Positions 1 to 64,000 of a stretch of 64,000 bases of DNA are shown one piece after another. The notes beneath the pieces are model-generated. The model did not search any database. It was not told the origin of the DNA and saw only the letters and a list, made by a program, of their open reading frames with translations. A program made the translations under genes and the position numbers. The number at the start of each line of letters is the position of its first letter. Positions within the stretch are counted from its first letter, which is position 1. The stretch comes from Diphasiastrum complanatum (lineage: Eukaryota > Streptophyta > Lycopodiopsida > Lycopodiales > Lycopodiaceae), in contig CM055108.1 in the NCBI GenBank assembly GCA_029204225.1, positions 11,439,782-11,503,781 of the forward strand, read 5' to 3'.

Positions 1-120
1 TACTTGGGTGGCTAGCACATGTGTGGGCATCATAAGGTCTATCTATCCGTTTGCAAGATAGTCTTGATATGATTCACATGCTCCTCAATGTCCTAGTAAA
101 GATGAGTATAATGTTTGCTA

Positions 121-530
121 ATACCACCACAAATGTCATATCTAGTTGAAATGTTGCAGTTGCATTCATTAATCCAAAAGCTAATACTAGGAATTCAAGT
201 CCAAATCTCATCCAAAACTAGCTTTTTATATGTCACTTGGATGAACTTATTTGATGATATCCTATTTTGAGATCAATCTTAGTGAAATATTTAGCTCCCC
301 CTAAGTGATCCACAAGGTTTGGGATGGATGACCTTGTGGATCACTTAGGGGGAGCTAAATATTTCACTAAGATTGATCTCATAATAGGATATCATCAAAT
401 AAGAATTCATCCAAGTGACATATACAAAGTTGGTTTTGGATGAGGTTTGGACTTGAATTATTAATATTAGCTTTTGGATTAATGAATGCACATGCAACAT
501 TTCAACTAGACATAAAATTTGTGGTGGTAA
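121..530. repeat. Large imperfect inverted repeat (foldback-like)
   Basis: Two arms of roughly 200 bases (about 121-318 and 331-530) are reverse complements with a few mismatches and small indels, around a 12-base loop at 319-330. The centre is perfect: CACAAGGT at 311-318 faces ACCTTGTG at 331-338. The outer ends ACCACCAC and GTGGTGGT also pair. No coding potential and no clear target-site duplication were seen. It could be a foldback-type or MITE-like element, or a local inverted duplication able to make a long hairpin RNA. Confidence 0.85.
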
Positions 531-2760
531 TTTATTCTAGGTGGAACTAAAAGCCTTAAACATTGGAGTACCAAATATCCTCATCGTGATTATTCCAAAT
601 CTTTTATATAGGATGTGGATGTAGCATTCTTCCTCCCTTACAAAGGTTATGTCCTTAGAATGGGAAAGTAAATTAGAAACCTATTTTTTTTTAACTTTCA
701 ACACTTACCCAATAAAATTTATCCTTAGTCCGACTAGTACTCCAAGATAGAGCACTTTATCTCAAACTAGAAAATGGCCTTGAAAAAATTGCAAAATGTT
801 ACAAAGAGTTTAAGCAATTAAACAAGTAATATAGATTCAAAGTCATGACAGAAAAGTTGGAGTCCTTAGAATAACTCCACCATAAAGGAGAAGAGAAACA
901 ATAGACAACACTAAACCTTAATGCTGACTCCACCGACATACGACATCTGTGTGAGATGTGCTTACTAGGCAAACAACCTAAATCAAAAATTTCAAAGGGA
1001 CAAGCCACTACAAATGTGCTTCTTAAACATCAGGTAAGATGTTCATTTCTCGCATGCGATAAGAGAGATAATATCAAATCCATAAAATGAGCAAGCAAAG
1101 CAGCTGTGAACCATCAGCTGTAAAACGATCAGACAAACCATTCACATTCAGAGGAACAGACAAAGCGACTAAATGGCTGAAAGCGACCAGGTGCGATGAA
1201 AACACTCCGTAGAAAATATTAAAGCGACCTGATAAGGAGTTGAAAATGAACTGATACGGGCTATGGTAAGCTGCAGGCAAAACGCACTGAAATGGGCTAT
1301 GGTAAGCTACTCTCCTTCCCAAGAACTGCTCAAAATGCGATTGATGGCATCTCAAAATCTGCTCAAAACTGATGGGCCTTGGAAGAGCGTGCAAGAGAGG
1401 TGCCCTGCCGAAGATACGTGAAGCTCCAACACGGCTGAAAATGCGGCAGATGCATGCTGGTGGCTATTCAAACCCTGCTCAAAACTTACAAATGCATGCT
1501 CCTTAAGAAACTGATGGACAAATGCGCTGGTGGCTACTCAAACCCTGCTCAAACCACTGTTGGAAAGATGGCCTTGATTCCAAAATACCTTTTACGCTAT
1601 GGCTTCTCCAACTATCTTGGATATGGATGCAAGAAAGACAGTCATGAGCATGATGGTGAGTATTCTGATGGGCAAGATCCACTCTTCTCTCTTTTCTCTC
1701 GTTAGTTTCTAACAAATGACGGCTTAACCTAAGAGATAAAACCCTAAACTAAATCTCCTCCTCTAAGGCTTACCCTACTAAAGAATGGAAGGCCTAGATT
1801 AACTTAACCTGTTGCCAGATGAATAATATACAATACAATGTGAAGTAACACAGTACATGAAACCACACAAGGGAGAACACTCAGAGAGAAAAATAGGCAT
1901 GTATTGCAAATGAGGTTCTTCTCGAAAATGGACTCTTCCACGCCTATATATACTTGGAGGGGTGGTCACTTACAAAAAGGCACTATGGGACTAACTTAAC
2001 TTGAATCACATTGGTGCCATGGGACAAACCCCCAATGGACCTTTGTGACTAGCTTTTACATATCTTGAAATAACCGGAAACTACATATCTATGTGCAGTG
2101 CCCATGAAAGTTTAAACTTAGAACTAAATTACTTAAGCCATTACGGATACCGCAAAAGCCTAAACTTGATGGGCAAGTTCTACGTTTAAATCCTATCCTG
2201 CTTGTATTTTTAAAGATGTTCCGCAGGATGGCTAGAATATTCCTTGGAATATCAGTCTACAAGTTTTGTGAAGCTGTCAGCTGCTAAAGGCTTGGGACTT
2301 GACTTCCATGGTGAAAGTGACTCTTCTCAGGTGAAAAAGTTTGATGCCCAACATGACCCTATTTAGGATGTAGCTCTTTCCTTCTTAAACACTCTTATTC
2401 TTGCATAGGTGCAGAGCCATGTGTGTTCTTACCTTTCCTCTTGATACGCTTCAAGATGAGGAGTGTGAAGTTTGAGTGAGCTTTGTTGAGCGAGCTTTTT
2501 AAAAAATGTGAGCGAGCTTGTGAGGTGGAGATTTTTTTAGAGAACAATGTAAAGTGAAAACATGATTCCTTATGACATTTTCTTATCTGTGACTGTTGTT
2601 TCATTATGTTATCTTCATTTTGAATCTGTATCAAATATATTTTTGAATTCCAGGTATATCATTCAATAGAATTGGTATTAATGTGAACATCCTCTCCCTT
2701 ATTAGTTGGAATCCTATTTTCTGGTCCTTGAGATGAGGAAGAACAAATCCAGCTCTTTTT
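531..2760. other. Intergenic, no recognised gene
   Basis: Only short ORFs without recognisable domains occur here. A short direct repeat sits near 1,456-1,555. On the minus strand a TATATATAGG-type box near 1,945 lies in sequence that reads like LTR or promoter DNA, but I found no paired LTR, primer site or coding region to support a call. Confidence 0.5.
1456..1555. repeat. Two-copy direct repeat, about 70-bp period
   Basis: A 30-base unit beginning GCTGGTGGCTA at 1,456 recurs at 1,526 with two or three differences. Both copies contain the word CAAACCCTGCTCAAA. It has no known function. Confidence 0.6.
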
Positions 2761-2866
2761 TGTGAAGAATTGCCAAAAATTGGCAAATCTAGCTTGATCA
2801 AAGACCATGTAGAACATAATATTGTGTATAATTGGGTTCCACACATGTAAGGCCAAGATACTGTAA
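2761..2866 (+). repeat. Fragment of the copia J LTR family
   Basis: The sequence starting TGTGAAGAATTGCC at 2,761 matches the first roughly 105 bases of the LTR of copia element J (minus strand, starting at 54,369), with scattered substitutions. The match then stops, so only the 5' tip of an LTR is preserved, in plus orientation. Confidence 0.7.
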
Positions 2867-2945
2867 AGGATTTCAGATCATTCAAGATCCAATCCATGTC
2901 CCTGATCTTTGGTTACAATAAGGAGCAAACCAACAATCCTGCCAA

Positions 2946-3513
2946 TGTAGAAAAATCAGCATCTACATACAAAATGAGATGCAAACTCTAAGAGATATTG
3001 ATCAAACATGAACCAAAACATAAAATATGTTTGTTGTCCGTACAATTACAGTACCCTACTGTATTTCACACGTGTGAAACCGAAAATAGCAATAAATGAT
3101 CATTCTACACACAAGATTGCAAGATAACACCAAGATAGTGCACCAATGAATAGTAGAACCCATAGAGAACCATGTATAATGATGAAATGAGAGAGAGAAG
3201 AGAGAAGATATGTCTCTCCACGAGTTACATCCTTTTATAGAGTTTCCAAACCCTATTTGGCCACTTGGCTTTCCCTCCAAAATGTAAACCCTACTATCTT
3301 TGGGTCTAGATTCAATGTACCCAAAGTTCAAATTTGAATCTCTCTCAAACTCGACTACCAACTTTCCCACACTTTCCAAAAGTGTTTATTGAATGTATTT
3401 TAAACTAATATAACTTCAAAAAGTTTATCTCAGTCTAAAATGAGTTTTGGCCTCTTACTAACAATTTACCAAAATGTGACTAAACTAGACTAAACTAGTT
3501 GAAATCTCTCACA
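2946..3513 (-). mobile_element. Probable solo or 3' LTR of a copia-type element
   Basis: Read on the minus strand, a purine-rich tract GAGGGAG (about 3,514-3,524) is followed directly by TGTGAGAG at 3,513, the usual polypurine tract/LTR junction. Inside is a promoter-like TATAAAAGG at about 3,228-3,238, 50-60 bases before a CT-rich transcribed-looking stretch. The palindrome CACACGTGTG is at 3,067-3,076. The left boundary near 2,946 is only inferred from a TG...CA end. No partner LTR was found. Confidence 0.45.
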
Positions 3514-3904
3514 CTCCCTCTTCAACTAGTTTTGGCATAGTTTTGACAATAGAACTTTGATTCAACTTTAGAATGATCTCCATCCTAAGTATAGATCTTC
3601 TTTCTAAGGTTCTAAAGTATCTTTCATAATTGATATAGAGAATAGTGTCCAAATTGGATGCTTCACTATTTCTTACATCAATTTTACACATCAAGATATA
3701 ACTAGAACATGAAGAACCAAATAGAATGTGAATGAAATGATTCCTCCATGTTTCAAACTTTGAACTCTCTGAAAAATTACAGCAACCAAACAATAAATGT
3801 GAGTGATGACCATTTGCTTGCTTGTCTCCTCCAACTTTGTCCTTTCTGAGAACTATGAGGGAGCCTTCCTTCCTAGTGAAGGAGGCTAGTTTACATGTTT
3901 TCAT
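3514..3904 (-). pseudogene. Possible 3' internal remnant of an LTR element
   Basis: An open frame of 131 codons runs up to the polypurine tract of the LTR at 2,946-3,513, where the tail of a retrotransposon polyprotein would lie. The final residues are MPKLVEEGV. I see no diagnostic RNase H or RT motif, so the assignment rests on position alone. It could be chance. Confidence 0.25.
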
Positions 3905-5092
3905 GGAAAGGCATGCATATTGAGCATATTCATATTTTCATCCATAGAATATATTGAAATATGTTGGATTGTAAAATACTGTTGCCAGGTAAAAAAATTT
4001 CCTGCTTTGTGAGATCATAATATTTGCTTAAATGAAAATTTACATGTGCAAGTTTATAGTGGTTTATGAGTGATTTATGGACATTCCGACTATGCTGGTA
4101 AAAGTGCGCGAAACTTTATTGACAGCACAACATTCAGCCAAGTTACACTTTGCGTTTGCTATAGGATTTTGAGTGAAATTGACCAGATTTGGATCTTTGA
4201 AAATAGTGCGACTTGTAAAAACTTTAACTTGTAACTCTGTCAGTTACCACGTTTTTGGTAGGCATCTTTGTGTCTGTGATTGCAAAAACTTAAAAGGATC
4301 AATTCTCCACATTAGCAGTTCATAAATTTTGTTGATACATGCTTATATTGTTTGCATAGGAATTAAATCATGAAGGGATCAAAAGGTGCAAGCTTTTTAA
4401 GGTACACAATAAATATAAAAATCTTTGCACTCACTATGCAAATGTGATTTTGCACTTCATTATCTCGGATGACACTATTTTTTGTAGGGATTAGCCTGCT
4501 CACTGAGGATAGAGTTGTCGGTGAGGGTGAGGTATTTCAAGCAAAGTCTGGTGAAATGCTTCACAACAGGCCATTGCCAAAAATCATGTTTCAATCCTCG
4601 TGTATGCATGTCATGATGATGTCGTGCAACTACTTATTCCGATTGAGAATGATGTATATTCTTCACGATGCATTCACTACTATGCACCAAAGACATTTAA
4701 GTTTTAAGTATGTAGCGTCATAAAGTAGGTTTAACTATTAAGTTTTATGCAATAAATATATTCTGGCAATTGTAATTCATGTACAACAAGTGATTAAAAT
4801 CACTTGAAATTGTTCATACATAAGTTTGAGATTTTGTATTGTTAAATGTTTTGAAGATTATGCAATATACCAATAAACTTCACTCAAACTTCATACTTCT
4901 AATATGGTTTAATGGTTTTTTTTTGTCAAGATTAATGTTCTGCAAGTTGTATAGGAATAAGATTTGTTTGTACAATTATCATTTTAAATTTTGTATGAAG
5001 ACTAATTTATATAAGAACCATCATATACCAAAATTGGTTCATTTTTTTTTGTGTTGGATTTTGATTATGATTGTTTATTTTGCATGGTGCAT
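3905..5092. other. Intergenic, nothing recognised
   Basis: AT-rich sequence with only short ORFs and no domain, repeat structure or RNA gene that I can support. Confidence 0.5.
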
Positions 5093-5915
5093 GTATAAAC
5101 CATATCTGCACTCCGATTCCCAAAATGAGTTTTGAAACACGTGTCGAAACGCGGTCCAGAAACACGTTTCGAGTTTTTGGTAGAAACGCTCAGAAACTTG
5201 TTTTTTTTTTTTGTTGATTTTTTTTGGGCAATATTGGTATTAGATGAAAGCTTTAATTAAGAGCATCATTACTGTGTAGTTTGCCGAGCATTTCTTATAC
5301 AATTCGGTCAAGTTTAGGTGCATTAATCCATGTTGGGTTCTATCAAGGATAAAAATTTAAAACTAACCTCTAGCCTGTTCGTTACGATAACAGATGATTC
5401 CAGTGGGACAGAGACAGAGAACTGTGGAGCAATTGTATCTTTCTTTTTGCTTCAGGGGGCGGCGATAGTAGTAGGGGAGGCACCCCCCCCCCCCCCAAAG
5501 ATAAAAATGGGGGTCCAAATGCGCGCCGATAAGGGTCCAATATTTATGCCCCCAACTGTATGCACATTACACTCACATCTCCAATGAAATGATTGCAAAG
5601 TGAGCATCATCCATAGAGTTGACAGCCCAAACTGTAGCAATAACATTTACTGAGAACCAGAGCAAATAACAACCAAATAACTACTGAATCTAAGATTTGT
5701 TTGTGCCCTATCTACTGCACTTTGAGAGGCAAAACGTTGGTTTTGACTATTGCTCTCCTAAAAAAATTTCAACCATAAGCTATTTTTTCAAAACAATTTT
5801 TTTTTTTATTATTATTTTTTCATCATGTTTCGCATTTTGAAACGCATTTCGGAGAATTGCGGTTCGAGAAACACGAACCCAGCGAAACGTGTTGCTCTGC
5901 AACTATGGTATAAAC
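5093..5915. mobile_element. Non-autonomous hAT element A, with TSD
   Basis: The element runs from 5,101 to 5,907 (807 bp) and is flanked by a perfect 8-bp duplication GTATAAAC (5,093-5,100 and 5,908-5,915), the hAT target-site length. Its terminal inverted repeats are CATATCTGCA and TGCAACTATG. Both subterminal zones (about 5,127-5,200 and 5,825-5,890) are packed with GAAACG/CGTTTC words. Just inside the left zone lies a T-rich run and then a conserved block at 5,229-5,251 shared with elements B, C and D. The interior from about 5,470 to 5,810 is clearly homologous, in reverse orientation, to element B (about 21,745-22,050). There is no transposase gene, and short ORFs here are incidental. 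Confidence 0.92.
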
Positions 5916-7052
5916 ACACACATTCACTAGTTAGCAAATGGTACATTGATATGAGAATCACACTCATGTTTAGTAGAGCCCGCCATGTCTTTATGAAAAA
6001 CTCGCTCATATTTCTAAAAAATCTCGCTTGACCAAGCTCGCTCAAGGCCCATCCCCCAAGATGAGGTGAATGTGTTAACTTTTCATGCAATTTGTCCTAT
6101 ATGAATGGATGCTTTTATCAATTTGTAATTTATGCAAAAGTTGTGTTCATTTGTTGCTTATTATTTTAATTTAAGAATTAGGGCGTTTGAACTTTTTGTA
6201 AGTTGGATGAAGAGTTGATGGATAGAGATGTGAATACTAAAATGTGAATATCGTGAATACTGAAACGTGAATTCTCTGAATACTGATAATGAAACTTTGA
6301 ATATTGATCTTGATACTTTGAATACGTCTGTGAAGCTCTAAATACTGATCGTGAGACTTTGAATATTGATCATGAAACTTTGAATACTGATTGTGATCCT
6401 CTGAATACTTTGATCATGACATATTTTTGAAGATGTAATTGTGAATAAAAAATAGCAATTTTTCTAAACACTAAAGTTGTGACATTTTTTTTATATCAAA
6501 TGTGAATTTCATTAATTATATCAAATTATGAGATTAGTTAATACTCAATCATGATATTTGTGGCTACTCTCATGAATATCTATGCTGCAATTTGCTATTA
6601 GAAATTGAAATATTGTGAGCGTTTAATTGCACAAATTGTGACCATTTTTGTGAATTTAATTGTGAAATTGAGAAGAATAAAATTTATCACTACTTTCATC
6701 AATTCATACACTAATATAAATTGTGATATTCATTTTTTGCAATTGTGAATGTGCATCTTGGAATTGTAAATATTAATCGTGAAATTTACGACTATTTTTG
6801 TGAATATTAATTTTGAAATTTCTATATTAAGCTATAAAACTACAAATACTTAATAATAAACTTTGTCGTTGCTTCTAAAAAGTGATTGCAATATTGTAAA
6901 CCTATTATTTTAAAAGTATTGATTTTGAGTTTGTGACATCTATTTGTCTCCTTGCTATTCCTCTTGAGAGATGGTTGTTCCTCCTTTTTCTTGAGTCCTA
7001 ATAGATAGTAGCTCTCTTCCTCCTTTCTCCAATCTCCTCCTCCCTTTCCCTT
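5916..7052. other. Intergenic AT-rich DNA
   Basis: No gene is visible. A degenerate minisatellite occupies 6,231-6,420. After it, TGTGAAT-type words recur irregularly to about 6,830, perhaps its eroded extension. Confidence 0.5.
6231..6420. repeat. Degenerate minisatellite, about 21-bp period
   Basis: Roughly eight or nine units of the form TTTGAATACTGATCATGAAAC follow one another, for example near 6,297, 6,318, 6,339, 6,358, 6,379 and 6,400, with substitutions and one-base length changes. Confidence 0.75.
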
Positions 7053-8202
7053 TGTTAGAAGATTCTCGTGAAGATTTTTCTAACTAATTCCGACTATCAA
7101 AAGAGCATAACGGAGTCGAGCCACCAAACTACGATAAAGAGTGTCAACAAATCACCGATAAGCAGCTCCAAAATCTATATGCACTGGGGAGCGCCAATGC
7201 CAGAGAAGTCAACAAGACGCGGACCGACCAATGAGCAGAAACAAAGCCCAGCAGCTCACCACCATATTTTACGACGACGAGAATAAAAGCATGGCCGAGT
7301 CGACATAAAGACTTAGATCTACCTAGAATGTAATGTCAGACATCTATAGAAAGTACACTGTACTCGTAAGCCTATGGCGCGAGAAGTAGAGGTAGATCAA
7401 TGCTCTAATGAGCCTAAAGTGAAAAAGGACCCAAATAGTTAAATGCATTTTGGTTTTAAATAAAGTCAAGTTCTTATGGTACATGGTTTTGGGTGAACCA
7501 AAAACCCTAACCCTAGGATTGTCTATAAAGAGGCATGTGACACTATTTTGTAACCACTTTTCAAAGAGAAGAATATCGATTGAGAGAGAGAGTATCTCCT
7601 CCTTCCATTCTTGCTTTTGTGTGAAGTCCTCCTATTTTTTTGTGTGATTTTTATGGATTTGAATGCATGTTTGTTGTTGTTAATCAAGCTATCACAATCA
7701 AGAATGATCTTTAGCACTTGCATTCATCCATAGTTCCAAAACTAATCCATAAAATCCACACTCGAGCAAATAGGTGTTAGAAATCCCCTTTGGAGAGATC
7801 ATTAGGATCCATTAGGTAGTTTCTCTTTGCATTGTTCACCTCCCTTGAGAAGATCAACCTCAAGAGAAGAAAATCTAGAGCCAAAGATGCCTAGATAAGC
7901 CAAGAAACCAAGATCCAAGGAAAGGATCAAAACAAAACAAAGAAACAAAAAACAAAAGCTTGACACCCTTACTTGGCTTAGATCTCCCCCCTTTGGATCG
8001 AAGCCCGTTACTACACACGATATTCACCCGGTTGGAGATCCAAAACTAAGCCATTCTACTTTTAGATCCAAAACTAAGCTTGACACCCTTAGTTGGCTTA
8101 AATCTCCATCTCTACTACACGATACTCACCCAGTTGGAGATCCAAACCCGTTCTTGGCCCTCTCGATCGCACCGATTAGGGAGGCACAGAAAGGGTCCAA
8201 CG
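7053..8202 (+). mobile_element. 5' LTR of a pol-less LTR retrotransposon
   Basis: The right end is fixed by a primer-binding site immediately downstream (8,209) and by homology of about 7,800-8,202 to the terminal copy at 11,255-11,607. The left end is tentative: TGTTAGAAG at 7,053 would pair with the AACA-like terminus. A TATA box TCTATAAAGAG lies at 7,522-7,532. The LTR contains a short internal duplication (GCTTGACACCCTTA near 7,958 and again near 8,076). Confidence 0.6.
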
Positions 8203-8208
8203 TTGTTT

Positions 8209-8226
8209 TGGCACCGTTGCCAGAGA
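8209..8226 (+). promoter_or_regulatory. Primer-binding site, Tat/Athila style
   Basis: TGGCACCGTTGCCAGAG starts six bases after the LTR. It closely resembles the TGGCGCCGTTGCCGGGGA site typical of plant Ty3/gypsy Tat/Athila-type elements, with three or four changes. Confidence 0.65.
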
Positions 8227-8300
8227 GACGGTGCTAACAGTCCTAGGAGTGGATTTTTGTTTGCATTTGTTTGCTATTTTTCTCTTTTTTGACAAGTTTA

Positions 8301-8760
8301 TTACTCGCCTACATGGTTTTTTTCACTTTTCTATCATTTTTTTTACTCGCCACTTTCCCAGAGGCCACATCAAACCCTGAGGCATCTTCTGTTAGCTCGG
8401 TGAGTAAAGTCTATTTTTCGCCATCAAAGATTATTACTCGCCCAACCCAATTTTTGCATTTTTACTTACTATCATTACTCACCATCAATACAATATTATC
8501 AGAACCCTTAGATCTAGCATTCTGATGATCGACAAGTAATAAGCTATTTTTCGTCATTATTCGCCAATTCAAATTTCCCGCCATTTTTTTCAATTTCTCG
8601 TCTTTTTCTATTACTCGCGAACTGAGATTTCTCGCATTTTTTTTCAGTATCATTATTTGCTGTCAATATAGAGCATAGTACAATACTTGATCTACTACTT
8701 GGCAAACCGACGAGTAAAGATTTGATTTTTCGTCATTACTCGCCGACAGCCATTACTCGT
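8301..8760 (+). repeat. Cluster of TTACTCGCC motifs in the element leader
   Basis: The 9-mer TTACTCGCC occurs at 8,301, 8,343, 8,434 and 8,737. One-mismatch forms occur at 8,475, about 8,558, 8,611 and 8,754, separated by T-rich spacers of irregular length. It lies between the primer site and the gag-like region. Confidence 0.8.
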
Positions 8761-9059
8761 CATTTCTTGCCGACAAACAATATAGCAAATGACTGTGCAA
8801 TCTGGTGAAAGATAATGATCTACTGAGCCTAGAGACCATAATGAAGAACTACTATATCAGACTACTTGACAAGATCAAGTCTAGTATGAAAAAGTTCACA
8901 TCCTACACTTGACTGCCACAAATCTGTCAAAATGCGATCATTATGGAAAATATTATCTTAAAGAAGAGTATAGATCACTCATGTCCAAACGCAAAAATAT
9001 CGGATGGAAAATCAGAAAAATCTGAAGGTTCAATGCTAGTCAAGTAGACAAGAGAGGAA

Positions 9060-10577
9060 GGCTATGAATCAACTGGGAGTGCAACAAGGTCTAGCGAATC
9101 AGGTGCAACAAGTGACCACGAACCTAGTACTTCAAATTCCAACTGCCATCAAACTCAGGCTCGCAAGGCAAAATTTCTTGAGAAGGACCAATGTACATAC
9201 TGCTTCGAGGATCATCCAAGTACAAGATGTCCAATCAAGAATCTGAGCTTCTTACAAAGACAAAATGCAAAGTAGCAAGTTCGACAACAAGATCCAGCGG
9301 TTCAAAAGTAAAAAATAGAATCAAACCGACAAGGAGTTCATCAAGCGGATGGATGTCAAAGTGATTTATCTAAATCACGAATTTCTCCAGCAAAAAGTGG
9401 CCAAGTGGAAGTATTGGTCATATCATCTTGCATGTCACTGAACTCACAAGAAGACCATAATAGCCTACTAGTTTATTTTGTGGGAGATCCTAAGGGACGT
9501 CCATTACCTGTGTATGCTTATCAACTCGGAGGAGATGATATATTGCACACGGTACGATGCTTTGAATGCAGAGGAAGACATCGTCGAGTTGAATGTCCAC
9601 ATCGAGGTGATCCATCAACATTCGAACCTATGTGTTGACAATGCGGAGTCAACCATCTATACTTGGATTGTCCAGTGCGGAGCTCACAAATAGCTAGGAG
9701 ACATTTGGCATACGTAGATCGACATGCACCTGTGTTGTCCAATATACACACAGACTTAATGTGCTATAAGCGAAAAATCTTAGTGCCACTGAGGTATGAA
9801 ACAAGCGAGGAAGAAGTCAATTTGACAAAAATTCCAAAGTATTCGGATGCACCCACAGACAAATCAACAATATCACAGAAGACGGAGTTGGTAGAATCCA
9901 ATGGCATCTGAGGAAGTAAAAAAATTGGCAGCCGACGAAGTCTAGCGAATTTTACCAAGTCTCTTGGCACAATCATTGCAAAGATTTCTTGTCGATGAAT
10001 GAATTACAAAGAGAGTCTGTGTCAAAAGAGCAACTTGAAGACAACTCATTACAAAGTCCGAAAAAAATTATGATCACACAGCCTTCAATTGGGAAGTACA
10101 ATACCAAGGAGGAGACTAAGGTTGATGATTGCCCTACAATGAGCAAAATTTAACCAAAGTCTGACTGTTTTACAAAGCAACGGACCACCAATATAGTGCA
10201 AAATCTGAGTATAACAGTGCTTAAAAGATCAAATCCAGAGAATTCAAGCCCAAAAAAGTCATTTGCATAGCAAGAACCAGCACATACAATGTTTATGCCT
10301 TGTCCTCAATTAGTAAGATTGACTGTCGAACAAAGTCTTCAAGTTAAAAAATACCACGAACACTTAGATAGACTCAGCAGTCAAGCGAGCACATCCTATC
10401 CATATTACGAAATGAGAGAGGCCACGATAAGAACATTGGGAGAAGTGGCGCCGATCTATGAGGATCCATATCAACCAACTTTATCTTGGGATCCTCTGAT
10501 GGATGGTGTCGACTATCCAATTGTCGATGAACAAGATTATCAAGAATGGCCACCAGACCCATATGGTTATTATTGAA
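9060..10577 (+). pseudogene. Degenerate gag with three CCHC zinc knuckles
   Basis: Three C-x2-C-x3-H-x4-C knuckles lie in one reading frame: CTYCFEDHPSTRC (9,192-9,230), CFECRGRHRRVEC (9,558-9,596) and a third at 9,633-9,671 whose second position is a TGA stop. Such knuckles bind RNA in retrotransposon Gag. Stop codons also interrupt the frame between knuckles one and two. A further open stretch, 10,289-10,576, is rich in acidic and aromatic residues and ends in YGYY; it may be the Gag C-terminus in a shifted frame. No protease, RT, RNase H or integrase motif was found between the LTRs, so the element resembles the gag-only (TR-GAG or LARD) class. Knuckle calls are firm; overall gag limits are inferred. 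Confidence 0.65.
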
Positions 10578-10599
10578 AATCATGCCATGATATTGTTGA

Positions 10600-10602
<3 letters not shown>

Positions 10603-10677
<75 letters not shown>
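10603..10677. repeat. (GA)n microsatellite, 75 bp
   Basis: An uninterrupted GA dinucleotide run just downstream of the last gag-like ORF of the gag-only element. Confidence 0.98.
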
Positions 10678-10680
<3 letters not shown>

Positions 10681-11254
10681 CGACAAAGTTTTATTAGGAA
10701 AAAGAGAAAATGATCCAATACAAAGGAAATGGCACCCTCTTATAGATTTGAAAGGTGAGTCCCCTTCACTTTGATTGGCTTTTGAAGTTCCATCAGGATT
10801 ACGATCTTGATTGTCCAGATCACTTTGTGTTTCTTGAGGACAAGTTGTATTTCCCAAATTAGGAACTTTACAAAAGCTAAGTTTAAATACTTTAATAATT
10901 GTGCTCCATGGCAGTTATTAGCTTAAGGCCCAATGTTGAACTCACACACACTGGATGCCAACTGGTCGTCTGTTTTTAATACGTTCGACTCTCTACTTTA
11001 GTTATGTAGTGTTTGGGCTTATGGCAGAAGCCTGACAACATGCTCATGTTGCCAAATAGGTGCTAGTCCCATAGCACTGTTTTTGACTGGTCCTTGGGAT
11101 GATGAAAAGTCAATGGTGTCAAAATTTGTAGAGAGCATAGGTATATATAGATATATATTTTTGTTGTGCTCCAGGAAAAGCGTAGATACGAGTTTGCTTA
11201 TGTAAAACCTGAGACTTTATTTGATGACAATCAGCAAAAACATGGGCTTGCCAA
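10678..11254. other. Internal 3' region of the gag-only element
   Basis: This is non-coding sequence between the microsatellite and the terminal LTR fragment. No motif was recognised. Confidence 0.4.
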
Positions 11255-11607
11255 AGATCCATCAGTAGGCTTTCTTTCATCGCTCACCTCTCTTGAGAAG
11301 ATCAACCTCTTGAGGAGAAGATCTAGAGCCAAGGATGCCTAGATAAGCACAAATAAACCAAATAAAAAAAAGACCAAAAAGAGAAGAAGCATCAAATATG
11401 AACGTAGCACAAATCTAGACTATTCCACGATCAGATCCGAAGTAAGATTGACAACCTTAGCAAGCCTAGATTCCCACTCCTATCACTGTGTTTACCCTCT
11501 CCCATTGGATCGAAGCCTGTTACGACTACTCACCCGGTTGAAAATCCAAAACTCATTATTTGCCCTCTAGATCCGACTGATTAGGGAGGCACAAAAAGGG
11601 TCCAACA
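11255..11607 (+). mobile_element. Partial 3' LTR of the gag-only element
   Basis: About 350 bases match the last part of the 5' LTR, including CTTGAGAAGATCAACCTC, GCCTAGATAAGC, the stretch around CACCCGGTTG, and the end GATTAGGGAGGCACA followed by AGGGTCCAAC. The upstream part of the LTR is missing or unrecognisably diverged. Confidence 0.7.
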
Positions 11608-12292
11608 CCCTTCTCATCTCCTCCTTTTCCCTGCCTCAGTTCTCTACACCTTCTCTCCACCTTTCTCATCTCCACTGCTCTCTTCCTCTCCCCTCCATGC
11701 TAGGCCCATCCGTACCCTCCACAAATGGCACCAAAAAGGGGCAGAAATGGGCCCTTGATCCTTTCAAGTTAGAATCAGGATTCCCACCCTACTAATTTTT
11801 TCCCAAATGGGAGTTTGGCCAGGTTTGAACCATGGTTCAGAAAAACACTAATTGAAACATAGTAGAAATTGATTATTTACACTACATAGAGTGTGACATA
11901 TGCATGAACAGAATGAGTGGTAAAGAGTACACTTCGCCCATTGCATCAGCTCCTTCAGACCACTCTAAAATTTAAATGCTCCACTGAGAGGTTGATCCTG
12001 CTTAAAAACTGAGGCTTATACTCAAAAAACGTATTCAATTTGTACCAAATTACAACCAAAAGTTTTTGGAGTTCCATGCTGATGCCTGAAGCGGTGGAAG
12101 GATAACACATTGATATCATTACGTTGTCCAGAAACATAGGTAGAAGACTTGTTCAAATATATAATAACTATTTCAAAAAAGGACAGTCGAATCCAGAATA
12201 ATATGTTAGGTCCAAGATCCTATGTAACTTTCTTAATACGTACAGAACCACCTGACCTTAATGGAATTATCTCAAAGAGACTCATACATAAA
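11608..12292. other. 3' flank of the PP2C gene
   Basis: No coding sequence recognised. The PP2C 3' UTR reads leftward into this area from 12,822, but I could not fix a polyadenylation site. Confidence 0.4.
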
Positions 12293-12449
12293 GAATTTTA
12301 AACCATTCTGGACGCTGACTCCAAAATCTCATGAACTTGACAAAGACAGTCCTATATTTAAAATTTTATAGAATTTTAAACCATTCTGGATGCTTACTCG
12401 AAAATCTTGTAAACTTGACAAAGACAGTCCTATGTTTAGAATTTTATAG
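12293..12449. repeat. Two-copy tandem repeat of about 78 bp
   Basis: Units 12,293-12,371 and 12,372-12,449 both contain AATTTTAAACCATTCTGGA and CTTGACAAAGACAGTCCTAT, with about ten differences. It lies about 0.4 kb past the PP2C stop codon, possibly in its 3' UTR. Confidence 0.85.
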
Positions 12450-12822
12450 CCTCATCAAATCAGTCTCTCTTGGAAACATTTGTAAGCAAAAAATCACAAA
12501 GTCACAGATCCCCTGGTTTTGGACAGACAAAGGTTACAACATAGGCATACCACGAAGTCAATGCACATCCAATTATTCAATAAGTATACGATAAAAGTGC
12601 AAACCAACCGTAAAGTAAGGACCCCTACAGCAGTTGAGCCCCCAGCATGGCAGAGTAATGAAAAACCATCAAACACATATACAGACAATTTCAGGTAAAG
12701 CAGCCAAAGAAGCCCTTAAAAACAGAAAGGTTCACTGAGCTCACAAAAGTAAATTTGTACTTGAAAGAGAAGAAAAACCTGTAAGCTTTTTGTTTAAGAA
12801 ATGAAGACAAAAACCAAGTGCA

Positions 12823-13119
12823 CTACATTTTTGAATCTAACCTTTCATCAACAGTTTCATTGAGATTGTTGTCCAGACCTTTGAAAAGAAAGATATTTGA
12901 GCTAGCCTCATCACTGTTCATCCCACTTCTTACAGACAGTGGTGTTATCTTTGAGCCTCTTTTTATTAACTTATAATCAAGAAATATTACAACAACTGTT
13001 ATGTCATCATGGAAGTGCCGTCTAACCCCTCGGTCAATCTGTCTTAAATCAGAATACCTCATTTCACGCTTTCTAGCAGCTTCATGAAGTGCCGCTTTGA
13101 TTAATCTCCGAGCAATACC
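12823..13119 (-). CDS. PP2C exon 4 (residues 293-390 and stop)
   Basis: The acceptor is AATTCAG at 13,120. The exon encodes [20 protein letters not shown], the conserved [19 protein letters not shown], then a weakly conserved tail ending DERLDSKM and TAG at 12,825-12,823. Confidence 0.95.
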
Positions 13120-16100
13120 CTGAATTGGTAGCAAACCAGTAATGAGATCAAGACAAACAAAAACATTCTCACAATGACCATAGAGATTATAATTGTTAGC
13201 ATCATACAGTTAATGCTGAACAAAGCCATATCTAAAAGATTTGATTCACCTGCTTAAAGGGATACATTTACTTAAACAACAAAGCCTGAAATGAGAAATG
13301 TTCGCAGAAAATCCTGCCTATGCATATGAAGCTGAAGTAAACTAGATTCGGTCGACAGCTTTGTTTGTGTACAGACTTGGAAAATTTAAAGTAGCAAGGT
13401 CAACTCGGAGCTGCAGCTACTATGGAGGAGGAAATATGAAGGAACCTCACAGGTTTATGGCCAAGCATCACATTATGAAAAGCGTGTTGCCTGTGCATAT
13501 ATGGAAACAGTGACTCTTAGGTACTTTTAACACTTTATTTACAGCATAGCATGCCTCTTATGCTCATAGAGCAGCATGCACCTAAGCAGAGTTTCAAAGA
13601 TCAAAGTAGAAAACTTGCTAGTCTGACAGCTCTCAATAAATCCTGAACCTATCTAGTACTGCTAAACACGCATAATTGCTGCATTCACCCATGTCAGTTG
13701 CTTTGAAATTGAATTTACATTTCTTGAATACTGCCTCCTAAAATGAGAGGAACTGTAAATTTCAACCTTCAACACCCACATTCGACATTAAGAAATATCC
13801 AGTAAACAACATAACATATGAGAAAACTCTATGGAGTTCACACCGTGCGTGGGTGGTTTGAAACTATATGGACAGCTTCCTGATTGGTAAGGTGTTCCCA
13901 CAGACCATCTGATGCAAAAATCAGAAACTGATCTTGTGGTCGAAGTGTGTGTACATTGATGGTTGGCTCAGCTGTGAGTATGGGTCTCTGCAGGGGCTCA
14001 GGCAGCCTAAATTTTGATAAGAGGGGTTCCCTGTTGAACTCTGATTTTTTAAGATACACATCGCCAATAGATCTTGAAACCTGCCAATGTACAATAACGT
14101 TTAAGTGAGCAAATTTTATCCAATCAACTGTGTCTGAAATGAACTAAAAAAATTTGATTGCAATTTGGTTTGCCAAATTCTGGCTCAGCACTGTATCAAG
14201 GACTTGATTTGCAGATTAATTGTGAAAGTTTGGTCAACACTTCATGCCATCGACCCTGATGTAATTGACTAATCTGAAATGGAAAATACACTCTCAAGTC
14301 CCCTTTGCAACTTGATACGTATTCTGCAATTACCGTATCTTCAATTAGAAAAATAGCTTTATGAATACACCCTAATTTGGCTTTGATAAAAACTCACATG
14401 TTAATGTATGTTATTTCCTGTAAGGATTCCACAGGGACATGTAATTAGTGTGTAGCAAAAGTTAAGATAATCATCCTGCTCTACTGAACTTGTTCTATTC
14501 CACTGCAAAAAATATCAATTTCACAGGCTTAGATTGTGATGAATAGTAACAGTCAATGCATCATCGTTGCTGCTGATTCAAATGCATATGCAGCCGTAAA
14601 CAAGCAGTTCAAATTCAGTCATTTCAAACCCAATGAATACTTCGATACAAATGACGCAATTTATTGCTTCTTATTTTGGTGCTTGTTTTGTAGAAAAACA
14701 ACAGGGATGAATGATTTTACATGTAAACTCTGTGGAGCAAATCTCATAGGGTTGAATAAAATAAGCAACACAAACATTGCTAGGTAAGGTTCCAAACTCA
14801 TTTTGGCCAATTATACGTTTGGTTTTGGAAATCAATTAACGATGCACTTGGGATTTTTTGGAGAATTGAAATGGAACCTTTGGAAGTGATTTTCTATAAC
14901 TAGAAAAAGTATATTGTCAAGTGGTTAAGGACTTTCAACATGTTGCCAGAAGAAACTTCTGCTACGCTGAAGAAAAGTGGTGAGCATTCTATTAAAGTCC
15001 TTATTCTGTACCTTGATCATGCTCTAAGCCAACCTCTTGTGATCAAAAATAGTTGCTGGTGACAAAGCTACTGGATTAGCTTTGCAACAAGATGACAAAA
15101 ACACGGCATCTAATGGTCAAAAGTTGAAAATATGATGTCACATCCTCTTGAAAGCTTTGGCAGCAACATGCAGATTGTTGTATATTTTAGGATATCATCC
15201 AACATATGAAACAAGAGCTGCAAGCATCAGTATTTCACCTCATGGAGTAATTCTCCTCTGCACTCTCAAGCATGCATGTTGCCTTAATGCTCTACAAAAT
15301 CGTTTCTGATATCACTCAAACTTGAAAACAATGAACATCAAACAGCACACTTCCAGAAGCCAAGCCTCCAGGATGCAGACCCTTTGTCAGCACCTCTGAC
15401 ATAAACCCAGGAAGCTCTGCTAACTAAGGTTGTTGGCAAAAGCAATCATACACTTCAATATATAGGACTAATTAAGTCGTATCGAGTTAACTATAGTTAG
15501 TTATTGTTACTAGGGCAATGAAGGCTTAATAATTGCAACTTGGAATATAGGGTTAATATTTCTAGAAAAACATTAAATTCGAGGATATTTTCTCTGACTT
15601 GTCTAGACTTGAGCTTTTCTTTATAGCCATTTTGTTGATTTTCATACAGTTCTTGCCTGCTCATGAAACTGACTTCTTGTGCTACTTCAAGTGAGGTTTA
15701 GTTGTAACTAATTCTTGTGCTGCGTCAAGTGAGGTTTAGTAACTTTAGTTGTAACTAATTCTTTTGAATCATTAATCTAAAAAATTAGATTGCATATTTT
15801 TGGCTAAGATATAGCATTGCTAGATATATTGCAGCAACAAGTTCCAGGGCCAAATACTTGGAATAGAATCAGCAATCAAAATATCCGATAAACTGCAGGC
15901 AGCTGTGGCATTCTTGATGTTAGATTTATGAAAAAGACTTCTTCAAATAATCTTGGTAGGAAAAGAAGAGTTTTGGTCAACCCCAGCAGGTACAGAGGCT
16001 ACACCTTCTGGAGATAATAAAACAAAGAAGTCATTGCATTTCTTGCTTGGGAAAGGAAGCTATATGCCACAATGCATCTGCATCTCACTTTCAGTGCATC

Positions 16101-17630
16101 AAAGACTGCAAAAGAAATAGTGGAAACACTGGAGAGTCTCTATGAGACCATGATCTTATACACAGAGTTATAGTTCAGAATGCAGTTGATAAAGATAGAA
16201 AAGGCACAGGGAGAAATTCTGATGAAACATATTGAGATGATGCAGGCAATTGCTATCTACATCCGATAGAGATCTGGCTTGAGCACAGATTGAAAACTGT
16301 TCGAAAATCTTAGGATTAAATCAATCTTCAAGAAAAAAGTTTATTTTGATACAATACTTCAAAATTAATGAGGTGTAAAGTGTCTGCACTGCACATTGAC
16401 TTTATAGTAGATTAACACCAAAGTATAATAAGGTGCACATTGGAAATATCTTTGCAAGCAACCAAACAGATAGAAGGGAATTGCAAGTTTGACAACAAAA
16501 AGTAGGGTGAAAATTTAACACAATCAAGAATCATTGCACCAAGTGACCATATATGAAACTTCCAAACTAAGGTATCATACATGATAGGACTGAAACATTT
16601 GCTACAGCCAAAGTAGATGAAAGTTGTTAGCATGCTAAGTTGAGAATGATAGTCCAATTGAAAAAAATCATCTAAGCTGTGCAATTTTAGGCTTGCAAGC
16701 ATTAGTCTAGGAGTTTTTGTTGGTTGACAGCAATGAGAAGGTGACATGTACTGGGGATCAGTATGGAGAAGGCTTTACAAATGGATAAAGATGACCATAA
16801 TCTATACCGCTACTCTCCATATTGATGTTATTACAGGTAACAATGAGACAAAAATGTGCCAATTTGCTTATCTAATGCTAACCTTATTTTATATTTGAAA
16901 GTTGATCCAGAAAGCTTCAATAAAAAAGGCCTTTATCACTCCAAATAAAAAAGGATAGGTATAAGCTAATTATGGCAAAAACTTCTAAACTACCATCAAG
17001 ATGAGTACATGGCTATTAAACTACCATTGAACCTAGAACACTTATCTAGGTGAAAGCAATGTAGAACTCACAAAAAAAGCAATTAGTCACCATGTCTATG
17101 TTTTTGGATGCTGTCCCACTGGTCTGCCAGCATATGAGCAAAAACACATAATCATTACCAAATTGACAAACAAAACTTTTTCTCCAGAGAAACCATATTG
17201 CAAGGTCTTATATGACAAAACTTCTACCTGAATGATACCCTTCACTCGCCAAATGCCACGTTTCAGAGCAACTATATTAGGATCCTCGGGATGTAATGCC
17301 TTGAGCTCTTGACGTATGGCCTCTATGCTTGCATTGTGCTCAGTTGACAGTTGCATGGCTGAAAGTGTGCCATCAGCCTGAGCTACGCTTGCAAGGACAG
17401 CTCTGGAATCCCCTAGATTTGCCACATAGAGTTGGTCACCCCAGATCACCCCAACCATACAACAAGAGCCAACTGCAGCAATTTGTGGTTTCATCTGCCA
17501 AGCCTTGGTAACAAGATCCACAAAGCCATCTTCGGTAGCAAGAAAAGCTTTTCGGAGCACATCAACCGACATTCCCCCTTCATCCACTGCAAATTCTAAT
17601 GATGCAAACCAACATTACAGTGAGCACAAA

Positions 17631-17689
<59 letters not shown>

Positions 17690-20600
17690 TTGCTATTCTT
17701 CATTCCAGAAGCCTAGAAGTTCGAACGTAACCCTAAATTCCTAGAAAAAAACTCTCTTCCTCGTGTTCAGCCCTCTCTCTCACGTGCATTGCAGCTTCAC
17801 CATCTCTATACCTTTTGCTTCTCTCTCTAGAAAATTCTCTTTCCAGAAATTTCTAAAAGCAAGTGTTATCTCTCTTCTCTAGAATCAACGTGTTTGCCTT
17901 TCAACCCCACTTCAAGTGCCCATCAAACACATCTAGGGCATACGTGGACCAATGAGAATCTGCAAAAACCGTTTTGTCTATCATTGGTGACCTTCTCTCA
18001 TCATGTAAGTATATACGTAATCAACGTAGTTCTTTTGGCCAGCAAATCTCAGAGCCTCCACAACACCGATACTAAGAAAAAATCTTGCAAGAGGGAAGGC
18101 TCTCCAAAGTGGCAATAGCAAATTGTGTGACAACTCAAAAGACTTGGCATTGGGCAACCAGTGATGGATTGACATTGAGAAATGGCCTAAAGGCTCTCGT
18201 AAGTTGAGACCTTTTGTGAAACAAAACCCTACAACAAGCTACTGAGAGAGACTCGGAAAAGGAAGATTCACAGCATTAAACAATAGATCAACAAAGCTCT
18301 ATGACAAGCTACAGTAAGAGACTAGAAGGAAGATATAGTACTAAAAAGAGATCAACCCAGCAAAAGGAGAGTATGAGAGTACACACAAAGCTACATAATA
18401 GCAGATGCCTTGATGAGCAAGCTATTCCTAGGATAGTCTCAGCATACATGACCTAAGATCAGAAATGGGAAGCTGGTATAGGCCGAAGGAACCTTGGGGG
18501 CGACCTGTTTTCTATGACCTAAGATTGAAAATGCAAAGATGGTATAGGGCAAAGGACCCGTGAGAGAACAGGTCTATCTTCTATGCAAGACGAGGGAGGT
18601 TAAAATGAAATGTGGCACACCATCATCTCATTGAGCGCAAGAGCCTGCAAGCTATACATGACAAGTTTAATGGCCTACTTTCGACATGTCCACAATCTCT
18701 CCATCATCTCCTTGGCAAAGTGGATATAGACCAGCTTTGCAGTATTTTTGTCAAAGCTCACTTGCAACCTATAGAGTTATTTAAGCTTCTTATTTAGCTT
18801 TTGTTTACTTTATTGGTACTCATATACTTACTTATTGTACTTGTCAATTTGTCCCACCCATCGACTGGCCTTATTGGGCAGCAATAATAAATCAACTCAA
18901 GTAAACTCTTCAATTTGATACCAATGATTTTTTCTGGAGTAAGAAAGATAAAGTTAGTGATTGGCTCAAGAATCTGTCGATAAAGGTTACATTTGTGGAG
19001 GCATCTTTTGAGGGTCTCATTTTATAGATACCTAAGACTACAATTTCACAACTATGGGGAAAATTTGTGTGTAGAAAAGGAAATTCTAGCAAGCTTAAAT
19101 GCCATCTTGGTTATGAACAATAAATCTAGGAAAATTCATCTCTGGAGCTAGAAGTTAAAGAGATCTCTCTTCAAAACTTTAGTCCAACCACCAATCTTCT
19201 TTGGCTGTCAAATGTGGTGTCAATGTTTAGATAAGAAAGCTTGAAAAAAAGCCAAAAGGCTGCAAAAGATAGGCTTTGTTCCACATTTGGTATGATGCGA
19301 GAATATGAGGAAGCAAGGAAGAAAATAAAAATAAGGAGGAAAGAAATTGGTACTCAAGGCCTGCTTAGAAACCCGTTCTGACCCTTTTGGGCGGGAACAT
19401 ACTGTACGTTCCGTACAGTACATTCCGGAACATACTGGGTTGGAAGGTTTTTTTTAATAGCTCTAACTTAAAATTAACTGATATAATTAAGATAGCCATC
19501 AACTATCAACAGCAAATCAGGGAATCTACACATAAGATACATCTGCATCTGATATACGGTTATCCATACTGGGCTGCTGAGTAATCGAACTAATACATCA
19601 GATTCATGAGTAATCCATAATGGTCATTTGGTCCTGCTTTGCCTAGGCTACATCATACATGAGTAGAGTGCCACCTGCTAGATATCAGAAATCTGGATGA
19701 GCGACCTCCATGGCCAGCACTGGGGCGATCAGATTCATGAGTAATCCATAATGGCAATCCACTTAGGCTACATCATTAAAGTGCCACCTGCTAGATATCA
19801 GAAATCTGGACGCCAGCACTAAGGCGATCAGATTCATGAGTAATCCATAATTGCCATTTAGTCCTGCTTCGCCTAGGCTACATGATTAAAGTACCACCTG
19901 CTAGGTATCAGAAATCTGGATGAGAGAACTCCACGGCCAGCACTGGGGCGAGATCATAAGGACCAGCTCGATCTGGCAAACATGAATGAAATTCTTGCAG
20001 CTCACGTTGATCCTAGAATCGCTATCTGAGCCACGTTCTTAAGCTCACGTTGATCTTAGAATCACTATTTCGTTCCTTATCTCAATTCCTTTGTTAAAAA
20101 ATTACGTATTTTTTGAAAAAAAATCTGGTCAAGTTCCGGACAGAATGCGTTCCATTCCAGAACAGGCAACTAAGGGTTATAGAGAGATCACAAAGCAAAA
20201 GAGGGAAGTGTCTATGAAGAAGAAACAAGCTACATTGACCATAATGTGACACAATGATGTTTTTGGAAAAACTCTCCTTTGATAAGCCAATGGTACTCTT
20301 GAATTGCATGGAGATGAGTACATGGTTGGATTAGGCCAAACAATTATAAGAGGTATGTGAGGTTAATTGAATTCCATCACTTCATATCATTAAAAAAAAA
20401 GGTTAGTTTACTGAAAAAGGCATTGTAGAGGGGTTAAGCGACATGACCAATAAGAAAGCTGAATATATTGAGACATATTGACACATGATTTTCCATTCGC
20501 TTTTATACCATATTTTTATAAGAAATTTTTCCATCCTTTTAGCCCAACTGGCTTGGCACCCTCTTGGATATGGCTAATTAGAAAAGTATTCCATTGTATA

Positions 20601-21506
20601 GTCATCTATACATACATATTACATAAAACCAAGATCCCATACAAATAATGCCCTTTTGCCATTAACAAAATAGAGCATGGCATAAAACTCTTTTTCACAT
20701 GTTGAATAAATCTTTCGAGCAAAAATGAGCTTCTTGCTAACCAAGGCTACGGGCCTTTCCTTTTGCATCAAAACAAACCCCACAACAACATACTTGCATT
20801 TGAACTTCAAGTAGAAGGTTTTTTGAGAATCAACTATCTTGAGAGTGCATCTTCAGCCATAGCTTGCTCAGCTCATCGAAGCTTGATTGTTAAAGATTTG
20901 TAACTTTGTATACTCAGCATTCTATTATTTTGCAAATTATCTATCATAGGTGCCAATATCTTGGAGTGACCTGTTACAAACTCATAAACCATAAATCACC
21001 AAGTGCTGGTGAACACAAGAAAATGAACGCTCATGATCCACCCTGCCGTAGAATCCAATCCCGATCCACCCTTCGTGCCCTAGGCTTGAGACTTGATATC
21101 AAGCAGGATCAAACTTCCATCCCTAATGACGTCCCATACCACCATCAGCACCTTTGGCCTTCTCTTGCCTCTAGCTGGCACCATCCTAGCTATGCACATG
21201 CGCACTACCATCCACCTGCTCCTAGGTAGATAGAATGAATGGTAACTGAGATCTCCTCCCAAGTAGGAGTCTCCATGCCAAGCACATATCCCTGGTTACG
21301 ACAAGTGGCATGGATGTTGTCCAGTGTTCCCTCGAAACATGTTTCGAACGCTGAAACGCGTTCGAAACGGGACGTACGAAACGACCCCATTTCAAAACGG
21401 CGTTTCATTGTTCGAAACGACTGTTGAAAAAACGCAAAAATTTTTGGCGATACAGTGCGGGCCCGAGGGGTGGCTGTTTTCACTTTTTGGCGCAATAGAG
21501 AAGCCC

Positions 21507-21579
<73 letters not shown>

Positions 21580-22558
21580 GTGACTTGTGTGGGTTGTGTG
21601 TTGTGTAACGTGTTGTGAAATGTGTTGTAAGTTGTAACCATAGTTGCAGCGAATCGCGATTCGCTGGGACTGCGATTCGCGGGTCGCGATTCGCGACCCA
21701 GAATCGCAAAAAAACAAAAAAAAAAAAAAAAAAAAAAAATTTTTTTTTGGAAAAATAGCTTATTGCTGAAATTTTTTTATGGGATCAATGGTCAAACCAG
21801 CGTTTTGCCTCTCATAAGTGCAGTAGATGAGGCACAAACAGATCTTATTTTCAGTAGCTATCCGGTTGTCATTTGCTCTGGTTTTCAGTAAATGTTAATG
21901 CTACAGTTTGGACTATCAACTGTATGGATGATGATCACTTTTGCAATTGGTTCACTGGAGATGTGAGTGCAATGTACATACAGTTGGGGGCATAAATATT
22001 GGGCCCTTCTCGGCGAGCATTTGGACCCCATTTTTATCTAAGGGGGGCGGTGGCATTTTTATCTACAGTGTCTATATAGCAAGAAGCTCTAGGGGGTTCG
22101 GGGGATAGTAGCCCCCCGGGAAACGGGGGGTTCGGGGGGGCGGTAGCCCCCCGAGAAACGGGGGGTTCGGGGGGCGGTAGCCCCCTGGTGGGGGGTTTGG
22201 GGGGCAACGCCCCCCAACGGCGGGGTCCGGGGGCTACCGGCCCCGACGGTAAGGCCTCTTCATGATTTGGCCTTTCAACTCCCCGAGTGAAAACAAACTT
22301 TTTGGTGTTTCGCACCCGAAACAGTCGGCAAACTACACAATCATAATCCCCTCGATTAGAGCTTTCATCTGATACCCATATTGCCTAAAAAAATTTCAAA
22401 AAAAAAAAAAAAAAACAAAAATCGATTCTACACGATTCTGGGAAAATCCCGAATCGCGAATCGGAATCGCGATTCTGATCTCGATTCTGAATTGCGATTC
22501 GGGAATCGCGCTGCAACTATGGTTGTAACTTGTGATTGTGTTGAGAGAGAGATATTGA

Positions 22559-22591
<33 letters not shown>

Positions 22592-22762
22592 GAGGGAGTG
22601 TTTGTGTGAAGTAGAGGGAGTGTGTGTGTGAGCGTGGCATGTGTGTGTGAACTTTGAGTGTGGTGGTGTGTTTGTGTGGTTGTGTGTGTGGTGGTGTGTT
22701 AAAGTGTGTTTGTGTGTGTGCACTATGTGGTGCGTGTGAGTCGTGACGTGTGTGTGTATGAG

Positions 22763-22811
<49 letters not shown>

Positions 22812-24596
22812 AGGGATAGATTGAGGATAGATTGAGGTTAGAGCTTAGGTTTACCATAATCCGTTTTAGAAATTAGGATTAGTTTTTAATTTGAAGTCTG
22901 AATTTAATACAGTTATTGTTTTGTTGCCACTAGATAGCTATTAGCAATGCCCAGACCGCAGGATCCCTTATGGGATCACGTCACCCTTAATTCAAGTCAT
23001 GGCACATCAGGCACGAAGAAGTGGACTTGCAAGTATTGTGCGAACACTTATGGAGGTGGCCCCGTTCGAATCAGGGCGCATCTTTTACGTATACGAGATC
23101 GCCATTTGCACTCAGGCCCCAGAGTCACTGTGAGGATTGCTGGGATCGGGGACGACTCTCCTGCTACTACTTCAGGCACAGGTGAATCGTGAATCTTGTT
23201 TGATCAATGACAAATTATGACATTGATTGAAAATTTGAAATTTGATCTAAAGCTAAAACTTAAAAGTTCAGTCTATAACTTTAAACTTTGATTACTGATG
23301 AGTAATTAGTGACTATTCTCTAAGCTCTCTCACTGACTATAATTTATTACCTAAAGCCTGCTGCGTAACTAGTAACACCAATGTTATTGTTACAGGTGCG
23401 GCAGAGCGCCGAGATTCCCCATCGTAGGGGTCTAGCTGTATGTGGCTGACTGTTGTTATGTAATTTTCGGCAGTAGATGAGGCAACATTTAGTGTCTAAC
23501 ATGTGTAAAGAATAGCCCCGGCCGTATATGGCGGGAATACGTATTGTTATTTTGAATACATCTGATGAATTAATGTACGGTCTTTTTTGTGCAACGCGTG
23601 CCTGGTGTATTGCAATGTTATGTATGTGTTTATGAAATGCTATCAGGGGGGTGTATTTCTGTGAAGTGCATCTGCACAGGAACATGGAACCGTAACAACT
23701 AGAAACAATCACGTTGATGAGTGGACGTTTACGACGATCAATCCACCCATCAGCCATGATGGAACAACCGTATCTATCCCAAGCCTCCTGCAGTGCGGCT
23801 AGTCTCTCTCTGACGGATGCAACCCACTCCTAGAGCAAAGGGCCGCGTAGTGCGTCGGTTGTGGGTGGTGTGTAGCTGGGCCTGCAAACTGCAACTTTCG
23901 AGATAGCCTCTCGAAAGATGCGGGATGATGCCATGATAAAGGGGAGGTTCAGGTCATAGAACATTTGTGCTATGGTCCTGGTGGTCTCTCTGTGCTGCCC
24001 CTCTCTGAAAGATCCCAGCATGGACATCTGTCTGGTGCCTCGGGATGTGGATGGCTGGGAGGATGTGGATGGACGATGCAGATCTAGAGGGGTGGCATAT
24101 GGTGTAGGTGCGAAAGGGGAGGATGTGGACGGACCGTGCAGATCTGACGGTGATGGCACAGGCGTAGGTGCAGCAGTGGAGGCTGTGGATCCATGGGGAG
24201 TACTGGCGGAGGGGGTACGGGTGGCTGTGGCGGAGGCGGTGGCGGTGGCGGGTGCGGATGCGACAGTGGGGGTGGGGGCGGTGGCGCTGGGTGTACCAGT
24301 GGCAGGGGCGGTGGCAGTGGGTGCACCAATGGAAACAAAGTCTACGGCATGTGTGGACGGCTCGTCGGGCTCAGCATATGCCTCGAGAATGCGAGCCCTC
24401 TCCGGAGAGGGGATGACCATACAAACGCCGATCCCGTAGCGCCCCCCTTTGGGTTGGACTCGCAATCCCCCCAAATGTGCTCGAACCCAAGAGGCGTTCC
24501 CTGTGAACTGCTTTCGACAAAAAGGGCAACGCCACTTTTTGTCAGGCATCAACTCCACCTCATCCCAAATGGGACGAGCGGCCATCTCTCTCTCTC

Positions 24597-24644
<48 letters not shown>

Positions 24645-24897
24645 GCACACAAATCTAATATCTCTCTCTCTTCTCCTAAACCCCAAACCCAAGCACGTAG
24701 ACCCTAAACCCTAAACTCACACACACACAACATGTCTAGCGCCCCCCTTTGGGTTGGACTCGCAATCCCCCCAAATGTGCTCGAACCCAAGAGGCGTTCC
24801 CTGTGAACTGCTTTCGACAAAAAGGGCAACGCCACTTTTTGTCAGGCATCAACTCCACCTCATCCCAAATGGGACGAGCGGCCATCTCTCTCTCTCC

Positions 24898-24952
<55 letters not shown>

Positions 24953-25199
24953 GCACACAAATCTAATATCTCTCTCTCTTCTCCTAAACCCCAAACCCAA
25001 GCACGTAGACCCTAAACCCTAAACTCACACACACACACAACATGTCTCGTACACGCGCGCACACACACACAAATCCTCTCTCTCTCTGTCTCTCACACTC
25101 TCTGTCTCTTCCTCTCTCTCTCACACACAAATCACCACACACACACATCTGTGCATACACAAATCCATTAACCCACACACACACACACACACCATAACC

Positions 25200-25290
<91 letters not shown>

Positions 25291-28200
25291 GCCCTCTTTC
25301 TCTCCTCTCTCCTCTTCTGCGGACTGTTCTGCTGCCCGCGTGCCCTTTTTTTTTAAAATAAAAAAACGCGTCTGGACACTGGACGCGTCTAGAAAAAAAT
25401 TTGAAATTTTTTTTTGGGACGCGTCCGACCCCGCGTCCGGGGGTCGGACGCGTCCAGGTCCGGGCGTTGGACGTGGACGCGAAAAGGCCGCGTCCGGCCC
25501 GGACCCTCATGTTTGCCCTGGGTCAAAGAGGTTGTAGACATGGCACGATTCTTGGTGAGATTTGTCACCAAGAACAGAGGGTCTTGAGCATCTTCAAGTC
25601 CTATTCCACCTTGGATCTCTTGAGGCCTGCCCCCACTAGGTAACCAAGTTCCAACTTCTAACCTGACAACCTGTTTCCAATTTTTTGATTTGAAAATTGC
25701 AATTTTGTTTTAGCTTCAAGTTTCAGTGCTCATAGAATTTTAATTTTGCTATATAGTATAGCCTGCTTGTTGCCTATGGGCTATATGACCAATTACAAAT
25801 CTTATTTCATGATTTTCATCCTAGGTTCCTGACAGGTATATTACTAGAGTCTAGTAACTACGTTAAAAGTTTCAAAGTTGATTCTTGAATCTTCATTGAC
25901 ATTCATAATTAGAATTTAGTTAAAACTTAATAGTTCTTGAGACTTGAATGCTCAAGCCTCAAACTTCACTCCTGATTGTTTGCAGGCTGGAAGAAGTAAG
26001 GGGCCTATTTCTAGGCAGATGGCAGTGGTTCCATCAACCTTTGCATGTCGTGGCTTGCTTGCTTCATCCACTATGGAGGACGGAAGATCGATTCCATGAT
26101 CGAGAGCTCGGGCAAGGATGGCATTCCTACATCTCCTCTATGTATCCTGATCCCAGGGATCAGGATGCAGTCATGAATGACTTGAATTTATTCAGGTAAG
26201 TACTATGTAATTAGTAAATTGTAATATGTATTCAGGACCCAGGTATGTAATATGTATTCATCTATGTAGTATGTATATGTAATATGTATGAAGTCTAAGG
26301 CTTAAGCTAGCTGCTAGTTAAAACTTAATAGTAGTAACCTGTAAGCATTTAGTATTTACTATTTTGAAATTTGAATGGTGATGAATGTTGAATGTTCAGG
26401 ACCGAGCGCCTCGATTTCGGTCGTGCAGCTGCCATGCTGACGGAAGGGCAATTGCGCCCTGTTCCATGGTGGATGAAGTATGGGAATGATGTTCCCAAGT
26501 TGTAGAAACTTGCCATCCGCGTCCTCTCACAAGATTGCGCAGCAGTTGCATGTGAGAGAAATTGGAGTGTGTTCTCTCTGATTCATACGAAGAGGAGGAA
26601 CAGACTTTCTACTGCGCAGCTGGAGAGGTTGGTGTATGTGCATGCCAACCTACGGCTTGTGAAGAAGCTAAGAGAGACCGGGGAGCCCGTACAGGTAATG
26701 AATCATGATTAAATCATTAATCTTGATTCTATAGAGTCTAGTATCTACCATGAATCATGATTTGTCTAGATAGTAGAGTCTAGACTATACACTAAGAAGT
26801 TAGAACCTTCAGGCTTCAAGTTTCAAGTTTCAAGTTTCAACTTTCAACGTTTACATTTCAAATTTGCTATTTTTTTTAAATCGTTTACTAGTACTTATTA
26901 TTGAGAATCGAAATCTTGGTTTAATTTCAATTTTCGTAGGTTAATCCCGATCAGATCGATGTGGCAAAGGTTCCGAACTTGCCACCAAAATCACAAGAGG
27001 AGGAGGATGTCTATGCTCTACTCCATCGGGAGGCCTTAGCAACTGCAGGTTGATTTCGATGCCCAATTCCCCGATTCACTGCGTTACATTAGTAGGCTTT
27101 TAGTACTTTGAAGTTTTGTAGATATACTAGATAGTAGATTACTAGATTGTAAGTTGTAATTACTAATTTGTAATTTGTAAATTGTAAGTTAAAACTTAAA
27201 AGTAATATGACATGTCGAGACTCGAGCCTAAGTCCTGATTCCAATTGTGTGCATTGTGCAGGGCCTACCACTCGAGCTGCAGCATGAGGACCAGGAGCGT
27301 AGGAGAGGGCCCGAGCCATGCAGCAGTCTCAGACACCTCTGAGAGTCCCTCTAGCACTGACTCAGATGAGGAATATGCCATTGAGGGTGAGGGATCGGAT
27401 GAGGAGGATGAGGGTGACTCTGATGATGGGGAGGATGACATTGAGCTTGAGGACATGCCAGTGCCTCCACGATGACACCGTCCGAGGCGGGCAGCTAGAG
27501 GCTAGAGCCTAGATGGGCATTGGGGGGGGACACTCACTGCTCAGCATAGATGATAGTGGCATACTCTAGGCTCTAGCATAGTAGTTATACATATTACTGT
27601 TTACATAATACATATGACAGTTGACTCCAAACTCATGGGGCCTCAGGCTTGAGCCTTGAGGGCCGAGGCCACGCTTGACACTCTTGTTATTTATGGAGCA
27701 TTATGCATCATTGCGTTTACTTTAAACTTTTGACTCTTGAATTGTAATTTGTGATTCACTGATTTGTAAATTGTTACTAGTTAGAACTTACTACTTACTA
27801 CTTAGAAAACTTAGTGCCAACTTGAAATAACTTCCAAGTTAGTGATCAGTGCATTGTAATTTGTAATTTGTAACTTGTAAGTACTAGGTAGTAAGTTGAA
27901 AGTTCTATAATTATTAGTTTGTAACTTTACTGTTTACAATTTTGGAAGTTCTTGGATGTTTGAAAATTGAGAATGTATGATGAATGGTGACAATATCAAT
28001 AATTGACTGAGGAAAGTGTCGAGTGACCATAGTCATGAGTCACGACTCACCATACTACAGCTTCTCCTCTTGAATTGCATTCTCTAGAGCATTCTCATGA
28101 AATTGGATGTATCTACTTGTTACTAGACTGTATGAAACGAGCCCATGGAACATTGACGTTGTCCATAGGCCCAATCCATGTCCGCTTTCAAATTACATGT

Positions 28201-31200
28201 GGGGGCCGAGGAGTTGGGTCCCTAACATAACCCTTCACAAACTTTTGACACAAACCAATCAATCCAAGGAAAGACCTCAATGCTATAACGTTGGTCAACA
28301 CTCACCACACGAGAATAACATCAAATTTCTTGGGATTTGGTCTTACTCCCTCAACCAACACAATATGACCTAGATATTCAATCTCTTTTTTGAAGTGTTC
28401 GCTTTCTTAGAATTAGCAAACAAAATGGTTTTCCTCAAAGTTGACAACACAATTCTAAGATGGGTCACAAGCAAGACCTCTCCAACCCTGTAAGTCAAGA
28501 TATCATCAATAAAGTTCACTACAAGCTTACCGACCGTCCGAGCACATCATTCTTCTTCAACATCATAAATGTGGCTGGGCAACATTCAATCCAAATCACA
28601 TCACAAGCAACTCATAGTGATCAAACCAAGTTCAAGAGGCAATCTTGTGCACATCCTCCTCATGAATCTAACGTGATAATATCTGCTCTTCAATTCTATT
28701 TTACTAAACTCAATAGTACCATGCATGACATTTAGCAAGTATGTGGCATCAGATATCGATGCTTAATGATAATCTTGTTCAAGCCTCAATACTTTAGCAA
28801 ACATACGTCAAAAATCATTCTTCTTCTTAACAAGAATGATCAACAAGGCAAAAGTTGAAAAGCTAGGCCTTACTTGCCCTTTGGCCAAACGACCCTTTAT
28901 CATTTTCCTCACCTCCCCTTCCTCTCGAACTCAATGTGTAAGGTAGTTTATTGACAAGATGAGATTGAAAAAAATTATTTAATCTTATGTTCAACAGTTC
29001 TACTAAAAGGTAGTAATGACCTCAAATTATCATTAAACACGACTGCCAATACTTTCTTCTCTTTTGGTCTAGATAAGCTGCAATAGTTCGTGCATGCCAT
29101 ATGCTAGTCCCACTAGCACTAGTGGACATCAACCAAAAAGCAAACGCTTGCACTAATCATGTACCTTATGCAACTATGTATCTAAGACCAATGGTCCAAG
29201 AAGCACGTCTTGCTCGTCACAGATGGAATGAAGGTTGTCGTACTAAAACTTGTACAAATGAGAATCCCTAGCAAAATAGGGCTCCCGCATCCCATGCCAA
29301 CAAACCCCCACCACATTGTCAAATCTCAAAAAAAAAAAATTATGCAACTCAGAATAGTTAATGAGATGATTCAACTTCTTCACTGTAGTCGAATTAAAAA
29401 CATTATGTGAAGACCCAATGTTTAATAGAATAAAAAAATCTCTATGACACAATTTTCCAGACATAATAATCAAAAAAATGCTATGATACTAATACTCCTT
29501 GTTGCATCGATGTGATAATGTAGCTAGAAAATTCGTGCACCTTTTCGACCACTAAGACATTTATCAACGGTGGAACATCCTATAACTATGATCTTGCTCT
29601 AACTTCGCCACATGCTTCAGTGCTTCCATCTAGTACACTTGAAAACTACACGTGGCACACATCTAATTCTATGGACATTTTTTCCAACATTGTCGTGCAA
29701 CCCAAGCATCCAAAAGCACAAACTTTTCCCTTCAACTCATTCTTGGTCTTGTGGAGACAAAACGCTAGAAGTTGATCCCCTTGGGCATTAGGCCATCAAT
29801 ACAACCCTCTGCCTTTTGGAGCACAACCTCCTATGCCTTTTCGGCCACCAAAGATTGCCCTTAACTAGACTGGCTTTCAAACCTCTTGAAATTCTTGAAC
29901 ATGTGTTTACTCGAAGGTCGTTGACCACTTCAAGCGAACGCAACAAGGGCTTGGCATTAGTTCTCATCTTCATGATAAAATGCCACCTAAAAGGCATTTT
30001 ACAATCCTCTGAGAACTCCAATAGAGTTTTCCTAAAATGTGCAAAAAATAAATAATTTCATTTATTCTAAAAGTTTTGACGTTTAAATCGTTCTATTATC
30101 TAGTAAAAAGATTCAGGCTGTTGTTGGGTAAGTTTTTTGAGGTTTTTTCTGATTTTTTTAAACTTTTTGATTGAATTTTTTCATGTCTAGACAAATAAAA
30201 ATAAAACAATGTTCCAGAACACTCGTTTGGCTCCATCTATGCTATAAGATTATCATAAGTGTCAATTAAGGATCAAGAATCCTTATTCATTTAGCCTCAA
30301 AGCACCCTACACACTATCAAAGTTTGTAGTGAATCGTAATTTTATTTGAAACAACAATTCACATTAGTTAACTTGTCCACACTAATCAAGCTCATAACTT
30401 CCAAAATTTACAATGTTGACATGACAGGTTCCAATCCGGAACGCGAATTGGGAAATCCCATTGAGTTTCCCAGAACGTGCACTAAATTTTTTTTTAAAAT
30501 TTTTTCCAAAAAAACAGATTTATTGGTGTGCAAATTGTTTAGACAGAATCATAGATGCACCGCGAATCTGAATCGCGTTTCGGGTTTTTCAGAGAATTGT
30601 GCAGAATCGAATTTTTTTTTTTGAAATTTTTTTAGGCATATGGGTATCAGATGAAAGTGTAGTTTGCCGACTGTTTCGGGTGCAGGATGGTCCAATTTAG
30701 GTGTTTTTACTCCCAAGCTCTCTGATTCTCCCTCTCTCTCTATCTCTCTCTCTGATCACAACAAACGGAACTAAAACCATGCTGAACAAAAACCCAGCTG
30801 GCGCGGTTCTGTCCTCCACAGCTGGTGTGGTTCTGTCCGCAAGGAGGAGGCCCGAAATGCACAAATATTGTTTTTTTTTTCAACGATTCTTGACCAAAGA
30901 TGCAGGCCGCGTTCCGGATCGTGTTCCGAAAAGTGATCCGGAATTTCCCATTGGGGTTTCCCGGAATGCAAATTTTTTTTGTTTTTTTTTTCAAACCTGC
31001 CAATATGGGTATCATGTGAAAGGATTTCAAAAGAGCAGTTCCATTGCTTGATTTCAGATAGTTAATCCCCAATATCTGCTAGTCACTTCAATCAGATACT
31101 GAAGCAAATTGTTTTTGCAGATACGGATTTGCAGATATAACATTGGCTAATCATTTCATTTGTATCTGCTTCAGTATTTCTGCTGCTATTCATTGGTCAT

Positions 31201-32924
31201 TTATTGCAACTAGCTGTGGGGATCCCTCTACAATTAAAAAAAAATTTGCAAATTTTTTTGCGATCCGGATCGTTTTTCTAGCGGATCGTGATCCGCTGCA
31301 ACTGAGTTCTTGACAACGATTCGCTGCATCTATGAGAATATAAATTTTTTTCTGCTCCTATTAACGTTTTTTTAGGCCATTTCGTGGTTTTTTTTGGGAC
31401 TTTTATGAGAAAAATTAATAGGTTGATCAATCATTTACATAGAATTGAAGTCAATATGAGATAACAATCCTGCATCAACACCACCATTGAAACACTTTAT
31501 TTTGTAAGTTTTAAACATTAAGCTTCAAGCAGCTTATTGTGACTTTCTAATAATTCCTATCCTACTGCTGGTATAGAACCACAGTAAGAAAATACCTAGT
31601 TCAGGCCAAACTTGCAAATTGGTATTAAATAACTACGTCTACGTGTTCTTTCTATTTTTCCACCCACTCAGACACCAAGAACATTATTGAAAAATGAACA
31701 CAAATGCAACATCACATTCATCACATAAGATTGTTGTGAATGTGCACTTTTGTGGCAAAAGTAAACAATCTAAAGTCTGGAAATGGCAATTCGAAATCAT
31801 AATGATATCTACTAGCATCCAATAGATTCAACCTGAAATTTAAGTATGAAACCTTATTGCTCTTTCACGAGTTCAGTTACTTTATTTGTGCTAGTGCTAT
31901 AAGCAAGTCGTATAAACAAAATAATAGATACGACTTGCTTATAGCACTAGCACAAGTTTGGAATGATAGATAGCTCTAAACAGTACATAAAGCATGATTT
32001 GTCCACTACTTCAACAGCCATTTCCCAAATGTTCAATATCAGAATGCAAGATAAGGACCACTTGGAACTCTATACAGCGTGAATGGATTCTGGAAAGAAA
32101 AAGGTAGGTTTGAAATCAAAAGCTGCATAGCCAGAGATTAGAATCGACAACCAAATGTTTATATGAAACTGAAAATAACCTTCTGGGTCATCCTAATAAA
32201 GCTCACATGCGAATGCTCCTAGGTCATAACCGTAGCATAGATTGAGGGCATGTTACAGCACAAACCCTAAACAAGAGAAACTATTTGTCTCCTCATCTTC
32301 CTGGATACGAATTCCTTGAAGCTCATCATGTCCTAATGCCACTTCCTTGGTTTTTCGTTGTATTTCGAATATAGTTCGCATACGGCAATATGCCTGAATT
32401 AGACGACCTTCCGCATGAAATTTTTTCAAAAACAACAAAGAAAATCTCTCGGAGCAGAGACATTACATGAGTGATGTTCACGCGGGTTTACATTTCTTTC
32501 CAAATAATAATCAAACAAAGCGCCTTAAGCTCTTTTTCCGTTACAGGCTAAAGCCGGTCCAAGATTAACGTAGCCCTCTTTCCTATTTGAAAGCAAGCAA
32601 TCATAGAAACGATCAACAATCTGACAAAGAAAAGAACTTCTTACTTTGTAAATTAAGAAACAGATGATCGTTGATAAAACGCGAAGCCTCGGGGCCTCCA
32701 TGGCCGTCATAAATCCCCACGAGTGTGCCATAGGAGCCAGTCTCGATCTGGCTTTGATCCTCCAGCAGGGCATTAGCCTGCACCACAGCAATGGAGAACT
32801 GACCACATGCATGTTCAACCAGATCTCTGTACCAGAGCAGGGCATCATTACAATCTGCGGCATTCGGATATCCCTCTGCAGGCTGCCAACATGCCTTCAG
32901 CATTCTGTAGATGCGTGCCAGCAT
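12823..32924 (-). CDS. Protein phosphatase 2C, plant clade D
   Basis: Four exons (32,924-32,645; 17,586-17,228; 14,080-13,844; 13,119-12,823) join in frame into 390 codons, the usual clade D length, with GT/AG at every junction. PP2Cs are Mg/Mn-dependent Ser/Thr phosphatases. Clade D members dephosphorylate the plasma-membrane H+-ATPase and are held off by SAUR proteins; one also acts on an immune kinase. Visible motifs: N-terminal [13 protein letters not shown] typical of the clade, [12 protein letters not shown] (residues 48-59), metal-binding GIYDGHGG (70-77), ANLGDSRAV (149-157), SRSIGD (215-220), FASDGLWE (268-275) and [10 protein letters not shown] (327-336). No transmembrane segment appears in the sequence beyond the short hydrophobic/basic N-terminus. 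The start is the only ATG that gives the conserved N-terminus. The gene looks intact. Introns are 15,058, 3,147 and 724 bp; the first two carry transposon remnants. Confidence 0.96.
13120..13843 (-). other. PP2C intron 3
   Basis: 724 bases with GT/AG ends. No repeat or gene recognised inside. Confidence 0.9.
13844..14080 (-). CDS. PP2C exon 3 (residues 214-292)
   Basis: The acceptor is TTGGCAG. The exon runs from [20 protein letters not shown] to SNHPRT and includes [14 protein letters not shown]. The donor is GTGTGA at 13,843. Length 237 bases, phase 0 at both ends. Confidence 0.95.
14081..17227 (-). other. PP2C intron 2
   Basis: 3,147 bases with GT/AG ends. It contains a plus-strand copia gag fragment (about 15,980-16,290). 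Nothing else was recognised. Confidence 0.9.
15980..16290 (+). pseudogene. Copia gag fragment (UBN2-like) inside PP2C intron 2
   Basis: One frame reads [16 protein letters not shown], then [14 protein letters not shown], a stop, and [20 protein letters not shown]. This matches the layout of copia Gag (hydrophobic helix, then E-W/L-LE-LY, then QL...). It is antisense to the host gene. No LTRs were found next to it. Confidence 0.6.
17228..17586 (-). CDS. PP2C exon 2 (residues 94-213)
   Basis: The acceptor is TTTGCAG ending at 17,587. The exon encodes [16 protein letters not shown] and WRVKGIIQ, and ends on a codon boundary before donor GTAGAAG at 17,227. Confidence 0.95.
17635..17685. repeat. 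(CT)n microsatellite beside the exon 2 acceptor
   Basis: A 51-base CT run on the plus strand. In the sense of transcription it is a GA run ending about 48 bases upstream of the acceptor of exon 2. Confidence 0.98.
17690..19370. other. Intron 1 segment, nothing recognised
   Basis: Short ORFs only. A few CT-rich patches occur at 17,760-17,890. No domain or LTR was identified. Confidence 0.45.
19385..20175. mobile_element. Element F, hAT-like with GTTCCGGAAC words
   Basis: The left zone (19,392-19,440) carries GTACGTTCCGTAC and ATTCCGGAAC, followed by a T run. The right zone (20,130-20,165) carries GTTCCGGAC and GTTCCATTCCAGAAC and ends GGCAACTAAG, close to the TGCAACTATG terminus of A and B. 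No matching 8-bp duplication was found, so the limits are approximate. The interior holds a three-copy repeat and no transposase. Confidence 0.5.
19599..19955. repeat. Three tandem units inside element F
   Basis: Units starting CAGATTCATGAGTAATCCAT at about 19,599, 19,731 and 19,830 each contain GCCACCTGCTAGATATCAG or a one-base variant and end near CAGCACTGGGGCGA. Lengths differ (about 132, 99 and 126) because of internal deletions. Confidence 0.85.
20600..20880 (-). pseudogene. Ty3/gypsy RNase H fragment
   Basis: The minus strand reads a recognisable gypsy RNase H start: [13 protein letters not shown], then [18 protein letters not shown], then [15 protein letters not shown] and LFVWDLGF. 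Known family pattern: the conserved catalytic Asp that should follow the first strand is not at its place here. The matching RT portion lies at 28,164-28,960 on the same strand, on the other side of hAT G. Confidence 0.8.
20881..21313. other. Stretch left of hAT G, unassigned
   Basis: Expected to be gypsy sequence between RT and RNase H, but I could not read a clear domain. It may contain another insertion. Confidence 0.35.
21508..21577. repeat. (GA)n microsatellite in hAT G
   Basis: A 70-base GA run, just inside the left word cluster of element G. Confidence 0.98.
21631..22529. mobile_element. Non-autonomous hAT element B, with TSD
   Basis: The element runs 21,639-22,521 (883 bp) with perfect duplication GTTGTAAC (21,631-21,638 and 22,522-22,529). 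Termini are CATAGTTGCA and TGCAACTATG, a perfect 10-bp inverted repeat. Both subterminal zones (21,649-21,708 and about 22,420-22,511) are built of GAATCG/CGATTC words. The conserved inner block lies at 22,361-22,385 on the minus strand. The interior matches element A in opposite orientation and has a GC-rich minisatellite at 22,091-22,249. It is inserted in hAT G. No transposase. Confidence 0.95.
22091..22249. repeat. GC-rich minisatellite with hairpin and G-run units
   Basis: About five units of 29-35 bases, starting near 22,091, 22,125, 22,160, 22,190 and 22,221. Each has a run of four to seven G, TTCG or similar, more G, then a run of C, for example GGGGGGTTCGGGGGG then CGGTAGCCCCC. Each unit can fold as a hairpin. 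Successive G-runs also fit a quadruplex pattern. Confidence 0.9.
22555..22810. repeat. TG-rich and (GA)n simple sequence
   Basis: A (TG)n run at about 22,559-22,586, a TG-rich imperfect stretch to about 22,760, then a GA run at about 22,766-22,809. This lies between the end of element B and the BED exon of hAT G. Confidence 0.95.
22947..23181 (+). pseudogene. hAT G transposase, BED zinc-finger exon
   Basis: ATG at 22,947, then [30 protein letters not shown] and a spaced His, the BED-finger pattern (C-x2-C ... H) by which hAT transposases bind their own element ends. A donor GTGAATCG follows at 23,182. A possible small second exon starts after TTACAG at about 23,396 and soon meets a stop, where fragment H begins. 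The next readable G exon is at 25,527, so the central part is missing. Confidence 0.7.
23640..24585 (-). pseudogene. hAT H transposase, BED finger plus DUF659
   Basis: ATG at 24,585 gives [20 protein letters not shown], with the BED pattern C-x2-C then HLGG. A long Pro/Ala/Thr/Ser-rich linker follows (about residues 85-185), then a DUF659-type segment beginning near [17 protein letters not shown] and [16 protein letters not shown] (probably from CAG) interrupts at about 23,832. The same frame then continues with [33 protein letters not shown] and degrades near 23,640. DUF659 marks the N-terminal half of one hAT transposase group. The C-terminal dimerisation domain is missing. A GA/GT microsatellite lies directly before the ATG. 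Confidence 0.75.
24438..25046. repeat. Tandem duplication (300-bp offset) of the H first exon
   Basis: AGCGCCCCCCTTT at 24,439 recurs at 24,739. The two copies are almost identical through the BED-coding part, the CT and CA microsatellites and the CCCTAAA words to CATGTCT, differing mainly in microsatellite length. Confidence 0.93.
25200..25288. repeat. (CT)n microsatellite in fragment H
   Basis: A CT run with one short interruption (CACTCA near 25,226-25,231). Confidence 0.95.
25527..27475 (+). pseudogene. hAT G transposase, C-terminal exons
   Basis: Likely exons, each with GT/AG edges: 25,527-25,639 (hAT middle region; one frame ends [17 protein letters not shown], the run that precedes RF-A in this family), 25,986-26,195 ([15 protein letters not shown]), 26,400-26,694 (hAT dimerisation domain: [37 protein letters not shown]), 26,940-27,048 ([20 protein letters not shown]) and 27,262-27,475 (a Ser/Asp/Glu-rich acidic tail). 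A TAG at 26,503, probably from CAG, and a frame change before the acidic tail show that it is dead. hAT transposases dimerise through this domain and cut their own ends in the nucleus. Confidence 0.8.
27476..28155. other. 3' non-coding part of hAT G
   Basis: No coding signal. Repeated TTGTAA/TTAGTA-type words occur. The end near 28,020-28,060 carries a GAGTCATGAGTCACGACTC palindrome, then the terminus GGAACATTG at 28,147-28,155. Confidence 0.5.
28164..28960 (-). pseudogene. Ty3/gypsy reverse transcriptase, degenerate
   Basis: Minus-strand reading with many frame breaks gives, in order, VKKKN (near 28,830), [25 protein letters not shown]-type ATFM region, then [14 protein letters not shown] (about 28,494-28,530, the FxDD catalytic motif), [19 protein letters not shown] and RSFLGLIG-like residues near 28,250. 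This is the standard gypsy RT order. The downstream RNase H lies at 20,600-20,880, separated by hAT G. Confidence 0.75.
29243..29473 (-). pseudogene. Ty3/gypsy protease-like remnant
   Basis: The frame reads [20 protein letters not shown], matching the retrotransposon aspartic protease pattern (D-S/T-G-S-x-H-N-F), with the catalytic Asp replaced by Asn. It lies upstream of the RT fragment in the expected order. Confidence 0.6.
29788..30021 (-). pseudogene. Possible gypsy gag remnant
   Basis: A 77-codon open frame rich in Arg/Lys, upstream of the protease-like remnant. No diagnostic motif is visible. Assignment rests on position only. Confidence 0.3.
30425..30549 (+). mobile_element. Fragment E, hAT-like left end
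   Basis: The left end begins near CAGGTTCCAATCCGGAAC and closely follows the layout of the left end of D (CCGGAAC, then AATTGGGAAATCCCATTG, TTTCCC and a T run). It stops at the start of element C. No right end was found. Confidence 0.5.
30550..31334. mobile_element. Non-autonomous hAT element C, hosting D
   Basis: Termini CATAGATGCA (30,550-30,559) and TGCATCTATG (31,325-31,334) are a perfect 10-bp inverted repeat. AGAAT abuts both ends (5 bp only). Words are CGAATC/GAATCG on the left and CGATTC on the right. The conserved inner block is at 30,635-30,657, followed by TAGTTTGCCGACTGTTTCGG as in B. Removing D (30,895-31,306 and one TSD copy) leaves about 365 bp. Confidence 0.82.
30887..31314. 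mobile_element. Non-autonomous hAT element D, nested in C
   Basis: The element runs 30,895-31,306 (412 bp) with perfect duplication TTCTTGAC (30,887-30,894 and 31,307-31,314). Termini are CAAAGATGCAG and CTGCAACTGAG. Words are GTTCCGGATC, GATCCGGAA, GATCCGGATC and CGGATCGTGATCCG. The conserved inner block is at 31,001-31,022. Confidence 0.92.
31886..31955. repeat. Perfect 27-bp hairpin in PP2C intron 1
   Basis: The left arm 31,886-31,912 and right arm 31,929-31,955 are exact reverse complements, with a 16-base A-rich loop. Each arm contains GCTAGTGCTATAAGC or its complement. It could be a MITE relic or a small-RNA-type stem. Confidence 0.9.
31956..32644. other. Start of PP2C intron 1, no element recognised
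   Basis: No transposon signature or gene. A 61-codon minus-strand ORF at 32,253-32,438 has no recognised domain. Confidence 0.45.
32645..32924 (-). CDS. PP2C exon 1 (residues 1-93 plus one base)
   Basis: ATG at 32,924-32,922. The exon carries the N-terminal clade motif and the first metal-binding motif YDGHGG. It ends CAAA before donor GTAAG at 32,644; the last base completes an ATG codon with exon 2. Confidence 0.95.
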
Positions 32925-33470
32925 CCCTCATCTCCTCTGAATACTGGAAAGCATTTATCATGTCCTTTGCTCCAATTCTCTACACACAAACATCCAGCAA
33001 CCGCCAAGTGAAACAAAAGTGAGCCGCTATTGTTGCATTACTCTTGTGATTTAGCTAAAACAGAAGCAAATGCTTGCATTTCATTTCCAGATCGGTCGCC
33101 TCACCTCATTCACAGACAGGAATGGATCGAGCAGAAACAGAAACAGAAACAGAAACAGAAGAAGAAGAAGAAGAAGAAGAGAAGAAGAAAAGGAGGAAAA
33201 GGAGTCTGAGAGTGGCACGGCTGATCTTGACCTCGCCACCGTTGGATTCGCCCATGAGCGCTCCGATTTTGCCACGTTTCCATCGCAAACCGCTGGATGT
33301 AACCCTCTTTTACACGTGGCCGAGATCCAGTGAAGAGGAAGGACCTCGATTTGGAGCGCGTACCGTTGGATTCGGCCATGAAGGTCATACCAGTTTTCAC
33401 GATGAACCGTTGGGAAGAGGACACGTGGCGAGAATCTAGCGTGGTGAGCCTAATATATAGGGTGCCCATG
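32925..33470 (-). promoter_or_regulatory. PP2C promoter and 5' UTR region
   Basis: On the minus strand a TATA-like CCTATATATTA lies at about 33,461-33,451, some 530 bases before the ATG. Downstream are two CACGTG G-boxes (33,422-33,427 and 33,313-33,318) and a CTT/CTGTTT-rich pyrimidine stretch (about 33,125-33,200) typical of plant 5' UTRs. A possible 125-base leader intron has donor GTGAGG at 33,104 and acceptor GTGTGTAG ending at 32,980. All are read from sequence; the transcription start is inferred. Confidence 0.5.
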
Positions 33471-33499
33471 AGGAGGAGGGCGAGGAGAGGACCTAAATA

Positions 33500-33722
33500 A
33501 CAAGAAAAGAGGAAGGAGCCACCACCACCCCAAGGCGCCTTACGAACTTTCACCATCCGCGGATTTTCTCGAGAATTGTTCGTATTTTGCTGTCGGTAAA
33601 CGATCAATCACAAAAAGGAAAAGGAGCCGCCACCACAAGCGTCTTGCAATCTGTCTTTCACCACCCTTGGATTTTTTTGAAAATGTTCCTACTTTGCCAC
33701 TATTTGACGATTAATCACTGAA
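33500..33722. repeat. Two-copy tandem repeat upstream of PP2C
   Basis: Two units of about 110 bases each carry GGAGCC(A/G)CCACCAC, CTTTCACCA, GGATTTT, TTTGC and GA(T)CAATCAC-type words in the same order, with roughly 25 percent difference. Confidence 0.75.
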
Positions 33723-36590
33723 AAGACTTCTTGTGGCAAGTATGCCATGTGGCAAGAGCCCAGTTGATCATCATAACCTGTATCATGCCTAAAGGGACTG
33801 TAACCACACCAAAGCAATCCAAAAGACCGCATCAATCTTTGTCGTACACGTGTAATTTTAGAGTTTCATAAACAATATACTATTCAAAAATAAAAGTAAA
33901 AAGTAGAGAGTCATCGGAATTTAGAGCAAACAATTAAGAAACAAAAGTCATATTTGTGCTCAAATTTGCCAAAGGAAAAGAACGTCACCTTTCTTTCCAC
34001 AAAAGTCATTCTACAAGCGAGGGTGCAATTTTAGAGAATAGCCACTCCTTGACAATATGTTGCTTTTGGGTAAGTGAGAGAGGACCCAATTACTATGCTT
34101 CCATTGATCGAGGCCACTTCAACATAGGTAAATGCACTTGTTGGGAGAGGTCCCCTGATATGGTTGCATACCCCTCGGTAAGTGATGGGATCGTGATTCA
34201 TAATCCAAAGATACTCATTTCCACATTATCTAAATCTAAATTGAGGCCACTTTAGGTTCCCTCCATGAAGTCGATGTGCATAAAAACCTTCAACTCATAT
34301 TTAATGTGGGCATAGTTGTAGGGTAAGTCCATTCTTTTGAAATAAACTTAGCCCCCTTCTGTGTTGAGACACCCTGTTTATGGTGCATGCGGTATTATAT
34401 TGCATAATCGTCACTCCAATAGCAGTAATTTACTCAGTGAATCTTCTTCGGTTGCATGAGTTTCACCATTTATGCTCTAGTTCGCTTTTGTGCAATGTTG
34501 TGAGTATTTGTTTGAGGTTATGTTGTTTCGAGAGTATTGAGAGTATTGTGAATGACCATGTATAATCATTTGAATAGTGCTAGCATGCCGATGTTGAAGT
34601 CTCCAAAAATTCTTGTTGGTGTACTTGCTTGCAAGATTTTCAAAATATAGTTGAGCCTATCTAGAAAGTGGGAGATTGGTTTTCAATATGTTAAGTATAG
34701 TCATGTAATGAATTTTGTTTGTATTAAAAGATGCAGTATAATAAAGTTTGCATGTTCTGTATTGTGGTTGCATTTGTTTATTGTTAGGTTGTCATCATTA
34801 TATATGGTTGTTTTTGAAAATTGGTATTTTTAAATTACACGAAATTTTTTTTCTCAAAGTTGATTGTGTAATTTTGGTTTTGAGTTTCCTATAAACAAAA
34901 TATGTTTCGGACTTGTGAGGTTGTAATTTGTGAAAATATGTTTCTACATAGATGTTATGTTTAAATATTGAATAAGAAGCTGAGTGTCTTTATATATGTT
35001 CATGAGTAATTGGATTGTTACCTGCATGTGTGTTCACAAACATGCCATTTCGATTTTCATGTATGTATCAACTTTAAAATGTTGATTTTGGAGTGTTTAT
35101 GTGATGAGGTATCCTATTTTAGAAAGGGTGTTTTCATAGAAAGTCATGTTTGGTACATCCTTTTGAGTTGAAACTTATATTGGCGATTGTTAGGCCTTGT
35201 GCACGGGATGTATGGTACATGCACTCGCAAGTGATACTAGAAAAGATGTGCCTATTTAAAATTCTTTGACAATTTTATAGATTGGAGTCCATGTGTGCCA
35301 CATTTTGTACATACTTTTTTGACCAATGTGTGGAACAAGGAATTTTCTCCAAATAATGTTTGTTGCTCAAATTGTATATTTCCATGAGCATTCATGTTTT
35401 ACTTTTCTTTATGGTAATGCTTCAATGTTTCTTTGCTTTTGTGGAATCGTTATTGTTTTCTTGTTTGTACTTAAGTGGTTGTCAATAGCTTGCAAACAAG
35501 AAATAGGTTGTGCTTATTGAAAAGCTTGTCCATTCTATGTTTTCATGTCTTTGTTGACATGGCACAAGTATTTGTTTGGTGTGGTTGGAATGGTTTTGTA
35601 ACTTTGTTTATCAATCCAAGCAATGTTTCTTTATCGTGTTTAACTCTCTTATGTTGTTCAAAATGTATGTAAATTCATATTGTTGTAATGTTTCACCCAA
35701 TTCGTAATATCTTATTATCTTGTTCCAATATGAGATTTGGAATACATCTAGTCGAATGTTTTCTTTTTTTGAAAACCCAAAAATCTAAAACAGGACGAGT
35801 TTGGAAAAGGTCATTGCAAATTATCACGTCAAGATTTTCAAAAGAAATGGTTGATTTATGTTTGATCGATTGAAGTAGTTGGTCAATGACATCAAAGATG
35901 TGTTTTCCTATTAAAAATCTCTCACTACAAGTTGCAAATCATGGTATATAATATTAGTTCTTGAAGTTTTCATTAAACATGTATCACTAAATATCAACAT
36001 ACTAATCATAGAAGTGTCACAACACACAAATTAGCATACAAAGAATCATCCTACAATTTTTTGGGTTTCTCTTGTATAAACTAATGAGTGCATAAAAACT
36101 AAATTCCTATATCAACAACAATCATTGGGTGATATGACCTATGATAATTGTAGAAATCATAAACAGAATATGTTGATGGTTCAAATAAAATTAAATGCTA
36201 TTATTCAATATATGTAGTTAGAATTATTCGATAGTAGAATCATCGCCAAAACTTAATTTTCAATTTTTAATGGTTTAGCATTGTTAAAATAAAAAAATTT
36301 ATTTGCATAGCAAATAGTGGATTCATAACATCGTAACTCTTTTGCTTACTTGAAGAACATCTAAATCATGTTTCAAATAGTTGATATGTACATGAGTTTA
36401 CTTCAATCTAGTGGAGCAAGAATATGTGCTTTCATGATATAATCAACCAAAGTAGTGGAGCAAGAACATGTGTTTTCATTTTATAATCAACTAAAGTAGA
36501 AAAAACATCATGACCAAAAAAAAAAAAAACATGAAGACCCATTTTTTTAAAAATTTCAACATTTAAATTTTTTTTACCAATAATTAAAAT
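33723..36590. other. Intergenic, nothing recognised
   Basis: Short Phe/Leu/Cys-rich ORFs typical of AT-rich non-coding DNA. No domain, LTR or RNA gene was seen. Confidence 0.5.
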
Positions 36591-36603
36591 ATTTCAAAAA
36601 AAA

Positions 36604-36957
36604 ATATTGTAATACTAAAACAATATCTTATTTTGCTAGAAATTTTAGTTATGCTAAAAAAAATTAATTAATAGATTAAGATTAAGAACTTCAAATTAGC
36701 ATATATTAAATAATAATATTATTTAAAGTAAAATCATTAGTCACACACTAGAATAAGTTAAAAAAATGTCAATATTAAAAATACTTCAATAAAAATATTG
36801 TAATACTAAAAAATATCTTATTTTGTTAGAAATTTTCATTATGCTAAAAAAATTTAATTAATAGATTAAGATTAAGAACTTCAAATTAACATATATTAAA
36901 TAATAATATTACTTAAAATAAAATCATTAGTCACACAACCACTAAAATAAGTTAAAA
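36604..36957. repeat. Tandem duplication, about 185-190-bp period
   Basis: The block starting AATATTGTAATACTAAAA at about 36,604 recurs from about 36,790. Both contain GATTAAGATTAAGAACTTC and AAATCATTAGTCACACA, with few changes. Confidence 0.88.
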
Positions 36958-39040
36958 ATTAATTTTTGCTTACGTAAAACAAATTTTTGAATTATTTTTT
37001 TTGGATTCTAAAAAGTTTCAAATAAAAATTCTTTTATTAAAAAGAATATTTTTCAAGTTATTGTAAAAATTCTAATCGATAGTTTTAGATTTTGATATTT
37101 TTTGAGTCTTTACTTAGATTTCAAGTATCTTGGTAAACTCATTCGATATTTATACATAAAAAAGTAGAATGATTACAAATTAAAACAACAATATTACATG
37201 GTTTGTGGAAATATTTAGATTTTTTTGAAAAAAAATCTCTGTCAATATTGTCTCCAAAAAATTATTATATTGTTTTTATGTGTCAAAAAATAGAAATATC
37301 ATTTTATTTTAGCATTAATAGCCATGATCAAAACTAAGATTGCAACGCACTATTATGGAAAAAAAAATTATTACATACAAATTTAAAAATATTAAATTAA
37401 TTAAAAAAATTCAAGACACAAATTTTCAAAAAATCTGAACACAATTTTTATAATAATAAAAGAGAATTCATTACACCCAAAAATTGTCAGTGTCATTGTC
37501 ATTTTTTTTTTTCTCTAGAAGAGCTTTAGTTCAAATAGGTGATACCTCTTCCAACACTTCCTCAACAGTTATTACATTATAATCTTGAAATAAAACATCA
37601 ACAAACTCCTCTATGTCACTCTCCTTCCCACTGGCAAGAGATTGTGGTTCCTTCGACAAGGGAATTATTGAGTTGTTAGTATCTAAACCTTTACCTATCA
37701 TCCAAAGAATAACAATTGATGGTTATGTATTTTATTTCATCGCAAAGTCACGTACCACCCAAGTTTCTAACATTGGGCTTGTACTTGACACAAAATAATT
37801 ATAATAATCACTTATATAAATAAATAAATAGATAATATTTAGATATTTAAAACTTGAAATGATTGTTTATTATGAAATTCAAAATAAAACAATGAAATTA
37901 AAATATGAATATAAATTTTTTGAAGTTAGAAACTTATCACACAACATTCTCTATTCCTACATTATAAAAAGTCAATAGAACTTTCTGGACTGAAGTTGAT
38001 TGCCAACTAGAATGAAAAATAATTTTTGGAATATCTTCTTATTCTTGTTAGGGTTAACTAAGAAGGTACTATGAACTACCAATGTGAAGATCAAAACTAA
38101 CTATGTGATTGATCAAATCAAGCTCGATCTTTCAAGCTATGTGAAGATTCTAAAGACAAACTTAACATGCCAATCAAGCTTTTAAGTGGTCCCATGAGAA
38201 GTCATGGGCCACCTAGTGTCCAAGCAATAAAAATCAATAAACCTTATCATCATAAATATATGAACTTGCCTCTAAGTTTGGCTCTCTTCAATGTAATAGC
38301 AACATTGAAACGTCCACTTGACATAAAGGGACAATGACACGATAATTGAGTTTTGCACTCTATACATACCACCTACTATTTGAAATGACCTTTAATATTG
38401 AATATGAAAAAGAAGGAATCGCGTGCTCACCAACAATACATAAATATTTTATCAATAAAACACAATCTAATGACACCAAAAAATTATATAATTTGTAATG
38501 ACAACATAAGATTCGTTGAGGTCTCTCTAAGCAAGCTAATCATGAAAGTTGTGTGTTTGTATAGTTATATTATGAACTAATGAATATATGTACATAATAT
38601 GACAACAACATGATAATTAAAAAAAATGATACTATTTAAAGTTGGATTGATTATGTCACAAAAAAGTTATTTTTTGTTCTCGCTTTTTGAGACTTGGTGA
38701 CGTGAGTTCTTTTGGTTTAAGACTACAAGGTTGGAGTTGACTAAAACACTTTTGTTTTTAAAATTTCTCCAAGAGCAATAGAAAAATTCTTAAGATGCAA
38801 AATTATCGAGATGATTTATTTTTTTTCTTCTAAAAGAGAGTGGAACAATCTAAAGATACTTTGATCCAATTTATTATCAACATCTTATTTTCTTGGGACA
38901 ATAAAACATAATCATGTCTTAATTAGCAATAACGATGTTGTAAATGTGATCTCAAAAAAAACATTGCAAAAAAGAGGGAGCATCAAAATTAAAAAAAAAA
39001 GATTAATGCATAATCCAATAGTGCACAAACACACGATCTT
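36958..39040. other. AT-rich intergenic DNA
   Basis: Very AT-rich. No coding or structural feature recognised. Confidence 0.5.
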
Positions 39041-41490
39041 TTTAAAAAAGAGATGATACGAGATTAAAATAGAACAAAGTGTGAAAAAAATCTTCACATT
39101 TTTTGTTGATATGTAAGAATTTTTTTTTTCAAATAAAACAATTGTGAATTATAAAAATGATGCATCTCATTCATAACCCAAAATGAATTGTTAAGAAAAC
39201 TAGTGCACTGCATATTGTCTTCTTTTAATTTTTTATTGATATATGAAAAATTGAATGCAAATATGCAAAAAAAATCATATGTTCATAAAGTGTTTAAATT
39301 TGAAATGATACTGACATCTAAATTTTAAACAACAACGATGGATGATGATTATAAAGTTACACTATACAATATACTATAAAAATTTGTTGGTGATTTTTTT
39401 TTATGCTTCAAAAATGCATGTTCTTTCAATACTTATGACTTGCATTCATTTATTGAAAATCTCAAGGTTTATTTGTCTTAATTTCATTTACATTATTTAT
39501 TTCATTTTTCAAATTATTATAACTATGACAAAAAGTATCGAATGTTGTATGAGATTTATTTGACAAAACACCTAAACTCTCATAGTTTTTTTTTTTTTTT
39601 TATCATTTATTGATAAACATGGACTATGCATATATATAAAGAACCCAAAAGTCAAATAGTGATTCAATAAGTTCATCCTCTTTAACAAAGATGTGGTGGA
39701 AATAGATAGATGTCAAGGTCTTCTAAGACTCATGATCAAAGACCCACCATTCTTCTTTGAAAATGTCAATACCTGTTTAAATCTTATTGATAATAGTATA
39801 AGATGAGATAAGAGAGCATGAAAAATGATGATGAAAAAATGAATTGAAATGAAAATACTATACATTTTTATGAGATCTTTTTTTTTTTAAAAGAGATGGT
39901 ACGAAATTAAAATAGAACAAAGTGTGAAAAAAATATTCACATTTTATGTTGATATGTAATAAACCTTTTTTTTTTTTCAAATAAAACAATTGTGAATTAC
40001 AAAAATGATGTATCTCATTCATAACCCAAAATCATGTGTTCATAAAATGTTTAAATTTGGAATGATGTTGACATCTAAATTGTGAATAACAATAATGGAT
40101 GATGATTATAAAGTTACAATATACAATACTATAAAAATTTGCTGGCAATTTTTTTTTTTTTTTGCTTCAAAATACATGTTCTTTCGATATGTATGGCTTA
40201 CTTTCATTTAGTAAAAATCTTAAGGTTTATTTGTCTTAATTTCGTTTACATTATCACAAAAAGTGTCAAATATTGTATAAGGTTCATTTGACAAAACACC
40301 TAAACTTTTATAGTTTTTTTTTTTTTTATCATTTATTGATAAATATGGCCTATGCATATATATAAATAAGTTTATCTTCTATAACAAAGATGTGGTTGAA
40401 ATAGATAGATGTCAAGGTCTTGTAAGACTCATAATCAAAGACCCACCATGTTTCTTTGAAAAAGTCAACACCTGCTTAAATCTTATTGATATTAACAAAA
40501 TAAAAAAAATTAGAGATGAGATAAGTGAGCATGAAAAATGATGATGAAAAAATGAATTGAATTGAAAATACTAAAAAAATTTATGAGCTCTCTTTTTTTT
40601 TTTTTAAAAGAGATGGTACGAGATTAAAATAAAACAAAGTGTGAAAAAAATCTTCACATTTTTTGTTGATATGTAAGAAATATATTTTTCCCAAATAAAA
40701 CAATTTTGAATTACAAAAATGAGACATCTCATTCATAAAACAAAATGGATTATTAAGAAAAATATTGTACTATGCACTGCATATTGTCTTCTTTTGATTT
40801 TGTTATTGATATATGAAAAATTGAATGCAAATATGCAAAGAAATCATGTTTTCATAAAGTGTTTGAATCTGGACTACTGACATCTAAATTGTGAACAACA
40901 ATAATGAATGATGATTATAAAATTACAATATACAATATACTATAAAAATTTGTTGATAATCTTTTTTAACGCTTCGAAAATGCATGTTCTTCGATACGTA
41001 TGGCTTGCTTTTAGGTTTATTTTTCTTGATTTCATTTACATTATTTATCTCATTTTTCTTTATCATTTATTGATAAATATTGCCTACGCATACATATAAA
41101 GAACTCAAAAGTCAAATAGTGATTTAATAAATTCATTTTCTTTAACAAAGATGTGGTTGAAATCAAGGATTTCAAATTCAAGTAATTACGTAAATATCAA
41201 AATCTCATAGAAAAAGAAAATTCATAGTCAATATTAAGATATAAATGTACTTAAAACTCTAAAAAACTTGCAATTTTTGTTTGAAATTTTTTTGAGATTT
41301 AATAGTTTTTAACATTAAATGTTTGTTAACATTGAGTTATTAACGTAAGATTTCTTTGAAAGGGTCAACACCTGGTTAAATCTTATTGATATTAGCAAAA
41401 GAAAAAAAAATTAGAGATGAGATAAGAGAGCATGAAAAATGATATTGAAAAAATGAATTGAAATGAAAATACTATACATTTTTATGAGCT
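39040..41490. repeat. Three direct tandem copies of a 0.7-0.85-kb AT-rich unit
   Basis: The landmark AGAGATG(A/G)TACGA(G/A)ATTAAAAT occurs at about 39,050, 39,893 and 40,609. Each is followed in the same order by AACAAAGTGTGAAAAAAAT, a GATGATTATAAAGTTACA-like block, TTTATTGTCTTAATTTC-like words, ACAAAGATGTGG and AATGAATTGAAATGAAAA. Copies differ by deletions and many substitutions. No gene lies inside. Confidence 0.9.
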
Positions 41491-44400
41491 CTCTAGTGCT
41501 ACACACTTTTTTAAAATGATATGCTCACTAGTGCTCTTAACAAAATTTAATACACTTGAAATTGTCATATATTATAGTGAACTTTCAACCAAATTTATTT
41601 TTGCTTCAAATTCATGGATCAACAATTCAAGAAAGTCAATACTTTTAAAAAAATCAAAATTAAATTTAAAAATAGTCAAGATATAATTGGATTGAATTTA
41701 TTCTTGGATGCCACTCTAAATATATCATTTGACAAAGGCATTAAAGAAAAGTTATCAATTTAAAATGCCTCAATGGATAGAAAAAACATTCAAAATTTTT
41801 TTATATTAAAGAGATCAATTTTTTTTTAATTCCACTCATAATGTAAAAATTTAATGTCCCAATGATAAAGAAAATTTATGCACATATTTGTATTCGAACA
41901 ATCCAATATCATATTAACATTTGTAATATCATATTTAGTATGTTTGATTATAATAATTGTAAAAATTTATAATTTTATTAGTTGTCAACTCAAGAGATGG
42001 ATTGTGAATTCTTCCACGATGTCAAATCATTTGAAATCATAGTAGAAATACTATATAATGTTTTTCAATTTAAATTTTGATAAATATATGTTTTTTATAA
42101 TAAAAAAAGAGTTATTATCATGTTTAAGAATTTTTTACATAGTCTTCATACTATGTCATAAGTATAATGAATTTGACTCATTTGAGTTCATCTTTAAACA
42201 CATAATAAAAAAATTTCATTTAAAAACATAATGATTATGACTCATTTAATTTCATGTCTGAACACATGATAAAAAAATTTCATTTAAAAACAAAGATGTG
42301 AAAATATTGAAATACTTTTTTTTTTAAATTGAAAATTCACATTACTCTTCTAATAATTATCCAATGTAAATATTTTAAATCATTTGATCTTCTTAAATCT
42401 TGAACATAAAATATTATTTTAATTTTTTTGAATATTTATATTGATATTATTTTCTTGTCATATCTTTTCTTTTCAAAAACTTGGATGTTTCTCTAGATAA
42501 GATAATCATTAATATCTTTTTGAATGTAGGTCCTTTCATTAATAATTTTTTTTCTTACATTTCATCATAAAATATATTTATTAGATTCAGATAAAATATT
42601 TTTTTTATTTATTAGATTTTAAAATATATACTAGTTTTATTTTTATTTTTTTCATATAGTATTTTTACAATTATTAAATGAATTTAAGAGTAAGTCATTT
42701 AAAATAGTAATACATTAGTGAAATTCAGAATTATATATTAGGTTCATATATACACAAATAACTTTTAGCTACTTTTATTATTATTTTTCACATACTAGAC
42801 AAAACTCTATATTGTATGTATTTCTTATATAATATTTTTATGGTTAAAAGTATGTTTTTTTTGTTCTATATCTGTATATTCAATAAAATTATGCATTTTG
42901 TACATCATTTAAATTTTCACATTGTTTTAATACACAGATTCAAATAAAGTATATTATTTTATTTTTTAAAAGATAATTCATCAATAATTATATACTAAAA
43001 TATTGATAAATGATAAAAAAAATCAAAAAATCTAATATATTCTTGAAAAATCATATGTAAACTCTAGATAAAAGATTTTGATTATTAAAAATAAATTTTT
43101 GTAGTATTAAGTAAATTTGATCTCTTTAAACCAATGAATACAACTTACTATAACTTGCAAATACTCACATCTTCTCACAACTTACTATACCTTGCCAATG
43201 CTCATGTATGCTCACTTGATGATTAAAATAGTCTCTCGATATCTCCCATATCTAATCTCACAATATTTTTTCATAAATTGTTTACCAATATTGGTTTATT
43301 CAATGTTGTCGTCAAAAAAACGAATCAGATCACCTTTTTCCATAATGTTTCTCTCATTTTTATATGTCATCTTTAGTCTTAGTCATTTCTTTTTGTATTT
43401 TGAAAAATATGAAAAAGTGGAACCAATGGAAGAAGGATTTTTCTATGCAATCATCATTCAAAATTATTGACAAAACATGTCCAATTGAAAGGACAAAAAA
43501 AAACTCTTATTTTATCTTCCATATTTGTTGTATTTTTAAACTCCTCAAACAATTGAATCAATTTCAAATATGCTATTTTAACATGATCTAGATACCAAAC
43601 ATGAATCTTAAAATCGACATATTTTTAATTAAATACTTCAAAATAATTCTATTTAGAGATTGTTTAGTAGATACATAAATTTCATATAAGAATATAACAA
43701 TACAAAGTCCATAAGATGCAATAGATTTATTGTTTTTCATTAGGGTTTCTTACATTTTCACACATGATTGAATCAACCAGTTACCAATTCTAAGAGGGTA
43801 TGCTAGATTGATTTTCACTCAAAAATCAAGTATTTTCCATGTGTAGAATTGATTTTTTGTAGGCTGATTTTACACATTACTTATTGGATTTAGATGACTT
43901 TAATTGCATTAGATAGGTCTCATTGAAGACTATAAGATTTTGTATCAACTTTGTAGCATTTGCATATAAAATTTGGATGATTCATTTTTTTGTACTTTTG
44001 TCAAAATGCTATATTTGTTTGGATCTCTTGTTTTTGAAGTTTATGGACTTCTTAAGAGTGTGTTTCAAGTTTAGGAAGTACAAAAGTTCATGAGATTGTA
44101 GGTTGATCATGTGTTGATCAAGTATCTTCCATTCTATGTGTTGATTTTACTAGGTTTGGTCCAAGAAAGAAAGAGAAGATTAGGTCATTGCAACATGGCT
44201 ACAAATTGAGGCTGACCTTAAGAGGACCCAGACACTCTAATTGAGACATATGGAGTAATGCATGTACATGTGACTGATATAGGCAGAAGGAATGCATGAA
44301 GAGTTGTGATCTATTTATAGTTGACCTGCATGGGGATTGCATGGGTTCATGCACATGATCCTGCTCTCTATATATTGAGGTAGTGATTATTCCGTCAACG

Positions 44401-44752
44401 ACTTTGGTCTAGGTTACCTGTAGAGCTCTTCTCCTTTTGCTATCACATGGCATGGCTTGGGGACTAGATCTAGGAGGATTCTTCAGGAGGGATCTAGGAT
44501 TGGTTGGGTGGTTTTTCTCCAAAGTCTCTCTTGTGTTTCCTATCCTCATCTTAGGGGTTTTCCTTATTGGTCTTTATAGAAAGGATACATAGTAAATTTT
44601 GGTGGTGATGCTTGTATCATCACAAAGGAATAAATCGTGGTTGCTAGGGGCAATAGACAAGGTATAGCTCAATTCATCTTTGGCATTTTTAGGACCCCTA
44701 CTTACAACATTCGATAGATTTTTCCAATATTTTGACAAGTGCTGTTCTATAG
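41491..44752. other. AT-rich intergenic DNA
   Basis: No gene or element is recognised to 43,600. From 43,740 to 44,750 base composition rises toward that of the copia fragment K, and this part may be K-derived leader or LTR, but no primer site was found. Confidence 0.4.
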
Positions 44753-46385
44753 CATAGTCAACTTGGACACATTAATACAAGATCACTTTCTTATATGCTT
44801 GGTAATAATTTAGTTGATGGTTTGAATTTCCCGTCTTCATTAGATAGGAAATCTTTCTTTTGTGAATCATGCATCTATGGGAAGCACTCTGGAAGCAAGT
44901 TTCTAAAATCACATTCCATCAAATCAAAGCATGTATTAGATCTTGTACATAGTGATCTCTGTGGTCCAATGCCAACTCCATCCTTAGGAGATGTAGTCTA
45001 TTTCATCACTTTCATAGATGATTACTCCAAATGGTCTATAGTCATGTTCACTAAGCACAAATGTGAAGCCTTTGAATGCTTCAAGAGATTCAAGGCCATG
45101 GCTGAGACACAAACATCTAGGAAAGTGAGGGCACTCCGAACTGATGGTGGCATCAAATACATCTCCAACGAGATGTCTGACTACCTGGTTGAACATGGCA
45201 TCAAAAGACAGTTCACTACTTCCTATTCACCTCAACAGAACGAGATTGCAGAAAGGAAGAACTGAACTCTTCTCAACTCAGCCAGATCAATGCTACATCA
45301 AGCACACCTACCTGCAAAGTTCTGAGTAGAAGCTACTACCACAGCCTGTTACGTACAGAACAGATCCAGCACCAAAGCCATCAACAACAAAAATTCTTAT
45401 GAAGTTTGGCATGGGCACAAGCCTAGTGTCAACCATTTAAAAAACTTTGGTTGTATATGTTCTGTTCACAATCCTAAACAGTTTAGAAAGAAGCTAGATC
45501 ATAGGACAAATAAATGTATTTTCATTGGCTATCCTGATGAACATAGAACTTATAAAGTTTATGATCCATCCACCAATGTAGTGTTTCTCTCTAGGAATGT
45601 AATATTTCAAGAACATGCATATTATGATTTCAAACAGCCATTGATAGATGATGCTATGTTATTTCATCCTATTCTACGTAGCATTCAACCTTCCAATGTT
45701 GATGATTCTTCTACAGAACCTATAGCTACAACTACAGAAGCCGAGCAGCAAACAGTATCTGCCACCAGACCAGACCAAACAAGCTCCAGCAGATCTGGAG
45801 AAGTTCAAGAAGAAGAATCAGCGCATCCTAGTTAACCCAACGTCCGCAGATCCTCACAGACTCGGACAGTTCCTGAGAAGTATACACCTCAATTATTCTG
45901 GATGTCATTTGAAGAACCAGAGAGCCTAGCCGAAGCAATTAGCCAAGGATGTTGTGAAGTGGCAAGAAGCTATGGAAAGCGAGTACAACTCACTTTTGAC
46001 AAACCAAACTTGGGCACTGGTCAACTTCCCCAGTCACAAGAGAGTTATCAACAACAAGTGGATCTTCAAGAAGAAGATCAACTCTGATGGTTCCATTGCT
46101 AAATGGAAAGCACGGCTGGTGGCCAAGGGATTCACTCAAGTCCAAAGAGTGAATTACCAGAAAAAATCTAGTCCTATCATCAAGATGTAGTCAATTAGGG
46201 CTCTGATTGTGTTAGAAACAGCGGTAGACCTCGAAATGCCCCAAATGGATGTCAAAACAACAATTCTCAATGACAACGTCAAAGAGGAGCTGTATACCTT
46301 CCAACCGGAAGGATTTGAAGTCAAAGACCAAGAGCACAAAGTGTGCAAGCTTTACAAAGCAATTTATGGTATAAAACATCTTCAA
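44753..46385 (+). pseudogene. Copia pol fragment K (integrase and RT start)
   Basis: Plus-strand reading begins in the pre-integrase zinc region (HSQLGHINTRSL ... CESCIYGKHSG). It passes through integrase with D in VHSDLCGP, D in LRTDGG and E in NEIAERKN, then the linker and the RT N-terminus (WKARLVAKGFTQV, MDVKTTILNDNVKEEL, LYKAIYGIK). In copia elements this protein integrates cDNA and copies RNA. Stops at about 45,263 (CGA to TGA), in KF*VEA (TGG to TGA), after AHPS and in IKM* show decay. The sequence ends abruptly before the RT catalytic YxDD, at the junction with minus-strand fragment L. Confidence 0.88.
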
Positions 46386-47591
46386 GTCATCTGTCTCTGG
46401 CGTTTGTGTTGAGCCATAATGAACCAATACCGTTCACTTGATGTCTAGATCCATCTCCAAGAACTATGAATCTTGAAGGATCTGCACTTCTAAAATCAGA
46501 CATGATTCGTCTTGATGTCACGAAGTGTGAGGTGGCTCCTGAATCTAGGATCACCTCATATGTGTCAGATGTTGATGTTGCACACACGTCTTCACAGATA
46601 TAGGCGGTCGAATAATTTTTGTTCGTTCTTTCTTTGCCCATTTTTGAGCTCTCGGGCTCCTTGACATAGAATGAACTATTGTTGTTCTCCTGTCTGTTCT
46701 GTGCTGACTTGTTTTCGGGTTCTGGCGACAATCCATGACCCTTCTTATGGCAATGGATACACTCAATCTTGGGATTGAGCCAACAGGTATCTACTGTATG
46801 TCCGTCTCTTCTGCATCTCACACAAGTCTTCTTGTCTGCACCTTGTTGTTTCGACCTCCCTTTGGTCTTCCAGTTGTCTTTGCTTGTTTCCTCTGCTTGC
46901 TGGTCACGATCCTACCTCTAATTGGGCTCCCTCTTAGGCTTAAATTGCTTCTTTGATTTTTCTTTGTTGCCATAGAGGGCCTGGTCAGAACCATCTTTGT
47001 GATCAAGATGTTCTCTGGCCTCGACTTCCTCTCAACTATCGACAATCGCCTTTTCGAGGTTCATGGCGGGATCTTTCGCGAGCAGGGTCCTTGTAGTCTG
47101 GAATGATCTGGGTAAGGCTCTCAATAGGTACGTGAGCTGCTTCTCAACTGACACAACATTATCTGCTCCAGAGTTATGTAGTGACAGAAACAGATCTTCC
47201 ATCTTTCTTACGAAAGAAATGAGGTCTTTTCCATCCCACTGCAAATTCGTCAGCTGATCTTCCAGCATCATGATTTGACTTCTTGATTTCGTCTGAAATC
47301 TGGTGAGTAATGCATCCCACATCTCCTTAGCTTTGGAGAGTGTAGTCAGGTTAAGTGTGAGACTGTCTTCGATGGAAGATGATAGCAAGGCTACTGCCTT
47401 GTCATTTTTCTCCCTCCATTCACGTAGCTCCTTGTCTGTTGTCATAGGCATTTCTTCTGTGCCATCCACCCAGGAGAATAGTCCTTCGCCCTTGAGTATC
47501 AAAGATGTCTTAACTTTCCAAGCTAGAAAGTTAGATCCTAAAGATCAAGTATTGTGCAGATCTTGCTTTGCATGCTGCTGATTGAAGCCAT
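46386..47591 (-). pseudogene. Copia gag-protease fragment L
   Basis: The minus strand reads copia Gag (FLAWKVKTSLILKGEGLFSW, AKEMWDALLTRFQTKSRSQI, LLRALPRSFQTTRTLLA), a basic linker, a CCHC-like CRRDGHTVDTCWLNP plus CIHCHKKGH, then the protease motif VILDSGATSHFVTSRRIM. Frames shift near 47,040 and 46,820. It ends inside the region after protease, abutting fragment K head to head. Together K and L cover gag to RT of copia-type proteins but in opposite orientations. Confidence 0.85.
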
Positions 47592-47697
47592 TGCTTCTTG
47601 GAGTCTTTTCTCTTGTTGATGGTGTTTAGTTTGAATGTTGGGCCTCCTGGATCTGCTAGCTTCTTGGCTATGTTAGAATATGACAGGATGACCTACC
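47592..47697 (-). other. Leader of copia fragment L
   Basis: A short stretch between the gag start and the repeated primer-site array, without features. Confidence 0.4.
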
Positions 47698-47790
47698 TTG
47701 ATACCACTGATGATAATCATGTGATATGCTCTGATATCACTGATGAGAATCGTGTGATATGCTCTGATACCACTGATGAGAATCAGTATC
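47698..47790 (-). repeat. 33-bp repeat, three copies, carrying the copia primer site
   Basis: Units start at 47,698, 47,731 and 47,764. On the minus strand the unit junctions spell TGGTATCAGAGC (47,761-47,772), the initiator-Met tRNA primer site of plant copia elements, and a one-mismatch copy TGATATCAGAGC one unit further on. Confidence 0.88.
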
Positions 47791-49844
47791 GTGAAGCTTT
47801 TGCAATGGAACCATGATCCTATTGCGACTCGGATGGAGTTCAGATGCAATTGTTGGACACTACCAGCTAAATCACTCCTACAGTCCTCTAGAGTGTAGTC
47901 AGGCATTGATGATCTTTGTTCATAAAATAAGTACAACATTCAACATAGTTTCAACCAAGGTGTGGAATTCAAAAAGAACAAGAAAACTCAGACATACGAG
48001 TAACAATAGACGCATTTGCATTTGAGATCAAACACAACAAGATAAATTATCTATATTGATCTTCCTCTGATTTCTTCAAGCACTACATGCAAATCCACGC
48101 AGTGTGTTGGCATGGGAGAAACACGGTTCTCTCACGAGTAATCGTCTCGCTTTACTAGCAAACAGTTGGATCTCTATGGATCCTGATCATAGAGCTCGTC
48201 TCGCACGTAGGCAGACTTGTTGTCTGTATCTCGTCTTGATTGCTTACTAGCATCAGACTACTTCATTACACTGTATGTGTATTTTGTTGATCTATATGTC
48301 AAGTATCATCTAGTAAGTATAGTCGCTCTATGTAAATATGAGATTAGAGTGATTAAGCAGCTACAACTAATCAGGGAATTACAAGAGTGGCAGATTAGCC
48401 ACGACCTAAAATGTATCTGCTGACATCATACCATCAGATCATATATTTGTACTTTTGGATACTTGCATGATCTCGTTGGTACTCTTTGGAGCGTGGAGGG
48501 CAGGAGAAGGTTTCGTTTCCGTCGTTAGTTTTGTTTTGGTCGTTTGTCTTCTCTCGTACTGGACAACAAAAGATTCTCGTTCATGAATCTTTCGTGTTCG
48601 CGAACCGTTTGTCTTCGTCTGCTTTGACTTTCATGTTCGTGAACTGTTCATCTTCGTTTCCTTTGACTTTCGTGTTCGCAAAACTTTTCGTGCTTTGTGT
48701 CTCTTGACTTTTGTGTTCGCAAACATCTTCGTCAGGCTGAGGGTTGAAAGCTAGCAAGGCTTTGTAGTTAGAAACATTTCGTTTCTTCACTCCCTCTTTG
48801 TGAAGAGGAGCTTTTTTTGAATTGTATCTACTCCACGCTGAAATGAGAAGAGCCTCCATGAGTTAGATGCATCCATTGAGCTCCTTGATCATGATGATTT
48901 TCTTGAGTGATGCCCCTATGATCATGTCCTTCCATTCATTGTGTGTGGTTGTGGATTGTAGAGTGGATTAGATTTGCTGCTTTCCTAGAGTGGATTAGTC
49001 TTCTTTTCTTGTTTATGGATTAATGTAGGAGCTAGCATTCAAGTAAAGTGAATAGGCTAGAAATGTGGTGTAAATCTTGCATATCCTCCAACATTCTAGT
49101 TCTTGATGTTCTTGGAATGTCCAAGAATCAAAAGACTGGTTGGTTTTTTTATTCTTGGACTTCTAAAATGCTGTAAATTAGTTCTTGTTTCTTGTTTTGT
49201 CAATTAATGCAAGTGTAGCTCAGTGTTAGTGTATTGTAGGATATGATTCAATCCGTTTTCAGAGTAAGTAGCTGTAGAATCTATTGAATGTTCATTTGGG
49301 CTGCATGCTGATCTATAAATGAATGTTCATGGCTTGTATCTTTGTTTGAATGTAAGTGCGTTCAAGAGAGAACGACCCTGAGTTGTCCTCTGACAGGCAT
49401 GACATTAATACTACAACGTCAATCCGTCCTTTCTGCCTGGTTTGGGCATTCTAATATCAAGAACACATCTAATGAATGTCATGAAGCCTGGTAATAGGCA
49501 AAATACCAAGCCGTTAAAGCTGTAAGCAAGAAGTAAAAGAAAGAAAAAAACAACAGATCCTCTGGAGTAGGAGATCTATGAACATTTGACACCATTGCCA
49601 CTTGAACTCCAATGCATTCTAAATCCATAAGAACTGCAACAATGTCCACGCTCAAGCCTGCAAACAAACTCCCAAATCTTTTTACAAATTTGAGTTTCTA
49701 CACACTGGACAGAGCCACATCGATGGCTATCTCATTGCCCAAATCCACGGGCTGATAGACTCGCAAATCCGTTGTTAACAAACACAAAAAACAGCTCTGG
49801 ATTTCCTTCCACACAATCTCACGCTCCTCGTTCCTTCACGCTTA
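47791..49844. other. Possible 5' LTR of L and unassigned DNA
   Basis: By position the 5' LTR of L should begin right of the primer sites, but no partner LTR is in the window to confirm it. A 40-bp repeat sits at 48,588-48,735. No gene is recognised beyond. Confidence 0.35.
48588..48735. repeat. Four-copy repeat, about 40-bp period
   Basis: Units near 48,588, 48,626, 48,665 and 48,706 share GACTTTCGTGTTCGCAAAC with one to three changes, then TTCGT-type words. Confidence 0.8.
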
Positions 49845-50695
49845 CATCTCAGCCGGAGGCCATACTATTAAACCTCAATCGGAGGCCAATCTGTCAGATT
49901 TCAACCGACGCACTACCTCCCATCTCAACCGGCGCCCATTAGTTAAATCTCAACCGGAGGCCAATCTGTTAGATCTCAACCAATGCACTGCCTCCCATCT
50001 CAACCGGCATGCTTGTTCAGATTTCAACCGATGCACTGCCTCCCATCTCAGTCGGAGCCATCGCTCACATCTCGACCAGAGCACAACATTCACATCTCAA
50101 CCGAAGGGGTTCCTCACCACTGCAACGACCGCTTTTCGTCACAAACAGCTGCATTCATCCACACACAACTCACCTTCAAAATGCCTTCGCATAGTGCCGC
50201 AAACAGACCACCTTCCACATTCCACCGCAATTTGTCCTTAAACGCTCACCCCACACTCTATTGCAATGGAAAAACGGACCATCTTCCACCTCCATCTGCA
50301 ATCACCCGTCGCAACCATCGCATTCCATAGAAGGTCACAACCATCGCAACCATCACAACCATTCCCATCCCGTTGCAACCGCATTCCATCACATCATGAC
50401 GGCATCCATCTGTAACTCATAACCACAGAATTCGTCCCCGACAGACCTCCATCATCACCCCCTAAAGCCTCATACTGCCTCAACTGTCCTTCACACTCCT
50501 TCTGTCCCCTCACACTTCCATCTCAACCGGAGCGCCTCAGTGAAATCTCAACCGGAGGCCATTCTATCAAATCTCAACCAACGGCCACTGATACATCTCA
50601 ACCGACGGCCTGCTTCAAATCTCAACCGATGGCCCTCTATCACATCTCGACCGACGTGTTTGTTCAAATCTCAACCGACACGCTCAGTGAAACAA
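49845..50695. repeat. Minisatellite of TCTCAACCGGAGGCC units
   Basis: About 18 degenerate units at 24-26-base spacing in two blocks: roughly 49,845-50,110 (11 units) and 50,520-50,695 (7 units). The core TCTCAACCG is best kept, and the following GGAGGCC varies. The gap 50,111-50,519 has other sequence, including a short CATCACAACC-type run. Confidence 0.9.
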
Positions 50696-50719
50696 TCAGA
50701 CCACAATACAATTGCGGTG

Positions 50720-53409
<2,690 letters not shown>

Positions 53410-53670
53410 GGATGCTCCTTTGGTTAGTCTCACCCTACTACATTAAACAAAAAATGTGGACAGATATTGACGTACTGCTACTTCAAACTTACAAGGTTTT
53501 TATTGTTGTACCCTTGCATATGGTAAAGTTCCATTTTTAACTTAGAAGGTTTCCCACAAATATTTGAAATGGTTTGGTCCGTTTAAAATAATTTGGAGGG
53601 AAATGAAATTTCCCACTCCCACTCTCTCCTTCCAGGTTACTACCTTACTGGACACTATAAGTGCATGCTC

Positions 53671-54369
53671 TGAAAGTACTGTACTTTAGGACCATAAATG
53701 GATCTACAAAAGATCCACAAGAGTGATTGGATGCTTGCTTAACAATCTATCAAGAAACTAGACACAAAAAAGTTGATCTAGATTGGCAATTTGACAAACA
53801 ACAAGCATTAACAATCAAAAGACTTGATCAACATTGAAATCCGAGCCCACACGTGTGTAATATAGGCTGTATATGGCCTTCAACCTAAGAAACAAATAGA
53901 AATTGATTAGGTTTCATTTGGATCACAAAAACTCAATGTACATAGTGAACTAGCTTGAGATTGCCAATGAGCTCCAAAAATTTTCTATCTTCTCACTATG
54001 GAGAGAGGGAATACATAGCAAATTCGACTTCCTTTTTGAAGTTAGGTGGATTTCCAGCATGTAAAAAGGAAGTTAAGTCACTCTCCTTGACCTAAAATGA
54101 AACCATAGTCTATTTCCTAGAGTCATGCTTGATAGATAGCTAGTTGGTCAAATTTTCACCTTAAATCTAGGATTTAGGTCCTATAAACTACGAATCACTA
54201 CCAAAATGACATGACCAACCCTATGGACTTGACCTAAACTACATTAGGAGTGGGTTGACACGTGGCATCTTGGTCTCACACGTGTGTAATCCACTTATGT
54301 ACAAAATTTACATTATACTACATGGGTTTTGATCAAGCTAGATTTGCCAATTTTTGGCAATTCTTCACA
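53671..54369 (-). mobile_element. 3' LTR of copia element J
   Basis: On the minus strand the tract TTGAGGAG is followed by TGTGAAGAATTGCC at 54,369. The other end, TGAAAGTACTGTAC at 53,671, matches the visible part of the 5' LTR at 63,713. It is 699 bp and carries CACACGTGTG at 53,848-53,857 and 54,277-54,286. Confidence 0.9.
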
Positions 54370-55965
54370 CTCCTCAAATTTAGCTTGATCTATCTACAAC
54401 TCTCTTGCTAGATGAATGAATGCTTTTAGAAGTGTCTAAAAAATCCAGTTACAAACAAGTAACTTTTGAGACTCCAATAGAGAATGATGTCCATGAAGGA
54501 TCTTTCACCACCTCTTAGAGGATCCCTTACAAGATGTTCCATAAATGTGTCTATATACATGTAGCACACTTCAAAACTAAACATCATGCCAAGCCATGGA
54601 TTCCAAGGCATTTTGTGCACTTGAAGATATATCAATTAAGATATTAACTGCATAAATAATATTGCCAAAGACAACTTGCCTTGCTTGATCCATATGATTG
54701 AGCCTTGATGGCTCCATCTTGATACTCAAGATTCTTCTTGGAGTCCTCAAGTCTTGAGCTTGATCCTCCACTTGACTTGACTCCAAAACATCAATGAATT
54801 GAATAAGGTGTTGATCCAAAGGGGGTTCTTCAAGTTTACAAATCTTCCACTCTTGAAAGATCACATTTTCACCATTGACAAATTCTTTGGTTGAAAACAA
54901 GTAGATTCTACAATCTCTACTTGAAGAGCAAAACACTACCATTATTCCTATCATTGAAATAGGATAATCTTTGGTCCTTACATTGGAATGATCATGCACA
55001 AAGCATGTGGACACAAAGATTTCCAAAGCAAATGATGTTTCATCTTCTATGACTCTATTCAAACTATTACAAAAATAGTTATCCAATGAAATTGCCTTAT
55101 CAACAACAAATGTAGATTTCAAAGCATCCCATTTCATTGTCTTGTCATACAAAGTAATAAACACCATGAATCTTAAAGGTAAGAAACAAGTCACCTCATG
55201 TCTACTACTACTTTCCAAAAAGTATTCAAAGATAGTAGACTCTCCAATGCTCACCACCCTTGCAAGATGCACACTTGAATGGACAATTTACATGCAATTT
55301 GATGACTTGGCCATTGTCATTGAGGACTCCCTTGGAACTCTCATGCTTTGAGGCTGATCCTCTGTGTGTGCAGAGGTTCCTGTGAAGGAGGAAGATCCAG
55401 AGTTGTATGAGATAGTGAGGACATGTATGATGCTCCTCCTCAATGCAAGCAAGGTCACACTTTGCCAAGATCTCCTCTTGAGTGATCTCCTCCTTTGCCA
55501 AGCTCATTCTTTCAAAAGCAACACTAGCTTCCAACTTAAACAATCTTCCATTTTTAAATCCCTTTGCAATGCAAACATCATTCTTCAAGATGAAGCAAAC
55601 ACCATGCTTAAAGTGGACATCCAAACCACTTTTTAAGAGTAGACCAGCACTAAGCATATTCTTGGTAATTGATGGTACATAAAGGACATTATCTAGATCC
55701 ATGCATTTTGAGGATTCTAGATACAAAGAGATGGTGCCAACACCATCTATCCTACACTCTTCATCATTTGCAGTAAAGAAAAACTTTTTAGCATTATTGA
55801 AAGAGTGTAAGGTTGAGAAAAAGTCCTTTTCACAAGACATGTGGGAGCTAGCCCCACTGTCGATCCACCAATTGTCTCTTGAATTGCTATTGCTTGTTGG
55901 TGAGGATGTAGATGCCATCAAGAATACATCTACTTTATCCTCCTCCTCCTCCTTTGCAAGGTTTC
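54370..55965 (-). pseudogene. Copia J pol remnant (protease and parts of integrase)
   Basis: Minus-strand reading from 55,965: LAKEEEEDKVDVFLMAS, then the protease active site WWIDSGASSHMSCEKDFFST, DGVGTISLYLE, LDNVLYVPSITKNMLS, DVHFKHGVCFIL. It closely parallels element I but then loses most of integrase: after GRLFKLEASVAFER and EEITQEE the frame breaks. Further on only pieces remain (MKWDALK, YFCNSLNR, then an EPSRLNHMDQARQ linker). RT and RNase H are absent before the LTR. J is internally deleted. Confidence 0.85.
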
Positions 55966-56825
55966 TGTTGAAAATTGTCACTTCTCACTTGACATTGGTT
56001 CATGTAAATATTGATCAAACATTAGAATATGTTGATGATATGATTTCACACGTGTGGAGCCTGTTACCACGTGTGAAAGGATGTACTTTTCATGTTTGTA
56101 TATATCCAAATTGATTTTGTATCATTCTAGTTAGTGTGAACATGAAATGACTAGTTTTTAGTCAAGTTGACTAGTCACCTACAAATTAGCTTTTCCTTGC
56201 ATGTGCATGAGTAAATGCTCCCACATGGCAAGTGGATGTTCACACGTGTGTATAGAGTACTAGAAGATAAGAGTTGACCATTTTCCTTAGATCCTATTTT
56301 GTAGGGAATATTCCTATATTCTAGGAGAGTAGCTTTTTGGATTTTAGTCATATTCTAGAAGGTCAACTATTGGATAAGAATCAAGGATGGATAAAATGGA
56401 TAGATCTGAGTGATGTGGCACTCTTCACACGTGTGAAGGCCTGCTGGACTGTACCAGACTCATGGATGTACTTGATCCATAAAAGGATCATCATTTTGCT
56501 AAGAATATTGATGAGACTTTTGCACTCTACACTTTTGTGAGATTTCTAGTCATTTGTCTTGTGATTTTTATGCATGATTGCTATCTAGTATCATTGTACT
56601 TGTTGTTTCAGGTGCAGGTCGTACAGTGGACAGTACTCCACACGTGTGAATCCGCTCTCACTAAAAAAATGATGTGTTGATCCATTGCTCTTGCTTAAAT
56701 CCAAGTGTAGTGAATCTAGATCAAGATCTAATGTGTAGAACTTGATAGATTCATTGATTAAGCAACCAATAACTCTCTATGATTGTAAAGTACAATCATT
56801 ATTGTCCTAAAAACTGTAAAATTTA
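55966..56825 (+). mobile_element. 5' LTR of copia element I
   Basis: Begins TGTTGAAAATTGTC inside element J and ends GTAAAATTTA, three bases before the primer site. It matches 61,314-62,163 closely, with about ten substitutions and a few short indels by eye. CACACGTGTG occurs at 56,047, 56,241, 56,426 and 56,639, with CCACGTGTG at 56,067. Confidence 0.95.
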
Positions 56826-56828
56826 TCA

Positions 56829-56840
56829 TGGTATCAGAGC
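56829..56840 (+). promoter_or_regulatory. Primer-binding site of copia I
   Basis: TGGTATCAGAGC, complementary to the 3' end of initiator-Met tRNA, the usual plant copia primer. A sixth CACACGTGTG lies in the leader at 56,992. Confidence 0.95.
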
Positions 56841-57424
56841 TAAGTAAGAGAGTGATCATTGAATCATAAATCTTGTAAAGATCATTGGCAAAATTTGTTT
56901 TTTGGCCAATACTAGTGAGGACGAGTTCTTCTAGAGTGATAGCTTGTAATCATTTGGATAAAAACGACTTGGAGACTGTGTATGTACTTTTCACACGTGT
57001 GAAACCTTTACAATAACTTTCAATTCAAGTTACTTTGTGTTTGTTGGTCCCAAAATCACAATACTAGTTCATTTTTGGTGCTTTTTGAAGCATAGTATGG
57101 ATCTAGATTCATTCTAACTAATGCCTATGACCAAATAGTGTTTTGGATCATTGAAGCATTTCTTTTTAGAGTCTAAGATCAGATCTTAAGAGGCTGATTT
57201 GTTCAGATCCTTAGTTGAAGTGAAATCTCTAAGAAAAGTGTAAAGCAATTTTTTTGTGAGAGTGAAAGCTAGAAATTTTTGGTAAGATCTTTGAGTATCA
57301 TTCAAGCTTGTGTGCTAGTTTGATAGAGACAAGCCTATAGGCATTCTAGAAAGCTTTAGGCCTTTTCATAGATCTTTTAAAATTTAAAAATCTTTGTGAT
57401 TTTTAAAAGAGCATTCATTCTAAA

Positions 57425-58036
57425 ATGTCATCCATGGGTGGATATTTGATGGAATCAAGTGAGAGACTCACTTCCACAAATTATTCCATTTGGAAAGTGA
57501 GAATGGAATCACTCCTAGTGATCCATGATCTATATAACATAGTTCAAGGAGTAGAGGAAGAGCCTCAAACTCCCCAAGAACAAGCCAAATACAAGAAGAG
57601 AGCAAGATTAGCTCTACATTGCATAAAGTTAAATGTATGCAATGACCTCTTGAAAGAGGTGTCTTCTTGTACCTCATCCAAAGAGGCTTGGGATTCATTA
57701 AAGAGCATTTATGAATCCAACAATACTTCAAGAATCCTCATGCTAAGAAATCAAGTTTTCCAAAGCATGAAAGGAAGTGGAGAGAGTGGACAAGAGTATG
57801 TTCTTAGGATCAAATCTCTTAACAAGGAGTTAAGTGCAATAGAAGAGAAGATCCAAGATCAAGAACTAGTACAAATCATTTTGAATGGTCTAAGTGATGA
57901 GTTTACCAACTTAGTCCAATCATTTGCCATTCAAGACTCTCTTCCATCCATTGAAAAGTTGCACAATGTTCTTGTGGCCGAGGCAAGAAAAAGCAAAATC
58001 CATTCAAGAAAAATCAAGGCAAGGAGGCCGAGATGA
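57425..58036 (+). CDS. Copia I Gag (UBN2-type), truncated by frameshift
   Basis: 203 codons from ATG at 57,425. The start fits copia Gag: ERLTSTNYSIWKVRMESLL, then a long helical region with KEAWDSLKSIYESNNTSRIL, LRNQVFQSMKGSGESGQEYV and IVQGV-type hydrophobic residues. Gag packages the element RNA into virus-like particles in the cytoplasm. The frame ends before the zinc knuckle, which follows in another frame: at about 58,090 a one-base deletion splits the CCHC motif (KCF-x-CGKKGHFASEC). It is close to the J gag at 62,297-62,928. Not functional as one polyprotein without that base. Confidence 0.9.
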   Translation: MSSMGGYLMESSERLTSTNYSIWKVRMESLLVIHDLYNIVQGVEEEPQTPQEQAKYKKRARLALHCIKLNVCNDLLKEVSSCTSSKEAWDSLKSIYESNNTSRILMLRNQVFQSMKGSGESGQEYVLRIKSLNKELSAIEEKIQDQELVQIILNGLSDEFTNLVQSFAIQDSLPSIEKLHNVLVAEARKSKIHSRKIKARRPR

Positions 58037-58088
58037 AGAATGAAGGATCTACCTCCAAAGGCAAAGTGAAGAACAAGGCAAAACTAAA

Positions 58089-61000
58089 GTGTTTCTTTGT
58101 GGAAAGAAAGGACACTTTGCCTCAGAATGCTACTTGAAGAAGAATCAACAAGCCAAAGGAGATCAAGGGAACATTGCTCAAGAGGAAGAATATGAGGATG
58201 GATTCAACACATCCTTAATGGTTGCATCTACACCAACTTCAAGTCAAGACACATGGTGGATAGTGGGGCTAGTTCCCACATGTCCTTTAATAAGCATTAT
58301 TTTTCTACTCTTCTATCTTGTAATGACTCTAAGAAGTCAATATACACTGCTAGTGATCAAGCATGCAAGATAGATGGCATAGGATCTATACCTCTTTGTT
58401 TAGGCACATCTAAAAGGATAGATCTAGATAATGTTTTGTATGTTCCTACCATTTCAAGAAACTTGCTTAGTGTAGGACAATTAATGGACAATGGACTAGA
58501 TGTACATTTCAAGAATGGAGTTTGTTCCATCTTGAAAAATGATAAGTGCATAGCTAGTGGCATTAAGCAAGGTAGACTTTTCAAGTTGGATGCTAATGTT
58601 GCAAGTGAAAGTGTGAACTTGGCTAGGGAGGAGCTAACTCAAGTGGAGCTTTGGCATAAGAGATTAGGCCATCCTAATCTTCAATCTATGGAGTCAATGG
58701 CAAGCAAGGAACTAGCTCTCGGCCTACCAAGAACTTTCAAGAAGTGTGGAAAATTGTGTGAGGCATGTGGCCTTGCAAAGTCACACAAATCTTCTTACAA
58801 GAAATCTTCATCAAGATCTCTCTCTCCCTTGGATCTCATACATTCTGATGTACATAGTTTTTCACTTGCAAGTAATGGAGGTGCCTTGATGTATGTAGCT
58901 TTTATAGATGATTGTACTAGATTCACATGGATTGAAAGTCTTGTTTATGAAGCTTTCATTAAGTTCAAGTCTCTAGTAGAGAAACAACTTAGTACTTCTA
59001 TCAAAGCACTAAGATGTGATAATGGAGGAGAGTACACCTCCAATAAAATGAAAGACTTTTGTGAGATCAATGGTACTAAGTTACAATACACTTGTTCCTA
59101 CACCCCTCAACAAAATGGGGTGGCCGAGAGGAAAAATAGGAGTCTATGTGAGTGTGCAAAGTCCTTGAGGCTTGATGCATCACTTTACATCTCATTTTGG
59201 GGAGAAGCCATAACATGTGCTAATTATTTGTGTAATAGACTTCCTAGTAGTGCTATAGATGGGATCTCACCTTATCAAGCCTTGTTTGATAAGAAACCCA
59301 ATGTAAAAGATTTTAAGATCTTTGGACGTACTTGTTATGTACACATTCCTTTGGAGACTAGAAGGAAAGAAGATGCTACCTCCTTCAAGGGAACCTTTGT
59401 TGGCTATGGAGAAAATAGCAAGGGATATAGGATATATGGTCCTACATCCAAGAAAGTAAAGGTAAGAAAGGATGTACTTTTTGATGAGTCACAATTTGCT
59501 AAGAGCTTGTCAAATGGATCTAACCCATTGTGCATTGAAGATCTTGACAAATCCGAGGAGGATCTTGACAAACCCGAGGAGGATCATGACAAACCCGAGG
59601 ATGGAGATTTGGATCCGAGTCAAAAGAGGCCAGGAAGATCATCAAGGAGCAAGGCCGAGCCCTCAAGGCTTACCTATGTGGACAAGGGAAAGCAAAAGGA
59701 AGGCTCTACATCTTCTACCTCTTACTCTTTTTTAGCTACATTGATTGAAGAACCATCATCTTTTGAAGAAGCATGTAAATCTAAAGTTTGGAGAGATGCA
59801 ATGCAAGTAGAGTATGATGCATTAGAAGAGAATCATACTTGGAATCTTGTAAATCTTCCAAGAGGAAAGAAACCACTTGCATGTAAGTGGATCTATAGAA
59901 TTAAGTACAATCAAGATGGATCTATTAAAAAATACAAAGCTAGGCTTGTTGCTAAGGGATTTCTTCAAATAAAAGGATTGGATTATGAAGAAACATTTGC
60001 TCCTGTAGCTAAGCTTGTAACTATTAGATTAATCATTTGCATTGCTACTTTGTTCAAATGGGATCTCTACCAAATGGATGTGACAAATGCCTTCTTGAAT
60101 GGCTTCTTAGAAGAGGAAATCTACATGATGCAACCCGAGGGCTTCATCAAGGTTGGTGAGGAGCAAAAGGTGTGCTAGTTAAGGAAGAGCCTATATGGCT
60201 TGAAGCAAGCACCTAGAGCTTGGTACTCTAGGTTGCATGATTTTCTCTATTCCCTTGGCTTTGTACTAAGTGCTTATGAACCTTCTTTATATTTCAAATG
60301 TAATGAAGGAAAGATCATCATTTTGGTTCTTTATGTTGATGACATCATTATGACAGGAAATGATGATGATGGCATAGGCAAAGTAAAAGTTGACTTATCT
60401 AGTGAGTTCAAGATGGTAGATCTAGGCTTCCTAAAGTTTATACTTGGGATAGAAGTGTCTAGAAGAGCAATTGTACTTTCATAAGTCAATCTAAGTATGC
60501 TACTTCCATTTCTTGAAAGATTTGGTATGAAAGATTGTAAGGGGATTGACACCCCTATGGAGCATGTTGTGAAAGCAACTAATGAAGGTGATGAAGCATC
60601 CTTTGAGGACATCACTCTCTTTAGGAAGCTTATAGGCTCTCTAATCTATTTAACTATCACTAGACCTGACTTAAGTTTTTGTGTAAGAGAGTTGAGTCAA
60701 AGTATGCAAGCTCCTTTAGTTCATCACTGGAAAAGTGCCAAGAGAGTACTTAGATATATTTCTAGTACTAGATTTTTTGGCATACTTTATGAAGGATCTA
60801 ACTTGCACTTGAGAGCCTACTCGGATTCAGATTTTGCAGGTGACAAGATGGATAGGAAGTCCATTAGTGCATTTGCAACATCTCTTTGTGGAGGAGTGAT
60901 ATCTTGGCTTTCCAAAAAGCAAGATACAATCTCACTATCTTCTTGTGAAGCCGAGTACAAGGCATTGACTTCAACAACCAAAGAGCTCCTATGGCTAAGA

Positions 61001-61300
61001 AGACTCTTGATGGAACTACATGTGCTAGAGGCCGAGGAGATCCCTTACATATTTTGTGACAATCAAGCTTCTCAACAAATTACTTCAAATCCTATCTTCC
61101 ATGCTAGAACAAAGCATATTGAGATAGCTCAGCACTTTGTGAGGGAGAAGGTACAATCCAAGGAAGTGCAACTACATCATGTACCATCATCCGAATGCAT
61201 AGCTGATATATTAACCAAACCATTGTCCAAAGATCCATTTTTTAAGTTAAGATATGCTCTTGGAATTGTAGATAGATGTACACTAGATTTGCCAAGTTAG
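58089..61300 (+). pseudogene. Copia I Pol (protease, integrase, RT, RNase H) with frame lesions
   Basis: Order: knuckle, aspartic protease (VDSGASSHMS, 58,256 on), pre-integrase (HKRLGHPNLQS ... CEACGLAKSH), integrase (D in HSDVHSF about 58,846, D in RCDNGGEY about 59,018, E in NGVAERKN), a K/E/D/P-rich linker, RT (KARLVAKGF, MDVTNAFLNG, YVDD at 60,332) and RNase H (YSDSDFAGD, SSCEAEYKAL, FCDNQAS, KHIEIAQHFV), ending LDLPS. Lesions: a missing-four-base change at the protease entry (about 58,258), a TAG at 60,176 in VC*LRKSLYGLKQ, and a paired frameshift near 60,463 and 60,508. All catalytic motifs of integrase, RT and RNase H are kept. The class order INT before RT marks Ty1/copia. Confidence 0.93.
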
Positions 61301-61313
61301 AAGTGAGGAGGAG
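61301..61313 (+). promoter_or_regulatory. Polypurine tract of copia I
   Basis: GAAGTGAGGAGGAG directly precedes the 3' LTR, the plus-strand primer in copia elements. Confidence 0.85.
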
Positions 61314-62163
61314 TGTTGAAAATTGTCACTTCTCACTTGACATTGGTTCATGTAAATATTGATCAAACATTAGAATATGTTGATGATATGATTTCACACG
61401 TGTGGAGCCTGTTCCCACGTGTGAAAGGATGTACTTTTCATGTTTGTATATATCCAAATTGATTTTGTATCATTCTAGTTAGTGTGAACATGAAATGACT
61501 AGTTTTTAGTCAAGTTGACTAGTCACCTACAAATTAGCTTTTCCTTGCATGTGCATGAGTAAATGCTCCCACATGGCAAGTGGATGTTCACACGTGTGTA
61601 TAGAGTACTAGAAGATAAGAGTTGACCATTTTCCTTAGATCCTATTTTGTAGGGAATATTCCTATATTCTAGGAGACTAGCTTTTTGGACTTTAGTCATA
61701 TTCTAGAAGGTCAACTATTGGATAAGGGTCAAGGATGGATAAAATGGATAGATCTGAGTGATGTGGCACTCTTCACACGTGTGAAGCCCTGCTGGACTGT
61801 ACCAGACTCATGGATGTACTTGATCCATAAAAAGATCATCATTTTGCTAAGAATATTGATGAGACTTTTGCACTCTACACTTTTGTGAGATTTCTAGTCA
61901 TTTGTCTTGTGATTTTTATGCATGATTGCTATCTAGTATCATTGTACTTGTTGTTTCAGGTGAGGCCGTACAGCTCCACACGTGTGAAGCCGCTCTCACT
62001 AAAAAATGATGTGTTGATCCATTGCTCTTGCTTAAATCCAAGTGTAGTGAATCTAGATCAAGATCTAATGTGTAGAACTTGATAGATTCATTGATTAAGC
62101 AACCAATAAATCTCTATGATTGTAAAGTACAATCATTATTGTCCTAAAAGCTGTAAAATTTAA
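61314..62163 (+). mobile_element. 3' LTR of copia element I
   Basis: 850 bp, near-identical to the 5' LTR, ten bases shorter because of an indel near 61,965. The right junction runs straight into J gag at 62,164. Flanks (GTTTC left, AAAGA right) do not match, so the insertion site lost its TSD or was altered. Confidence 0.94.
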
Positions 62164-62928
62164 AAGAAGCATTTCTGCTTAGACTTGCCTTTGAACTTGA
62201 TGCATCATCCTCTTCTTTGGCCTCCTTTGGACGCTTCTTCTTTCCATTGGTCTTCTTTTTGTCCTTGAATGAGAAATTGGCTTTCTCATCACCATCCTAC
62301 AAAGACAAGGAACTCATCCTAGATTTTGCATGGAGCATCCTACACTCTTCAGCCACTAATACACTATGAAGTTTTTCTATAGTTGGCAAAGTGTCTTGGA
62401 TGGCAAAACTTTGGACCAAATTTGCAAAGTCATCTCCTAGACCATTAAGAACAATTTGTACAAGCTCTCCATCATGAATCTTCTCTCCAATGGAAGCCAA
62501 CTCCCTATTTAGAGACTTGATTCTGAGTACATAATCTTGTGCACTCTCCTCACTTCTCTTCATGCTTTGCAAAATCGGATTTCTAAGCATGAGTACTCTT
62601 GAAGTGTTACTAGATTCATAGATTGATTTTAAATACTCCCAAGCCTCTTTAGCACTAGTGCATGTTGATACTTCTCTCAACAAATCATTGCTCACATTCA
62701 TCTTCACACAATGAAGTGCAAGCCTAGATCTCTTCTTGTATCTAGCTAACTCCTGTCACCTAGAGGTTCATCTTCCTCTTCGATCAAGAACTCATGAAGG
62801 TCTTGGAGCACCAAGAGTGACTCCATCCTAACCTTCCAAATAGCATAATTTGTAGAATTCAATCTCTCACTAGCTTCTAGAAGGTATGCTCCAGCAGATC
62901 CCATCTTACTAGTGACTTCTACAAACAA
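62164..62928 (-). pseudogene. Copia J gag (UBN2-type), interrupted
   Basis: Minus-strand frames read GAYLLEASERLNSTNYAIWK, VRMESLLVLQDL, then after a frameshift near 62,745 VSTCTSAKEAWEYLKSIYES, LNGLGDDFANLVQSFAIQDT and, past another break, a Lys/Glu-rich basic tail (KKKTNGKKKRPKEAKEEDD). It is a close relative of I gag. The zinc knuckle that should follow is absent at the junction with element I; protease resumes at 55,965. Confidence 0.88.
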
Positions 62929-63275
62929 GAAATAGATTTGATTGACTTGAAACTCACAAAGGTCTCACACTTGCAGTGTTTCACTCAAATTTGATTTCTA
63001 ATCCAACAAATGGACGTATAATCACAGTTCTATCACTCCCTCACAAATCTGGAATGAAGATAAGATGAAGTGAAAACTACTTTCAAACAAATCTTGCCAA
63101 GAAATGGATTTGATTGTCTCTAAAAACTCACTAAGGTCTCTCTCTTGTAGTTTTTCACTCAAATTAGATTTCTAATCCAACAGATGGACTTATAATCTCA
63201 GTTCTAGCACTCCCTCACAAAGTTGGAATGAAGATAAGATGATGTGAAATCTACTTACAATCAAATCTTGCCAAT
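62925..63275 (-). repeat. Tandem duplication, about 175 bp, in J leader
   Basis: Units near 62,925-63,099 and 63,100-63,275 both carry TTTCACTCAAATT(T/A)GATTTC, ATCACAGTTCTATCACTCCC or its variant, GGAATGAAGATAAGATGA and AATCTTGCCAA, in that order, with about 15 percent difference. They lie between the primer site and gag of J. Confidence 0.88.
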
Positions 63276-63698
63276 TTTGGCTATTTTTGGACAAAAAAAA
63301 TGACTTAATCTCTTTCTTCCTTCTTGGTGTACTTTCAAGACCTGTTTTTAACCTTAATAGGACTTGAACTCAGCCTAGATTAATTAGACTCCATGAAACA
63401 AATTCAAATCTAATCAATGACAAATGATCTTGGTAGATTATCCTAGGATCTCCACCAAAAATTACACCAACAACTCACAAATTGAATTTTTTTGGATCAA
63501 ATGAATACCACGCATTAAATGCAAGTTCAGAGGTGCCCACACATGTGGACAGTACGGATTTGGACCCCTACCAAGTTTGGGATCAAATCTCCTCACCAAA
63601 ATCAAGATTCTAGCTTGCCCTCTCAATACTAGTTTTTAGCACCAAAACTTGCTAGAAATGGATTTGCATTAGATCAATGGCTTATGCTCTTGTACTTG

Positions 63699-63712
63699 GC
63701 TCTGATACCATG
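63699..63712 (-). promoter_or_regulatory. Primer-binding site of copia J
   Basis: The minus strand reads TGGTATCAGAGCC just after the LTR end TTTCACA, the initiator-Met primer site. Confidence 0.92.
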
Positions 63713-64000
63713 TGAAAGTACTGTACTTTAGGACCATAAATGGATCTACAAAAGATCCACAAGAGTGATTGGATGCTTGCTTAACAATCTATCAAGAAAC
63801 TAGACACAAAAAAGTTGATCTAGATTGGCAATTTGACAAACAACAAGCATTAACAATCAAAAAACTTGATCAACATTGAAATCCGAGCCCACACGTGTGT
63901 AATACAGGCTGTAGTATGGCCTTCAACCTGAGAAACAAGTAGAAATTTATTAGGTTTCATTTGGATCACAAAAACTCAATGTACTTAGTGAACTAGCTTG
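63713..64000 (-). mobile_element. 5' LTR of copia J, cut by window end
   Basis: 288 bases match the end of the 3' LTR (53,671 onward) with a few differences, including CACACGTGTG at about 63,892. The rest lies beyond the window. Confidence 0.9.

Follow-up and report, generated by a model that had tools for sequence, protein, structure and literature searches.

Among known systems, those nearest to the elements analyzed here are the maize Ac/Ds system and Hermes of the housefly. In Ac/Ds, the transposase binds cooperatively to AAACGG hexamers that are clustered in the terminal ~200 bp on either side (PMC3260210), and in Hermes, BED domains bind a quasi-palindromic pair of subterminal repeats in a 2:1 ratio, likewise cooperatively, with all base-specific contacts coming from R63, Q64, T65, S66, N67 and R70 of the apical finger loop (PMC10368747). 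The family described below is like Ac/Ds in its clustered end hexamers, 8-bp target site duplications (TSDs) and short non-autonomous derivatives, and like Hermes in its N-terminal CCHC finger, putatively of BED type, and subterminal repeats in both orientations. It nevertheless departs from both. In the excerpts of the respective papers, Ac/Ds is described with one hexamer, whereas here sister subfamilies within one genome differ at homologous sites, and the words are mostly GAAACGCG/GAATCGCG rather than the AAACGG of Ac/Ds (PMC3260210); the Hermes motif is AAG(T/C), in arrays that are unequal between its two ends, and no radiation of word classes is described in the excerpted Hermes account (PMC10368747). 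Herves and Tgf2, the latter with an N-terminal zinc finger according to the excerpts available, are further hAT comparators. Among open-licence full texts, no earlier description of a word-class radiation paired with finger differences was found. The joint change of a transposase and its many scattered sites is puzzling, since an isolated change benefits none of the sites. Sister subfamilies that are present in many copies within one genome and differ by one letter of the end word, with two of the corresponding fingers read, bring this puzzle within reach of binding assays.

Elements A–D and their end words

The window, the whole 64,000-nucleotide stretch of Diphasiastrum complanatum DNA that was analyzed, sits on contig C17 of the genome searched (1.745 Gb) and contains four related elements, each with an inner block:

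5101..5907, plus strand: element A, a non-autonomous hAT; TSD GTATAAAC; GAAACG words predominate at both ends
5233..5250, plus strand: inner block of A (ATTGGTATTAGATGAAAG)
21639..22521, minus strand: element B, a non-autonomous hAT with the block end at right; TSD GTTGTAAC; inserted in element G
22362..22379, minus strand: inner block of B
30550..31334, plus strand: element C, a GAATCG-type hAT; TIR CATAGATGCA; imperfect TSD; holds element D
30640..30657, plus strand: inner block of C
30895..31306, plus strand: element D, a non-autonomous hAT nested in C; TSD TTCTTGAC; GGAACG/GGATCG words
31005..31022, plus strand: inner block of D (ATGGGTATCATGTGAAAG)

The sequence-only reading, which preceded this analysis, had treated A–D as one family with a nearly identical inner block, and both points were confirmed: the TIRs are alike, the ends are related, the blocks start at 5233, 22362 (minus strand), 30640 and 31005, and the common interior of several hundred bases ascribed to A and B was measured at 86% identity over 340 bp. 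The hAT hallmark of a short TIR, CATAGTTGCA or variants thereof, is present at both element ends, as the element search itself required. In A–D, a TIR like CATAGTTGCA is followed by a cluster of words in both orientations and then by an A/T-rich tract. The 8-bp TSDs are exact in A, B and D, and the flanks of C have only AGAAT in common. Among 25 complete elements (29 minus two with false right ends and two duplicates), the TSD is exact in 21 and shows 1–2 mismatches in the remaining four. The Ac-type TSD consensus is nTnnnnAn, and it fits 13 of the 25.

Three word classes can be distinguished, namely GAATCG (B and C), GAAACG (A) and GGAWCG (D), the general half-site form being GNNNCG, here GRAWCG, with up to 11 half-sites per end, many of them in palindromic pairs. 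Together, GAAACG, GAATCG, GGAACG and GGATCG reach a density of 39.4 per kb in the ends of the 25 complete elements, compared with 1.2 per kb in the window. Element B contains GAATCG as the sole word among these four, A also carries odd words, and class D has mostly GGAACG/GTTCCG at its left ends and mostly GGATCG/GATCCG at its right ends. In particular, GGAACG is the top left word and GGATCG the top right word in 11 of the 12 class D elements whose two ends both have words; in 4 of these 11, the left end is tied. The proposition that a copy carries the same word at both ends fits one letter throughout and another in part: position 2 of the commonest word agrees between left and right in all 24 elements in which both ends have a word, whereas position 4 agrees in 13 of them (one with a tied right end) and differs in 11 (seven clearly, four with a tied left end), all 11 being of class D. 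The stricter picture of a pure single word per copy is contradicted both by the differing left and right words of D and by the odd words of A.

Genome-wide, the exact inner block occurs in 2,494 copies (1203 + 1291), and a second variant, that of D, in 680 exact copies (347 + 333), with the reversed control yielding none in either case. Although typical of class D, the second variant is not exclusive to it: among 27 distinct left ends that carry it, two (L036 and L045) are of the GAAACG class, and one (L041) has none of the four words. The identity of the block is revealed by L013 on C1, which together with L089 makes up one 2,963-bp element with GTTGAAGT on its flanks and GAATCG words at both ends, containing a finger exon of the C2HC type, a segment that matches the middle part of the H transposase (see below), and a C-terminal tail. 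In L013, the block is located just past the transposase gene and ahead of the GAATCG cluster, and is thus part of the transposon of this family itself, namely its 3' subterminal segment. Transposase C termini also adjoin the block in L021, L022 and L025, and in L036 of the GAAACG class. As part of the explanation that we favor below, and with the moderate confidence given to that explanation as a whole, elements A–D would belong, as non-autonomous members, to an Ac-like hAT lineage that is large and in part young.

The window contains further hAT sequences:

19360..20175: element F, whose ends are hAT-like; words of GGAACG type; limits approximate
21322..21440, plus strand: element G of a distinct hAT family, 5' end, beginning CAGTGTTCC; words CGAAACG; aligns with L100
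22947..23183, plus strand: BED exon of the G transposase; 21.5 bits against Pfam zf-BED, cut-off 20.6
23690..24585, minus strand: first exons of the H transposase, with a BED-like finger; another hAT family, inside G; one stop
25360..25515, minus strand: element H, 5' end, with CAAACATGAGGG when read downward from 25515; words GGACGCG
26395..26694, plus strand: C-terminal exon of the G transposase, hAT dimerisation; Dimer_Tnp_hAT, 47.1 bits; one stop

F, G and H all differ from A–D in their terminal sequences, and on this basis G and H are taken to be other hAT families. The start of G is confirmed by a second G-type copy, L100. The H finger scores 16.3 bits against Pfam zf-BED, below the cut-off of 20.6; among 30 H-type loci, CAGACATGAGG is found in 13 and CAAACATGAGG in 5, and GACGCG is, as counted by eye, the top GNNNCG word of the densest upstream stretch in 21. 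A search for TSDs of F and H found none. The word that had been given for F, GTTCCGGAAC, has no exact occurrence in the window, in which GAATCGCGATTC, GGACGCGTCC and GATCCGGATC occur exactly two, two and one times, respectively. Since several hAT families here use palindromic words of the GNNNCG type, look-alikes between families arise easily. The BED exons at 22947 (G) and 24585 (H), to which the words of A–D had initially been related, belong to elements with other termini, which rules them out as alternative fingers of A–D. By eye, none of nine G-type BED places on C1 is within 6 kb of a listed block; these nine, of 11 such places on C1 in all, are those inside the range of the block list, which comprises the first 100 places on C1, to 63.7 Mb. 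The first exon of H (24376–24585, minus strand) is partly duplicated ~300 bp away, at 24712–24885 (88% identical, 58 residues). Elsewhere in the window, positions 9540–9720 of the plus strand resemble, by eye, a retrotransposon gag zinc knuckle (CFECRGRHRRVECPH).

Interior subfamilies and parallel word changes

The relationship between words and interiors was analyzed on 61 distinct left ends (five duplicates dropped), 58 of which were labelled by majority word (25 GGAWCG, 18 GAAACG and 15 GAATCG), with L010, L028 and L041 lacking a label. On a tree of the 170 bp inward from the block (58 rows), the three classes are accounted for by three changes, the minimum being two and the mean for shuffled labels 26.7, although the shuffle test is a generous one, in which near-copies cluster any label. 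The extra change is that of L002 and L015, which combine GAATCG words with a GAAACG-type interior and are supported at 84/71 as a pair and at 81/69 together with winA, in a tree with unsettled bootstrap, four long rows of unsure place, winA and winD rows that start one base late, and both L051 and L052 retained, which are a single insertion whose flanks exist twice. Interior subfamily thus predicts word class almost strictly, with only L002 and L015 departing, and the independence of word class from interior, for which a tree had been set beforehand as the check, is not observed; strict grouping of interiors by word had been named in advance as an outcome that would speak against the proposal. 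The idea that words are swapped between copies fails except for this one small, weakly supported group; the words are mainly subfamily marks and not cassettes traded among copies. In the same collection, L035/L044, L054/L055, L056/L057 and L051/L052 are paired C1 places with identical insertion and flanks, which are either segmental duplications or duplicated assembly haplotypes.

Comparison of the subfamilies shows how the words differ. In the 5' (right) ends of single copies, alignment shows seven word sites, as judged by eye. Going from B to A, T is replaced by A at word position 4 (on the GAATCG strand) in five of the seven sites, and two remain GAATCG, L023 having GAAACG at one of these two. 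Going from B to D, A is replaced by G at position 2 in all six alignable sites, one of which varies further among D copies; the seventh site is unalignable. The outer palindrome GTTGCAGCGRATCGCGATYCGCTG, searched with a pattern that allowed four states, has 612 matches, and among the 100 listed, 42 are of the A/T form, 58 of the G/C form and none is mixed (by eye; two G/C places were read on both strands, so that 98 places are represented). Three adjacent half-sites of the 3' end, in 100 listed matches of 240, are all GAAACG in 93, all GAATCG in 5 and mixed in 2. Given that the copies descend from few sources, what these counts show is that amplification of mixed forms was rare; they are not tallies of independent events.

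Homologous word sites do, then, change alike between subfamilies, as both the alignment of the 5' ends and the unmixed outer palindromes attest, and this pattern, in which the repeated end words of sister hAT subfamilies differ in parallel by one letter, is real and informative. The stronger formulation of the sequence-only reading, that the words must change in concert, goes too far, considering that A-class 5' ends are mixed and that D-class ends tend to differ at position 4. Specifically, a GAATCG form stands among GAAACG words in 13 of 36 A-class 5' strings shown (from 125 matches, of which 100 places were listed), and four A-class copies vary site by site relative to each other at this end. 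Methylation decay was considered as a source of the class differences and rejected; neither the change of A to G at position 2 nor that of T to A at position 4 would be expected from CpG decay. Other words were encountered as well: L099 (C3:25593420-25593760) has a cluster of GAACCGTACGGTTC near the expected A-class 5' end, and neighboring word types, GGAAGCG and a GGATCC/GGTATCG cluster, are found at L089:455-500 and in the upstream parts of L072 and L073.

Transposases and finger exons of the A and B classes

The family encodes its own finger transposase, and the fingers of the A and B classes differ. The genes of the two classes are close: an A-class gene (L090) matches DUF659 with 124.8 bits, and an A-class DUF659 exon matches copies with B-class frames at 92–94% identity. 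The Dimer_Tnp_hAT exon of G has matches of 50% identity in L022 and L025, both of which are B-class loci. The finger exons of the two classes, which are 73–80% identical in protein, gave no Pfam matches up to E 0.1 and align with the G and H fingers, keeping the W, C-x2-C and RAHL. Within the core finger, RRWRCLHCGG(H/L)FTGSLTRVRAHLLRVRG, replacement of His by Leu three residues after the second zinc cysteine is the sole difference that the A-class copies L092, L093 and L103 all have; L094 has Leu too, with a stop at residue 4. When this codon was left open, 619 places were matched, and the 100 listed comprise 61 His and 39 Leu with no third residue (by eye), the pattern having been drawn from A and B sequences and hence sampling those classes only. 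In a first look across the genome, finger candidates numbered 4,869 of H type, 3,868 of G type and 6,766 of B type, with overlap possible and 150 of each scored.

The words accompanying the two residues differ as well. The His copies read (L013, L021, L022, L025, L095 and L096) have 40 GAATCG and no GAAACG words, 33 at six 3' ends and 7 at one 5' end (L089), paired by position and orientation, whereas the Leu copies L097, L098, L101, L102 and L104, represented by four 5' ends and one 3' end, have 15 GAAACG and 13 GAATCG, so that the comparison is mostly one of 3' with 5' ends. For 5' ends only, the single His end has 7 GAATCG and no GAAACG, and the four Leu ends have 14 GAAACG and 13 GAATCG. 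All-GAAACG strings are found at the 3' ends of the Leu copies at C1:30559661, C2:68301181, C2:78887766 and C3:25592494 and of those of L093 and L094. Recognition would seem to be relaxed in the GAAACG class (GAAWCG) and strict in the GAATCG class. The residue also goes with the length of the DUF659 frame (by eye, eight Leu with 131 residues, six His with 122 and one Leu with 149, no pair being crossed), and is therefore inseparable from the rest of the gene.

The class-linked His/Leu difference is in line with the proposal that words co-evolve with BED specificity, but other features of the finger speak against it. The loop SLTRVRAH, which matches the base-reading loop of Hermes in our own alignment, is identical in A and B, and the His/Leu site precedes it; the identity of the reading loop weakens the claim of recoding. 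In the core finger, pN is 0.03–0.04 and pS 0.23–0.35, with no excess of amino-acid changes, so that purifying selection is evident and there is no sign of an arms race. Judging from these protein comparisons, finger recoding between A and B is possible, and finger–word co-evolution is suggested. It is doubtful that a single substitution at this core-finger residue (His/Leu, CAC/CTC) modified or loosened recognition of the word at numerous sites of both ends and so split the lineage into readers that prefer different words; if true, this would amount to transposon speciation by end recoding within one genome.

For class D, a transposase search of 30 loci with the second block variant, ~1.5 kb on each side, gave no matches in the D-class elements; among these loci, L036 is of the A class, and the hAT matches of L038 fall just outside its D element. 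The A-class finger of L036 was not found; in L091 (C1:15690000-15690700), at the expected position of an A-class finger exon, a sequence resembling a LINE reverse transcriptase (by eye) was met. A search of PDB sequences with the B finger returned no Hermes match and 17 weak matches, mostly to C2H2 fingers, and the AlphaFold model of this finger (mean pLDDT 57.9, pTM 0.39) is too poor for placing the His/Leu residue.

Origin of the subfamily-specific words

We favor, with moderate confidence, the explanation that the end words are subfamily-specific docking sites of the transposase finger, renewed by bursts of autonomous elements with altered or relaxed recognition. The cluster of GNNNCG half-sites behind the short TIR would provide the probable docking sites for the N-terminal C2HC finger, perhaps in pairs. 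One finger would have to read every site at both ends, which would confine a subfamily to one word or a narrow set of words. New words would spread through a burst founded by an autonomous element whose recognition had become slightly different or looser, and its deletion derivatives would inherit the words of their founder. We infer that the finger binds the words, that selection caused their change, and in which direction this change ran. The same reasoning suggests a route for assigning non-autonomous elements to their source transposase.

It is unlikely that the words were instead homogenized within elements, a changed word being spread through a cluster by slippage, by gene conversion or by one palindrome arm being copied from the other, with finger specificity being irrelevant. 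Such a process is consistent with the left end of L011, an expanded array of one unit (by eye), and with the matching palindrome arms in all 98 listed places. However, several inter-word spacers are alignable between classes, the sites looking changed in place; single sites vary among A-class 5' ends, as with point changes; and position 2 is common to both ends despite the hundreds of bases between them.

A plain founder effect, with source elements carrying drifted words and recognition so loose that words hardly matter, is also unlikely, even though the prediction of word class by interior subfamily and the tolerance of A or T at position 4 in A-class ends both agree with it. So does the finding that 60 of the 150 listed B-type BED matches, counting the place of the query itself, have the same protein sequence, so that the bursts look recent. 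Drift, however, would alter the sites in varied ways, and the five changed B-to-A sites all carry one change, for which we estimate a chance of ~1 in 100,000 if the 18 single hexamer changes are equally likely and the sites independent; the lack of GAAACG among the words of the His copies points the same way. Very improbable is a literal swap, in which ends or interiors were replaced by recombination or template switching in gap repair: L015 (complete, with an exact TSD) and L002 (left end only) do join GAATCG words to A-type interiors, and a pattern from the L015 left end has 30 copies, but this is the sole such group among the 58 labelled left ends, its tree support is weak, and the L015 left end aligns site by site with that of the A-type L014, so that point changes suffice.
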